Under the pieces are notes generated by a model. It searched no databases and was not told the DNA's origin. It was given only the letters and a program-made list of their open reading frames with translations. A DNA stretch of 64,000 nt from Arbacia lixula (lineage: Eukaryota > Echinodermata > Echinoidea > Arbacioida > Arbaciidae). Positions 1 to 64,000 of the stretch are shown here, piece after piece. Numbering within the stretch: the stretch's first letter is position 1; each line of letters starts with the position of its first letter. The stretch covers positions 13,680,179 through 13,744,178 of the forward strand of contig OZ022584.1 in NCBI GenBank assembly GCA_963669155.1, read 5' to 3'. A program made the position numbers and the translations under genes.

Positions 1-886
1 AGTTTCAAGCTAACATTGATTACATTGTAGCATAGACATTGACCACATGTCATAAAGACATCTCAAAGTTTCCGTTAACTTGGTCTTACTGAAATTTTGA
101 CTGTTAAACTTAGATGTAGACGAAGACGAGAGCTCTATCTAGACTAGAGTTAGACTCCATCTGTAGACAAGAATTAGTCTACCATCTCATTTGTAGCATT
201 CTTTAATTGAAATTACATTTTTGGACATAGGTCATTTATAGGAGCTAGATGCAATCTCAGCGGATGCAACGACCTACAGAGACTGAATATTCAGTCTATC
301 ATTTACATGCAGTCTCAATCTGTATTTAGAATTAGAGACTAGGTCTAACCTTACTGCAACCAGCCTGTGGGAGCAGTCCCGGGGCTAGGTCTAAGTTTAA
401 TCTTACTGCGACCAGGCGCTCACGCTTACTTTGTTAGATCTTTGTCAGCCTGTTATTGTTAACTTAGATCTTTAATTAAGACTTAGTTGAACAAAAAGAT
501 CTAAATTTGATATGATCTATGGTAAGATGTCTTATGCAAATTATGTATTACCACTTTAGATATAAACTTCAATCAATAAAAAGTGATGAACATTAATTCA
601 TGTCACAACAATGAATGCTTTGTTTTGTGGCAACATACATACAGCTCTAAGTCTTACCCAAAATTTAATTAAGATTTTTTTTTTAGTAACTGAAAAATTT
701 GTACTTCACTAAATTTAGTCTGACAAGTATGACCATGCAAAGAGCAACCTGAGCATGGTTCAGGAAAGTATTTTGGTCTTGGGTATGTGTGTAGCATCCA
801 AATACATGTAACTGTTTTCATGTCTATTTTATTTGTTAAAGACAAATACAACACTAAGTTCCTTTCCTTGCTTTCTTTCCCTCCAG

Positions 887-941
887 ATTTTCACTTTCAG
901 GAGACAGCGTTGCAACGAGGCTACAAGGACCAGATCTTACG
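887..941 (+). CDS. Exon of unrecognised gene (first visible)
   Basis: The acceptor is CTCCAG at 881-886 after a pyrimidine tract and the donor is GTAAAT at 942. The exon is 55 nt, one base completing a codon plus 18 codons, and reads FSLSGDSVATRLQGPDLT. The preceding 886 bases are intron. Confidence 0.6.
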
Positions 942-3059
942 GTAAATATCAAGTCTGCAGAATACTGTTCTAGTATATTATTGCATGGGAGGTCACTGTC
1001 ATTTTTTTTTTTATAGGTGTAAGTAATCAAGCCTGTATGTATGTTATAAACCTTAGAATAATACTGTAAAAAAAAAATCAAGCTTGACTAATAGATATTG
1101 CTCAAGCAACTTCTCCCTTGAGCTTATTCTCAAAGGAAAGGAAGCCTTATATTAGACAAAATTATTAGTGCAGTCGATACTCAGATCAAGGGGTATGTTT
1201 GCTAGCTTTTTTCCCCAAGATCACTGAAAAGTGAGCAAGACACTCGGGCAACCTTGGCAAAGACCAGCAGCAATATATCTATCAACACGCATGATTTAAT
1301 ACTTTTCTTTCTGACAAAGGGGGGATTTCAGGGATATCAATAATTTAGATGGTAGCCCAATTCTAATATTCCCTCTTTCTGATATTGAAAGAATGCTATA
1401 GTTAGTGGCGAAGCTTTATTTTCACCACACTTTGCCTCTCTCCTTTGTTCTGTTTATTTTTCTGTACTACTCTGTGACTCTGTGACTATTTCATAACTCT
1501 CATCACCATCCTCTCCTTTCATTCCATCTCATTTACTTTTGGTTTAAACACTAAAAATTTAAAACTAAATACAGTCATTTGTAAGTGTTAGGAAAAATAA
1601 AAAAATAATCTTTCCTCATTTCACTTTGTTTCCTTTCTTCATCCCCAAAACGGATCAAATATCCAAAGTGTCATGATTTTCTAAATAGTAGAAGCTCAAT
1701 TTTTCTTTCAAGATATTCCTTGCCTCTGGGTGACATTGCTTAAATGTGCCTTAATCTTCTTCTTTTTTCCTAGGGGATATCTGGAACGAGCTTTGTCTTG
1801 CCAGGCTGTCAGGCAGGGGATGGAAATTTTGACTACCAGAAAGAGATGCAGAGTCTAGACATGCTCTCTGCTCAACTCGACTCTGTCCGACAACAGCTGA
1901 TGGCTGATATTCGTAAGTGACCAAAAAGAACTGTTACGATGAATCAAGTACCTATTGTACATAGAATATACATATTGTACAGAAAATATATATGAACACA
2001 GAGATAATTGTGAGTACATGTATACCAAAATGTAGATGCCTTTCTGATTAAAGATCTTATGAAAGTGAGCCTGCCTTATTCACCAACATCCAACACTTGT
2101 ATCATATCTACATGTACATCAAATATCTACATGTACCTGCAGAAAGTATTTTAGATAAGTGTTCCATTTACATAAAAATGATAAATCAACTTAATATGAG
2201 ATGGAATTGTTAATAAAGGCATTTCTTTCCTGTTCATTGTTATACTTACACCGTTTGCAGTGTATTGTGCATCCTGCCAAAGTGAAGCATTCATACTAAA
2301 TAATTTACCAGTATTTAAAGATTGTCCGTCCCTTTTGCAAGCTTCAAATTTGAAATCATCTATCACGATCATAAATTGAAGAAAGTGTGATTCAAGACCA
2401 TTTCTAAGAATATAGCATGTTGAAGCTTTCTGTATATGTAAAACTTTCAGCCATTAAATTTCAAACCAACTTTTTTCGTATTACGAAAAAAGTATTAGTC
2501 TTTGTTACAGTATCTATGTGGTTATTATGCATGTGTGAAATCCTAATTTTATGAGTAATTCCAAGCTCTGGAGATGATTCCTTCTATAAAACAAATTTTT
2601 TCATAATGTGTTTCATGATTTTTAAACAGATTAATCAATTAAGCAGATATTTCAACACAAAAAGAGCCTGAGGTAAAGACTATTAATCAGACGTTGTTTA
2701 CGTGCATTATTTGAATTTTACACTACGTATCAGTTTCAAACTATGAATATACAGCCTGCTAATACTTCTCTATATGTTTTGCCAATGTTTCGATGGTTTT
2801 GTGGTGATCTGAAAAAGGGATGGGCTGTCTTTAACTGTAAGCTGTGCAAAAACCACAATGAATTAAAGATGAGAAAGATGTCTATTTGATTTGTTTGACC
2901 ACAGTACGTTGCCAGCTCCTGCAGGTTGACCTGGCCACTCAGTTTGACCCTAGTCTGGTCCAGCAGCTCAGAGCAACCAAGCTGTCCTGCGAGAGATGTG
3001 TGGGCAGCTTTGATGAACCCGCCACAATCGTAGCCTCTACAGAAATGGACTCTCCTTAA
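887..3059 (+). CDS. 3' end of an unrecognised gene, partial (three last coding exons)
   Basis: Coding exons 887-941, 1774-1912 and 2905-3059 join in consistent phases (entry phase 2, then 0, then 1) and end at TAA 3057-3059. The 5' part lies left of the window. The 116 visible residues begin with a Ser/Gly/Leu segment, continue into a heptad-like helix around YQKEMQSLDMLSAQLDSVRQ, then QLLQVDLATQFDPSLVQQLR, and end in a Cys-containing tail (LSCERCVGSFDEP). The middle looks like a coiled coil. I do not recognise the family and assign no function. The gene converges on PERK, with 4.7 kb between the two stop codons. The open frames, the AG acceptors and the GTAAAT and GTAAGT donors make it convincing as coding sequence. 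Confidence 0.75.
1360..1690. mobile_element. Diverged relic of the palindrome arm element
   Basis: From CCCTCTTTCTGATATTGAAA to the ATTTTCTAAATAG end, this intronic stretch follows 43190-43560 in order: a GAAAGAA..TATAGTTAGT block, a TTTCACTTT-type pyrimidine segment, a CATTCCATC block, a CGGTTTAAAACAC-like block, GTAAGTGTTA, then TTTCCTTTCTTC. Identity is clearly incomplete. It is an old copy, in the orientation of the right palindrome arm, lacking the hammerhead-like segment. Confidence 0.6.
1774..1912 (+). CDS. Exon of unrecognised gene, coiled-coil segment
   Basis: The acceptor is TTTTTTCCTAG ending at 1773 and the donor is CGTAAGT from 1912. The 46 codons include the helical run EMQSLDMLSAQLDSVRQQL. 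It ends in phase 1 and matches the next exon. The intron before it carries a diverged copy of the 43-kb palindrome arm (about 1360-1690). Confidence 0.75.
2315..2834. mobile_element. TTAAAGA-type inverted-repeat element, copy A (520 bp)
   Basis: The ends are imperfect inverted repeats of about 24 bp. The left end is TTAAAGATTGTCCGTCCCTT and the right end, reversed, begins TTAAAGACAGCCCATCCCTT. A full-length copy lies in opposite orientation at 45162-45688. There is no coding capacity, so it looks like a non-autonomous DNA transposon. It sits in the last intron of the left gene and ends 70 bp before the terminal exon. The centre holds a short palindrome (CTTTTTTCGTATTACGAAAA). Confidence 0.7.
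2905..3059 (+). CDS. Terminal exon of unrecognised gene
   Basis: The acceptor is GACCACAG ending at 2904. The exon encodes LRCQLLQVDLATQFDP and ends in EPATIVASTEMDSP before TAA at 3057. The last coding codons and the start of the 3' UTR lie in a 40-bp tandem duplication (3042-3121). Confidence 0.8.
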
Positions 3060-3121
3060 ACCAAACTGTTTTTGATCATCTGAAATGGACTCAACAGAAA
3101 CCAAACTGTTTGTGGTCATCT
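3042..3121 (+). repeat. 40-bp tandem duplication across a stop codon
   Basis: Two copies of a unit starting GAAATGGACT at 3042 and 3082, both followed by AAACCAAACTGTTT and a CATCTGA-type end. The first carries the stop codon, CCTTAA. In the second that position reads CAACAG, so the stop is not preserved. Confidence 0.8.
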
Positions 3122-3521
3122 GAATGATTTTAATTTTCAGTATGTATTGAAATAGCAATACAGGCTTCCCCAAAGTTGTCTCATTTATTATTGTGTTTGT
3201 GATAGTGGCATATGTTTGATATTAGCTTAGCTGTCTTTCAAAGTTAACATAATTGCTTGATTGCATGCCATGCTTATTTGACAGCCTTTGATACAAATTT
3301 GCAGGGCTTATCTTGAATAAGCCAGATGTCATTAAAAGACACATTGAACCAGGGTGTGCTTTATACCTGGTGAGAACAGTTTTGACGGGGGCTCTTTTTG
3401 CACTTCTCAGCAGGTAACTAAATTGTCCCGAACACCAATTGTATTTTTTTTTTCACTGTTTGGAGAACTTTTCATTTTGCAGAATACTCAATGGATAGGG
3501 CAAATTCAACATTGATGAATT

Positions 3522-3527
3522 AATAAA
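3522..3527 (+). terminator. Candidate poly(A) signal of the left gene
   Basis: First AATAAA after the stop at 3059. Further AATAAA hexamers occur at 4132 and 4212, so the used site is uncertain. Confidence 0.3.
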
Positions 3528-4995
3528 TCTTGTTTTACTGATTAAGACATTGATTTGCACATGCACCGTTTGGAATTATAATATCATTGAAACAAAATCT
3601 TGTGTCTGTATGAACTCTATGTGGGATTGTGGAATGGGTACCTACCAGTAATTGAACCTTAGGTCTCATCTGTCAGATGTCAAGAGTCGATGGACTTTGT
3701 GAGATATCTCCCACTTTTGTGCTGCATAGAATGCACCAAGCTGAGTTTAACTTTGGTCAAAAGTGGACCACTCGGCAGATGGAAATTGACTGATCAGATT
3801 GATGAACACATGTAAATATTATGGTTGATTATGGTGTATTTTTGCTTATTTTGATGCCTGTACATAAAGACTGCCCAAGTGTGAGACAAGACAAGTGGTC
3901 TTTATGTATAGGTTAATTGAATACAGCTTTCAATGAGACACACTGTGAAGGGAAACAAAAAAGTAAAATGTCCATACAGGTGGTTGATATATAGGAGGTT
4001 TCATTGTGTAAACCTAGAAGAAAGAAATTTATCATAGGTTGTGTGTATGGATAGATATTCAAACAAGTTAGTCCAGGTTTAGTACCTTTTTAGTGTTAGA
4101 CCTCTGTTCAGAATACAGGCCTTTGTTAACAAATAAATCTCTGTTGTTTGAAGGGTTATGGCATGATGTTCTGCAGTTGTATTTCCATCAACATTATCTT
4201 GTTTATGCTATAATAAATCAATATCTCTCCAATCTTATTTGAACTTGGTTAAATGAAAATGTATGACAAGACAAGTAATTCTGTTTTCTGTCAGGTCAAA
4301 GGTGAAGAATCAAATCAAACTATTTATGCCTAAATTGTGGAGTCATCAATTGAAGTAAACTGCCAGTTGTACAGAATACTTCATATAGAAGATTTTGAGT
4401 CAGATAGGTCTAGTTCAAATTCAAAAGTGTCAATGTGTATTCACTAACTTCCAGATATTTGACAAAATTGAAACAAAATGATTGAGATGTGAAAATTTGG
4501 TTCAAACAGATGAAAGTAAAATGCTGATTTTATTTTCACTGTTTATGCTGTTTTTGAGCAGCCATTTGTGTTATGGAGTGACTTGGCCAATATCAAATTT
4601 TGAAGAGCAATGCTAATAAACATTTGTGTTGCAATGATAAATGTGTGGTTGCGACTCAGTTAGATGTCGGTTTAACAAAAGCCTGTTTGCAAGGGATACC
4701 TAAGAAACTTTAAATACATGCACATGCTGCATACTTCAACTCCAGTTTCAGCTTTAGAAGGGCTGTAAAGTCAGCATTCATGGGATTTTAGATAAAGTTT
4801 GCTGGCCTCTGATGGCATTAACAGTGCAATGAGACATCAATAAATAAACATGTACCACCTTGCATCTGAATTATGCTGCTAACAAATTCTATTTCTTTTC
4901 ATGCAGTATACATCAATGTCTACACCAGTGTGTAGTTTATATCGCCCAGTACCCCTGAATGCTGACTGTACAATCCCTTCAATATCTCCTGTTCT

Positions 4996-5148
4996 GGGCC
5001 CCGTTGAATAAAACTTACCATGAATGGTAACTCTGCAATCAATGGTAACTGTCATGGTAACATTGCTTGACGGCAAAATTTAAGGTTTCCATAAAAGTTG
5101 CCATTGAGAGCAAAATTAACATGAATGGTTAGTTTTATGCAACAGGCC
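4996..5148. mobile_element. GGGCCCTGTTGCATAAAA palindromic element, copy 1
   Basis: It starts GGGCCCCGTTGAATAAAACT and ends in the inverted form AGTTTTATGCAACAGGCC, with ACCATGAATGGTAAC motifs inside each end. The whole unit can fold back on itself. Related copies are at 7182-7335, 7580-7723 and 35461-35588. No reading frame; non-autonomous MITE-like. Confidence 0.75.
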
Positions 5149-6410
5149 ACTGCTTTTGCACGTTTACATTCCTTCTTGTTCTTTCACACTCTTGCACCTG
5201 TCCTGCTCTCATAAAATTTGCACATTTTTTTTATAATCTGTCCCAAGTCCTTACCAATTAGAACAAAGGTTACACAATGTGATGCAAATTTAAATATACT
5301 TCATATTCTAATATAAGTGCTTTTCAAGTTTCAAATACAATACTTTCACAAAGTATGTTTGCTTAATATAACAATTTAAAAATAAACACAGAGGAATGGC
5401 ACTTTGTTACAGGTCAATATTAAAAAAAAAAAACTCTGCCAAACAGAAGATCACAAAATAATCCAAATACTATTTTGGCAGAGGCATTCAAACTCCATAC
5501 ATCACCGTGATCACTCCACAACAAAGTAAAACTTATTGTAAATAGTGTTACATGTTTAATCTCATCATTTAAAATACAGGAAAACATCCAAGAGTAGACT
5601 ATGTCACACTTTTGTGTCTGTACCTTAAATCCTAGATTTTATACACATGACCCAAATATTTCAGTTCCACACAACTACGTGTTGCCAACATGACAAAAAT
5701 TATCTTTTTAAAGGCTTTAACTTCAAACAAAAGTTCTTAGGCAGGTGAATTTCCCATTTCTGCAGCAACATGCATGTACTCAATTTTCACTGCAAAAAGG
5801 CTACAATCTCCCAATTTACCAAATACATGATCAATACAAACCCCCCAAAGAAAAGTCAATAATGCTTTAATTTTAAAACTAAAGCAAATATAAAACCTAG
5901 TACATCTTCAGATTTCATTCGGATCATGAATCTTTGAACACAAGTGTGACAACAAATGAGAGCTCAGTTACATGTACTCGCAGCTGCTCTAGACTTTTGG
6001 TCCTTTTCTAAAAAATACTTTGACTCTTTTCATGCTACATGTGTGTTATTTACAATTAATACACACAAACGCCATAGAACGCTGTTTTGCCTGGCACAAA
6101 AGATGATTTGGTTAAAAAAAAATAATGCTTTTGTCCACCATGTCACAATATTTCCACTAAGCTACCCCACTAAAGGGTTAAACTTATAGGTGGATCCAAA
6201 TGCCTACAACAGATTGATACTAATCAAAAGTACAGAAATCAGAGAAGTGGACAGGCAAAATTTTAGCTGAAGGAACATGTAAGGAAGATGTTATTTGAAA
6301 ATTACTCATTTGTAGAAGTCAGCATTGCTTTTGGGGTCACATCTATCTCTGTTTCTTTTTGAAAATATACTTAAATTTTGCATTCCTAGGAAGATGTACA
6401 CTGCAAATGA

Positions 6411-6416
6411 TTTATT
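6411..6416 (-). terminator. EIF2AK3: Candidate poly(A) signal of PERK
   Basis: TTTATT on the + strand reads AATAAA in PERK orientation, about 1.36 kb past the PERK stop. A 3' UTR of this length would contain the palindromic elements at 7182-7723. Confidence 0.3.
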
Positions 6417-7181
6417 TCTCAAAGGATAAGTACATCCATGAGTTTGATATATGGACGTTTGGCAGTACAATCAATTCTTTTCCTTCAAAAGATGACTATC
6501 AACTTGTATCATAATCACAGAATTTGTGTATTCGAAGCAGAAATATGAGGATAACTCCAAGAAATTACAGATTAGCATAATCAGACAAAAAGCATATCCT
6601 TCAATTTCAAAAGAAATAAAAGTTGCCAACCCAACATTCACAATATTTTGTTCACAAATACGACAACTTAGAGTCAAAAAATGAAACATTAAGGATATTT
6701 CTAATTAACAACAAATCATAAACATTTCTGGTGTTTTTGGATTTTACTCAAGACTTCAACTAATAATCTCGGTCACTGTAAACTTTTTTGTATGATCTTT
6801 TTCCTTTACAAGCAAAACAAGATATGCTATGGAATGGTCAGTGTAGAGAATTCAAATGTTTAAACTTCCTTTCTGGAGGTAGTATAGCCCACCTATGTGA
6901 TGCTCTGCAGTATATCATAATAGGTTAACTCTCATTACTAATCAACATTAGAACATAGTCTATACTCGGATCACAGATCTTCATAATTCTCAGGTACATG
7001 ACCATATGCTTAAGTTATACTGCACTAGATTTGAACTCTAGAACTCACTAAAGTACCTTGAACCCTGACCACCATTCAAACTAGCCTTGCGAGTGGAAAG
7101 CACATGATTATAAAAGAGCAAAATACATCTTCAGAAAAAAAATTGGGATACACTTATGCGGTGGGACTGCTCCCAAGATTT

Positions 7182-7335
7182 GGGCCCTATTGCATAAAAC
7201 TTATCATTAATGGTAACTCTACCACTGATAGTAACTACCATGGTAACATTGCTTGACAGCCAAGCAAATTTTAGTTTTCCATAGAAGTTGCCAATGGTAG
7301 CATAGGTACCACCAATGGTAAGTTTTAACCAACAG
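7182..7335. mobile_element. Palindromic element, copy 2
   Basis: The left end GGGCCCTATTGCATAAAACT is well kept and the right end (AAGTTTTAACCAACAG) is worn. The core GTAACTACCATGGTAACATT and GCTTGACAGCC match copy 1. It lies in the PERK 3' flank. Confidence 0.75.
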
Positions 7336-7439
7336 TGTTTTGGAGTGGTGGTAGAAATAATCCAGTGAAATGTGTACAAGGGTAGGGCCATCTTCATTAG
7401 ATAAAAATGTTAAAATAATGACAATTTTTGCTGGTCCTA

Positions 7440-7497
7440 GAAATGGAAGTTAGCACTGATGGCAGAATTACCATTGATAATTTTATGCAACAGGCCC
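7440..7497. mobile_element. Right half of a palindromic element
   Basis: Only the right end survives: GGCAGAATTACCATTGATAA followed by TTTTATGCAACAGGCCC. The left boundary is unclear. Confidence 0.5.
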
Positions 7498-7579
7498 GGA
7501 GAGTATTGCTCATGACACAGGTTGATATAAACTTAGTTTCATCTGTTTGGGGTAACGTCTGAATGAGGTCGAGACACCT

Positions 7580-7723
7580 GGAACCCCATGTATAAAACTT
7601 ACCATTTATAGTAACTCTATCATCAATGGTAACACCACTTGACAGCCAATCAAATTCAAGGTTCCCATAGAAATTACCATTGGTAGCAAAGAAACGATCA
7701 ATGGTAAGTCTTAGGCAACAGGG
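7580..7723. mobile_element. Palindromic element, copy 4
   Basis: ATGTATAAAACTTACCATTT on the left and GATCAATGGTAAGTCTTAGG then CAACAGGG on the right form the inverted ends. The interior CCACTTGACAGCCAATCAAA matches the other copies. It ends about 50 bp from the PERK stop codon. Confidence 0.7.
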
Positions 7724-7771
7724 TACGGGTAGAGATTCAAGCAGCAATACATCACACTCCTTGAGCCACCA

Positions 7772-7930
7772 TTATCTGGATGAGTTTGAGGCCCCTCTGT
7801 ATCTCCGACTATGCGTTGATGGAGGAACATAATCCTCATACAGGTCTCGGTAGATGTCACTTTCACTCAGCTCTTCACTGTCCGGCCTCATGTCAGGCTT
7901 GTGGGACAACAGCCATTTGGCAAATTTGGC
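7772..7930 (-). CDS. EIF2AK3: PERK exon 16: end of kinase domain and C-terminal tail
   Basis: [20 protein letters not shown] provides the RP motif closing the kinase fold. A tail with [19 protein letters not shown] ends in NSSR and TAA (7774-7772). The tail is shorter than the human one. The acceptor and first 35 bp of the exon are copied 149 bp upstream in the intron. Confidence 0.93.
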   Translation of the reverse strand, partial: AKFAKWLLSHKPDMRPDSEELSESDIYRDLYEDYVPPSTHSRRYRGASNSSR

Positions 7931-10900
7931 CTGAAATCAGACATGGACATTATGTTGTAAAAGATAGCAAAACATACAACAGAATACAAAATACAACAAG
8001 AAAAAAAAATAGAATACAAAAAGAACATGTTTCTTTTTAGATCAGGCCATTGGGACAACAGCCATTTGGTAAATTTGGCCTGAAATCACAAATCAACATT
8101 GACTTGTAAAAAAAAATAGTAAAACATACAGCAGAACATATTCTTTGTTCCCAAGCTATGTGAAGAAGTGATGTCTTACATTGTGCAAATTAATGAAATG
8201 AAGTCAGACTACAATGTTTTTCTTTTGTTAATTCATGAAACATACTGGAAAGCCTCAGCAAAATGAAGTTGATGGGACTAAAGAGATTAAAAAGAACATA
8301 TACAAAGAACAAAATGTAATTGGGGATAACCAAGATAAAAGATAACCAGATAAAAAAGAACATACACAAAGAACAAAATTTAATTGCAGATAACCAAGAC
8401 TCTTACTTTGCTCTTACCCGCTGCGCAAGGAAAGCTATTTGTGTGTTGCAGTAGTAACATGGTTAAAAATTACATTTCCATAGTCATGCTGTATTAGCTC
8501 AAAAGAAAAACTTGCTCTAAGTGACATGTTCCTTCTCAGTTTCATTATGTTTTGGTCGAAAGCAAGAATGTTTCCCTATATTCTTTGATAACAAACAAAA
8601 TGAACAGTATGTTGGGGAGGATTCATATTTCATGAGGGAAAAGCAGGAGATCTGGCTAGTTTAGTACAGAAAATATCTTATCGCCATCTTCATAAAAGGA
8701 ATGGTTTCACAACATCCCAACTCTCAGAATCCACAGACCGGTACTCACCTCTAAAGGCAGCTCTTTGGTGAATCTGTTGGGAAAGTCTTGCATCTTAGCC
8801 TGGCACATCACCTAACATCAAAGGACGAGCCAAACATAGTCAAACATCATCAAGGGAACTCTTATTCCAGCTCTACTCACAACACATGCTACATGTATAT
8901 GAGTGCCTCCTTCACACAATACTGTATTTCACATTAGTTTTGAATGAGGACTGAGCTTGGAAGATAACACATCTCTGCTGCCCTACTCTGACAAAAGGAA
9001 GCAAGTGACAAATCACTAAAATCTGGGTTATCAGTATTCTTAGATTGTACCTAGCATTCCCTACATACAGGCAAAATCTGGACAAGAAATATTCATCTTG
9101 CTGCGAGATATTCAATCTAACATGGTGTGGTGTTGCACTGATGCCAATGCAAGTGACAGACACATTTTGCTCATTTAGAAGAAAAGTCTCTTTTGTTAGT
9201 TGCTCCCTTTTGTCGGAGTAGGGCAGTGTGGGTGAGGGTGTGAAAAGGCAGGATAGCCCTTTAGCGGGCCAACAAAAATACAATTTTGCCCAAACCACAG
9301 GAAATGGAAGAAAATAATGCATAAGAACTTCCCTGCAATAATACGACTGGAAAATGACTTCAACTGGAACTATAGCAATCGCTAGATTTCAAGGGATTGG
9401 ATGGGTCATCCAGGGATGTGTTATGGAAGGATATGAAACAACTTTTTGCCCGTAACTTTCTTGAAAATTGCACAAAAATATAATAAGAAACATAGCTTCC
9501 AGAGACAAAACAGTGAATTAAAGATATAATTGCTTTCCAAGTTGACAGCAGCAAAAATGTCGGTGCCGCGCATGGGACATCAAAGCATTGTAGTGATTGT
9601 GGAATGCTTTTGACATTCATTAGCACGTTTAAGTATCCATACAGATGTTTGAATATATTATGCTCGAGTTGCCCCTCCTTCCTAACACATCCGTGGGTCA
9701 TCCAAAACCTCTCAGTTAGTGTAGCCTAGCGGCCAGAGACCGCTGTCTGTTATCATGAGCACCACAGTGCATGCATTCAATGCAAACAATGCCTGCTGCC
9801 TAACGCATCACACACTGACAGTGGCAATCCGATTACAGGGTTGCCGACCTTAATCAACACATTCCAGTAACCTAAAAGCTGAAAATCAGAATCTTGATGG
9901 AAAAAAAATTCATTATTTTCAAATAAAGACAAATAGAACAACCCATGAACTAGAACTTATGAAATCAATGTTTTGTATAAGACCTTCAGTATTCTTCTCA
10001 AATTTCAGTATGAAATAATGAAAATCAGTACTACTTGGCAGCTCTGCGATTAGGAATGCAGACTATGGTCGCAACATTTCAAATGAGAGTTTGTCACTTT
10101 TCTTGAAAAGGTTCATAAAATTATGACTGTGAGTTGTCATACATATTATCTTTAGGGTATACTACTGATTCCTGCCGAGTTTCATGAGTTTTACAAATGG
10201 GCTGCCTACTATGTCTGTAAGGTTTGACATACATGTACTTACCCAGCAAAACCACATAGTGGAATGTACTGTTTATTAAACAGACATATTTGTACTTACT
10301 GTAATACGCTCCATCTGGGTTGAAAACGGGTGGAAGAGTTCGAAGAAGATGAGCCCCAGTGAAAAAATGTCCACTTTGTGATCATAGTTTTGTCCTGAAA
10401 CCTAGGAAGAAAAACACAAAAAGAAATACTTCAGCAGCACATTTCTAGCTGTGATAAGCTACCAGCATAACATTTAACTCTTTGGGTGCCAGATAAAATG
10501 CTGCTCCATGTGAATTGTGTGCATTACCATTGAATGGTATACAAATAATGATTGTTTATGCATGCAATGGACAGAATATTTCATGAGGTGAAAGATAAAA
10601 AGATCACTGGATGGATCATTAATTTCATCTTTCTCTGAATGAAATATTCTGTCCATTGTACGAATGAAAAAAAAAAATCATTACTTGTTTTATATGACAC
10701 CTAGATATAGGCAAATTAGCTCGATATGCATATAGGCAAGTACAGCTGCTGAGCGGTCGCGGCTCGCATACACAAGACACGCGAGTACTGGTGGTCTCAG
10801 CGAGCGTGCAATGGACAATATCACATGGATCCAAAATTGCACGATGAATGGATCTAAAATTGCATGGTTCATGACGTCATTGTAAATAGACTCAATGATC

Positions 10901-13900
10901 GATATCAAACAACAAATGAAATGACAGGGATCTATCTTAATGTCATATAAAGTCACATGTGGTGCACAAAGGGTTACAATGGAAAATAATATTTTTAACC
11001 TCCTAATGCAACTGCACATCTAAGTCCTGAGATGATTACAATCCAATACACACATTTCCCATTTCTATTTTGAAAGTGTTTTTTTGCTTGGGCATTAGCA
11101 TTCATCCTCGGCATATTGAAATTGTGATCATGTTTCAGAAGGATTACACTTGGCAGGTCTAACACTGATCTCAGATCCAATAATAAAATTCATGATTTTC
11201 TAGTTGGAAAAAAAATATATAGATGAAAATGATCATATATGACTGCACAAAAACATGTAAATTCTTGCACTGTTCATTTACACTATGTTTTTTTTTTGTA
11301 TGGGTAAGATGAGGCTTTGTCTATACAAGACACACACATTGGAGCTGCTAGTACAGTGAAAACTGCTGTAGCAACCATCTGTGTTAAAAGACCACCTGGC
11401 TATCAAGACCAAATTTATTTCCATTGAAAACAAATTCTCATTGAATCATGTTTGAAAGAAATCTGTCCACATAGATAACACTTCTTGTCTCCCTTGAGTG
11501 AGCATCATATACAGGTTTCACTGTATTGTAAAAATGGAAGAGGACTATCCCATCCTAGTCCAGTAGTTTTTATTTCATGGATGGGTTTTGTAGGAGATTT
11601 AGCTGGGTCGGGCAGCAATCTTGGATTTGACAATTTAGAGATTGTCATATGCATAACTAAATGTTACAACTTAAATTGTTGACACTATAACCCCCCCCCC
11701 CCCCCCATTCGTTCCCATCTGGTTTGAATTGAGCACTTCACTCCATACCAAATATATCCGCAAATTAGCTAATTATGCAAATTTAAAAAAAAATTGCTCA
11801 AGGTCGCCAAGGTGGCATGTCAAGTTGAATTTTCTGGCAATATCCACGTGTCGAAAATTTCTACACGACTATACCTGTTCAGGACTCATGTACAGCTGCG
11901 TGCCAACTTTGCCCGTATGGAGGTGCAGTCCTGTGAAGCCCTCCTCCTCCCCGGCCGCCTCCTCCACCATACTGGTATCAATGGCTGTCACCAGGCCAAA
12001 GTCGCCCACCTTCACATGCCCATCCACCGAGAAGAAGATGTTGGAGGGCTGCAATACCAGAAGAGGTAAAAAGGTCACATGGGGTCTCATGTAATTTGGC
12101 CCCTGAAAAGAAAGCGACCACACAAGGAACAAGACCTGTGAACATGAGCTTTCCTCATAAAGCATAATTCACAGGGTGTTTATGTCATGACATCATGCAG
12201 TCTCAATAACTTTCACTTCTCCAACAGTAAAATTGATATTTTACCCTTGACAAGAGATATGTTCAGATATCACATAAATGAACGAGGGAGGGAAGGAGGG
12301 TGGGTGAGGAGATAAATTGATGGACAACCTGAAAACAGAATGGCTCTGGCCACTTTGCAGCCTAGGAATGAGTGGTAGCTGATTGCTCCTACATGTTCCT
12401 TAAGGTTGATGTGGATCATGCTACAGATGTGCACATAGCTGATTTGATATTTTGAGATAACAGTTAAACAAACGGGGAGCAGATGGACTGAAGAACAACC
12501 TGCAATCAGGATACCTTTGGCTATTTTGAAAGCCAAGGCGTTGCTCTTACCTTGAGGTCCCTGTGGATCATGCCACAGCCGTGCACATAACTGAATTCAT
12601 ATCGTCAGATATCAGTTTAACGAACAGGGAGCAGATAGACTGAAGGACAACCTGCAAACAGAATACCTTTGGCGTTTTTGAAAGCCAAGGCGTTGCTCTT
12701 ACCTTGAGGTCCCTGTGGATCATGCCACAGCCATGCACAAAGCTGAATTCATATCTTCAGATATCAGTTTAACGAACAGAGAGCAGATATACTGATGGAC
12801 ATCCTGCAAACAGAACAACTCTGGCCACTTTGTAGCCAAGACATCGGTCCTACATTTACCTTCAGGTCCCTGTGGATCATGCCACAGCCATGCACATAGC
12901 TGACAGCCTCCAGGATCTGGTGGAAGATGTGCAGCACCTTGTTCCTGTCTCGGGACAGTGTGTTGGTGCGCAGCCAGTCCTTGAGGGTCTCTTTCCTGCA
13001 CAGCTGCATCTGGATGTAGAGGTACAGCTTGGCCACCTTGGCAGGGGGCTGCCCACCCCCAGTGCCGCCTCTGCCCGGAGTCGAGGCAGTGCCGGATGCT
13101 GGACTCCTGCTGCCTTTGGACTGGGAGGTGCTCGAGGCCTGCGCCTGATGGTTTGCGTTCAAGTCCTGTGGACCTGCACTTCCTGTGGTCTCACTGTCTT
13201 TGACAATGTCTGTGCCACTGGAGGAATCGCTGTGAGTCCTGCTGTGCCTTGATGATCTGGTGGTGCTATCTGAATACTGTGGCTGATCGCTACACCCCGA
13301 GTCTTCGAACACGATCTGGAAGGATTCGCTTCGCTCGTAATCTTTGGTGTTTGGCTTGCCTGTTCCATAGTGGTGGAAGGGCACATCCGTCATCGTGCTC
13401 AATGAAGTGTCTGTGTTTTGCTCAGAGTTGCTCTCCTCCTCTAAGCTGCTGACAGTACACAGTGCGTTTCCACCACAGTCTGGCATCGCACTCTTTGAGA
13501 GCATATCAGTTTCACTTCCCATCCCAGCACTCTCATCCACATCTTCCGTTCCGTGAAACACGATGCTGAATGACCCGCTCTCCTCAAAGTCATTCCCAAC
13601 GGAAAAGCCCCCGCTCAACTCGCTCCCTCTCCCCGGAAATAGTATATCAGCTGCGACTCCCGACGCTCTGCTATCCCCCTTCTGGTCGACTCCTTCACTG
13701 AGCTGACCGCAGCTCCTTGTATCGTCAGGATCGTCTCCTATATCAAACCTGAGGATAGGGCTCCCTCTGGGTTTACAATGGGGGTCCATATTACTCCTGC
13801 CTCCTGTCTGTTGCAGAAACTGCTCTCTGTTCCTCACCAGCTCACTGTTCTTATTGAAGAATGCCGGGGTGCCCACGGAAGACTGAAGCTCGTTACTTGT

Positions 13901-16900
13901 GAGTCTGCAAACAAAGCAGAAAACATACAGTAACGTGAAATCCTGGGCAATTATCAAATCTAGGGCCCAAGCTCACAAGCATTGCTTCTGTTGTCTTTAA
14001 CTGTGACAGTGTTTGTATTTTAGCAATGTTACTTTACCTTGTATATGCTGCCAAATCTTTTAACAAATCAAGGCCATTCCCAATACAGCAACTCACTTCG
14101 AAACTTGTCTGAGCAAGCACAGAATGTTCCTCAGGGAGTAGAAATGGTATGCTTAAAATGTATCATGCGACAGTGACAATTGCAATGCATTTTGAACATT
14201 AATTCTACTGATAAAGTACCACATCAGAAACAGTTGATCATTATCATAAAAGGTCTTTCTAGACTTGTTCAGCTTCCGAGTATGAAAAGTATTCATGTTG
14301 TCATTATCTTATATACTTACAAGTCACCCACGAATTGCTTATCCTGAATATCTTGCCACCCAAGAGGGGGCTCTTCAAGCCAGGAGTTGAAATAACGCAC
14401 AATGCCAGAGTGATCCAGTATGGCCAACGTTCTCGCTTCTCTCAAGACTTTATCCCTTGCTTCAGGTCTGGAAAAACAACAAGTCATCCATGCATGTCAC
14501 CTTTGTATGTCTATTAAGTTCCTGTAATATATTGCAAAAGAAAGAATTATCTCCCATTGTTCACTTTTCCCAGCTGTTGACTACATTCCCAACAAGAAAC
14601 ATATTAAAGACCACATGAAACACTGACTGCGACCAATTATAAAACAAATTAAAGGAATGTGTTTCATATGTTTTTAATGGTTTTTTTTTGTCTTCTCCAA
14701 TGTATTGACAAGAACAATATTCAAAATGTTTAATTTGTGCATAGCTGTTTTCACAGCTGTTAACTGAAGTGCTAAAGGCAGTTGCAATAAATTTCTATTG
14801 CAACTTCTTTTGATATACAGATTAATGAGTGATAGCAATTGTACGGTCCGATATATATTACATCTGCCCAACATTGTTTAAAGAAAAATGTCAAGAGAAC
14901 TGGCTTGGAGACCTACCTGTTTGGGAGAGTAATCCTCTTGACTGCGTAGCTGTTCTCATCCACCTTGTTCTTAGCTCTGAAGACAATTCCAAAGCCCCCT
15001 TTACCCAGGCACTCCAAATGCTCAAAATCAGTCACATATCTGTTTGGAGAAATATCATATTTTATTAATCAGAAAATACTTGTCAACTCAGACTGCAAGT
15101 TCTGCACAAAGATACTGTTTTATTTATGAAGCAACAGAAAACATCTTAAAAAGCATACAATTTTAAAAAGGAATGAAAAAGGTTAAAAGGCATGCATACA
15201 CAATAAGGTTGCAGGCAAGGTTGAATAACGACTGAATTCTAACATATCGATAATCTGAGAAGCATATTATTTTGACACGCATCACAAAAGTTTCCCACTA
15301 AGTCCAAATCTGACTCTGTTTACACCAGAAAGCATTACCTCGATTTATGTTCTTGTACTTCATTGCTGTCTTGACGAACCGACATCTCTGCAGCCGAGTC
15401 TTGGACTTGATTGGCTTTCTCTCCCTCCGCAGCTTTCGCATATTGCTCAGCCAGGTGTTTTATCAAATGCTTTCGCCGTGGCCGAAGAACGAAGAAGAGG
15501 AACAGCTGCACACAGAGAGTGAGCATAACACTCGTTCCCAAAATCTCTCTCCTGCATGAAACACAAAGCATAAATAATACTGTAAAAACCAGGAATTCTT
15601 CCACAAGTAAATTATGTCACTACAAACAAATCCACCCAATGAATTGAAATCATCAACAACGCCCTGAACAAAGCATCATCATGAACGTATAACGCCACAT
15701 AAAAGCTGGTGGCTGTGCAATGCGTCATAGCATGCAACTCGAGCATGACTTGAATGTCAATACTAGTTACTACGGAATCCCTGATACACTTGCTTGTCTA
15801 GCCTGCTAAAAATAGCAGGATGGTTTTAACCTTGCGCTTGCTCTGTGTTGCACTAAAAGCATGATAATAAATGTTGAGTAAAAATAACCAGTTTTACAAT
15901 CATATATTGTAGACTTTTTTTTTTTTTGGGGGGGGGATAATTACTGGGCAAAAGTCATGGCTCCGATTGGAATTGTGTTCTTACATCTGTGAGTATCTTT
16001 TGGATAAATGCAATTATTGAATGATGATGTATAGCTCGATTTCCACAGACTAAGAAAAGGCATCATATAACTTCATCTACTTCGGAATTACATGTTCAAA
16101 CTGAACTTAGATGTATCACAGGGAATTAAGTACACTGCCCTTTCCATTGTGCTACATGTCAAAGAAAGAAGCCCTCAGAAAAATAAAATACGCCCCCCCC
16201 CCCCGACATCAATTTACCCTTTTCATTGTGCTAAACGTTAATCAAAGCAGCCCCAGGAAATACATTTTTATCACCCCACCCCCGGGAACATTTGGAAGGG
16301 TATCAGGAACATGTTATTTCATACCACCAAATCCAGACGGACACCCTGAAAAGAATCTGTAGTCCGCCATCTTCACTCTCGTTTGTGTCGCTCATGTGGC
16401 CGACGTGATGGGAGGTCGTATAGGCAGGGGTCAGCTGATGGAGCAGGTAGTAGCCGTTGTCTGGGTTGGGACGGTGAACATACAGAGTAATTGCATGAAT
16501 TAACATTACTCATACTGCAATTTTTTCCATAAGGTGGGAAGCGTTGTGGTGTAGTGGTTGTGAAGGATGATTGAAGATCTCAAGATCTCACAGATGTGAA
16601 GGGTACAGACCTGAGGTCTTTCACGCCATATTTAAAACCTCGTACTGTATGTTGTGACCAAGCACTCCTGCCAAGTCCTCTGTCGTGTTAAGTATACTTT
16701 AGTGAAAAGCCTAAAATGATGATTTCACCATTTCACAATTCCAGCTTCAAGCATGTCCAGTCAATGTAGGGGCAAACAAGATGTGCAATTTCAAAAGCTA
16801 GGAGGTCTGCATCGGTCAAAGTTGCATAGAAAGTAGAGGCCAAGTGGCCTACCACGTGACTACAGCTTTTGAATTTGCTCATCCTGTTGCTCTTTGACCA

Positions 16901-19900
16901 ATGTCGACCCACCAGCTATCCTGATGCCCCTATATCGCTTGGACATACTTCATGCTGCCAACTGGACATGCTGATGCAGGAATAGTGAAATGGTGCATGG
17001 TGAAATCACGTTGCGCTTTTCCATTAATTGTACTTTATATACAGTCTGCCTTCACATGATGCCAGTCAAAACTCACCAAAGTGTACCAGTTCTACACAGA
17101 GAAGAGTAGCACAACACAATGTGCTTGCTTAACTCCAAGTTGTTGGTTTCTAATCCTTCAAAACACATGTAAGTGCTTCCACGGGGTTGGGGCAATTTTT
17201 GTGACATACCACAACTCCAAATCCATACCTTTTTCCAACCAGGCAAATATAGTCCAATAATGGCACGAGCAAAAAAATGGGGTCCTATCCAGTATAATTT
17301 CTCAAAGACCATGGCATATTGCAATTTGACTTATGAACATTTCTTGTCCACGTAAAAACAATATGATGTCCATGTGGTAGATTTTTCTATGCCTCTTGCT
17401 TCAAATCCATAAAAGATTTCAAATTCTAACATCTATAACTGAGAAAAGAGAGCATTTTTCTTTGACAGCTCAAAACTTAACCTCATCTGAATTGATATTC
17501 ATGGTGAACTGCAAAGGTTGATAGTTCCTTTACATGGACATTGCATGAAAACTTTGCCCAAACCCCATGGAATGACCCATATGTTATATTATTACACATA
17601 CAAGCCACTTTTTTTATACAATAAAACCTTGTATTAATTATCCTTCCAGAGGTTTGCTTGCTGGCATGCAATATTGTTAGCATATTAGCTGTCCTATGTA
17701 TTTTATATCAATGGGGAAAATGAATATTGTTACAATATTCAACTCCACCATGACAATTGCACATGGGTTTGATTTCGCGCGCACATTTTTTTAATATGCA
17801 CGAGGCAGAATTGATACAGGTGAGTAAACCCCTATTTATCTTTTTCTTGTCTTTTTTGTTTAATTAAACCCTTTGCTGTTTTCGTGGAAAGTGGTTTGTA
17901 TGTATAATAATAATATTGGATTTCTTTCGTGGTATATCAGATATACCACTTAAGCACATTTAATATTATAGAAATATATATTCATAAAAAGTTTGGCAAA
18001 AAGGCCTATCCCTGATGTTCACTTCCATGTGGACAACAATTTGTACCACCTTTGGTTCAGTTTTGGAATTATCTAATCTTTTTTCAAAAACTCACCAAAG
18101 GGGTACTGGTTCCAGACAGAGACCTCGCTGCTTCGCTCTGCTGCCCTCTCTCCCTCGCTAGCGCGCAGGTTCTCGCTGTTCCTGGCCCCGACCAGCAGGG
18201 GGGTCCTGGAGACCGAGGTGTAGGCGTAGGGGCGCCAGCGGACCTTGGGTGCTAGCACGCTGCCGTCCTGAGGTTGGGCCTGGGTCTGGCCGTTGTAGGC
18301 GGCCCAGGCTGCCTGGGATACCTCAGATTGGGTGCCCGGCGAGGGCTGCACGTACAGCTGGTTCTTGTGGGTACCTGGGGTCACAATGGGCGCAATAGGA
18401 TTAGAACACGTACAGCTGGTTCTTGTGGGTACCTGGGTTCACAATGGGCGCAGTAGGATTACAACATGTGCGGAGAGTAGCTATACATGTCTGTTGCACC
18501 ACTTTCCTTGCAAACAAACTAGCATACATGTACATTAACTCCTGAAATCCACAACCCATTCAGAAAAGGTGAACGACAATAAGTTTGGCCACAAGCCCAT
18601 TACTGCTGTTTGTCTCCTCATTGTGACCCATCTTTCTATCACATTTGGTTCAAATTTCTTTATATTGAATTTTATTTTAAGGGGTAGACACTTTGGCAAT
18701 TTGTTCAACGGTAACTCATCTTTGGGCTGGGATCGATTTGACTTTAGATTCAATCAGCTCATTCTAACATTTAAATGATAATGGCTCACTGAAGATATAA
18801 TAAAAACAAATAAACTTTTTCCCATTTTGTGCAAGATTCATTGGCTTTTGACCTCACATGATTCGGGCCAAAATTTCACATACTTCAGTGATTCTGCTAT
18901 TGCATAAAAGGACTAGAGACGGACAACCAGATGTAACATTGTCCGTCCCATTGGGTGATAACACATGTCTCTGACAAAGAATGGAAAAAGTTTGATTATA
19001 CTAGTTTTCTGAATTACAACTTACCAACAAAGAGCATAGGGTGAGATGCTTCAGAGAAGAATGGGGTCATTTGAGGTTTGTCATCAGTCAGCCCAAGAGT
19101 CGCTGGTTCAAACAGGTCAACCTGGCTCACAATGCCATCCTGGATGGTCCACGCGTTGGCGATGCAGCTCTCCAACTGCAAAGGATCACCACATGTTTCA
19201 AAAGCAATGTGTAAAGACAGGGTATCCCGTTTGCAATCGCCAACAACGTTCAAAGTCCATTTTTCCCACTTTGCATGGTTGGACAATTCATTTGCTTGGT
19301 ATGGCTCTCTCCCATACTGTCCTGTCATTTGGGTCAATGTTGGTAGTGTTCCAACACTTTTCTGCAAAAGTCATGAAAATTTGGCAGGAAGCATCAGTAA
19401 TCATGGCTTCACGAACCTTTTCATGAAAAGTGAAAAACCATCCGTCTTAACATTTGAAATGTCCCATTTTATATCGTCTAGAATCTTCATTCACATACCA
19501 TATCGCAGCGCAGTGTATGGTGCACCATGGTGCTTCCGTTTCAACGCATCACCGCAGAGCGAAAAGCCACAACATGCGCTGTTTGGTCTCCAGTCTCTAT
19601 GCTATAGAAACCACTAGGTTTTGGACGAGCCGCCTGAACCAATTTGCAATCTAGCAATCAATGAAATTCCACTCGAAGTCAGTTTCTACTTCTATTATTG
19701 GGAGGAAAGCTCTTTCCTTCCATTTTCCATGTTTTTTTTTTAATTTGACCTGCTAAAGGGCTACACTGTCTTTAAGTTAAATCACCATTGTTAATACAGG
19801 CCAAAGCCTCTGGCCACTTCTTCAAAGGAAACATGATAAGATATTTCGTAGAACAAACCTGGTGGGACCAGAGCAGCTGTCTCCCACTTGCTCCCCCAAG

Positions 19901-22900
19901 GGCAAACACCGTCTTGGCACTCATGTCCACCTTCACATGTGGGGCATCGTGGTCGAAGTCCTGCTCCTCATCGTCCACCATTTCGCACATCACTTCTTCC
20001 GTCATCGTGCCTTCCTCCTTGGTAAGAGGGACTCCTTCCAGGAAGCTCACATCGTGCTGGCCTACGCTGAAGTTCCATCTTCGTCAGGAAACAACAACAG
20101 AATGGCGGCAAATGTGAATAGAGTCTGGAAAAATACAGTGTTTCAAGCTCTTTTCTTGTTTCCACATCAATGGATGGTTGTGAATTGAGTTTTATGAAAA
20201 TATGCATGGTTTGGTAAACATTATTCACAATACCAACAGCTCTATTTTGTTACATAAAGAACGGTATATTTATCAATTTTTTTTATCAAATCTGCTTTAG
20301 GAATGCTTAAACATCGTCCACTCACTCTAAAAGTTGCAGTGATCACATCAGTATTGTCCTGTCTCTCTTTCCAATAAAATCCATTGATAGCTAACTGATT
20401 AGCGCACTTACATTTATCAATCGAAAGCAATCAATACTATCACAATCACATACAATTGAAACACGGATACAAATCATCATTTCACGTCTAGGATAGGAAT
20501 GCCTGCAGTAAAAAAAAATACATGTAGGTGGCACCAGGAGATTTTTTTTTTTTTTTTTAAATAGCTGTCAGATCTAATCTTCAAGTCTGGCATCATGAAA
20601 TGGTACTATCTAAAGCATGTTATGCATTATACTCATGTCATTTCTTTTTTTTCAGAGCTCTTTTTTCATTTGTGAGGGCTCTTTCTTGCTTTGCGTGGGC
20701 GGAATCACCCCTTTAGCCCCTGTAAAATGTTTCCCTCTAGGTGGCATACTTCTCTGCACCGTTCCTTTGATCCACAGCTCTGACTGTCTGCCGCGTGTGC
20801 TGGACGACAATGATGTCTTGGTCATCGGAGGCTTCATCACCATAGATCTGACAGCCATCGGAGCCACAAATGTAATGCAGCTGCAGGGATGGAGAATATT
20901 ATTTGTTTTATAAGACAGGTCAGAATATAAAGGTTATTACAATTAGGTTTACCGGTACCTTGGAAGATTTTGGTGCATGTTCCATATGAAAAGAATTTAC
21001 ACTACGAAGAAATCAAATGGCTGCTTCCACTAGTTTCTATGATGCGACGCTCCAACATGAACGGTGTAACACTTAGGCCTAGAACTTAGCCCTAAATTTT
21101 GATGTGAACACATTTACAGTTTATGTTGACTCGACATGCCATCATAACTTTTTGAAGTGTTTCCATTGGTTAAATCCTCAATATCTTGGTCCAAGAGAAG
21201 CTGGAATTGCGGATCGTCCGTGAAGGCAGCCATTTTTTTCCCATGTTAAAAACATGCTCAATGATTAAGCGCAAATAGGCATGCTGCTAGCTTTCGCGCA
21301 TACACCGCGTGCTGGATCAGTCGGCCCAGAGTTCTAGCAACCTAGCTTGCATAGAGTTTGCACACAAATGGGAAATGCTGCACGAAAATTGCACAGTGCT
21401 GCACAATTAATGCACGGCTGGAATAATTAGTGAAATCAATACGGTGCACAGGAAGGTTATAAAGTGAAGTGATTGTTTTGCTGCACTTATGTGCAACCAA
21501 TTTCATCATCTAATATCCTCACTGTGCGCTGCATTACTTCTGTGTCACAAACTTCAAACTGTTTATTGTTGTGTTATACAACATGTCTAAGTATGAAATG
21601 TTTCACTCAAATTCTTATAAGATTATACAATGCTTGCCTGTTGCACTTGCGTAACAACATTTATTGTCCTGTCGGTGGTAATGAGAAAATGAAGGTTTAA
21701 AATGAAGGACTTGATTAAGCATTCAGCCATTGGCTTCAGTACATCGTTGAGACTGTCTTTGAATGTGTGGTGAAGACCTATCAACATTAAAATTCAACGA
21801 TCAGAAAGATTTGGGGAAATAAAAAATCAGGGTGATCTCTATCAAATGCACACAACCTACTGACAATAATCTATCAATGATCAGGGAGATTGGGTGATGT
21901 GATGAATTATAGTATAGTAATATTGGTCTATTTTCAGGGAGTCTCCAGCAACTGACTGGGCAGCTCTGGTAATTAAGGGAGAAAAGACGAGGCATCAGAA
22001 ACTTACCTGCCCAGTTCTTGCATTGATGCCGAATGTGGTGGTCTCTTTGCCCCCCACCATGACCGTCTCCTCGTTGAGTTTGAAGGAGGCACTGAGCAGG
22101 GTCTCGGCTGTAAACGGGACGGCTTCCAGCGTCTCCCCATCCCACCGGAATAGCCCACCACTCAATGACGGGATCACCTTGTACCTCCCTTCTGGCCCCA
22201 CAATCTGGAAACATATATTTAGTATATATTTCTAGTTCACGGATCAAGACATGGAAGCAAATACCGAAGAGTCTCATTCAATCTGACTCATGAATATTCC
22301 TGAGTCAGATCAAATGAGACTCTTCTGTATTAGTTTCCATGTTATCATGTCTTGATCCTTGAACTAGAAATAGTTTACGTGATTGAGTCGGTGCCCAATA
22401 AGCATTAGATTGCAGGTGCAAATCCCATCTGGTTCCAAGATTTTTTTCTGACTTGTTTTTTCATTCCTTTACAGGATGGAGCATACTATTCTTCTAACTA
22501 CGAGGTGTATTTGTAAAATGGAAATTACCCCACAAAGCCCTATCACTAATATCATTGTTTATGTTTGAAACACTGTTTTGTAACTAAGGACAATACTCTT
22601 CAATCATTTTACCATATTGCAGTACATGTATATCCTAACAATAACGTGTATGAAATCTCACAGTCACTGTTTCATGAAGCTTTTCAGAAAAAAATTAAAG
22701 GCTATCACTCTTTATGTTTAAAAGGTAACGACCATTGTATTGGAGCGGACAGTGGCACAGTGAGCCACTGTACGCACCAATCGTATCAGCGCGGAGAGTG
22801 CGAGTTAATGTGCATTCATGCAATTTTGCATCAATGCACACAAAATCTATAATGGAGCATTTCATCTGGCTCATTAAAGGGGTAACCCTTTGTATGCCAA

Positions 22901-25011
22901 ACAAAGAGCTACTCTATGGAATCTGTGTGAAGAGATGGTGAAATGACTCACAAGTGGCACGTTAGGGTTAGTTAATACGATGCATTTGTACCTCAAATTG
23001 GCTGATGGATGAGGAGAGAAGGGGCCCCACCCCGGCATCAAGACTCCACTGCTGCTGACCAGCATTCTCTATGTCCAATGCCACGATCTGCCCATCAACT
23101 AAACTCAGAATCATCAATGGTCTGCAAACAGAAATAAATAAAATAATACTATGGTTCTGCAAACAGAAATAAATAAAATAACATTATGGTTATGCAAACA
23201 GAAATAAATGAAACAACACTCTGGTTACCATAGAATTTTTTTTTTAACCCCGTTGCTCATGTTTAGATTTTTGGGCTAGGTGAATCCCGGTCCAGTAAGG
23301 AGACAAACATTTGCCATAGAACTACAGTAGCCAAAGGGGTGTGGCTGAATTTCAGCCTGTAACAAAATGCCCTGAATGAGACGGTTATTCCTGTCCAAGA
23401 CAGACAGACAGACAGACCACTAGAGCTTCATGATCAAAGTACCAAGATAAACAAATTCTGTGCATTTTTTTTTCCAGGCATCGGTGCAAAACTTTAAATT
23501 CCACTGATATTATCCAGAAGTTCAGCCGCTTTGGAATTAGGTCTCCAGAAGCCCAGTTTCGGCTAAAAAAAAAAAGAGATGAACGTTGTTGTGTGTCATG
23601 AGTTTGATTGTATCATAATTCATATATGTAAGAATTATGTGCATTAATCCATGCTATAAATCCTAACACCATACAAGGAATCCACACTTTTGATGTAGGC
23701 CTGTGGGATCCTACTACATCCAGCAATTCTCCCTATTGCATAGTCGATATCGAGTGATATCAATATTTATCAAATAGCTGTATTATCTTAGGCATGGTAA
23801 TTGGTCAAAACGCGTCACTTGTCATTCAACTTTTTTCGCGCACTACACGGGAGTGCAGACGGTGTGCAAAATAATTGACATTGCACGCCTGTGATATCTC
23901 GCGTCGCGATGCTGTACGGGCTGGCTCATGCGTTATTTGTATACTGATCGATTACTTTTAGGACGTATACTTCCGGTAAGAGTTTGATACGTATTCAATT
24001 CAAGCAATAACGCTCAGAATCTGTAATTTTCACCCTCGTAAGCCTTGTAAAATTAAAATGGAACGGTTGTTCCATAAACGAAGGACTTGAAAAAAAATAC
24101 CACCAATCACTCACGGCGATGTTTTTGCCTACATCAACATTGGTTGTGGATGGACTAATAAAGAATGAAAAGACACAAGCCAGACGATGGCTATAGTCTG
24201 TTTGTGAACGGGAAGTTCATATCCCAAGAATTAAAGGTAAAAAAAAATCAGAGCGCCACACGCATTCAGATTCGGAGAGCTATATGCGACAGGGAGAATT
24301 GAAAATCCAATTGACACTTTCATTTGAGATGGCTATAGAGGGAAATGACCTTTTTGGGACTGATGATGGGTATTTTTTGTCTCTTGTCAAAAAAGTTGCT
24401 TTCTGTGCAAACACCTGTGCTCTAAGTTTTGGCTTTAAATTTGATTTTTGCAGTTGATGTTCTGACACATTTCAAAACAACACAACCACTCTCGTGAAAT
24501 TGCCACATACATCAATACTATCAATGTTTTGGCGTGGTAACCAAACCAAAACGTTGATGAGTTTTTCAATAGCCTTGCCTTAGTGCCTACCCTTGGCCTT
24601 ACTTGTTCCTTTTCAAAAATCTACGAAGACGGAAGAGTTAGCCTGAGTGTCGAGAGGTTTAGAGTTAGACGAACGTATTTTTACACAAGAATCTACAAAC
24701 TTCGGGCTATAGTATAGGAGCATTATGTATTGTTGTTCTTTTTTTCACAAAAAAGAAGGACAGACTCTGACTTACCTTTCAACACCGTGCGAATGAGAGG
24801 CCGAACAACTACTTTTTCCTCCTTGACCGTGCGTGGTACTATCGCTGCCGCTACTTCCCCAGTGCGCCCAGTCCCCTTCATTGCCGCCCTCAGTTCCGGG
24901 GTTCCCCTCGGGTGGCTTCCCTGCTGACGCAACACAGTTGAGAGCTAAAGCGATACAAACTATATACAAGCAAATCCTCTTAAGATTTGCTTTAATATTC
25001 AACGGATCCAT
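7772..25011 (-). CDS. EIF2AK3: PERK, eIF2-alpha kinase 3 (complete, 16 coding exons)
   Basis: ER-resident transmembrane kinase of the unfolded protein response; it phosphorylates eIF2-alpha. The exons, in gene order from 24776-25011 down to 7772-7930, total 3507 nt (1168 residues plus stop; human PERK is about 1116), and every phase matches. Layout: signal peptide 1-31, luminal sensor about 79-490, membrane helix about 496-516, P-loop GKGGFG 577-582, catalytic Lys599, helix-C Glu616, a kinase insert of about 300 residues (645-945) with the family motif VFEDSGC, HRDLK 999-1003, DFG 1019-1021, the activation-segment [11 protein letters not shown] with Thr1053, and [12 protein letters not shown]. 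Seen directly: all catalytic residues. Family knowledge: luminal motifs VPSLSG-like, WNFSVG and DNGYYL correspond to the PERK sensor. The start is the first in-frame ATG. Odd: splice-boundary duplications at five places. Confidence 0.96.
7892..8085 (-). repeat. Duplicated acceptor edge of PERK exon 16
   Basis: The sequence from TCAGGC through GGGACAACAGCCATTTGG to TTTGGCCTGAAATCA occurs at 7893-7939 and again about 149 bp away at 8042-8088. The second copy keeps a usable AG acceptor context (GTGATTTCAG in gene orientation). Confidence 0.85.
8290..8405. repeat. About 64-bp direct duplication in a PERK intron
   Basis: Two copies of AAAGAACATA(T/C)ACAAAGAAC followed by AAAAT(G/T)TAATT and GATAACCAAGA, starting near 8291 and 8355. 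Confidence 0.65.
8749..8811 (-). CDS. EIF2AK3: PERK exon 15: kinase C-lobe
   Basis: 21 codons, [20 protein letters not shown] and E, phase 0 at both ends. It corresponds to the RT..D.R...FP..FT segment. The donor is GAG|GTGAGT. Confidence 0.9.
8979..9225. mobile_element. TGCCCTAC inverted-repeat element, copy 1
   Basis: Terminal inverted repeats of about 26 bp: TGCCCTACTCTGACAAAAGG on the left, and the right end reversed is TGCCCTACTCCGACAAAAGG. 247 bp, no coding capacity. A full copy in opposite orientation is at 52180-52429. Non-autonomous DNA transposon. Confidence 0.8.
9280..10225. mobile_element. Worn TTAAAGACAG-type element with a nested insertion
   Basis: 9295-9400 resembles 58078-58190 (CACAG(G/A)AAATGGAAGAAAATA, then ACTGG and GATTTC blocks). 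10085-10215 resembles 58395-58505 (TATGACTGTGAG, TTAGGGTATACT, CTGATTC, GTTTCATGA). The middle is the nested element at 9412-9693 plus other sequence. End boundaries are approximate. Confidence 0.5.
9412..9693. mobile_element. GGATGTGTTA inverted-repeat element with direct-repeat target site
   Basis: The left end AGGGATGTGTTATGGAAGGA and the reversed right end CGGATGTGTTAGGAAGGA form inverted repeats. It is flanked on both sides by TGGGTCATCC (9402-9411 and 9694-9703), a good 10-bp target-site duplication. A relative in opposite orientation lies at 25498-25700. Confidence 0.75.
10300..10401 (-). CDS. EIF2AK3: PERK exon 14: kinase C-lobe
   Basis: [20 protein letters not shown] and [14 protein letters not shown] match the vertebrate protein almost residue for residue ([19 protein letters not shown]). 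34 codons, phase 0 at both ends, donor ACA|GTAAGT. Confidence 0.97.
10560..10660. repeat. Hairpin in PERK intron
   Basis: CAATGGACAGAATATTTCAT at 10565 is answered by its reverse complement at about 10639-10659 (GAAATATTCTGTCCATTG), with an imperfectly paired centre. Confidence 0.75.
11875..12048 (-). CDS. EIF2AK3: PERK exon 13: DFG motif and activation segment
   Basis: [20 protein letters not shown] carries the metal-binding Asn and the DFG. The activation segment has an acidic insert ([11 protein letters not shown]) and ends [13 protein letters not shown]. The donor GTATAG is a poor match, though the phase-0 junction into exon 14 is right. Confidence 0.97.
12551..12651 (-). pseudogene. Exon-like cassette 2 (possible poison exon) in PERK intron 12
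   Basis: Second 101-nt copy with acceptor TCTGTTTGCAG and donor AAG|GTAAGA. It reads to the same in-frame TGA. The next unit (near 12410) has lost its donor (AAGGAAC instead of AAGGTAAG). Confidence 0.6.
12703..12803 (-). pseudogene. Exon-like cassette 1 (possible poison exon) in PERK intron 12
   Basis: In gene orientation it has a good acceptor (TTCTGTTTGCAG), 101 nt ending in the HRDLK codons CACAGGGACCTCAAG, and a strong donor GTAAGA. If joined after exon 12 in phase 0 the frame reaches TGA (VA then stop) before the cassette ends, and 101 nt would shift the frame anyway. Use in RNA is unproven. Confidence 0.6.
12860..13904 (-). CDS. EIF2AK3: PERK exon 12: kinase insert and catalytic loop
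   Basis: A 1045-nt exon. It first encodes a Ser/Asp/Gly-rich insert of about 290 residues, including [13 protein letters not shown], a motif known from the PERK insert, then [20 protein letters not shown] and MIHRDLK. It ends exactly after the HRDLK lysine at donor AAG|GTAAAT. The last 45 bp of the exon and its donor are copied three more times in the intron. Confidence 0.97.
14321..14467 (-). CDS. EIF2AK3: PERK exon 11: helix C and following strands
   Basis: [20 protein letters not shown] then [15 protein letters not shown]. Glu616 is the helix-C glutamate. The IVRYFN.WLE motif is typical of eIF2-alpha kinases. Confidence 0.97.
14917..15039 (-). CDS. EIF2AK3: PERK exon 10: kinase N-lobe, P-loop and catalytic lysine
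   Basis: [20 protein letters not shown] and [12 protein letters not shown] carry the glycine loop (residues 577-582) and the ATP-binding Lys599. It closely matches vertebrate PERK, including the KNKVD stretch. Confidence 0.97.
15339..15551 (-). CDS. EIF2AK3: PERK exon 9: transmembrane helix and cytosolic linker
   Basis: Encodes [20 protein letters not shown] then VLRPRRKHL: a single membrane helix followed by a positive cluster, as expected for a type I ER protein. The linker is acidic and Gln-rich. The acceptor is CATGCAG and the donor is AG|GTAATG. Confidence 0.93.
16325..16460 (-). CDS. EIF2AK3: PERK exon 8: juxtamembrane luminal segment
   Basis: Completes the DNGYYL motif ([19 protein letters not shown]) and runs to VSVWIW. 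The acceptor CCCAACCCAG is the only one giving the right phase. The donor TGGTG|GTATGA falls in phase 2. Confidence 0.88.
16530..16625 (+). mobile_element. Possible tRNA-derived SINE fragment
   Basis: TGGTGTAGTGG fits the RNA polymerase III A-box consensus. A weaker B-box-like GGTACAGACC lies about 55 bp downstream. There is no tRNA fold, and only one clear copy in the window. Confidence 0.25.
16723..17008. mobile_element. Imperfect inverted-repeat element
   Basis: TGATTTCACCATTTCACAAT on the left pairs with TAGTGAAATGGTGCATGGTG and AAATCA on the right. Inner arms AATTTCAAAAGCT and AGCTTTTGAATTTG, and GGTCAAAG and CTTTGACC, also pair. No reading frame. Confidence 0.6.
17067..17105 (-). repeat. 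Detached copy of the PERK exon 7 donor edge
   Basis: TCAAAACTCACCAAAGTGTA then CCAGTTCTACACAGAGA resembles the true exon 7 end (TCAAAAACTCACCAAAGGGG and so on at 18086). In gene orientation it keeps a TTTG|GTGAGT donor. It lies about 1 kb into the following intron. Confidence 0.55.
18096..18374 (-). CDS. EIF2AK3: PERK exon 7: luminal domain core
   Basis: Starts [14 protein letters not shown], then [19 protein letters not shown], matching the W(K/R)P...SRTPVLVG core of PERK. It ends VWNQYPF before donor G|GTGAGT. Both edges are duplicated: the acceptor edge in tandem (18350-18465), the donor edge about 1 kb into the next intron (17067-17105). The middle is GC-rich. Confidence 0.94.
18350..18465 (-). 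repeat. 58-bp tandem duplication of the PERK exon 7 acceptor edge
   Basis: Two copies of CGTACAGCTGGTTCTTGTGG then GTACCTGGG and CACAATGGGCGCA start at 18351 and 18409. Each contains the acceptor CCCAG and the codons for GTHKNQLYV. Use of the outer acceptor would add 58 nt and shift the frame. Confidence 0.93.
19025..19175 (-). CDS. EIF2AK3: PERK exon 6: luminal domain
   Basis: [20 protein letters not shown] and LFEP match the human segment with AW..(D/E)G and a (D/E)LF motif. It ends in MLFVG, split by a phase-1 donor G|GTAAGT. Confidence 0.92.
19745..19782. repeat. Solo end of a TTAAAGACAG-type element
   Basis: GGGCTACACTGTCTTTAA resembles the right end at 58485-58505 (GGCTACCCTGTCTTTAA). 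No matching left end was identified. Confidence 0.35.
19859..20078 (-). CDS. EIF2AK3: PERK exon 5: luminal domain with acidic loop
   Basis: Begins [15 protein letters not shown], the conserved luminal motif, then an acidic stretch ([15 protein letters not shown]) and [16 protein letters not shown]. The acceptor is GACGAAG with a T-rich tract; the donor is CAG|GTTTGT, a weaker match. Confidence 0.92.
20750..20880 (-). CDS. EIF2AK3: PERK exon 4: luminal domain
   Basis: Reads [20 protein letters not shown] then [16 protein letters not shown]. The YIC..GC pattern matches the family. The donor is GAGAA|GTATGC, phase 2, which makes the Lys of KWNFSVG with the next exon. Confidence 0.92.
22007..22204 (-). 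CDS. EIF2AK3: PERK exon 3: luminal domain
   Basis: 66 codons in phase 0. [20 protein letters not shown] and [15 protein letters not shown] are typical PERK luminal sequence, followed by [17 protein letters not shown]. The acceptor is TTTCCAG and the donor is CAG|GTAAGT. A 142-bp hairpin lies just upstream in the intron. Confidence 0.94.
22229..22371. repeat. Fold-back element beside PERK exon 3
   Basis: TTTCTAGTTCACGGATCAAG and ACATGGAA on the left pair with TTCCATGTTATCATGTCTTG and ATCCTTGAACTAGAAA on the right. Inner arms GAAGAGTCTCATT and AATGAGACTCTTC and the GACTCA/TGAGTC core continue the stem. It starts 25 bp from the exon 3 acceptor. Confidence 0.85.
22992..23121 (-). CDS. EIF2AK3: PERK exon 2: start of luminal sensor
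   Basis: Encodes [20 protein letters not shown] and the [17 protein letters not shown] segment, matching the first beta-propeller-like repeat of PERK and IRE1 luminal domains. The acceptor is CTGTTTGCAG and the donor is GAG|GTACAA. The acceptor region is present three times in tandem (23116-23228). Confidence 0.92.
23116..23228 (-). repeat. Three-copy 38-bp repeat over the PERK exon 2 acceptor
   Basis: Units starting (T/A)TGGT(C/T)(T/A)(C/T)TGCAAACAG and followed by AAATAAATAAAATAA occur at 23117, 23154 and 23191. The first holds the true acceptor (CTGTTTGCAG in gene orientation); the second also keeps it. Confidence 0.88.
24776..25011 (-). CDS. EIF2AK3: PERK exon 1: signal peptide and variable N-terminus
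   Basis: The ATG at 25011-25009 is the first in frame; upstream codons are open but lack an ATG. A hydrophobic core ([18 protein letters not shown]) follows basic residues, a good signal peptide. The rest is Gly/Ser/His-rich linker. The donor is AAAG|GTAAGT, phase 2. An out-of-frame ATG one codon-step upstream (ATGGTGGATG) opens a short reading frame overlapping the start. Confidence 0.85.
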
Positions 25012-25228
25012 CCACCATTTGTCGCACTGGATCTGTTGGAGGAATGAAGTGCAACATATAGACACAAGTTACGCTGTGGCGATTATTCCCCCCACATATT
25101 TGGGCGGACTTCTTCGACAACCGCTCCAAAATACGTGTAACTTTTTACCATCCCACACATATCGTACGATACGCGTACGTACGTACAAGTTGCATGCAGT
25201 ATAGTGCGTTGCGTTGTTGATATTGCAC

Positions 25229-25235
25229 TGACGTG
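25229..25235 (+). promoter_or_regulatory. UPR-element core TGACGTG upstream of PERK
   Basis: TGACGTG, the core bound by ATF6 and XBP1 in unfolded-protein-response elements, lies about 220 bp upstream of the PERK ATG. A 7-bp match can arise by chance; position and pathway make it worth noting. Confidence 0.35.
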
Positions 25236-25241
25236 TATTAT

Positions 25242-25253
25242 TGTCACGTGACA
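25242..25253. promoter_or_regulatory. CLEAR-type E-box TGTCACGTGACA
   Basis: A perfect 12-bp palindrome containing GTCACGTGAC, the consensus CLEAR element bound by TFEB/TFE3/MITF-family factors. It is about 235 bp upstream of the PERK ATG and 7 bp from the TGACGTG core. The PERK transcription start is not known here. Confidence 0.45.
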
Positions 25254-25497
25254 TGGAAAGTGCATCATGAAAGCACATCGACGGTCTGACCTGAGCTAGC
25301 GCGGTACAATATTACATTGTGTTTTGAATCAATTATCTCATTATATGATCAAAACGATTTGTCACGATGCCATTTGCAACAAAACTAAATCAAAATTATA
25401 TAGGCCTATTCCAAAGAAAATTACAATGTACTTTGCTTGAAATGTCAGGGGAGTAAGGGGATACCTAGGTATCCATTTCCACCGCTAAACCATGCAG

Positions 25498-25700
25498 GGA
25501 GGTGTCAGGAAGGAGAAACAACTCAAGCATAATAATTCAACCACCTGTATTGATACTATTAAAGCGTGCTAATGAATTTCAAAAGCATTCCACAATCACT
25601 ACAATGCTTTGATGTCCCATGCTTCAGCAACGACATTTAGCTGATATCAACTTGGAAAGCAATTTCTTTATAAATTTTCTATAGTCTCTCGGAGCTGTGT
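25498..25700. mobile_element. Relative of the 9412-9693 element, inverted
   Basis: GGAGGTGTCAGGAAGGAG, then CAAGCATAAT, GTGCTAATGAAT, AAAAGCATTCCACAATCACT and ACAATGCTTTGATGTCCCAT follow the reverse complement of 9510-9690 in order. The right end is not resolved. Confidence 0.65.
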
Positions 25701-27223
25701 ACATTAGACCTAATGTCTAATTTGAGTTTGAATTATGGGAAGAAGTATAGAAATATCAACTCATAAAGCTAAGTTTTGTGAAATTGATTTTTGACTTCTC
25801 TTTTAGCTCAGTTTTGGTTTAAGAATTTGTTTATATTTCATTATACAGAAAACGGAATATGCCAAAGTTTCAAAATGTTCAAATGATCACTCACATAACT
25901 GTTCAAGAACTATATCCGAAATTTGAATCTTTCAAAAGAAGGAAAAACTTGTCCTTTGCCAGAACTTATCGAGAGTATTGATTTATCAAAAGCATGGATA
26001 CTTCTTAATGTTTTGGGACCGTCTATTTTAAAATCGTGCAATGTTTTTATCACGATATGAACACTCATTTTCTTGTACGAAAAGAAATGTTCTGATTATT
26101 TCTGATTATTAACTTGTAGAATATAATAGGGTAATTCCTACATTCTAGTTGGCCTGCTCAACTCATTTTATTTCTATCGGTTCTTAGCTTATTATTCTAT
26201 ATGCAAATACAATTTATGTTAATTATGTTAATCATGCCCATGATGGAAAAGCTTGCTGTGGGCAAGGAGCCCCCCAAAATAAATTAGTGTGCACTTCAAG
26301 ACTTGTGTCGACAAGACGCTTCTTTGATCAACGGTAGTAGCCCTACACTGCCTTTGATTTGTAATGAATAGATGTCACCATGGAAGGTCCATGGTATTTA
26401 CCATCTAATTTCTGTGTAAAAAATTGCCATACAGACCACTTTATACTTGTCCACAAGTATGTCTTGTTTTAAATATTTTCTTTTCTTCAAAAGTGCATGT
26501 CAAAAGTTATATTTAACAGCCAGCATAATTCTGATGCACTCCTAGCTCCCTTTACCTACCCCACTCTCCTCCCTTTTGATCCCCCCTTTTGAAAAGGGGG
26601 AATCGAGCAATGTCATGACGTGTTTTTGTTAAGCCTTTTCATCAAGTCATATTTCATTCAGGAATTCGTGGTGAGTGGTAGCCTGGGTCGGGGTTTATAT
26701 GAAATGAAGACAACCATGGATACTATGTATCACACCTGTCAATCAGCGAGTAACTGCCATCAGAGTCCTGAAGCTATTGGCAGAAAATAATTTGTGGGCT
26801 GACATGACAGTGCGCGGCACAATGCCCATTGTTCTGTTCTAAATACACCGTTTTCGTAATGTAATTCTCAACTTTCCCCCTAACTGCGTAAGTAACGCGT
26901 TATTGCAGTCACCTGTATCTGGTCATTCAGATTCAATGGATGGAATGCACTTTGAATCTATTAGTTGTTGCTTAAGCTTTGGGGTTCCCATTTAGTAACG
27001 TTTGTTTGAACGACGTGAATAAAATTTGCATACATAAAGAAAACGGTCTATTAAGTATCTGATACACGCAAATTTAAAGCCCCAAATTTGTACTAAAGTG
27101 AAAATATCATTAAATATTCACATGATTACTTCAAGGAAAGTAATTGATGAAATGTCACAAAACCTGCTTCTAAAAAGCACGAAAAGAGTTACATGTACTG
27201 TCTATACTGTAAAGTGTAAAAGA
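25701..27223. other. Intergenic, nothing recognised
   Basis: AT-rich sequence with no supported exon on either strand. One small perfect palindrome, CCCCCTTTTGAAAAGGGGG, lies near 26582-26600. Confidence 0.5.
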
Positions 27224-27415
27224 TCAAGAGAAGGGTGTTGAGAGAGGGCAAATGAGAGGAGGGAAGTTAGTATACAGGGAGGAGCATAAAGAAGAAGGAA
27301 AATGAGAGAAAGAAAATGGAGTTGAGAGAGGGCAAATGAGGAGAGGGAAGCTAGTATACAGGGAGGAGCGTAAAGTAGAAGGAAAATGAGAGAGAGAAAA
27401 TGGGAGCGAGAGAGA
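27224..27415. repeat. 86-bp purine-rich tandem repeat, two copies
   Basis: GAGAGAGGGCAAATGAG starts near 27241 and 27327, each followed by TAGTATACAGGGAGGAGC(A/G)T and AGAAGGAAAATGAGAGA. Confidence 0.85.
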
Positions 27416-27599
27416 AAAATGAATCACTCAAATGTATGGGAATATACATGCGGCCAGGGTAGCTGTATTGGAAAAACAGCCTGGAAAAAATATTAATAAT
27501 ATCTATTTGATGGGAAAGGGGTAGGGTGGATGAGGACAATAATGGTCGGTGTATATAGGGAGATAATAAGGTTGGGACAGCCTGGTGGAACCAGGTATG

Positions 27600-27843
27600 G
27601 ACGAGGGTATGTTGATAAATGGGAAATGGTGGAAGCAGTAAGAGGTGATCGAGGACGTCAAAGGAAAGGCGACATCAGAGGAAGATAATGAAAATAAAGA
27701 AACTAAGAAAGGGGTGGGGAGATGTGGGGAGTACCTGAGTGTAGTAAAAATAGGAGAGGGGATCGAGAGAGAGAGAGAGAGAGATAGAGAGAGCGAATTA
27801 AGGAAAAGGGAGAGAGAAGAGAGCTGGAGAGGAAGAGAGAGAT

Positions 27844-27878
<35 letters not shown>

Positions 27879-27905
27879 GAGAGAGAGAGAGAGAGCGAAG
27901 AGAGA
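27600..27905. repeat. Purine tract with (GA)n and (GACA)n microsatellite
   Basis: Nearly uninterrupted purines on the + strand, with (GA)n at about 27765-27792, then (GACA)6 near 27852-27878 and more (GA)n. It can form triplex structure. The short frames here are low-complexity artefacts. Confidence 0.9.
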
Positions 27906-27910
27906 AAGGG

Positions 27911-29099
27911 GGCATGGTTATAGTGAAATTTCTTTTGAATATTCATACATCTATTATACCGAGGGGGTAATACAGGTTTACCTTACATGGACTGTTCTAA
28001 AAGGTTGATTGGTATCAATGTCATTTGGGAGACCAGTCTGCATATTTTCTAGGTGGACTTCTTTTGCAATATGCTCCAGGAAAGAAATGGCTACCATTTT
28101 TCAAAATGGCCGCCGTGAAAATGTAGTATTGACCACTCTTTAAGATAGCATTTGAATGGAACATTTTCCCACATCATGAGGTGTCATAATTAAAGTGGAT
28201 AACATTTCCTACTACATTTGTTGGGCTTTGTGGTGATTCTTATAACAATTCGAGGCAACGAATGCGAATTTTTTATCATATTTCCCATTATTTTTTTTTA
28301 AGTTTCATGGTAATACACATTCCTTCATACTTCCAGAAACATATAAATTAGCGAGATGGCAATTATAGCACATCTTGATATGAAGTTATAGTGATCTTTA
28401 AGGTCCATACCTTGATGTCAAAGCCGCTTTTTGTACATTTCTGTTCCTCTGCCATGGCCGTAAAGCGTACGTCACAAATATTGGGCTACTTCGTGCCTAT
28501 ACACCGCGATTTTCACGACTTTAATTTGCATCTGATCGACTGAGCTATTCGCATATTCGATTAACGTACATATTATGCATTGAACTTCAAGGTAAATTCT
28601 CCAACTCAAACCACCAAGACCTTTCTCTAAATCACATTGATTTCCGTGAAATGGAAACTCACGCCATAATACAGCCTACTAGCGGGAGGAGCCATGGGCC
28701 GGTGGAATCTAAAAAAGAAGTAAGTATCCTATTCGTCATGTTTATTATTTGCGTTCCTCCAAATTAGGCCGAGCGTAATGAAGAAAAATCAAGCTCATGC
28801 AGTAATTAGCTCATGAGACTCGATAATCCGTGACTCTCCCTCCCTCACCCGCCCCGGTAAGCGGCCCTATCGCATAGGTCTCCTTGCCTGGGCGCGGCTT
28901 ACTGTGGCAGTAGGACCACTGACACTGTGACATCTTCTGTTGACAGTCGTGTTTGTTCATTGTGAACACTTTCTCAATCATCCTACCTAATATACTTCCT
29001 AGTATCTTGTACCATTATTTATGCATAGACATGTATTCATTGTTTACACAAAGCAAAGGGGGAGAGGGGGTGGGGCAGGGCCAGGGAATGTGACTGTGA
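27911..29099. other. Intergenic, one orphan start-plus-donor
   Basis: No supported gene. At 28694 a strong-context ATG (GGAGCCATGG) opens MGRWNLKKK and runs into a good donor at 28720 (GTAAGT), phase 2. No partner exon was found. CpG-containing GC-rich sequence follows at 28840-28910. Confidence 0.35.
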
Positions 29100-29119
29100 C
29101 TGAGGCCAAGTTTTGGCAA

Positions 29120-29495
29120 GCAAGCCTTGAGCTAGACCGAAAAATCAGTCTCTGTAGGATGTTGGATCTGCTGAGATTGCATCTGGCTCCTCTATTTGGG
29201 GGTATGTCCAAAAAAGTAATTTCGATTAAAGAATGCCCTGAATGAGACGGTTAATCCTGTCTAGCCGTCAGCATAATCTAAGGCAGGGTATCCCTATTAG
29301 AAATATTGTGAAACTTGGCATGGATCAACAGTATACGTGAATGATAAAATATGCATTAAATCTCAGTCACAGACTTGCAAATCTCTTTAAGAAAAGTGAA
29401 AAACTTTGTGGGTGAGATGCGCCCCTTCAGTTAGACCGAAAAATCAGTCTCTGTAGGATGTTGGATCCGCTGAGATTGCATCTGGCTCCTCTTAA
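29120..29495. repeat. Direct repeat pair with an inverted relative at 240-300
   Basis: TAGACCGAAAAATCAGTCTC then TGTAGGATGTTGGATC(T/C)GC and TGAGATTGCATCTGGCTCCT occur at about 29133-29200 and 29432-29493. Part of the reverse complement occurs at 243-300 (GATGCAATCTCAGCGGATGC, CTACAGAGACTGA). Confidence 0.75.
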
Positions 29496-29514
29496 CGCCC
29501 TATCTAGAGACTGA

Positions 29515-29585
29515 ACATTCTGCTTCTGCTTCTGCTTCTGCTCGATACTGTACAAACGCCTCAGTGATGTGGCTATCACGTACAG
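29515..29585. repeat. CTTCTG-repeat block, inverted copy at 62380-62456
   Basis: (CTTCTG)4 followed by CTCGATACTGTACAAACGCC then TCAGTGATGTGGCTAT. The same sequence is inverted at 62385-62456. Confidence 0.75.
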
Positions 29586-29587
29586 AT

Positions 29588-30015
29588 GTCAAGAAGAGCC
29601 TTGGAACTAAAGAAGGGCTGGACCTTGGATGTCAACACACTTGAACTGGTGGAGAGATATGGCAGGCAAGATGCACTGGATCCAATAGTTGGATATTGGA
29701 TGTCGTAATGCTTGTAATTACACCTGTACAAGCTTTAAGATGCCATTTAGTGACTGGGTCTGCATTATCAACGTGGCCTACAGCATCAAACAGCATTTCT
29801 GGACAGATTTCATTTACGTTGACCTTTTACAAAATAAGGTTTGACAAGTTACATGTATCTCACCCAAAAGCTGCTCCACAAGCTTAAGTATTACGACGTC
29901 CAATGTCCAACTTTTGGATTCAGTGCATCTTGCCTGCCATATCTCTCCACCAGTTCAAGTGTGTTGGCATCCAAGGTCCAACTCTTCTTTAGTTCCAAGA
30001 CTGTTCTTGACTGGC
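29588..30015. mobile_element. Inverted-repeat element with about 130-bp arms
   Basis: Left arm 29588-29715 (GTCAAGAAGAGCCTTGGAAC, GGTGGAGAGATATGGCAGGC) is answered by the right arm 29880-30015, with the same words reversed (GCCTGCCATATCTCTCCACC, CTTTAGTTCCAAGAC). About 165 bp of unrelated sequence separates them. Confidence 0.85.
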
Positions 30016-30044
30016 ATATCTTGGTCTGTGTAAAGTGTTAGTAG

Positions 30045-30175
30045 AGTAACCTTGCCATCAGTCAATCTCCTCTCTAAAGTCCCTCAAGGATCAGTTCTTG
30101 GTCCCAAAGTATTCTTGATGTATCATCCATAACACTCTGTGCTGATGACTGTGTCTTCTACAGCCATGTCCAGAC
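30045..30175 (+). pseudogene. Decayed non-LTR retrotransposon reverse transcriptase fragment
   Basis: One frame reads KVPQGSVLGPKVFLMY, matching the (G)VPQGSVLGPLLF motif of CR1/L2/Jockey-type reverse transcriptases. Another frame just downstream reads LCADDCVFYS, matching the catalytic FADD box. A stop and a frame change separate them and nothing extends further, so it is a dead remnant. Confidence 0.7.
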
Positions 30176-30190
30176 TATGCCTGAGTCATA

Positions 30191-31844
30191 TTGATGTTTT
30201 TTGTAAACCGGGGCTCGATGGCGTTGTTGCGATCGATCTCCGGTGCACCGATAAATGATGGACGGGCGAAGTCGAAGACCAATTTTTCCTCTTACGCAAC
30301 ACTGCAATGGTGCGCGTACCCTTACTGCAATCAACCCGCTCACTGCGTGAGCTACGTGTACCCCCGCAACATTACTTGGATTATGTGCAGCGCTCTCGCG
30401 GCTCATGCCTGGGTGTCCAACCCGCTGTTTGGCGCCGAGCCCATTTCACTACATCGGATTTTAAATATAGTGTTTGCGGCGAAGTATAACAACTTAAATG
30501 GATGAAATATCAGAATACTTCCCCAATATTTATCTTCACAACATCGAGACTTATTGCTTGCTCACAATCCCATCAATATCAGGTCCCTGGGCCCTTGATT
30601 TGTTCTGTGTCATGGACTCCTATCGCACTCGTATACACATGTACTTGCTGTATAGCACGCATGCTGAGCAATTGTCTGATCATGCATTGACTGCATTGAC
30701 TGCACATGTACCGCACGCGCCCAGCTATTACGCCACACCACGCACAAGTTCCTGCCCTAGCTCCTGGCTCAATCGAGCTAAACAGCGAGTTAAACCCACT
30801 CTGGCTCGATTCTCATGGATGCACCAGTTTCAACAAAACAGCTCTGGGGCTTGATAGCTTTGATCGAGGCCCAGTTTACAAATCAAACAAATTAAAAATA
30901 GAGGCTTAGGGGGATTCAGCCCCCCGCAATGCAAAAATGAGCCCCTGAAAAGTACTTAGAGAGCCCCAGTTAAAAGTTGTTTCCCCTCACATGGTTTAAT
31001 TCACAGGGTACTCCTTCCATGACATCAGGCTTGAAAAAATCCTTCGCAAACAAATTCATTGTTTTATTTCCTTGTGCAGAACTACAAGAAGACCTCTGCG
31101 TGGTAATGGAATGAACAAACCAGTAGGATTACATCCTGAAATGCAAAGAAGTGTGTATGCAAATTATTTTCTTAAGGCATTAAATCCTCTGAATGACATC
31201 TCCAATATACTGGTAAAGAATAACAGGTTCCCACAGCCGCCACATATGTGTACAAATACCTCTAGAGGGGTCAATATGTCCAGTGACTAAAGCTGTCCAT
31301 ACTGAAGATCCAAGCCAGAGCTAGTCACACTATTGGAGTCATATGCCATGCTCTTGGAAAGTGTGAACAAAACATGAACCTCACCCATCATCCAAGCTGC
31401 AACACCACCTCCAACTAACCACCAGCATGCTACCTGGAGCACTGAAAGCACCTTGCACAGTACAGACCTCCCTAGCTTTAGGGGAGAGTAATTCTTGTGA
31501 GTGTTCTGGAGTGCTGGAGTTACTCTTACATTCAGCCCTCTCGTGGGTGTTAGAGATGCACCGTTACCAGTCATCCAAGCAATAACACTACCCCCCACCT
31601 TAGTTATTTTGCTGTATTTAAGATTATTTTTTTTCTTCATAATTACATTGTCTGAAATCTGGTAGGAGACTATTAATTGTATGCATCCACTCATTTCTTG
31701 GGATGAGATGATGTTCTCTAGGTGTGTGAGATGTGATCTCTGAAACTCACAAAGAAAGAAACAAATCAAATAATGTACAGTACACACTGAAGCTGTACAT
31801 GTACACACGCTTCTATATGCATAAAATTTAGTCATGCACGAGGT
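30191..31844. other. Intergenic, no supported gene
   Basis: A locally GC-rich patch (30210-30480) is open on the + strand for about 100 codons but shows no family motif. On the - strand an ATG at 31835 opens 182 codons to 31287 with two weakly similar halves (VGGSVIAWMTG and VGGGVAAWMMG), also unrecognised. Neither is annotated as a gene. Confidence 0.4.
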
Positions 31845-32072
31845 CAGCTAGCCTAGGTACTAGGCTGTGAGGGGCATGGACACAACCCAGTCTGTTAACA
31901 ACTACGTCTGGTAACACAGACTACACCCTTGTGACGTCATAGCTCCTCTGGCTTCTTCCAGAAGGAGGAGGATGGGATTGAGGCATAGTCTGTGTTACCA
32001 GACCTAGTTGTTGACAGACTGGGTTGTGTCTATGCAACTCACAGCCTAGTACTTACAGTGCAGGCTAGCGCT
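31845..32072. mobile_element. Palindromic element with about 80-bp arms
   Basis: GTACTAGGCTGTGAGGGGCA, ACACAACCCAGTCTGTTAAC and CTGGTAACACAGACTA on the left are mirrored by TAGTCTGTGTTACCAG, GTTGACAGACTGGGTTGTGT and CTCACAGCCTAGTAC on the right. About 60 bp separates the arms. Confidence 0.88.
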
Positions 32073-33717
32073 CAGCAGAGTAGGCCACACGGACGTCACA
32101 CGGTCCCAAGAGAATGAGCTTTGGCATGATAGGTCAATGATAGGTCAAAAAGTATAATTACAAAATCATGTATCACATCATGATGTGACGCAAACTAATC
32201 TTACAATGTGTACCATCATTGTTTTGGCAGAATCTGGCAATATGTTAGAAAATGTTGTGTTAGGTTTTAAGATTAGTGCAATTCTTTTTTTTAGACATAA
32301 TCAAACATTGACATTAAACATCGCATGAACTTGAAGGTCCAGTTTGTGAAAAAGGAAACTTGACTGTGACATAGAACTCGTATGTACAGCATGAAAAATA
32401 AATTACTTTTGCTGTTTGCCTGTCAGGCTCAGTTTCTGTTTCAAATATATGTAGTTTAGTCTAGCTTAGTTTATTTCTGTATTAAACAAGCACATCTAAA
32501 GACGGCCGAACTAGAAGGCCTATGAATGATGTATATCAAACTTAGAAAGTAATACAAAAATATAAATATATCATGTGATACATAAGAATGATAAAAAATA
32601 ATGAACATAGTAAAAAAAAAAATTGTTGCAATGTATCCATGTACCGTAATTTCTTCTACAGACATGTAATCATGCCTTATCACCAAGCTGACAAAAACAT
32701 TCCTCATGACAGGATTGCTCTCATTATGTTGCTTAGATTTTGTCGGTCAACATCATTTTTTAAGTGTAAGGGTGTGCAAGGGTCCGATAATGACTAGCGG
32801 TAGGCGTTGGCATGCTTCTGGTGGTACCAAGCAAGTGTGACTACAAATCATCACCAGAGCATGGAGACGTCACATCTGTCGCATGCAATCTCTGCGTGCA
32901 CGTCAATTTGAATGGCCTCAAAGTCATTTCTGCAAGTTGTGTAGTAAAGCCCAAGTATTTTTTTTTTATCCAAAATGATGAAATATTTTGATTTGAATTG
33001 GAAAGGAAAAAGTCCAAGAATGAGAGGTACATGTACTTTTTTATTTAATTTTTCCATTGTTTTGATGAGGTTTTGTCACACTGTTCAAGACGTGCAAACC
33101 ATGATATATTACATACATGTAATTGTTGGGTTACATTGCAAGAAGTTGAATTTCTTAATGTGCAAAAAAAAGAAGGAAGTATTAGAAAGTAGAAGTTGAT
33201 TTTAAATTTCTGATCTGGTTAAATTTGAAAGATATTTTTTATTCATCTAAATTTCTTGAACTAATTATTTTTTTTTTCTGTACATCCTCACAGCTTATTT
33301 TGTTCAATGAAATATAAATAGATCAGTTCTGATACAGTTTATATATTTAATGTTATGACACAATATCCGAATGAAATGTGAGTGCATGACACGTATTTGT
33401 ACTCGTAGATGTGTACATGTAAGGAAGACATGCGAGTGAGCTACATGTACAATGTAGCCGTGCACTTTTGTACAGTACAGGCTGGTACTACAGCTGGGGA
33501 TACAGTATGCATCCTGTGCCGTCTGCTCACCCTTACTAGGGGTGAAGGAAGTTATCACTTGTGTGATGATTAGTCACATGTACATGTACACTCTGCCCAT
33601 ATTAAGACTCACACGTACATGTATGTAAGATGCCAAGTCAGCTCTGAAGTACATTGTACTGTACCTGCACTCACTGATAACACACCAGTAAGTGCTTGGT
33701 AAAAAATAGTGAAACCT
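32073..33717. other. Intergenic, nothing recognised
   Basis: AT-rich sequence with ACATGTAC-type palindromes clustered near 33410-33640. No exon or repeat family identified. Confidence 0.5.
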
Positions 33718-34077
33718 AAGGGTGTGTTTATCAACTCTTTTTTTGGTAGAATTAAGGTTTCCAAATGCGTTTAAATTTTTTAAACGCGTTTCAGGGAGTT
33801 GATAAACGCAAAGGTGTTTAGATTATGGGGTTCGGAAAGCTGTTTTGAAACAGGCAAATTTGTGCGATCCTAAAGTAAACGCGTTTGAGCCAGAAACGCG
33901 TTTAGAGAAGCGAGATAAATGCAAAGCTGTTTCGAAACGTCTTTAAACAACGTGTTTTCATAAATACATCGATCGTACACTATTGTACTACAGTGCACGT
34001 GCAACTGCGAAGTAGAGCTGCGCAGTGACAAGGCCGGTTTTCGACTCGGGCGATTGAGTTGATAAATGCACCGTTTA
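33718..34077. mobile_element. Element with TTTATCAACTC inverted ends
   Basis: The left end GGGTGTGTTTATCAACTC and the right end GAGTTGATAAATGCACC are inverted repeats. The interior has repeated AAACGCGTTT words (33782, 33880, 33893). About 360 bp, no coding capacity, non-autonomous. Confidence 0.6.
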
Positions 34078-37000
34078 GCATTTAGCATCATGCGAAAAGG
34101 TTTTGAGCATTACCGCGAACAGAGCTGCGTATGCGAGGCTATAAATAGCACACACAACGATACAGTGCGCGCGATGCGTGGAAGAATGTCCAGAATGTAG
34201 GTCAAATGAATACGGTCACAGTACTGTAATTCGCACATGATCAGATGGATTACTTAGCCTAGCCTAGTTCTAGTTACTTTAGATTTGCCGACCGCGAATT
34301 TAACATCGCGCGAAAATGTCGGGACCCCCGCCGAGCGCAAAAATATCTGCACGCGAAAAAACCACTTTTACAGTAGTCTGGCTTTTAGGACCGTATGGCA
34401 TTTCTGATCCCAATTGACAAATACAGTCTAGTACTCTAAGACTAGTCACTGTATCACTCTGCTATTTCCTCAGTCCATCTCACATATTAAGGTGAGTGAG
34501 AGAAGAAATTGAGAATGATTAGTCTACTGCAGCCAGTCCCCTTTATTGGCTTAGAAATTCCAAACAGTGTGGAAGCAAGGCTAGCGCAATTAACACAAGC
34601 TGTCTGTTTTGTACTACATGTAGGTGGCCAAGCAAGTGCAGTTGCCATAGGAACATCAAACCCGAACAATTAAAATTGAATATCCTGCATGAAGAATTAT
34701 ACGTTAATCCAGTGTATACCGTACTCAAGGCCTGCTTGTGCTTTAATCATGAGGAATATCACTGTAGCATTTGTCCTACCAAAGTTAAAAAGCAAATACC
34801 CATTCCTTTGTAATGAGATCCAATGCTAATATATAACAGCTGCTATTCATTCACTGCATGTGCACGTGCATCTCACGATCTTCAGTTCCACATAAATACC
34901 TAAACAAACATGTGTCAACATTGCTGATGAACTTGAAGTTTTGTCATGTTGTTCATATCATTCAATACATAAACTAGTGAATACAAAATTTGATACCTTT
35001 CTTAGATGTAAATATTGCTTGTAGATTGGAAGAGCTGATCATGTCTCTCATGATACCTCATACATCTGAAAGGAAAATACATTTTTTGATAAGTATATCT
35101 TACAGAAACGTTTCATGCAAGTTTTGAATGGAATATACATAGTATGTATTGCAGTGTAAAATTGAGACAATTCTACTGCAACAGGAAATCATATCTTGAG
35201 CCTGTTTTATTGGAACAATATTTTTTCTATTCAGTCTGTATGGATCCCTTGTAAGTATGTGCACATGTACATATTAAAACCGCAATTACATCTAGGCTTT
35301 TTAAATCTTTTCCAAAAATCTTCTGTTCAATTGTCAAAACTAAGCACATATCCTCCAGAGGGTCTGCAGCCCCAAACATGTGATCAGCGTGAAACTTTCT
35401 ATTGTGACTTGAAGGAAAGTACAATGAATCGGCATTAATTAAATGGCCGATGGTTGTCCATGGCCCTGTTGTATAAAACTTACCATTGATGGTAACTTTG
35501 CTAATGTCTATTTCATTGGCTGTCAAGTGATGTTACCATGGTAGATGGCAGAGTTACCATTAATGTTAAGTTCTATGCAACAGGGCCCATGTGCCTAATT
35601 TAAACACCCTTGTCCTCCACAGGATTCTGACATTACATGAACATGCAGGTCTGTGGCATCCGCTCATATCTGTCAAACATGGCTAAACATGCATGAGCCT
35701 TCAATGTAGTCTTAATGGTTAGTGCAATGCTGCCCTCTATCAGCTAGAGATTGTCAGGTTGGGAAGTAGCTTTGTGCCATACAGACATGGGCCGAATCAT
35801 GTCAGCTTCACTCGGTTCCGACTGAATTACTGAGAAGTGTATGACTTAGCCAGTAGGCCTACCTCTTGATCTGTTCTCAGCACTGGGATCATGTTATAAC
35901 ATTGAAAAATATGTTTTACACTTAATTCATACAACAAAGGATCAGCTCACAATATTTGCATTATGAACACAGTCAATGACAATCACACTGATACAGTGTT
36001 ACCAAACTATCAATCCTAAATATTTGAATGTCACATCATATTCTATGATCAAATTAATGGCTTAGTCAACAATCATGTAAAGAGAACTATGAAATAGATA
36101 GTTACATACATTGTGTAGACATTAGAAATTGAAAGGAGTGTTGCATGATATGATTATTCTACAAAAGTGAGCAATCAATGATTTATTTTTTTTACTTACA
36201 TTTTATTTTATTTACTTACATGTAGCTTGATTTTAAATTTTCTTTGCCAAACAAAGAAACTGAAAGCATTACGATACATTTACGGAATACAGTACATTTA
36301 CTTTGATTTTGACAAGTAAATTTTTATTATTATGTAAACAATCCATAAATGAGACAATGTTTTTATGAGGATGGATAGATGAAATTGGCAATGCACCATT
36401 TGAAAGCTTCATTTAGTTGAAGTTTCACGAACACATTGTTTCTTATCATTTGTCTGATCTTCTCAAACTTTACCATTAGAACTGTTTTAATTGTATGCTT
36501 TTATTCTACACTTTATGTTTACCTTTACTTCATAGTGATAAATGAAACACTGAATATTTGGTGTTAAAAAAATCTATGCTGTTCAAATTGGACAATCTTT
36601 ATAATTAACTAGCACAAAATATACCCATTAGCGTTTTGTTTTTTTACAAGACCTCAAACAACAAAGTTTCACTACTAAACATAAAGACCCCTTTCACATT
36701 ACTGATTATGGGGCCAGAAGCATTGTGTTTCTGGGTTGGATGTTTTTACCTGTATATATTAGAGCACATAAAGAACATAAACTATACAACTTTTTGTGGA
36801 AGAAGATTAAGGGCAACATTTTAGTGTCAGTTTGTCAGCAAATTTTAAGTTAAAGGAATATCGGACCTAAGGTGTGCTACACTGTACCTTTTTTTGTGAT
36901 TGAAAGCATTTGAAGAAAATATGACTTTGTTTTAAAAGGTTTTGGTGAACTCTTTAGGTGTTGAGTCATTTTAAAGGAATGTTGTTAACAAATTTGAACC

Positions 37001-38878
37001 TACATGTAAAAGGAACATCAGAGATGTTTAGACTGCTTAGATAAGAAATCCCCATTTGTCATTTTGCCTAACAATATGAGCTGGATTGCAACACTAAAAT
37101 CACTTTGAAACAGAAATTTTGTAATCTATCAATGTATCTGATTTTTCACACAACTTCTTAGAGGTAAATTTTCCATCAGCATGAACTATCACTGTCAATG
37201 ACATCACACCCAGTCGGAGGCAAAGTTTGCTGCACACTTTGAAAGAGATAGTCTCATTAGGAAGGACTCATTTTATATAGTTTGAACTCGTGTTGAACAT
37301 GTGTAGGCCAAGCCTTGTCACACCGACACCTGTTCATAGACTATGGGCCTGAATGGCGAGATTGCAAATGAAGCACTGCTGCTACTGTACAGAGTAATAC
37401 CCCATTAATCATATCCTTCATATTATTTTTGCCCACGTAAACCCATGACACATTTTTTTTGGACAGAGCAGTAGTGCTTTTTGAATGAGGGGAGGATGAG
37501 GATGAGGTTTCTATACTCACTCTCTAGTAGCGGGACTGCTGTGTGTGTCAGGAAGTTTTGAAGTCCGCTCGGCTACCGTTCGGGGGATATCTGCCGCGTA
37601 CCAGTCTCCACGCTGGGGAATAGGTGTTGCATTTTAATAGTGAACTTGTTTAAAGCCAAGGACTACTACTACTACTACTGCTGCTGCTTGCTTCAAGTGT
37701 ATTGCCATTTCTGTGTTGAGCCTGACTGGATTGCATGACATTAGCAATCAGGAAATCAGACTTGGCAAGAAGTAGACAAGGCGATTGCAGTCCAGACCCT
37801 CCCACTGTTTCACGGTGGTTTTCTTTTTTACCCGTGTTCGACACGGGTCCATATCGTACATGTATCTGTGTCCACATGTGCAGAGCAGTGGTTTCGGAGG
37901 ATACGCCTATCTGCAGTGTTTTTTTTTTCCCAAGCTGTTGTAACACGATTGTGAACAGTTGGCAACTTCCTGGGTTAGATGTTATCTAGCAGAGTGTCTT
38001 GTTGTTTTTAGCCCATCACATCCTGTGCGGACACAGAGTGCTCTAGAACAGTTTGATATCAGCAGATGAGAGAAAATATCTCTCTCTTCTATGTCATAAC
38101 TGTTAGTGTGCGGTTGCAAACACGACTAGATGATCGTACAAGGCATCACTGGATTAAGAGCTTTAGACATTAACAGTGATCCTCACGCCTTTAAATGGAT
38201 TAGTGGATATATCTGGATTATCTCAAGCTGACAATACTCCTGTACATTGTGTGTATACTATTTGAGTGGATCAACGATCAACAATTTAGCAGGAGACTTG
38301 CGTCAGGAGTCGCTGGATGTGTTCAAGGAGCAGGGTACATGCATAAGTGTTTAATTCTTGATGTCATTATCATAGTATGCTGGCGGTTGCCCAAACATTG
38401 GCTTGGCTTCATGAGATACGGAGGACCTGCACAATGCATAGGACGTTGAAAGTGTTGTGTAAACTGCACACATATCAACTGTAACTCCTTTGGAAGAAGG
38501 TGATTGTTGCGCAAGCTTAGTTCCTGTGTCTGTTGTAATGATCGTTTGTGTTACTTTTCGCTACATGTGCATACTGTGACCTCCATTAGCAAATACAGCA
38601 ATGGATTAATCAAGTATTAGATAGGAAATACTGTCTGATGGACTACTAATGCACTTGTGTGATTCAATTGTGTTGCCTGTTACTGAAACCAAGTGTACAG
38701 CCAATCGTGGAGTACTTAATCTTGGTACCGCGCCAAGTCAAAGATGACAGTGCTGTTAAGCTGGCTTTAGTATTTTCCGTGAAGCCTGCAGTACTTGTGA
38801 TCCGTCAAGTGCATTGTACTTGACCACCAAACTGATTGTTTGTGTTTGGGAGAGTATCGTTTTGGCGTACGCACAGCA
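34078..38878. other. EXOC4 upstream region and probable 5' UTR
   Basis: No supported coding exon apart from the MITE copy at 35461-35588. The last kilobase has a run of (TAC)n near 37665 and no clear TATA box. The EXOC4 transcription start cannot be placed from sequence alone. Confidence 0.5.
35461..35588. mobile_element. Palindromic element, copy 5
   Basis: TGGCCCTGTTGTATAAAACT with ACCATTGATGGTAAC on the left, GTTACCATTAATGTTAAGTT and CTATGCAACAGGGCCC on the right. The shortest and cleanest full copy of the family at 4996. Confidence 0.85.
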
Positions 38879-39343
38879 ATGATGGACGACGCCAGCCCTC
38901 CCACGCGGCAGAGTCGCAGCTTCAAGAATAAGCAGCTGAACCGCCTCTCGGGCGTCTTCAAGCCCATCGGCAGGAACAGGCCCAACAGTACCGGGGGAGG
39001 CGGAGGGGGCGCCGGTGCCAGCGCCAGCACCAGCGCCAGCACCAGCACCAACGCCAGCCCCGAGGGCGCTGTCCGCAGCCTCTTCCGCAAGTCCAGCATC
39101 ACGGGCCACTTCTCCCGCATGAGCAGCAGCAGCAGTAGCGGCAGCAGCAGCGGGGCCAGTAGCACGCGGACAGGTATCATCTTCCGAGGGGGGTCCTCCC
39201 GGGACAGTAAGAAGAGGCCGGCCCCACTCCCTCCCACCGGTGGGGCCTCAGGGGGAAGTTCCCCCTCCAGGTTGAGTCATAGGTCGTCTGGCTACAAACC
39301 GGTGCTCAAAGTGGTTAGGACCAGGCCCAAGCTGAAAGGTCTG
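38879..39343 (+). CDS. EXOC4: EXOC4 exon 1: long low-complexity N-terminal extension
   Basis: Two adjacent ATGs at 38879 and 38882; the second has the better context (A at -3, G at +4). The 155 residues hold a basic segment ([20 protein letters not shown]), a Gly/Ala/Ser/Thr run, a poly-Ser stretch, and a Pro-rich [10 protein letters not shown] that resembles an SH3 ligand. The exon is much richer in GC than its flanks. The donor CTG|GTAAGG is phase 0 and fits exon 2. Human EXOC4 has only about 20 residues before the shared core, so this may be lineage-specific or an alternative first exon. Confidence 0.7.
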
Positions 39344-42300
39344 GTAAGGTTATTGACGCACCACCCTTGCCTTTTGAAATGTCTGATGTTGAATTTTGTA
39401 CAAGTTTGTAGTGTATATTAGTTACCCAGGGTATCCCCTTCAGTGGTTAAGCACTGTTTTTTTTCCAGGGGGCCCTGCTTTGACATTTTGACATTCAATG
39501 CAACATGGTTTACATAAAATACAGTCAAATATGTACGTGGGCCGTTTATACTGTATTACAATTTTGGACACAATATTGCATCTCTCTTGGCCCTGGAGAT
39601 GAACAGCAATGTGAATGAATAATGTAGCATCAGTAATTTGGTCTTTCTTTAAGCAGTCGCCAAAGTAGCATTGACCAATTCATTTGGCATTCTTCAAGCT
39701 CAGTCTTGAGTTGTCCGCCTGACAACACGTACAGCTTGTAAAAGATGTCAACAGTGTGTCAAAATATATCTTGTTTGGAATGAATCTTAAGAAGAACACT
39801 TCTTTTTGAGAGAACACCAAATACTTGTTTTCACATGTCGTTTGTGTACGCTCAAACTCTAAAAATACAATTAAAACTTGTTAAAGTTCTAGAAATCAGT
39901 CCATACTATACATGGCTCCAGTTTTGCATGGGAATGAGGCACCCTACCAGTTTTTAATATGTTTTACAAATCCCTGTAAACTTGTGACGCTTTATTACAT
40001 AATCATTTAATCTGGGTCATTATTATGACCCCTCTTCTTCATAATAAATTCTACTCTGTAATTATGCTCGATTTCGTAAATGCCTTTTGTAAGTCAAATC
40101 CCATCAAAGTTTGTTTTCCTCTGCTTGGGCGGCAAACTTGGCCAAGACATTAGACATCAATTCACAGGAACACGATTAAAGCGCACAGGGACTTCAAGCG
40201 CCTGATTGAAAGATGGCTTGGCCATCAAGAGTCTGTCTGCCAACGAAAATATCCTTTTTCTGTCCCCGTTGTTTGCAGTTCAATCATTTCACTGTATCAT
40301 TTCACTGTATCATGTCTTACAAGAGGGCAGCTATATTTCTGCCATTGCGACAAACTCTCCATTACAATGGCTTATTTTACTCCGGAGCTTGTGTTTATTT
40401 CATGCAGATGTACTCCTTGGCCATCAATACATGATCATCAATATGAATTTGATTTTTTTTTCAGATGCACATGGATGTCAGAAACTTCAATCTTAATTCT
40501 ACATCACACTTCCTTCTCCAAGTTCTTGCATTTACAATGTAGTTTGAATAAAGGCTTGCAGCTGAAGCCGTAAAATATATCCTGATCTCATGGTATGTTG
40601 CTGCAAAAAGGGGCTCAGTATTGTAAAGTTTTATCAAGATTGCTTTGAAAAAATATGGGTTGGTTTGTGGTTATTGAACCAGCTCTGCTCTACCAACCTC
40701 TAATAAAATGAAACACCAATGATTTATTTTACTTACATAAGTGAGCACTTCTAAAGAACATAATAATTGTCATTGTGACATAAACTTGTGCATGTTCCAC
40801 TTCTTATTGTCCTGTTTTATGAAAAAGTGAAAAAACCCCAAAAATGTTTCAAATGAGGACTTCTAGGGAAGATCTATACTACCTGAGACTGTGATAGATA
40901 CTTGTGCATGTATTCTGCTTCTTATTGTCTTATTTTGTGTCCCTCTAATTTCAGTCAGGAACTGGGCTGTTGATGTCAGTTATTAGGACATTATCTGCCA
41001 GGTAAGTTGTGTTTTTTTTTTCTTTGCTCTCTTTTTTTATAGCTCATAAGACAATCACAAACAAGCAACAAATTGGAGTACATGTCTGTCTGTGAACCCA
41101 TGAAGAGCTAACACAATTGTGTATTAAAAAAGTTAGCTCCTACAGATAGATTTATCATTATTCTTGCTACTTATAAATTTCTTGAACACCTAATAGATGC
41201 ATTGTGCCATAATGTGTGAGAAAGCTCATGGCGACAAGCCTAATGTTCATAGAAACACCATTGTGTCAGGTATAAAGGTCACTGACTCAATGTCTGTTGG
41301 CTTTGAGCCATATGCATAGAGGATAGCGTGCAGAATGGACTGCCAATTCACATTACTATTATGCGTAGTTTTGGCAACTTTGTCTTAAGTTCTTTGATTT
41401 AAGAAATACCCTTCAGTACTAATGTGTGGCTTTATCTGATGAGAGACAAGTGAAAACAATTATGAGTATCTGCTTGGAAGGTCCAGTTTGGTTTGTTGTG
41501 ATTTGACAATAAAAGGATATTAACATCAAAATAGCCAGTGCAATTTAATCACATGTATACAGTATACTAAATGAGATTGTATGGAACATATTATTGAGGT
41601 GAGAACTTAAGATACAAACTACAAAAGCAAATGCTGTTCCAATGTGACAAACGTTTTTTGAACACCTAATACTCCCAAAGTTGTTTCATAAAAGTCTACC
41701 AATGATAACCCCCAATGTTTGTTTGAGTTTTGCTTAATAAAGCTGTTTTCCTGATCTAAAGAACATGATTTGGGAAAGACAGCCGGAGAAATGCCCACAT
41801 ACTTGGCTGACGAGATACAGTAACTTTGTGTCCTACTTTAATAAAGTGCAGTATTATTTTTAATAGTTAGCCCAATCGGGACCTAGTACCACAACAAAGT
41901 GCTTTGGAGTTTTAACTTTTAATAACAATATGACAAATCATACAAGAGGTAAATCAAAGAGTGTACATTTCTGTACTTGTACGATAAAGTCATTGTTCTA
42001 ATAAATACTATTTAGAAAATAGCAAAACTTTCGGGTAACACCATGTGGTTGTATTCTTTCGGATAATTGGCCCACTTATGGGGTGAAGAAAGGAAAGGAA
42101 AGTGAAAAGTGAAAAGGAGAGGTGAATTTTTATATTTTATAACACTTACACAAGACTATTTTTAGCTTTAGTTTTCGGTGTTTTAAACCGAAAATAAATG
42201 GGATGGAATGGAGGTAGAAGAAGAGGGTGGGGGTTGATGAAAGTTGTGAACTAGTCACAAAGTAGTGATAAAGAGAAAAGAAAAGAAAAGAAAATGAGAA

Positions 42301-45300
42301 AAGTGTAGAAAAGTTATTGTCAGTTCTGCAACTAACTATAGATTTCTTTCAAAATCTGAAAGAGGGAGTATCAGTCTCGACGTTTCGGGCAGTGTGCTCT
42401 GTCCGTCATCCGGAGAATAACTCGAAGAAACTAACGAGCGCGCCGGGTATTTATGTGATCCGAAGGGATCCGAAATAACCCGAGTGTCCGAAATCAGCCA
42501 ATAGGAATAGAGCGTTTCGGCGCGAATGTGCTGTGTGCACTAGAGCGTGAAACAGCTGAATAGGTGCGAAAGTGCGGCGCGAATGCGCGGTGTGCACTGG
42601 AGCGTGAAACGGCGCGAAAGTGCGGCGTATTCAATTCCCCGAGCTTTTCGGGTAGGTCGTCGTCCCGTGTGCGTTGTGCGTGGTGGTGCTGCCGGTGTGC
42701 GTGGTGAAGAAGTGGCATCCAGATATCGTTGATCACAAGTCCGCTCTCCTGTGGTACCGTGTCGTGTCCTGTGGTACCGTGTCGTGTTGAAGACACGACA
42801 CGGTACCACAGGAGAGCGGACTTGTGATCAACGATATCTGGATGCCACTTCTTCACCACGCACACCGGCAGCACCACCACGCACAACGCACACGGGACGA
42901 CGACCTACCCGAAAGCTCGGGGAATTGAATACGCCGCACTTTCGCGCCGTTTCACGCTCCAGTGCACACCGCGCATTCGCGCCGCACTTTCGCACCTATT
43001 CAGCTGTTTCACGCTCTAGTGCACACAGCACATTCGCGCCGAAACGCTCTATTCCTATTGGCTGATTTCGGACACTCTCGGGTTATTTCGGATCCCTTCG
43101 GATCACATAAATACCCGGCGCGCTCGTTAGTTTCTTCGAGTTATTCTCCGGATGACGGACAGAGCACACTGCCCGAAACGTCGAGACTGATACTCCCTCT
43201 TTCAGATTTTGAAAGAAATTTATAGTTAGTTGCAGAACTGACTATAACTTTTCTACACTTTTCTCATTTTCTTTTCTTTTCTTTTCTCTTTATCACTACT
43301 TTGTGACTAGTTCACAACTTTCATCAACCCCCACCCTCTTCTTCTACCTCCATTCCATCCCATTTATTTTCGGTTTAAAACACCGAAAACTAAAGCTAAA
43401 AATAGTCTTGTGTAAGTGTTATAAAATATAAAAATTCACCTCTCCTTTTCACTTTTCACTTTCCTTTCCTTTCTTCACCCCATAAGTGGGCCAATTATCC
43501 GAAAGAATACAACCACATGGTGTTACCGAAAGTTTTGCTATTTTATAAATAGTATTTATTAGTACACTCTCACCATGGAAACACTCAAAGAACATTTAAA
43601 GTCATTGTTGTTGATATGTATCATCTTCACAGTAATTTTCAAATGTGATATATGAAGATCAAATTATCGTTACATTTTCAAATTGGCAACACACTGGAAA
43701 GTTTCATTTTATGCTTTTACTCATAAGTTATTGCTCTAAATTGTATTTTCTTATGTTATAAATGTTTATTTACATTGGAATGCTTGCTCTGTTTTACAAG
43801 AAGAATCTAGTTTTTTTTTATAAAAATGGTGTTTCCACTAATAAGGGCAAGAAGTGACCCATTTTCCTCTAATAGGGCATTGGTCTTGAATGGGTTAAGT
43901 CGTTGAATCTTGTGCAAACATGTAGACCTAACTGGTGTTCGTTCCTGTGTCATCCCTCTTGTGTTTGTGCTGCAGCGAGGATGAGCAGCAGAGAGGTGTG
44001 GAGAAGGCGAGACTGGAGAAAGCCTATCGGGAGTGTGACAGGAAGCTGGACAAACTCATCACAGGTCAGTGGCATTTCAGTCTCAACTCAGAAGAAGCCG
44101 TTTTTATGCCTCCACCACGAAGTGGCGAGAGGCATGTTTTCGGGTTGTGAAAATGCCATAAATGCCAATGGCGTGAATGCGTTACCAATGGGAACCCCAA
44201 AGCTTGTCCGAGGTTTGTCTGAGTAGCAACAACTAATAGATTCAAAGTGCATTCCATCCCTTGAATCTGAACAACAAGACACAGGTGAATGCAATATCGC
44301 GTTACTACGCAGTTAGGGGGAAAGTTGTGAATACATTAGGAAAATGGTCTATTGTTGACTTCCGTACAATCTATGGCATTTTGCCTTCTCTGATGTCACT
44401 GGAGGCGTGCATTTTTTTTCAAATTTTCGTCGAAATGAGAATTTATTGCGGCAAATGAATGTGAAATTCTTTTTTAGTGGATAATTTTACATAGATTAGT
44501 GGGAACTTATTTTTCTAATTTAGTTACCCTTTAAATCTCCACTCAGAATAAGGCGTTTTCATAATCTATTTATAGATTCCATCCTTTACTTGCAGCATCA
44601 TGTCAGTGGTGTTTAAGTCTCAACTCAGGATGAGCCGTATTGGTAGTCTATTCATAGACGTTTCCCTAACTGCATAGTAATGTGTCCATGGCTTTCAAAT
44701 CTCAACTCAGAATAAGCTATTTTTGTAATCTATTCATAGATTTTGCACTAACTTCAAAGTAAGGTACAGTGTCAGTGATGTTCAAGTTGTTTACTCTATT
44801 AATAGATTTTGTCCCAGCTGCATAATAATGTGTCATTGGTGTTCAAGTCTAAAATCAGAATAAGCTGTTTTTGTAATCTATTCATAGATTTTGCAGTAAA
44901 CTGGCAGTAATGTGTCAGTGGAGTTCAGTAAGCTTCATAGATTTTGCAGTAAAGTGGCAGTATTGTGTCAGTGGCATTCAGTAAGCTGTTTTTTGTAATC
45001 TATTCATAGATAGATAACTGACAGCGATGCATCACAACCTGTATTCACCTGTATCTAGTGATTCAGTTTTAATTGCTGGTGTACACTCTGAATACTCTGA
45101 ATCTATTGGTTGTTGCTGGTCAGGCAAAACTTTGATGAGCTTTGTGGTTACCATTAGTTACTTAAAGACAGCCCGTCCCTTTTTCAGATCACCACAAAAC
45201 CATCGAAACATTGGCAAAACATATAGAGAATGTTAGCAAGCTGTATATTCATAATTTGAAACTGATACGTAGTGTAAAATTCAAATAATGCACGTATACA

Positions 45301-48300
45301 ACGTCTGATTAATAGCCTTAGGCTCTTAGCAGTTTGTGTTGAAATATCTGCTTTATTGATTAATCTGTTTATTAAATTATAAAACGCATTATGAAAAAAA
45401 TTGTTCTATAGAAGGAATCATCGCCAAAGTTTGGAAATTACTCATGAAATTAGGATTCCACACATGCATGATAACCCCATAGATACTGTAACAAAGACTA
45501 ATACTTTTTTCGTACAGTGTAGTATGAAAAAAGTCGGTTTGAAATTTAACGGCTGAAATTTTTACATATACGTAAAGCTTCAACATGCTATATTTTTAGA
45601 AATGGTCTTGAATCACACTTTCTTCAATTTACAATCGTGATAGAAGATTTCGAATTTTAAGCTTGCAAAACGGACGGACAATCTTTAATATTTGAAAGAC
45701 CTTTAATTATGAAAACATAATTGGTCTATTAGGGCTGGCTGTTTGATAGTATGTCTAATAGCTTTTGGTGAATCTTATTATCACACTGTTACGTGCATGA
45801 AGATCTTTACCAAAGGGGCCCTTTAAACCAATTTGCTCTGCACATAGTAGCATGAAAGCCATAATATAAAAGTGGTTTGAAGCATGAATCAGACATTCTC
45901 CCACTTAACTTTGAGGAGAGAGTCTTATAGGAGAATGTTGCCAAGATGAAAAACACAGACTATCACAGGTGAATAGCATTCTGCTCAAATTAGGGCTGGG
46001 TGAAACATAATGATAATGATTTATCGGGTACATGTACGTATACTCATGTGGTACAACTCGCTCTGCAAGCCACCCAGACAAGTGGTTGCAGCATGAATGA
46101 AATGTTTGCCTGTATTACGCTGGGGAGAGGAAACTACTAATAGCTGGATTTTGCCCAGGTAAGAAACACACAATGATATTGCACATTATATTCCACATAC
46201 TAAGAATGTTGCTATATGATTGGTCAAGAGTTGATCACATGATGAGGCGTAATTTTTCCTATCAGATCACCTGAGAATAAAAGTTCGTTACACTCTAGAT
46301 GATAGTACTTTTTGGTTTCGCTGATCTCTTCACTCCTCACAGTGCTAACGCGTGGTCAATTTTTTGAGTATGCGCGAAATAAAAGTGCGTTACACTCGGA
46401 CTATCAGCTCCCACTAACGCGTCCAAACGCGCGTCATAATGCGCGTCCTAATTAACGCGCATCCTAACGCGTGTTCCCCATGGCAACGGCACGGGGTTAG
46501 GTAGAGAAGTAAACATTACTTTTGTACGTCAAATTGTCATTTTTGGTATAGATAGTTGGTTTCAGATTTGGAATATAAATCAAATAATCAACTTTTGGTT
46601 TCAGGCAATGAGACGAACTATCACTTCCTCGGCGATCTGAATGTATACGCTATCTTTCCTCAGCTGCGCTTCGGAAAGATAGCTACATCCAGATCGCCTC
46701 GGAAGTGATAGTTCATCCCATCACCTTCACCAACGTTGATTATTTGTTTATAATCATCAAAATATGGTCTACACATACTGTAAAGGAGGTCATTCATCAA
46801 CTGTCTCAGTAGTAAACTTTGTAGCCATGAACATATATGCTGAGATCCATTAATACATGTAAAGTACAGGTTGCCTGTGTCAGCTGCCAGAAAAACAAAA
46901 TGTTACTTCATGATGGAACATGAGGTATCAATTCATTTATTTGTTCAGTATTCTGTGTGGTAGCCCTAAATGAATTCAGAGTGCAATGACTGATCTACCA
47001 CTATACATACTATTGGCTGCCACTGCCAAGTGTGTGTTCAACTTCAGAAGTCTTGCCATTTCCCCCCTTCTACAGTACTTTACCATCTGATAATTTGTGT
47101 ACATCTAAAGCAGGTGCATCCACCAAACTATGGTTGAGCCAGAATTCTTGCAGGATGCCGCAAGCACCACAAACTTAGATTATTGTCTGTTTTTAATCAT
47201 GACTCAGTTGGGTCATTTCAGCAGATTGTTACCGTGGTAACAAGCTTGCAAAAGCAGTTTAGAAAACGTGTCTGAAATAATGTCGAGGAAAAAGGAATAA
47301 AATGGCCTCTGTTTTCAAAAAGCAATTTCATGTTAGAGTGACTATAATAAGGTAGAACAATTTAAAAGCATCTTACAAAGACTTATCTTACTTCTAAAGC
47401 TAAAAGCTACATGTAACCATGATGATGTCATTCAGTGTATGCGCTTAATGCAGTGAAGATCAATTGTTGGTGATTCCATTGTGGAATGAAAAAGAATGTG
47501 CACATAATGACTGGAATACATTTACATACACTGTCATACTGAGCACTTAGAAGTGTAATCTGAGATAATTGTCATTTATCCAGAGTATGATGAAAAAATG
47601 TTGGTGATTTCATTGTGGAATGAAAAAGAATGGTCAGAATGACTGGAATACAAGTGTACACATGTACACTGTCATACTTAGAAGTGTAATCTGAGATAAT
47701 TTAGCCAGAGTATGATGAGGAACACAAAAAAAATTTGGTTTTAGTAATTGATACTCCCACAGTTTGTAGCTTGTTTTGAAGAGAGCCTTGATTTCTTTGA
47801 TTTCCTTTAATTTTCCCTGATTGTGAAGGAGATTGTCTAGAGCCCTTTCCTCTTACAAATTTATCAGACAGGAATTGTTTCCTTCCTCTACTAGTCAGGG
47901 TCAGATCTTGATAGCCTCTTTTTAAGTCTGATTGTGTTTAAAACTTCCAAACAAAATGATGCTCTCATGAACATGTATTTAGAAAATAGTAAAACGTTGT
48001 ATTCTAAACCGCGGTATATTTTGTCCAGTTCAGCTTGAAACACAATGCTTTAGCCTAAAAAGCATCATGTTTCATGCTGAACTGGACAAAATATACCGTG
48101 GTTTAAAATGCGGCTCATTCCCTTTCTTCCCTTTCCCTTTCCCTATGCCAATTCCTTTGAGCTGTTGTGTACATGTATACAGATAGTTGGTAACAGCTCA
48201 TGAAAAAAAAAGTGCATTCTCTGCTTTATCATACCAAGAAGTTATTTAGCTGAAGCATACCTCTGAAAACCTAATTTAAGATCACAAGTCTAAAACTTTT

Positions 48301-51300
48301 TACCCCAAACCAAGTATCTTTCTAAATTTTGGATTATGAAGTTTGAATTGCTTGAAGTTTGAGTGCTAATAATACAAATGCAGTATGGGCACAACTGGGT
48401 AACATTGTTCGAATGCACTATACCATTGATCCTACATTAGATGTAAATGTACAGTTCATCTGGCTGATAACATTATCGTTATCACCAAGGATGATCTAGA
48501 CAGGATATGCTCAACGGCTGCCCTCCTGCTCAAAGAGGCAAATCTAAGGGCGTTGGTGCCTTTTCACCTCAGGCTTATAATTCACATTCAATCATGTAAC
48601 ATGATGACAGATACTGTACTACTGAACATACTTGTAAGCCGTGCGGTAGTTTGAAGCACTTTGTGGCACTTTGTGGCAAACTTATCCTCAATTACAATCT
48701 TCTAGTCACTGAAAGAACTTACTGCTTATAATTCAACTGTACTTGTATTGTTCTTGTGCTTGTGGATTGGAGATTCTTTCCATCCTTGTATTAACAATGG
48801 ATCAATATGTGACCTATGACATCTACACAGTTCTGAGTAGAGATTGTATTAAATTTATGTTTATCGCCCCATCCACAGTGAACTACGACACCCTGACCAA
48901 GACCATCCAGGCCTACAGTAGTATATCGGGCCGCATTAAGAATGCCCGTGAGCGGACCAAGCTTGTCAAGTCAGACCTGCTCTCCTGTAAGGAGCTGCTG
49001 CACTGCCGCAGGGATGAGCTCCGCAAGCTGTGGCTGGAGGGTATCGAGCAGAAACAGGTCCTGGCCCTGCTAGACCAGATGTAAGTCTTTTTTTTAAAGT
49101 ACTTAGTCCTATCCACTTAACATCTAGTCCTGGCCCTGCTAAGTATTTTTCACAGTATTTAGTCTTATCCACTTAGCATCTGGTCTTGGCCCTATTAGAC
49201 CAGATCTAAGTCTTTTTCATTGTTCTAAGTCTTATCCACTTACATGTATCATTTAGTCCTACCATGCTAGACCAGATGTAAGTCTTTTTCCCAGTACTAG
49301 TTCTTATCCACTTAGCATCTGGTCCTTGCCATGTGAGACCAGATGTAAGTTTTTTTTCATAGTACTTAGTCTTATCTACTAAGCATCTGGTTCTGGCCCT
49401 GCTGGACCAGATGTAAGTCTTTTTCATAGTACTTAGTCTTATCTACTAAGCATCTGGTCCAGGCCCTGCTGGACCAGATGTAATTCTTTTTCATAGTACT
49501 TAGGCTTATCCACTTATCATCCGGTCCTACCTCTGCTAGACCAGATCTAAGTCTTTTTCAGAGCAGTCTCAGCCATGAATTGCATTAATTAGAAGCAATG
49601 TCCTGCCCCTGCTACATTCGATAGCATTTATGGTCACATGATGGCAGGAAATGACACTGCTATGGGTTTAGAAGCTATCAAACTGCACGGCAGGTTCCTG
49701 GCTTTCAACCAAATTGCTAGGATGTACATTATTGTTGAACAGATGAAAGAAATTTGAGCCCCGCCCAGCCCAATTGCACTGTACAATTAATGTTCTGCCT
49801 GTCGACAGAACTTTTCCTTCCTACTTTCTATTTTAGAGTCGCAGACGAAATAGGTCTGGAAGCAATCAATTTCTATTGCCAATCAAAAGTTTCTTGCTTG
49901 TCCTATTAAAAGAGCAAGTTCATCTGAGATGCAAACAGAAGCCATAGGTTCATGTCTTTTGGGCAACGATGTTATCCTACTGTTTTACGCATCAAAAACT
50001 AACCCTCCAGATACAGGATATGACGCATCAGTAATAATGTCATTGTGGTCACATGTTGGAGTTTATTCTGGGTAGGGGTCCTGCCTACCAGTTAAAATTA
50101 GGATTAAAGGGTGTCGGCTTTTTTTGGTACCCATCATCAATATCACTATGGATTGCTTGGATGTTAAAGATTCAGAGTTATTTCTTGATCTGGCGTTGAG
50201 GCACTTTGGCACAAATGATACATGGTCTCATGCTGTACGTGCAGAGCAGCATCTTCCCTGCGGCACAAAGGTTTAAAGGACATTAATACCCACGATTCAA
50301 CATACAGTACATGTACATGCTTAGGTGCTTTGGTACCATCCAATGGTACTAAACATACATGAACATCAGATTCTCCCAAAAGATTATGTAGTTAGAGGGA
50401 AAAGAGAGTTAATTCCAGAGCTTAGGGAACTTCCAGGGTTGTAAATTTAGGAAGCTCCTTTTGTTTCCTGCCTGCCTAGTTGATTTTAAATGCATTTCAG
50501 TCTTCAAATCAAGCCTGAAAGTATACATGCTGTAAATCTCATGTATATCTTCTATGGATATTTCTTCCTTTTGTATACATATACATCCTCTGTTTAAATA
50601 TTGTTAGCTGCTGTGGGCTAATTATGTTTCACATTATAATGTCATTGTACTATTGTGATCGTGCAAAAATGTTATTACCGTTATAATCATGTGGTAATAC
50701 AAACTACATGTATGCCGTTTTTGTGTGTGTATGTCCGTACGTCTGCATGATCTCGTTAATGAGATACATGTAACTCATGAAACATACAGTGTATGACAAA
50801 ATGTAATCAAAATTTGTACCATGGTAATGTGTGACAAAACATTTGTCCTTACATATTTCTTATACCCTCACAGTGTCATTGCAAAGTTGAGAAGAAATCT
50901 CACTGTGTACATCACTTACCTGTGTCAATTTTTGCAATTTTGAAATTAAGCAAACATACACATATGCACATGTACATAATGTACATGTACAGTATGCAGT
51001 GCGCACATTCATGCATTGAAATGTTGACTCATAACTGCAGGTCATGTGTGCTTAATTTAATGTAATTGCCTTATCCATTTAAAACTATTATCGTGATCAC
51101 ATGATATTGATGTCACCATTTGTTTTTTTATGACCAGAGATCTGAAGTACATGCAGAATTATTGTTCTTTTATTTTTGCATAGCCCAGGTCGGTTTTTGA
51201 GGAGAATAAGTGGCAGGGAAGGAGAAAAATCTTCAAGTGTTCTTTATGTTTAATAATAGCAAGGTCTATAAGATACCATTTTGACATGGAGCTTTTCCAT

Positions 51301-54300
51301 CTCTGGGGTTATTCTTGTGTTGGTATGCATGTATTCCCAAAACAGGCAAACATTCACTTTCTTTCCATGGCCTCTCCTTCAGTCACACTCTGTCCCCTAA
51401 CCCTCTTTCTTTCTCTCCTTCCCTTCCTCCCTCCCTCCCTCTCCCCCCTCCCTCTCCTCCCCCCTCCCTCTCCCCCCTCCCTCTCCTCCCCCCTCCCTCT
51501 CCTCCCCTCCCTCTCCTCCCCACCCCTCTTCCCCCCCTCCTCCGTAGCTCTCTTTCTCTTCCCTTCATTCCTCCCTCCCTACCCTCTTTCTCTTCCCTCC
51601 CTCTTCTCCTTCCTACCCCTCTTTCTTTTCCCTCCCTCCCTCCTTCTTCCCCTACGGCTCTTTCTCTTCCCTCCCTCGCTTCTCCTCTCCTCCCCACCCT
51701 TGTTCTCTTTCCTCTCATCCCTACCCCTCTTTCTCTTCCCTCCCTTCCTCTCCCCTCACCTGTCTTTCTCTTCTCTTCCTCTCCCCTACTCCTCTCCTCT
51801 CTTCCTCCCTCTCTCTTCCTCCCTGTCTTCCCTTCCTAACCGTCACACTCCTCGGTATTGCAGTCATTTCGTCATTTTTGCGTCATTTTCAGTGCTAGCA
51901 CGCAAGAGAACTGATTCAATAACGTAATTCCGGTGGGAGAGGAAAGCTTTCTTTACATCACATTAGTCACCAACCAAACTGGCCAGCCCTCCAATTAGAA
52001 ACAGAGGGAATACGCACATCTTGAATGAGCGTAACAACTTGCTCTAAGAGATCAATTTGGAGTGCGAGTGCCCTCAATATTTGTTTTCCTTCTGCTCAAA
52101 TTTGTTTTGAAAATATTGTGAAACCTGTTATAATAGCAACCACCTGTATAGAAAGACTACATAAAGACCACATTATTTCTGCCCTGCTTTGACAAAAGGA
52201 AGCAACTACTAAAAGAGACTTTTCTTGTAAATGAGCAAAATGTGTGTGTGTCTATTACATCGGCGTGAGTGCAACACCACACTATGTTAGATTGAATATC
52301 TCAAAGCAAGATTTTGATATTTCTCCTCCGATTTTGTCTGTATGTAGGGAATACTGGGCACAATCTAAAAGTACCAATGTCCCAAATTTGAATGATTTGT
52401 CACTTGCTTCCTTTTGTCAAAGTAGGGCACATTTGTTGTCTCCTTCCCTGCACGTGGAATGAGGCTGTGATGCCATGGTAGGGCACAGCTCGATAAACTT
52501 TATCAGAAGAAATGTCATAACTTTTCATAATTTCTTAATAAAATAACATTGTTATTCAAGCTTTATACATGCACATGTGAGTGTAGGATAGTACCCTGTC
52601 ATTAGAATTCATACCGCTAAATCGTACAATGTACTTTAGTATGAGGGGATTGGAGGCGCTTTGTGCATATACATGTAGGATGAAATGCATTCTGTGTTCA
52701 CATACAATTTTAGTTTATAAACCCACCAAGTTTATACTCCATCCGAAATGAACAGACAGAAAAGTATGTCTCCTGTGTATAGTGTATGGCGTAATTTCCT
52801 CTCTCAAAATGCTGTGATGAAAAAGGCAGAAATTCAATGGAATTCCCTTCACAATCCCCTCGCTACGCACTTACGGCGAGGAGGATATTCCATCTTGTCT
52901 CGGAGCCAAGTCAGGCAATGAACATCCACAATAGGAAGGAAACCAGAAGATGAAATTCACATTGGAAAGAGAGACGGCGAGAAGGTCAAGTCTGTCAGTG
53001 CTGTACGCAAGCCAAACTAGGCTGGGCGTGTGAGTCCTTCGGATCCCATGTGTCCTTCGAAAGAGGTCATCACCCATTTCTTGTGACCCCTGCTCACATC
53101 TTCTTCCGGGATAACGGTATACAAATGATGCAGAGGTTTTGAGGGTTGGTATGATTTACATGCACAAGGTCACTTTGCAAGGATTAAACACACGAGGCAG
53201 AGCCAAGCATGTTTTCAACCGTGCCAAAGTTACTGCACGCACAATTCAAACCACTAACCACGCACAATTCAAACCACAAAAAGAAATGTGCACCATTTAC
53301 TTTAAAGAACATATACAAACAAAACTAAAGATTACCATGCAAAAAGTTACCAGACAAAATTTGCTGCTGCATGGCAAAATAAACCAAAGCATGGCTAGTT
53401 TAACTGGATGTATGTCAATGAATTACCATACACTTGGTAAGAATATCGAGTTTTGAACAATTTTGTTTCCATTTTCATCTCCCAGATCAAATTTTGATAA
53501 ATTTATAAGTTGTATTATTGTGTAAATTATAATGCAATATGGACAATCAAAAGAAGAAGAGATTTTTAAACCCATTCTAATGATTCTATAGTACATGTAC
53601 CTCTGTACATGTGTGCCTGTCCATTAAGAAATGGCAAGGCTAATTTGTTTAAAGTGACAAAGCATGCGTGATGACATTGTCACCAATATTAGAGCCATGT
53701 GTCATAACCTGACTCCGGCATTGTCAAATCACCACTACTTGTACTGAAGGCTCATAAGTGATTGTTCCTTGCGGTAAACATACATGGACACACATGATTT
53801 GTTATTAAGCAGAATGGGACCAAACTCTGCGTTTATTAGTGGATGTCATAGCAAAGGGGAATATTTTCTTACTCTATCTCTAAAATCAATTCATAACAAG
53901 AAATGAAGGGATCAAAATATACTTTTTTCCCCTTCTCTTCTCTAGTTTCACTCCTTTACACTTTCTTTCTTCACTCTCCTGTCTCATCCACCTCTCTTTC
54001 TCTATGCCCTTCTTTTCCATATCCCTCCCAATCCTTCACTCTTCCAGTACCTGTTATCCTTCTGTATGATGCTAAAATTCACATTTGTTTGTATTCTCTC
54101 TTTGATACATCCCATTGCATTTCTGTACCATCTTTCTGAGTGTCATCATTCTTTTTCCTCATTTTCTTCCCTCTCACCCATTCTCTGTCATCCTCTAATT
54201 AAACCTTACTTTGACACAGTATGATAACTTCTTGTTACCATTTCTTTCTCAATTCCTCCCTCTAATTTTGCTTTTCTGTATCATCTTTTACCATTCTCCT

Positions 54301-57300
54301 TCTCCATGATCCCTTTCTCTATGCCCTACCCCACCCTCCCTCTAATTTCAATCCTCATTACATTAATTGTACCACTATGAAAACATTGCTTTTACGCGAT
54401 CAGGAGATTTACCCATGTTAGGTAAGCTTAAGCAAACTACTCAGGCCTCTGACAAGTGAGTGGACGTTCTTTTATTTTGAAAAAATACATTGTACCTTCT
54501 CTCACTGCTCTCCTTTCTTACCCATCTCCCTGCTCTTTGCCCCTACCACACCCCTAGTGAGGACGTGAAGAGTGTGTCCACCCGCCTGTCCACCTTCCTG
54601 ACCAAGCGCCACTACCTACATGCCACAGAGCTCTTGACCAAGACCATGGGCCAGCTGGATGGAGACCTCAAAGGGGTGGAGGCGCTCAGTGAGACCAGAA
54701 TCGAGATGTTTGCCAAGAAAGACGTAAGTGCAATAACAAATTAATGAAAACTACATGTACAGTGTATGAAATCACATCCAAGAAATTTCTTATTCATTGA
54801 CTAAAAGAACTTCTGAACTACCTTTTCACATGTGGAATTTCTTAATTCCGGACTGTTGTTAGCACCATACTTTCCTCAAGACCGTTGTCAAGTAAAATGT
54901 GAACATACTCGCTAAGTGTAAGATTTCTTCCCTCAAAATTATGTGATGCCAAAGAAGTGCTTTGCTTTATTAAAGGAATTTCTGCAAATGAAATGTGGAT
55001 TATTCATTTGCTATGAGTCCTTCTAAATAGACCTATTGCATAACCTTCTTACCCTGGGTTTTCTTAAGTGTGGACAAATGTTGGCAGCTGTACTATTCTT
55101 AAGAAAGTTGCAAAGAAAGATATGAGCACACTTATGGGGATTCTTTATTTATGGTTTATTTATTGACTTTGAGTACTGTAAAGAGACCTTGTAAAATTGC
55201 ATGGTCCCTCAGTGGTATCATAAATGATCGTAGTAATAAAAACATGATACTGCTGTTGCCATCACTATTATGACTAATGTAAGTATACTATTGTCTACCC
55301 CATACTGAGTTGAGGGAATACTTTGGATTCAGTACCTACATTTGCAGTTATGTCAGCAAAGATCTATTTTCATGACAGATAACTGAAAACATTCCTTTAA
55401 ACTCATTGAATGCTTATGCGATAAGTGCTTATGGTATTGTCCCTTTTTTCCCATCATAGTCATAGACATATCCATATTTAATATAGTTATGTTTATATAC
55501 TTGGGGTAGATAGATGTTGTACTTGATTGTTCATTGAGGTCAGCAGTTTTGTGAAATTAACTCCCTCTCTGCCAGACTCTGTGCAGGGCTATTGAAATGA
55601 TGTGTATTAATAGTGCAAAAATGCATTTATGGCGCATAAAGAGTTGATGATAATAATAGGTTGAATCTATGTAATGACTAACATTAATCAGTGTCATCTG
55701 TGTTAAAAAGGGCTTTACAACATTATTAACCTTGTCATTAGATCACCTATTGTATGTGTCTCATATTATTGAAACTAACTTAATTTAAGGGTGAACTATC
55801 CCTTTAAGATCTTCAGTCAAAGTTCACAACCACTATACCACTTTATCGCAACATTTTCGTCATTTTTCGGACAGCAACTCAGCGCCACGCTTCTCAGTGA
55901 GCTGCGGCAGCACTTGTACGAGAAGTCGGTGGTCACCTTCCAGACCAACTTCAACCGCGGGGGCTCCCTCCGTGGCTCAGGTGGACCTGATCTATCGCCA
56001 AAACTCTCACGGAAACAAGCCCTCATCGAGATGGCAGGATCTACGAGGAAGACGCCAGCAAAAACACCAAGAAGTATGAAGGATTCCTTTCTGCTTTTGT
56101 ACAGATTTTATCTCGGAATATTCAATTATCAATTAAAGAGAGAGAAGGGAAGGGAAGAGCTGGCTTTTGTAACTTCAAGTGTATGCTGCCCAAAATTGTG
56201 TGCACTCACATTGGAATAGGTTGTTCTACATAACAGTTTTGGATTCAGGTTTTAAAAGTCCTAGTGATGGTTTGCCTTAAATAGAATATGGTCTAAAATT
56301 TTAGTGGGCTATCCTTGCAAGAATGAATATGGGCAGGGTAAAGTCATAATTGTCTGCTGACTATTATTTTATGGGTTCAAGTTATGGTTCTACACTTTAT
56401 AAAGGATTCACATGAAACGTGATATACCTAATCACCATAAATTATAGTTGTGCATGAAATATGGGTGTGCGTCAATCAAGGGGAAACTTAAACACAGAAG
56501 CAAATGGTGACTTTTCACTTTTTGCTGTTTGATTACAGTGTTTTATGGTTATTGGGTAGAAAAATGTGTGGGCATGGTGTTAAAAAGAAACCCATTAACT
56601 TTAAGTGTGCCTTGAATTAGAGTAGTGTTTATTGCTACGTGAAGAAGAAGAAAAGTGCAATATCCCAAAGTATAGATACTTCTGATAGATATATAGATAT
56701 ATGATAGTGTTTAGCTTAATATTGTGACATATGCATTCACAAATTTTTGGGAGGGTAACAATACAATGCCAAGGTGCAGGGTAGTATAGATCAAAATAAT
56801 TGCAGAACATTTCTTTTGTCTTAAAAAAACAAAATCTGATATCCTGAAATCAAACAAGAATGGGAGCCATGGTCATGGCAGAATGGCACTCCAAAGATGA
56901 TGAAGGAATGACGGAATGAATAGGTCCCATAGTCGTTACTGCTCCTACCCCTTACCTTTAGCGTATTTAAGCTGTCATCAATATAGTTTCCTGGTATATT
57001 CATCCTCAAAGAAAGCTGAACACTTCTCTTAATGACAGAAGTAACCTGACCGAGTGATAAAAATAGTTCAAATCAAACAAATTAACAAATTGTGGACACT
57101 GTGATGATGGCAGAACTACATGTGTTACCAATTCTATCCCTCACCTCCAATGCATAAGCTGTCATCAATATTTTCCCCTGTGATATATCCGTCCTCAACA
57201 AAGCCACCAATTACTTTTCTTATTCACATTTATCTACAATTATGTCCATATCACTTGAAGTCTATATATTTATAGTTGTATACTTCTTTCAACCATAGCT

Positions 57301-60300
57301 TTGTGTATAACATGTGTGGAGATTTTTTTTAACTGATGCATGAAACATTAGAGATAGAAATTCAGAATTGCAATATGTATTTTATCTATATACACCTCCT
57401 TAGTCTCACAATTGTTTTTTTATGTAATTGATACCTTTTATGTATGTGTATGTGGTTTATTTATTGGAAATGATATCTGTTCACTGTAAACTGGATGATT
57501 TAAGTTGCCAGGCTTTTGTATTCAGTATGTTTTTATCAATAGGCCACAACGATTTAGCAATTTAATTTAATTAAATTAAATTGACAGAAGTAGCCTTAAT
57601 GAGTGACAGCTCCGATGACGAGGCCCGCCCCATCGTAGAGGACCTCAGCGCAGACCCAGATACCAACGTCGACCACTACATCGCCATCCTGGTCGAATCC
57701 CTCTCCCTGCTCAAGAGAATACCGGAAGCTGTAGAGGTAGAATTTTGTTTTGTGATATTACATGGTTGTTTGTGATGACTTGTGAAGTGTTTGACCAAAC
57801 ATCACCAAATTTGGTGCAATGGTGATATATGACAGATCTCTCTACATGAAGTTGTATGTCATAGCTAAGTATGACATGAATGTATGAAGATATTCATGTA
57901 TTTCTCTTTTATTTTCAGACACTAAAGAGCGATGTTCAGTCAGAGCTTGCTAAGATTGTCCATAGATCGACCACAGAGGTTGCAGACAAGTAAGAGAAAT
58001 TGTGTTTGGTTTTTTGAGTTGCTTTGAGTGATCTTAAAGACAGGGCAGCTCTTATGCAGGTCAGACAAATAATGTTTTGTGTAAAACACAGAAAATGGAA
58101 GAAAATACTGGAGCAGAAATTCCTTTCCAATGAGAGAACTAGAAACTGACCTTGAGCGGAGTTATTTTAGTTGCTAGGTTTAGGAAGGGTCGGCCAAAAT
58201 GTAGCAGTTCCTGGAATTGAGAGACCGGGGACCGCAATATGCTATAGCGTACATCGGGGCTTTTAGCACAGCACAGTGGATATGTTGAGGCCAGGGGTGT
58301 ACCGCTGAACATTACACTGGGTGTTGCAATACGGTTTATAAATCTGTACCATGGTTACTTCAAAACATAAGCAGATAGGTTTTCACTTTTCCTACAATTA
58401 TTTGTGAAGGTATGACTGTGAGATTTCATACATGTTATCATTAGGGTATACTGCTGATTCATGTTGAGGTTCATGACTTCTGCGAACAGGCTACCCTGTC
58501 TTTAAATCTATGGAATATGATAACTTCAATTGCATTTTTTCTTAAAAATTGGACTGATGATATAGTACTTGCCTTTCATTATTCCTTCAATGTAACGTGT
58601 TCATTTGTAGCCTCTTATGACTTCTAGGACTACTACTACTACTACTACTACCACTTTTACTCTTCCTACGACTTCTACTACTTTTACTCCTCCTATGACT
58701 ACTTCTTTTACTCCTCCTATCACTACTCCTTTTTTTACTCCTACTATGACGTCTACTGCTTTTACTCCTCCTGTGACTACTTATACTTTCACTCCTCCTG
58801 TGACTGTTACTGCTTTTACTCCTCCTTTGACTACTTCTACTTTTACTCCTCCTGTGACTTCTACTACTTTTACTCCTCCTATGACTACTACCACTTTTGC
58901 TCCTCCTATGACTTCTACTTTTACTCCTCCTATGAGTACTTCTACTTTTACTCCTCCTATAACTACTACTTCTTTTACTCCTCATATGACTTCTACTACT
59001 TTCACTCCTCCTATGACTTCTACTACTTTTACTCCTCCTGTGACTTCTACTAATTTTACTCCTCCTATAACTACTACTCATTTTACTCATCCTATGACTT
59101 CTACTACTTTCACTCCTCCTATGACTATTTCCACTTCACTCCTCCTGTGACTTCTACTACTTTTAATCCTCCTATAACTACTACCACTTTCACTCCTCCT
59201 GTGACTTCTACCACTTTTGCTCCTCCAATGACTACTTCCACTTTTGCTCCTCCTATGACTACTACCACTTTCACTCCTCCTGTGACTTCTACTACGTTTA
59301 ATCCTCCTATGACTACTACCACTTTTACTCCTCCTATGACTTCTACCACTTTTGCTCCTCCAATGACTACTTCCACTTTTGCTCCTCCTATGACTACTAC
59401 CACTTTTACTCCTCCTATGACTACTGCCACTTTTAATCCTATGGCTACTACCACTTTCACTCCTCCTATGACTGCTACCACTTTCACTCCTCCTATGACT
59501 ACTACTACTTTTACTCTTATGACTTCTACCACTTTTACTCCTCCTATGACTACTACCACTTTCACTCCTCCTATGACTGCTACTACTTTTACTCCTATGA
59601 CTTCTTCCACTTTTACTCCTCCTATGACTACTACTACTTTCACTCCTCCTATGACTACTTCTACTACCACTTTTACTCCTATGACTTCTACTACTTTTAC
59701 TCCTGTGACTTCTACTACTTTCACTCCTCCAATGACTACTACTACTTTCACTTCTCCTATGACTTCTACTACTTTCCCTCCTCCTATGACTACTACTACT
59801 TTCACTCCTCCTACGACTACTCCTGCTTTTACTCCTCGCATGACTGCTACTACTTTTACTCCTATGACTACTACTACATTTAATCCTCCCATGACTACTA
59901 CTCCTTTTAATCCTCCTATGGCTACTACTACTACTACTCCTATGACTACTACTGCTACCCCTCCTATGACTACTACTACTACTGCTACTCCTATGACTAC
60001 TTCTACTTTTACTCATATGACTACTATTACTTTTACTTATGAAGCTACTACATTGACCACTACTACTGCTACTATTACTGCTGATGCTTCTACTACTACT
60101 ACTACAACTGGTGGAGCTACTACATGTATATCTGCTACTGCTACTACTACTACTACTACCAACAACATTATTGCTATCTGCTACTTTAATACTGCTACCG
60201 TACCAACACTACTACTACGACTACTACTATTACTACTAAAGTCTGCTCCATCTGCTGCTAACCTGACTACTGATTTTACTCCCATTGTCATTGTCATTGT

Positions 60301-63300
60301 CATTGTCATTGCCATTGTCATTGTCATTGTCATTGTCATTGTCATTGTCATTGTCATTATCATTGTCATTGCTAACCTATGACTCCCCCTCCCTGTTCCC
60401 GTCTATCCGTAGTGCCAAGCAGCGTGGGGAGAACATCATGCAACAGAATCAGCCCAAGGTACTGGAGGAGCTGCTGGAACTACTCTTTGAGAGGTTCAAG
60501 TGTGTGGCCTCGGCCCACATGTGTGTGCTAGGTGCCCTGCAGAGAATCACAGTAAGTTACACTATTTCCAGATTTTTGTGTGTGCATGGCTTGCCATAGC
60601 TGCCACATGAGAGTGCTTTTGCTGCTCCTATATTTCAGTTAAATACTCAATCTCCATTGCTGCTCCCCATCCAGGTGTATAATTGAATGAGTGTTTCTTA
60701 CTGGCTATAGCAGCTGGCTGCCACGATTCTGGCACCCAGAACTTAGTTACAGTTATAGTGACTGTAAATTCAGTAAAAATATGTTTAGAAGAATTTCAAT
60801 ATAATTGTATAAAACAATTGATGGGCTAAATTGGCTAAATACCTTTGACTCTGTCACATAAACACTTGGTATCCTATCATAAGATGAATACCCCAAAAAT
60901 CATTATTATGCCCCACATGAATGATTCTGCATGATCCCTAGGGATTAGGTAAGTGTCTCAAAGACTTACAAACATCTGATGTAATAATATTGTAACGCGC
61001 TTAGAGATGATACTGTTTCATTTTAAAACCAATACTATAAATCATTGAAGTACAATGCTCCGATCAATCTTTCTGTTGTTTAGGCAAGTGGCGATATCCA
61101 GCTGTACACCATGAGTGAGATCTGGTCCAAAATTCAGACCCAGGTAAGTCAGCTCCTTAAACATGAAATATGTGACCATTCATCTCTTGAAGCTTTTTTG
61201 TAATTTGTTTTCAGATCTTGTCCCTATCTCCTTCACCTGTTTCTCTCCCCTTCCCCCAACAGAAAAAGAAGGGGAAAATATTAAATGATACTTCTTCATA
61301 TTCCTATATATGCAAAGTGTTTACCTGTGCCTCATGTAATAACCACATACTCATATTTTTCTCTTATTTACTTATTCAGAACTTTATATACATGTACAAT
61401 GTACACAGTTTGATGTCTAATTTTCTACTTATAGCACAGGTACCCTTCAAGAAACCAACTATCAGAAAACTTACCATATTGCCATTTTGCAAAGAAACAA
61501 AAAATGAGTTATGGAAATAATATGTTATTTCAGTCAGACAGTCAGAAATTGTAAAGCTTATTTTTTTTGCGTGGGGTTAAATTACAAAAGGTATAGTCCA
61601 CCCTGAAGTTGAGCTGGTTTTTGATAAAAACAAAAACATGAAAAAAACAAACAAATTTGTGAAGGTTTGACAAAACTCGTCAAAGGATAATTGAGTGATG
61701 AATTTTCAAATTGTTGATTTTGTGATGTCAGCTGCGAGATGTTCTGCTATAAGTTGCATACTATTTTTTTGGAAAAATGTCGATTTTCTCAAATAGGATT
61801 ACCTGTGCATTTGATAAATCATTTGACACATGTTTTTTTACACACACCCCTCTATTGAATAGATCTATTCCTTTATCAAAACTTCCAAAAGTGCAATTGA
61901 TGTAATCATACCTCACACAACATATGGACGAGCAACTCGCACTTGATATTACAAAATTAAAATAAAAATCAAAACTTTCTTATCCTTTGACAGATTTTTG
62001 TCAAACCTTCACTAATATGTCACTTTCATTTTTCTGCAATAATAAAAACCCATTAAATTCCATGAAATTGTGTTCTCCTTCTGCTTCAGCTCCAAATGAT
62101 TCTAGGTAGTTATCTGGATGTCAGGAATGTGACAGCCACAACTCAGCAGAGTGCGTCTGCTTTCACGGAAGTTAGCGTCAGGTCAGTATGTTGATTTGTC
62201 TTTTCTTTCTCCTTGACTATGGCCCGTATTCACAACAGTCGTTTGATTTACGTACTTAATGTAGACAAACTGTACGCGGCGCCAAATACCTACTAAAGCA
62301 ATAGCTTATCAAACACAAAGTTTGAGGCAATGTAAAGATTTTGCATAATATATAATAGGCTTTGCATCCGACTGCTGCATATGCGCAATCTGTACGTAAT
62401 AGCCACATCACTGAGGCGTTTGTACAGTATCGAGCAGAAGCAGAAGCAGAAGCAGAAATAAATCATTTGATGCAGTCAAAAGAAGTCATTGATTTTCATC
62501 ACAGAATCACAACAGTAAGTGAGTTCAGTTATTTGCTGTAATTATGTGGACAAACTCAATATACCATAGTGATTCCACTTCTATTGACTCAATAATAATG
62601 TCTCATGTTTTTTTTTTTTTGTGGGACACCAAGTTTTTTTTATTAATCATTGGAACGCCAAATCAAACAACATGAAACACAATTAAGTACACTGTTTGCA
62701 TTAAATCTCTGTTCTAAAAACAGGCCAATATCAAAATGGTACACAGAGCTGCGAAAATGAAAGTGCCCCTACGTGTCATCACCATATCTATGAAAGAACT
62801 TGTATCCATGACAGATATTTCAGTAAGAGGTGCTTTACCAATATCATGTGATGTATGTGCTCTCAATTTAAGGAATGGGCAAACACATGTATCCATGACA
62901 AATATTTCAGTAAGAGGTGCTTTACCAATATCATGTGATGTATGTGCTCTCAATTTAAGGAATGGGCAAACTTCAAATGTCCATAACTATGTGTATACTT
63001 GTCCGCTTTTGTTCAAACTGTCACTGACCTGCCTATTTGATTTTTCTGCACCGTTAAAATTAAATGCCAAAGATCATTGAACTTTTTAAACAGTCGTCAT
63101 GACATTGAAACAAGCAATCCTGTGTACCAGGTTTATCCATATTTTGTCTCTGTCGTTGAGACGTAGGATGGGTCCAAGTTGATATCCTTGCTCTTTTCCT
63201 CCTTTGCAGTGATCTAAACACGTACTTCAGCCGACGGAAGCAGGTGAGACAACGCAAGGTACCTCTCTTCAGGTTTGACATGTCGTCCCACGCCATCAGC

Positions 63301-64000
63301 ATGACCAACTACATGAGGGAGCAGAAGCAGGAGTTCTATGGCTCGGTAAGTTAAAGGGCATATACTGAACTGGGAAGGCAAAAAAGCCTTCAAAATGTAA
63401 TTGTTAGCAATCTTCTTGCCAATGGTCTTAAATTCATGTATTGTCTATTTTAGAAGCTTGCTGAAAGTTATTTGCCCTCAAATAATCTACATTTGGAGAA
63501 ATGAGTGATTATATCACAAATCCTCAAAATGTTTCGCCCGAACATTTTGTGGATTTAATCATTAATCATTAATTACTCCATATGTGGATCATTTGAGGGC
63601 AAATAACTTTCAGCAAGCTTCTAAAATGGACAATACATGAATTTAAGACCATTGGCAAGAAGATTGCTAACAATTATATTTTGAAGGCTTTTCTGCCTTC
63701 CCAGTACAGTATATGCCCTTTAAAGGAAAGAGATGTTTCTTGAACCTAACCATTGTTTCAATGGCCAGTGACTGCCTAGACTTGTAGTGTACCACAAAAA
63801 TTTCTTTTTTTTAGTAAAGAGGCATTCTGGGGTAATTTCAATTATGAAAATAAATGTTAGGCATACATGTACATCCTGTGTCCTCGTAGTAGTATGGATA
63901 GCGTGCTCCATCCTGTACATAAATGAAAAACAAGTGGGAACATTTTTTTTTTTCCAAATTAAAAATATTTTGTTAGAAAGCTCATGTAGCCACCTCAATG
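38879..64000 (+). CDS. EXOC4: EXOC4 / Sec8, exocyst subunit, partial (12 exons, continues right)
   Basis: Sec8 is a rod-like subunit of the octameric exocyst, which tethers secretory vesicles to the plasma membrane before SNARE fusion. Exons 38879-39343, 40955-41001, 43976-44064, 48879-49080, 54558-54723, 55875-56073, 57588-57736, 57919-57989, 60413-60551, 61084-61143, 62090-62181 and 63210-63345 join in matching phases to 1815 nt (605 residues). From residue 156 the protein follows human EXOC4: [59 protein letters not shown] and SSHAISM...MREQ. This covers roughly the N-terminal half of the human protein. Odd: a 155-residue first exon, donor-edge repeats after exons 3 and 4, a 1.56-kb palindrome and a 1.6-kb minisatellite in introns. 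The 3' half lies outside the window. Confidence 0.95.
40955..41001 (+). CDS. EXOC4: EXOC4 exon 2: start of conserved core
   Basis: 47 nt reading [15 protein letters not shown], the most conserved N-terminal motif of Sec8. The acceptor is CTAATTTCAG and the donor is AG|GTAAGT, phase 2. Confidence 0.92.
42371..42415 (-). ncRNA. Hammerhead-ribozyme-like core in the left arm
   Basis: Mirror copy of the core at 43146-43186 on the - strand, with the same bases (CCGGATGACGG, GCCCGAAACGTCGAG). Confidence 0.5.
43146..43186 (+). ncRNA. Hammerhead-ribozyme-like core in the right arm
   Basis: CCGGATGACGGACAG, loop AGCACA, then CTGCCCGAAACGTCGAG. The stem CGGACAG/CTGCCCG pairs with one A-C mismatch, and GAAACGTC is the conserved downstream core. 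The upstream core reads CGGATGA where CTGATGA is usual (one change at U4). Activity is uncertain. Confidence 0.5.
43976..44064 (+). CDS. EXOC4: EXOC4 exon 3: N-terminal coiled coil
   Basis: [20 protein letters not shown] and DRKLDKLIT match the human coiled coil. The donor is ACAG|GTCAGT, phase 1. Intron sequence from this donor recurs in a degenerate array at 44520-45012. Confidence 0.95.
44060..45012 (+). repeat. Degenerate array seeded by the EXOC4 exon 3 donor
   Basis: The donor segment (CATCACAG, GTCAGTGGCATTTCAGTCTC, AACTCAGAAGAAGCCG) recurs near 44600 as CATCATGTCAGTGGTG and GTCTCAACTCAGGATGAGCC, then more loosely about every 100 bp with TAATCTATTCATAGATTTTG (44690-45010), in roughly five or six worn units. 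The 450 bp between the first and the later units is less clearly repeated. Confidence 0.7.
45162..45688. mobile_element. TTAAAGA-type inverted-repeat element, copy B
   Basis: Reverse-orientation copy of 2315-2834. It begins TTAAAGACAGCCCGTCCCTT and ends GGACGGACAATCTTTAA. Interior words GAAACATTGGCAAAACATAT, CTGATACGTAGTGTAAAATT and CAACATGCTATATTTTTAGA match copy A reversed. Confidence 0.8.
46370..46480. other. AACGCG-rich patch
   Basis: AACGCG-type words recur (CTAACGCGTCC, AAACGCGCGTCA, AATGCGCGTCC, TTAACGCGCATCC, TAACGCGTGTT) within about 80 bp, a CpG-dense island in an AT-rich intron. Purpose unknown. Confidence 0.4.
46580..46750. repeat. Fold-back hairpin in EXOC4 intron 3
   Basis: GAACTATCACTTCCTCGGCG then GATCTGAATGTA and GCTATCTTTCC pair with GGAAAGATAGCTACATCCAG, ATCGCCTCGG and AAGTGATAGTTC. 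The loop is about 12 bases. Outer AAATAATCAAC and GTTGATTATTT extend the stem. Confidence 0.88.
47463..47725. repeat. About 134-bp direct duplication
   Basis: TGTTGGTGATTCCATTGTGG and TGTTGGTGATTTCATTGTGG at about 47465 and 47599, each followed by AATGAAAAAGAATG, CTGGAATACA, CTGTCATAC, TTAGAAGTGTAATCTGAGAT and CCAGAGTATGATG. Confidence 0.88.
48006..48104. repeat. Hairpin element in EXOC4 intron 3
   Basis: AAACCGCGGTATATTTTGTC and CAGTTCAGC pair with GCTGAACTGGACAAAATATA and CCGTGGTTT. GAAACA/TGTTTC and GCTTT/AAAGC pair further in. Confidence 0.9.
48879..49080 (+). CDS. EXOC4: EXOC4 exon 4: N-terminal coiled coil, strongest conserved block
   Basis: Encodes [20 protein letters not shown] then [20 protein letters not shown] and ALLDQ. 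The acceptor is ATCCACAG and the donor is CAGAT|GTAAGT, phase 2. The donor edge starts a series of about eight tandem copies. Confidence 0.97.
49060..49565 (+). repeat. Eight-unit tandem repeat of the EXOC4 exon 4 donor edge (65-75 bp period)
   Basis: The unit CTGGCCCTGCTAGACCAGAT then GTAAGTCTTTTTC and TAGTACTTAGTCTTATCCAC starts with the true exon end. GACCAGATGTAAGT is intact near 49266, 49337 and 49404. Units near 49195 and 49542 read GATCTAAGT, one near 49471 reads GATGTAATT, and one near 49130 has lost the motif. Confidence 0.93.
51405..51840 (+). repeat. 435-bp polypyrimidine tract
   Basis: Almost only C and T on the + strand, with CCCTCTCCTCCCC-type units. The reading frames on both strands (Ser/Pro/Leu or Gly/Arg/Glu runs) are compositional. 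The tract could form H-DNA or a strong polypyrimidine-binding platform in EXOC4 intron 4. Confidence 0.92.
52180..52429. mobile_element. TGCCCTAC inverted-repeat element, copy 2
   Basis: Begins TGCCCTGCTTTGACAAAAGG and ends CCTTTTGTCAAAGTAGGGCA. The interior (CAACACCACACTATGTTAGA, TTGAATATCTC) matches copy 1 at 8979-9225 reversed. Confidence 0.8.
54558..54723 (+). CDS. EXOC4: EXOC4 exon 5
   Basis: [20 protein letters not shown] then [20 protein letters not shown]. The YL.ATELL and L.GVE.L patterns match the human protein. The acceptor is CCCCTAG and the donor is GAC|GTAAGT, phase 0. Confidence 0.95.
55875..56073 (+). CDS. EXOC4: EXOC4 exon 6
   Basis: [20 protein letters not shown] (human has LIDELHRHLYIKS), then a loop with [17 protein letters not shown] and [11 protein letters not shown]. 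The acceptor is TCGGACAG and the donor AGAA|GTATGA, phase 1, gives Lys with exon 7. Confidence 0.9.
56920..57230 (-). repeat. Two degenerate exon-like units with donors, antisense to EXOC4
   Basis: On the - strand, two related blocks about 190 bp apart contain [27 protein letters not shown] before GTAAGG, and [16 protein letters not shown] before GTGAGG. Intron-side sequence after both donors is also alike. No parent exon is visible. Confidence 0.4.
57560..57583. repeat. Perfect A/T palindrome at an acceptor
   Basis: AATTTAATTT, AATT, AAATTAAATT form a 24-bp perfect palindrome ending 4 bp before the exon 7 acceptor AG. It occupies the place of the polypyrimidine tract. Confidence 0.8.
57588..57736 (+). 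CDS. EXOC4: EXOC4 exon 7
   Basis: [20 protein letters not shown] then [20 protein letters not shown], matching the human GILIKGLAKLKKIPE region. A perfect 24-bp A/T palindrome (57560-57583) abuts the acceptor. The donor is GAG|GTAGAA. Confidence 0.92.
57919..57989 (+). CDS. EXOC4: EXOC4 exon 8
   Basis: [20 protein letters not shown] then VAD. Human has IVKRSTTQVAD. The donor ACAA|GTAAGA, phase 2, opens the intron holding the minisatellite. Confidence 0.94.
58034..58505. mobile_element. TTAAAGACAGGG inverted-repeat element
   Basis: Left end TTAAAGACAGGGCAGC; the right end reversed is TTAAAGACAGGGTAGC. 472 bp, no coding capacity. It shares the TTAAAGACAG start with copies A and B and interior sequence with 9280-10225. 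It starts 44 bp after the EXOC4 exon 8 donor. Confidence 0.75.
58630..60270. repeat. 27-bp minisatellite, about 1.6 kb
   Basis: Units such as CCTATGACTTCTACTACTTT plus TACTCCT, 27 bp with 24-bp and shorter variants, fill the intron between EXOC4 exons 8 and 9. Because the unit length is divisible by 3, frames stay open on both strands: Thr/Pro/Phe-rich (PMTSTTFTP) on +, and SR-like (RRSKSSRSH) on -. It frays into simple CTA repeats after 59930. Confidence 0.95.
60281..60375. repeat. (CATTGT)n hexanucleotide microsatellite
   Basis: About 14 tandem CATTGT units with two interruptions (GCC, TAT), ending about 40 bp before the EXOC4 exon 9 acceptor. Confidence 0.95.
60413..60551 (+). CDS. EXOC4: EXOC4 exon 9
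   Basis: [20 protein letters not shown] then [30 protein letters not shown] and AHxxVLG are conserved Sec8 features. The acceptor is ATCCGTAG and the donor is ACA|GTAAGT. Confidence 0.96.
61084..61143 (+). CDS. EXOC4: EXOC4 exon 10
   Basis: 20 codons, [20 protein letters not shown]. Human has LYDMADVWVKIQ. Phase 0 at both ends; donor CAG|GTAAGT. Confidence 0.93.
61600..62058. mobile_element. Inverted-repeat element upstream of EXOC4 exon 11
   Basis: GTGAAGGTTTGACAAAACTC then GTCAAAGGATAA (61661-61692) pairs with TTATCCTTTGACAGATTTTT and GTCAAACCTTCAC (61979-62011). Outer AT-rich arms pair loosely. It ends about 35 bp before the exon. Confidence 0.7.
62090..62181 (+). CDS. EXOC4: EXOC4 exon 11
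   Basis: [20 protein letters not shown] then [10 protein letters not shown]. Human has LQMLLTEYLDMKNTRT. The acceptor is TGCTTCAG and the donor AG|GTCAGT is phase 2. A 450-bp inverted-repeat element ends just upstream. Confidence 0.93.
62380..62458. repeat. AGCAGA-repeat block, inverted copy of 29515-29585
   Basis: ATAGCCACATCACTGAGGCG then TTTGTACAGTATCGAGCAGA and (AGCAGA)n, the reverse of the intergenic copy. Confidence 0.75.
62801..62976. repeat. 87-bp tandem duplication in EXOC4 intron 11
   Basis: TGTATCCATGACA(G/A)ATATTT then CAGTAAGAGGTGCTTTACCA and CTCAATTTAAGGAATGGGCA at 62801 and 62888, nearly identical. It looks recent. Confidence 0.95.
63210..63345 (+). CDS. EXOC4: EXOC4 exon 12 (last in window)
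   Basis: [20 protein letters not shown] then [20 protein letters not shown]. Human has FKFESSSHAISMSAYLREQ. The donor is TCG|GTAAGT, phase 0, and a fold-back element starts 6 bp later. The remaining exons lie to the right. Confidence 0.96.
63351..63722. mobile_element. TTAAAGGGCATATACTG fold-back element
   Basis: Arms of about 150 bp: TTAAAGGGCATATACTGAAC, AATTGTTAGCAATCTTCTTG and AAGCTTGCTGAAAGTTATTT on the left are mirrored on the right, ending CAGTATATGCCCTTTAA. 372 bp, starting 6 bp after the exon 12 donor, so a transcript would fold into a hairpin at the splice site. Ends with TTAA suggest TTAA-type insertion. Confidence 0.92.
63723..64000 (+). other. EXOC4 intron 12, partial
   Basis: AT-rich intron with an ACATGTAC palindrome; no exon before the window edge. 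Confidence 0.6.

Follow-up and report, generated by a model that had tools for sequence, protein, structure and literature searches.

Our sequence analyses indicate that in Arbacia lixula short stretches across exon-intron borders undergo tandem duplication at a frequency above the chance expectation; the resulting arrays are a known structure, the mirages of amphioxus, in another phylum. The window, i.e., the whole 64-kb stretch of DNA that was analysed, contains PERK (EIF2AK3; 7772..25011, minus strand; 16 exons, 1167 aa) and the first 12 exons (605 aa) of EXOC4 (Sec8; 38879..63345, plus strand), both given here as open-frame spliced models in which EXOC4 exon 1 (38879-39343) is uncertain. 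The luminal part of PERK resembles PDB EIF2AK3 chains (8.2e-59), PERK exon 12 gives a kinase Pfam match (2.6e-9) and EXOC4 exon 4 a Sec8_N Pfam match (4.7e-9), while EXOC4 had no match in PDB at 0.001. These spliced models agree with the exon numbering of the initial annotation for both genes. Scans of the window with Rfam (gathering threshold) and a tRNA search gave no matches.

Junction-centred similarity scores were computed for 53 PERK and EXOC4 junctions in the window, and they separate five clear junctions from the remaining 48, all scoring at most 15.5, in a clean, bimodal split; the 99.9% point of the null, taken from three block-shuffled windows, was 22. On the minus strand, the PERK exon 16 acceptor (E16a, 7930/7931; array 7893..8136) has one upstream copy at 149 bp, which repeats 38 exonic nt and keeps the AG (score 42.5), and the exon 12 donor (E12d, 12859/12860; array 12303..12903) is followed by three downstream copies with a period of 152-157 bp (score 40.5 at offset 157, more copies at 152), in which 44 exonic nt are copied and the GT is lost from the fourth copy, so that three of four retain it. 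The exon 7 acceptor (E7a, 18374/18375; array 18341..18469, minus strand) has one upstream copy at 58 bp with 26 identical exonic nt (score 53). At the exon 2 acceptor (E2a, 23121/23122; array 23112..23226, minus strand) two upstream copies with a period of 35 bp score 50, but the exonic share of only about 5 nt makes this a marginal case, and the third copy lacks the AG. A further array stands on the plus strand at the EXOC4 exon 4 donor (X4d, 49080/49081; array 49057..49563; score 31), where seven downstream copies, one of them truncated, follow with a period of about 67 bp; the unit holds 24 exonic nt and the GT is kept in five of the eight copies. The EXOC4 exon 3 donor (X3d, 44064/44065, plus strand) is related to a worn array 0.5-1 kb downstream (44057..45034 overall), which repeats the first intronic bases; in the 49-column alignment of the donor with the array at 44.5-45.0 kb the exonic share is at most 8 nt, and the likeness is mostly intronic.

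At least six copied boundaries had been proposed for this region. Four of them (E16a, E12d, E7a and X4d) are clear, E2a is marginal and X3d is worn and mostly intronic; the proposed copy numbers (E16a two, E12d four, E7a two, E2a three, X4d eight) all match ours. The proposed range of periods, 38 to about 157 bp, is correct at its upper end only, the measured range being 35-157 bp. We did not confirm a suggested detached copy of the PERK exon 7 donor at 17067..17100 (minus strand), about 1 kb away: its score of 21, obtained with 53 junctions tested, was reached by 7.3% of 600 intronic 50-mers drawn at random. This 50-mer test is weak, since the arrays were among the regions sampled and even the clear junctions were matched by 2.7-8.5% of the 50-mers; X3d, too, reaches 21 in it. 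Four of the five clear arrays are present in the Tandem Repeats Finder list of the window, from which that of E16a is absent, and our tandem-array caller found no arrays on shuffled tiles; a simple self-comparison with BLAST had overlooked arrays of short period.

The clustering on exon edges claimed in the initial annotation is supported by one of two tests in the window and by an independent sample. In the per-position window test, 5 of 53 junctions passed threshold 25 against 3.99 expected (p 0.37), and the result was null at five thresholds. The founding-unit window test, in contrast, placed five of nine arrays at junctions against 0.98 expected (p 0.001); with a wider array set the figures were 5/12 against 1.40 (p 0.007), and without E2a 4/12 (p 0.04). 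The independent sample was small, consisting of 72 exon loci from two gene families, myosins and kinesins, that do not overlap one another; they hold 108 junctions, called by a weight matrix derived from the window, several loci coming from one gene. Eight of 80 loci had been dropped before the final count, five for overlap (L027, L058, L061, L047, L066) and three as part of a C3 gene's second copy (L035, L036, L038); among these, L066 and L038 carried hits. Ten of the 108 junctions (5 donors and 5 acceptors, unit lengths 71-180 bp) fell inside called tandem arrays against 2.84 expected (p 0.0007). Stricter score cut-offs weakened this excess to 9/108 (p 0.0026) and 8/108 (p 0.0087), and eight further loci had none of their 11 junctions in arrays. 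Moreover, 17 of 43 array ends in the sample lay within 100 bp of exon edges (p 1e-6). Of these, 10 were on the exon side and 7 on the intron side of the edge, compared with 2.0 per 100 bp elsewhere.

Such an excess might arise through ascertainment only, if duplications were random and those at boundaries stayed recognisable for longer while purifying selection froze the exonic copy. The null per-position test fits this explanation, as does the E16a array, whose score drops to 18.5 under exon masking. In addition, 11 of 14 pairs show higher identity in their exonic than in their intronic part, as constraint on the exon but not on the copy would lead one to expect. However, the other four window arrays are still detected with exons masked (score at least 20), and the intronic parts of junction arrays are not older, their identity being no lower than in other arrays (6 vs 37 arrays, p 0.20; among the first 60 loci, arrays with enough intronic sequence). 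The excess is also found outside exons, with 7 array ends in the first 100 intronic bp against 2 (p 0.0045). Exon constraint that slows exonic decay could by itself produce up to about a twofold excess, against a point estimate of 10/2.84 = 3.5. We thus consider ascertainment as the sole cause unlikely.

In the arrays one copy adjoins the exon and the additional copies lie on the intron side, at donors and acceptors both; the unit is 35-180 bp long depending on the locus and includes 9-101 exonic bases across 14 aligned cases, E2a (about 5) excluded. Copy number is not constant: an array has 7 vs 6 copies in a pair of myosin genes of close similarity, one on C3 and the other on C29, and the pair may represent two haplotypes or a recent gene duplication. 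It had been suggested that the copies are kept because redundant sites are harmless or useful, and selection could in principle retain spare splice sites for robust splicing or regulated alternative use. The splice dinucleotide is indeed intact in the best-scoring copy of 14 of 15 pairs (14 of 16 with L046, a doubtful locus that is a hit only at threshold 18), but this retention is about what neutral identity would predict, and the GT is missing from some X4d and E12d copies, as noted above. Offsets are divisible by three in only 5 of 15 junction-copy pairs (6 of 16 with L046), i.e., without preference for multiples of three, and therefore most uses of a copy would shift the frame; moreover, the exonic parts of the copies decay as if unconstrained. 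Given the absence of frame bias and a divergence as in neutral sequence, the "useful" half of the suggestion finds no support, and selected redundancy appears highly improbable.

Insertion of introner-like or other transposable elements at splice sites would account for the recurrence of the association, seen at five junctions in the window and at ten in the sample, which spans two gene families. Introner elements form dispersed families with repeated sequence at splice sites, spread over many genes, whereas the E12d and X4d units are each limited to a single locus: in a search of the 607 Mb genome, these two arrays matched their own locus only. Since their units are found nowhere else, they are not transposons, in line with the original remark that the pattern is not one transposon; unit length also differs among loci, and we assign this explanation a next to negligible probability. 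The arrays could also reflect an assembly artefact, or haplotypes that were collapsed or expanded. In favour of this, C29, an unplaced contig, resembles a C3 myosin region but differs from it in array copy number, as described above. Against an artefact, copies within an array are distinguished by substitutions and indels, and the source assembly is, from the accessible part of its description, likely PacBio HiFi (PMC11310861); hence, an artefact is scarcely credible as the origin of the arrays.

The initial annotation knew of no named process giving this pattern. Boundary-spanning minisatellites have, however, already been named mirages in amphioxus, where the accessible portions of the reports describe them in the globins BflGb6 and BflGb9, Adh3, PGBD5 and troponin C as repeats over 5' or 3' exon-intron boundaries, with a unit of 10-160 bp depending on the gene, AG/GT in many but not all copies, and a BflGb6 copy number that varies between haplotypes (PMC3087553, PMC3902484); regular splicing is reportedly not disturbed there (PMC3087553). 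The arrays described here likewise have units that hold exonic and intronic sequence (four clear and one marginal of the 53 window junctions; 10/108 in the sample), affect donors (E12d, X4d) as well as acceptors (E16a, E7a, E2a), have a gene-dependent unit length, with the units searched genome-wide (E12d, X4d) unrelated to other genes, and carry AG/GT in many but not all copies (14/15 best copies; X4d 5/8; E12d 3/4). They differ from mirages as reported in that the host is an echinoderm and not a cephalochordate, a difference in place of description and not in structure, and in that they recur, at a rate that can be measured, in several genes unrelated to one another. The mitochondrial genes here run 16S-cox1-trnR-nad4L-cox2-trnK-atp8, with AAA read as Asn, which are the echinoderm arrangement and code. 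A search for the GFP family, of which amphioxus has many genes, gave no match, although such a negative is by itself no proof that the family is missing; a sea star was rejected as host because, as judged by eye, a 16S-like stretch on the plus strand immediately precedes cox1, unlike in the inverted arrangement of sea stars. Among the matches listed in our search of mostly open-access literature, there was neither an echinoderm case nor a genome-wide survey of mirages. In the Rogers model, according to the accessible text that cites it, introns are gained via tandem duplication of AG/GT proto-splice sites (cited in PMC3087553); splice signals lie within a tandem duplication there as well, but here the duplicated boundaries are established ones and their copies lie within established introns, and no new intron was noted in this genome taken by itself. 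Internal tandem repeats that alter human genes in segmental duplications are, as far as the accessible part of that report shows, alike in that minisatellite expansion touches gene structure, in a different setting (PMC2812944).

Taken as a whole, the arrays are probably near-neutral minisatellites of the mirage type that arise by preference at exon edges and whose splice site next to the exon is the one used, a reading that rests on genomic sequence. Local tandem duplication of a unit that straddles or abuts the exon-intron boundary would occur at a birth rate biased to exon edges, and the arrays would later expand and contract. Retention of the site that adjoins the exon would let the arrays persist: the extra copies would be removed as intron and evolve almost neutrally. 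We put it slightly short of an even chance that exon edges are a genuine hotspot of tandem duplication in echinoderms and cephalochordates, where about one in ten junctions would carry a recognisable copy of its own site, a reservoir from which new splice sites, boundary shifts and introns could continually be drawn. In the accessible literature, mirages have so far been known from a handful of amphioxus genes; they now extend to a second deuterostome phylum at measurable frequency, and thus their origin becomes testable with existing chromosome-level genomes. If exon edges truly duplicate more than the rest of the gene, spare splice sites would be made constantly, which would provide a concrete, testable source of intron gain and boundary shifts, and would pose a systematic hazard in gene annotation.

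The window holds open spliced models of two genes, PERK (EIF2AK3; minus strand, 16 exons, 1167 aa) and EXOC4 (Sec8; plus strand, 12 exons within the window, 605 aa), in sequence of about 0.39 G+C. Exons were placed by tblastn with human protein queries, and splice sites were set by frame and GT/AG; the luminal part of the PERK model matches solved EIF2AK3 structures, EXOC4 exon 4 matches the Sec8_N family, and confidence is lowest for EXOC4 exon 1. For each of 53 junctions (exon-intron boundaries), direct copies crossing the boundary were sought 20 to 700 bp away and the best local one was scored; five reached 31 to 53, and the remaining 48 all stayed at or below 15.5. The copying of boundaries is real, and it concerns the PERK exon 16 acceptor (copy at offset 149), exon 12 donor (offset 157, with more copies at 152), exon 7 acceptor (offset 58) and exon 2 acceptor (offset 35), together with the EXOC4 exon 4 donor (period of about 67, seven additional copies, one truncated). 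Tandem Repeats Finder recovered four of these five arrays and missed that of PERK exon 16. Because only about 5 exonic bases are copied, the PERK exon 2 acceptor array abuts its boundary rather than spanning it. Of the six boundaries that the initial annotation described as copied with their splice site, five stand, one of them as abutting only; the sixth, the EXOC4 exon 3 donor, is worn, its first intronic bases being common to a worn array 0.5 kb downstream. A detached copy of the PERK exon 7 donor, proposed near 17067, was not accepted, since 7.3% of randomly chosen intronic 50-mers reach its score of 21 and 53 junctions were tested; this test is itself weak, as the random points include arrays and as it singles out neither the EXOC4 exon 3 donor nor the PERK exon 7 acceptor.

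Genome-wide, the PERK exon 12 donor and EXOC4 exon 4 donor arrays match only their own loci, and these sequence searches agree with the earlier view that the two are not copies of one transposon. Other repeats lie in the window. EXOC4 intron 2 contains a 1.7 kb near-perfect palindrome (41917-43643; arms 94% identical, with a 20 bp tandem close to the centre), which would be a fold-back element or long hairpin. In intron 8, an ACT-rich minisatellite (58644-60037; 27 bp unit, about 53 copies) is overlapped by a plus-strand open frame of 442 codons, probably due to composition alone, and in intron 11 an 87 bp unit occurs twice at 98% identity (62801-62971), distant from any junction, as a young, purely intronic duplication. 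A self-complementary family of about 150 bp (5000-5146, 7187-7335, 7589-7723 and 35462-35587) probably represents MITEs, and a 70 bp inverted repeat (29518-29587 and 62388-62457, 98.6% identity) has its halves 33 kb apart.

The initial annotation knew of no named process giving such a pattern; however, tandem repeats across exon-intron boundaries, first named in amphioxus Adh3 and also present in amphioxus globins, are already described as mirages (PMC3087553), with lancelet PGBD5 and troponin C as additional cases (PMC3902484). According to the globin study, the units measure 150-160 bp, AG/GT is present in many but not all copies, copy numbers are unequal between two haplotypes, and RT-PCR suggests that splicing is undisturbed; its authors find it unclear how such repeats are generated and suggest that they contribute to the gain of introns (PMC3087553). 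Among the papers listed by our literature search there was no echinoderm mirage and no genome-wide survey, which does not disprove the existence of either. The kind of structure is already named, but the amphioxus cases have a cephalochordate host and ours an echinoderm one; as far as the literature search goes, what is new is the host phylum, together with the excess measured at exon edges.

Two tests of this excess within the window disagree. The per-position test showed none at any of five thresholds (at threshold 25, 5 of 53 junctions lay in high-scoring sequence vs 3.99 expected, p 0.37), its expectation being inflated because intronic copies of the same arrays are counted in it. When the founding unit of each array was instead placed randomly in the genes, purely exonic placements excluded, 5 of 9 arrays spanned a junction vs 0.98 expected (p 0.001), and 5 of 12 vs 1.40 with weaker arrays added (p 0.007). 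Requiring at least 15 bases on each side of the junction gave 4 of 12 vs 1.07 (p 0.015), and support is weaker once the marginal exon 2 array is left out (4 of 12, p 0.04). With exons masked at detection, four of the five window arrays still scored at least 20, and PERK exon 16 dropped to 18.5.

An independent sample was drawn from the window's own genome. In its mitochondrial contig, 16S (identified by eye) is followed by cox1, trnR, nad4L, cox2, trnK and atp8, with AAA at conserved Asn positions of cox1; this order and AAA as Asn are the echinoderm arrangement and code. A search for GFP-family genes came back empty, which speaks against amphioxus but does not by itself prove that such genes are absent. 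The Arbacia lixula assembly is described as 607.91 Mb in 22 chromosome-scale scaffolds, with 39.33% G+C, from PacBio HiFi reads (PMC11310861). We searched 607 Mb in 590 contigs for loci with exons of the myosin head or kinesin motor family. The first 60 loci (30 of 73 and 30 of 126 family matches) and 20 more taken by coordinates, less 8 overlapping or second copies, gave 72 loci and 108 junctions of acceptable splice score. Ten of these lay inside called tandem arrays, where unit density predicts 2.84 (p 0.0007), a result covering two families in which loci of one gene are not fully independent. By similarity score alone, 11 of 108 were copied at threshold 18 (p 0.0002), 9 at both 20 and 25 (p 0.0026 each) and 8 at 30 (p 0.0087). 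By batch (threshold 18, before locus removal), copied junctions numbered 5 of 44 for myosin (1.06 expected), 6 of 41 for kinesin (1.28 expected; one doubtful), 2 of 21 for additional myosin (0.81 expected) and 0 of 11 for additional kinesin (0.05 expected). One myosin exon donor is present in 7 copies on contig C3 (locus L087, 1683-2631) and 6 on the unplaced C29 (L038, reverse-complement coordinates 1686-2492), with exon end, GT and following bases unchanged in 6 of 7 and 6 of 6, respectively; the two regions are 88 to 96% identical over long stretches and could represent either haplotypes or a recent duplication. At a kinesin locus (C21:15808950-15812210), copies of the beginning of the exon form an array on its upstream side, so that the protein-family search reports profile positions about 66-89 four times within one stretch. 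Protein tyrosine phosphatase domain exons gave at least 151 matches in the genome, numerous and clustered on contigs C5 and C27, which suggests a lineage expansion.

The clustering on exon edges first noticed in the window extends to the sampled loci, where 17 of 43 exon-facing array ends fell within 100 bp of an exon edge vs 4 expected (p 1e-6): 10 in the exonic 100 bp and 7 in the first 100 intronic bp, with 26 over the next 1300 bp. The main rival explanation is ascertainment, whereby the exonic half decays more slowly and boundary arrays stay recognisable. It can account for part of the junction excess but does not easily account for the array ends that accumulate just inside the intron, within its first 100 bp, and we regard it as unlikely. 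Moreover, junction arrays do not look older, since among arrays with enough intronic sequence their intronic identity was not lower than that of others (6 vs 37 arrays, first 60 loci, p 0.20). In 11 of 14 pairs (PERK exon 2 left out), identity was higher in the exonic part than in the intronic part, which fits constraint on the exon but not on its copy. Among 15 pairs (16 less one doubtful), 5 offsets were multiples of three and 14 best copies retained the splice dinucleotide; nothing in these comparisons calls for selection on the copies. We consider it probable that the arrays are ordinary local tandem duplications which would arise preferentially at exon edges and be tolerated because the splice site next to the exon is left intact; such a birth bias could stem from the step in base composition at exon edges or from the chromatin there.
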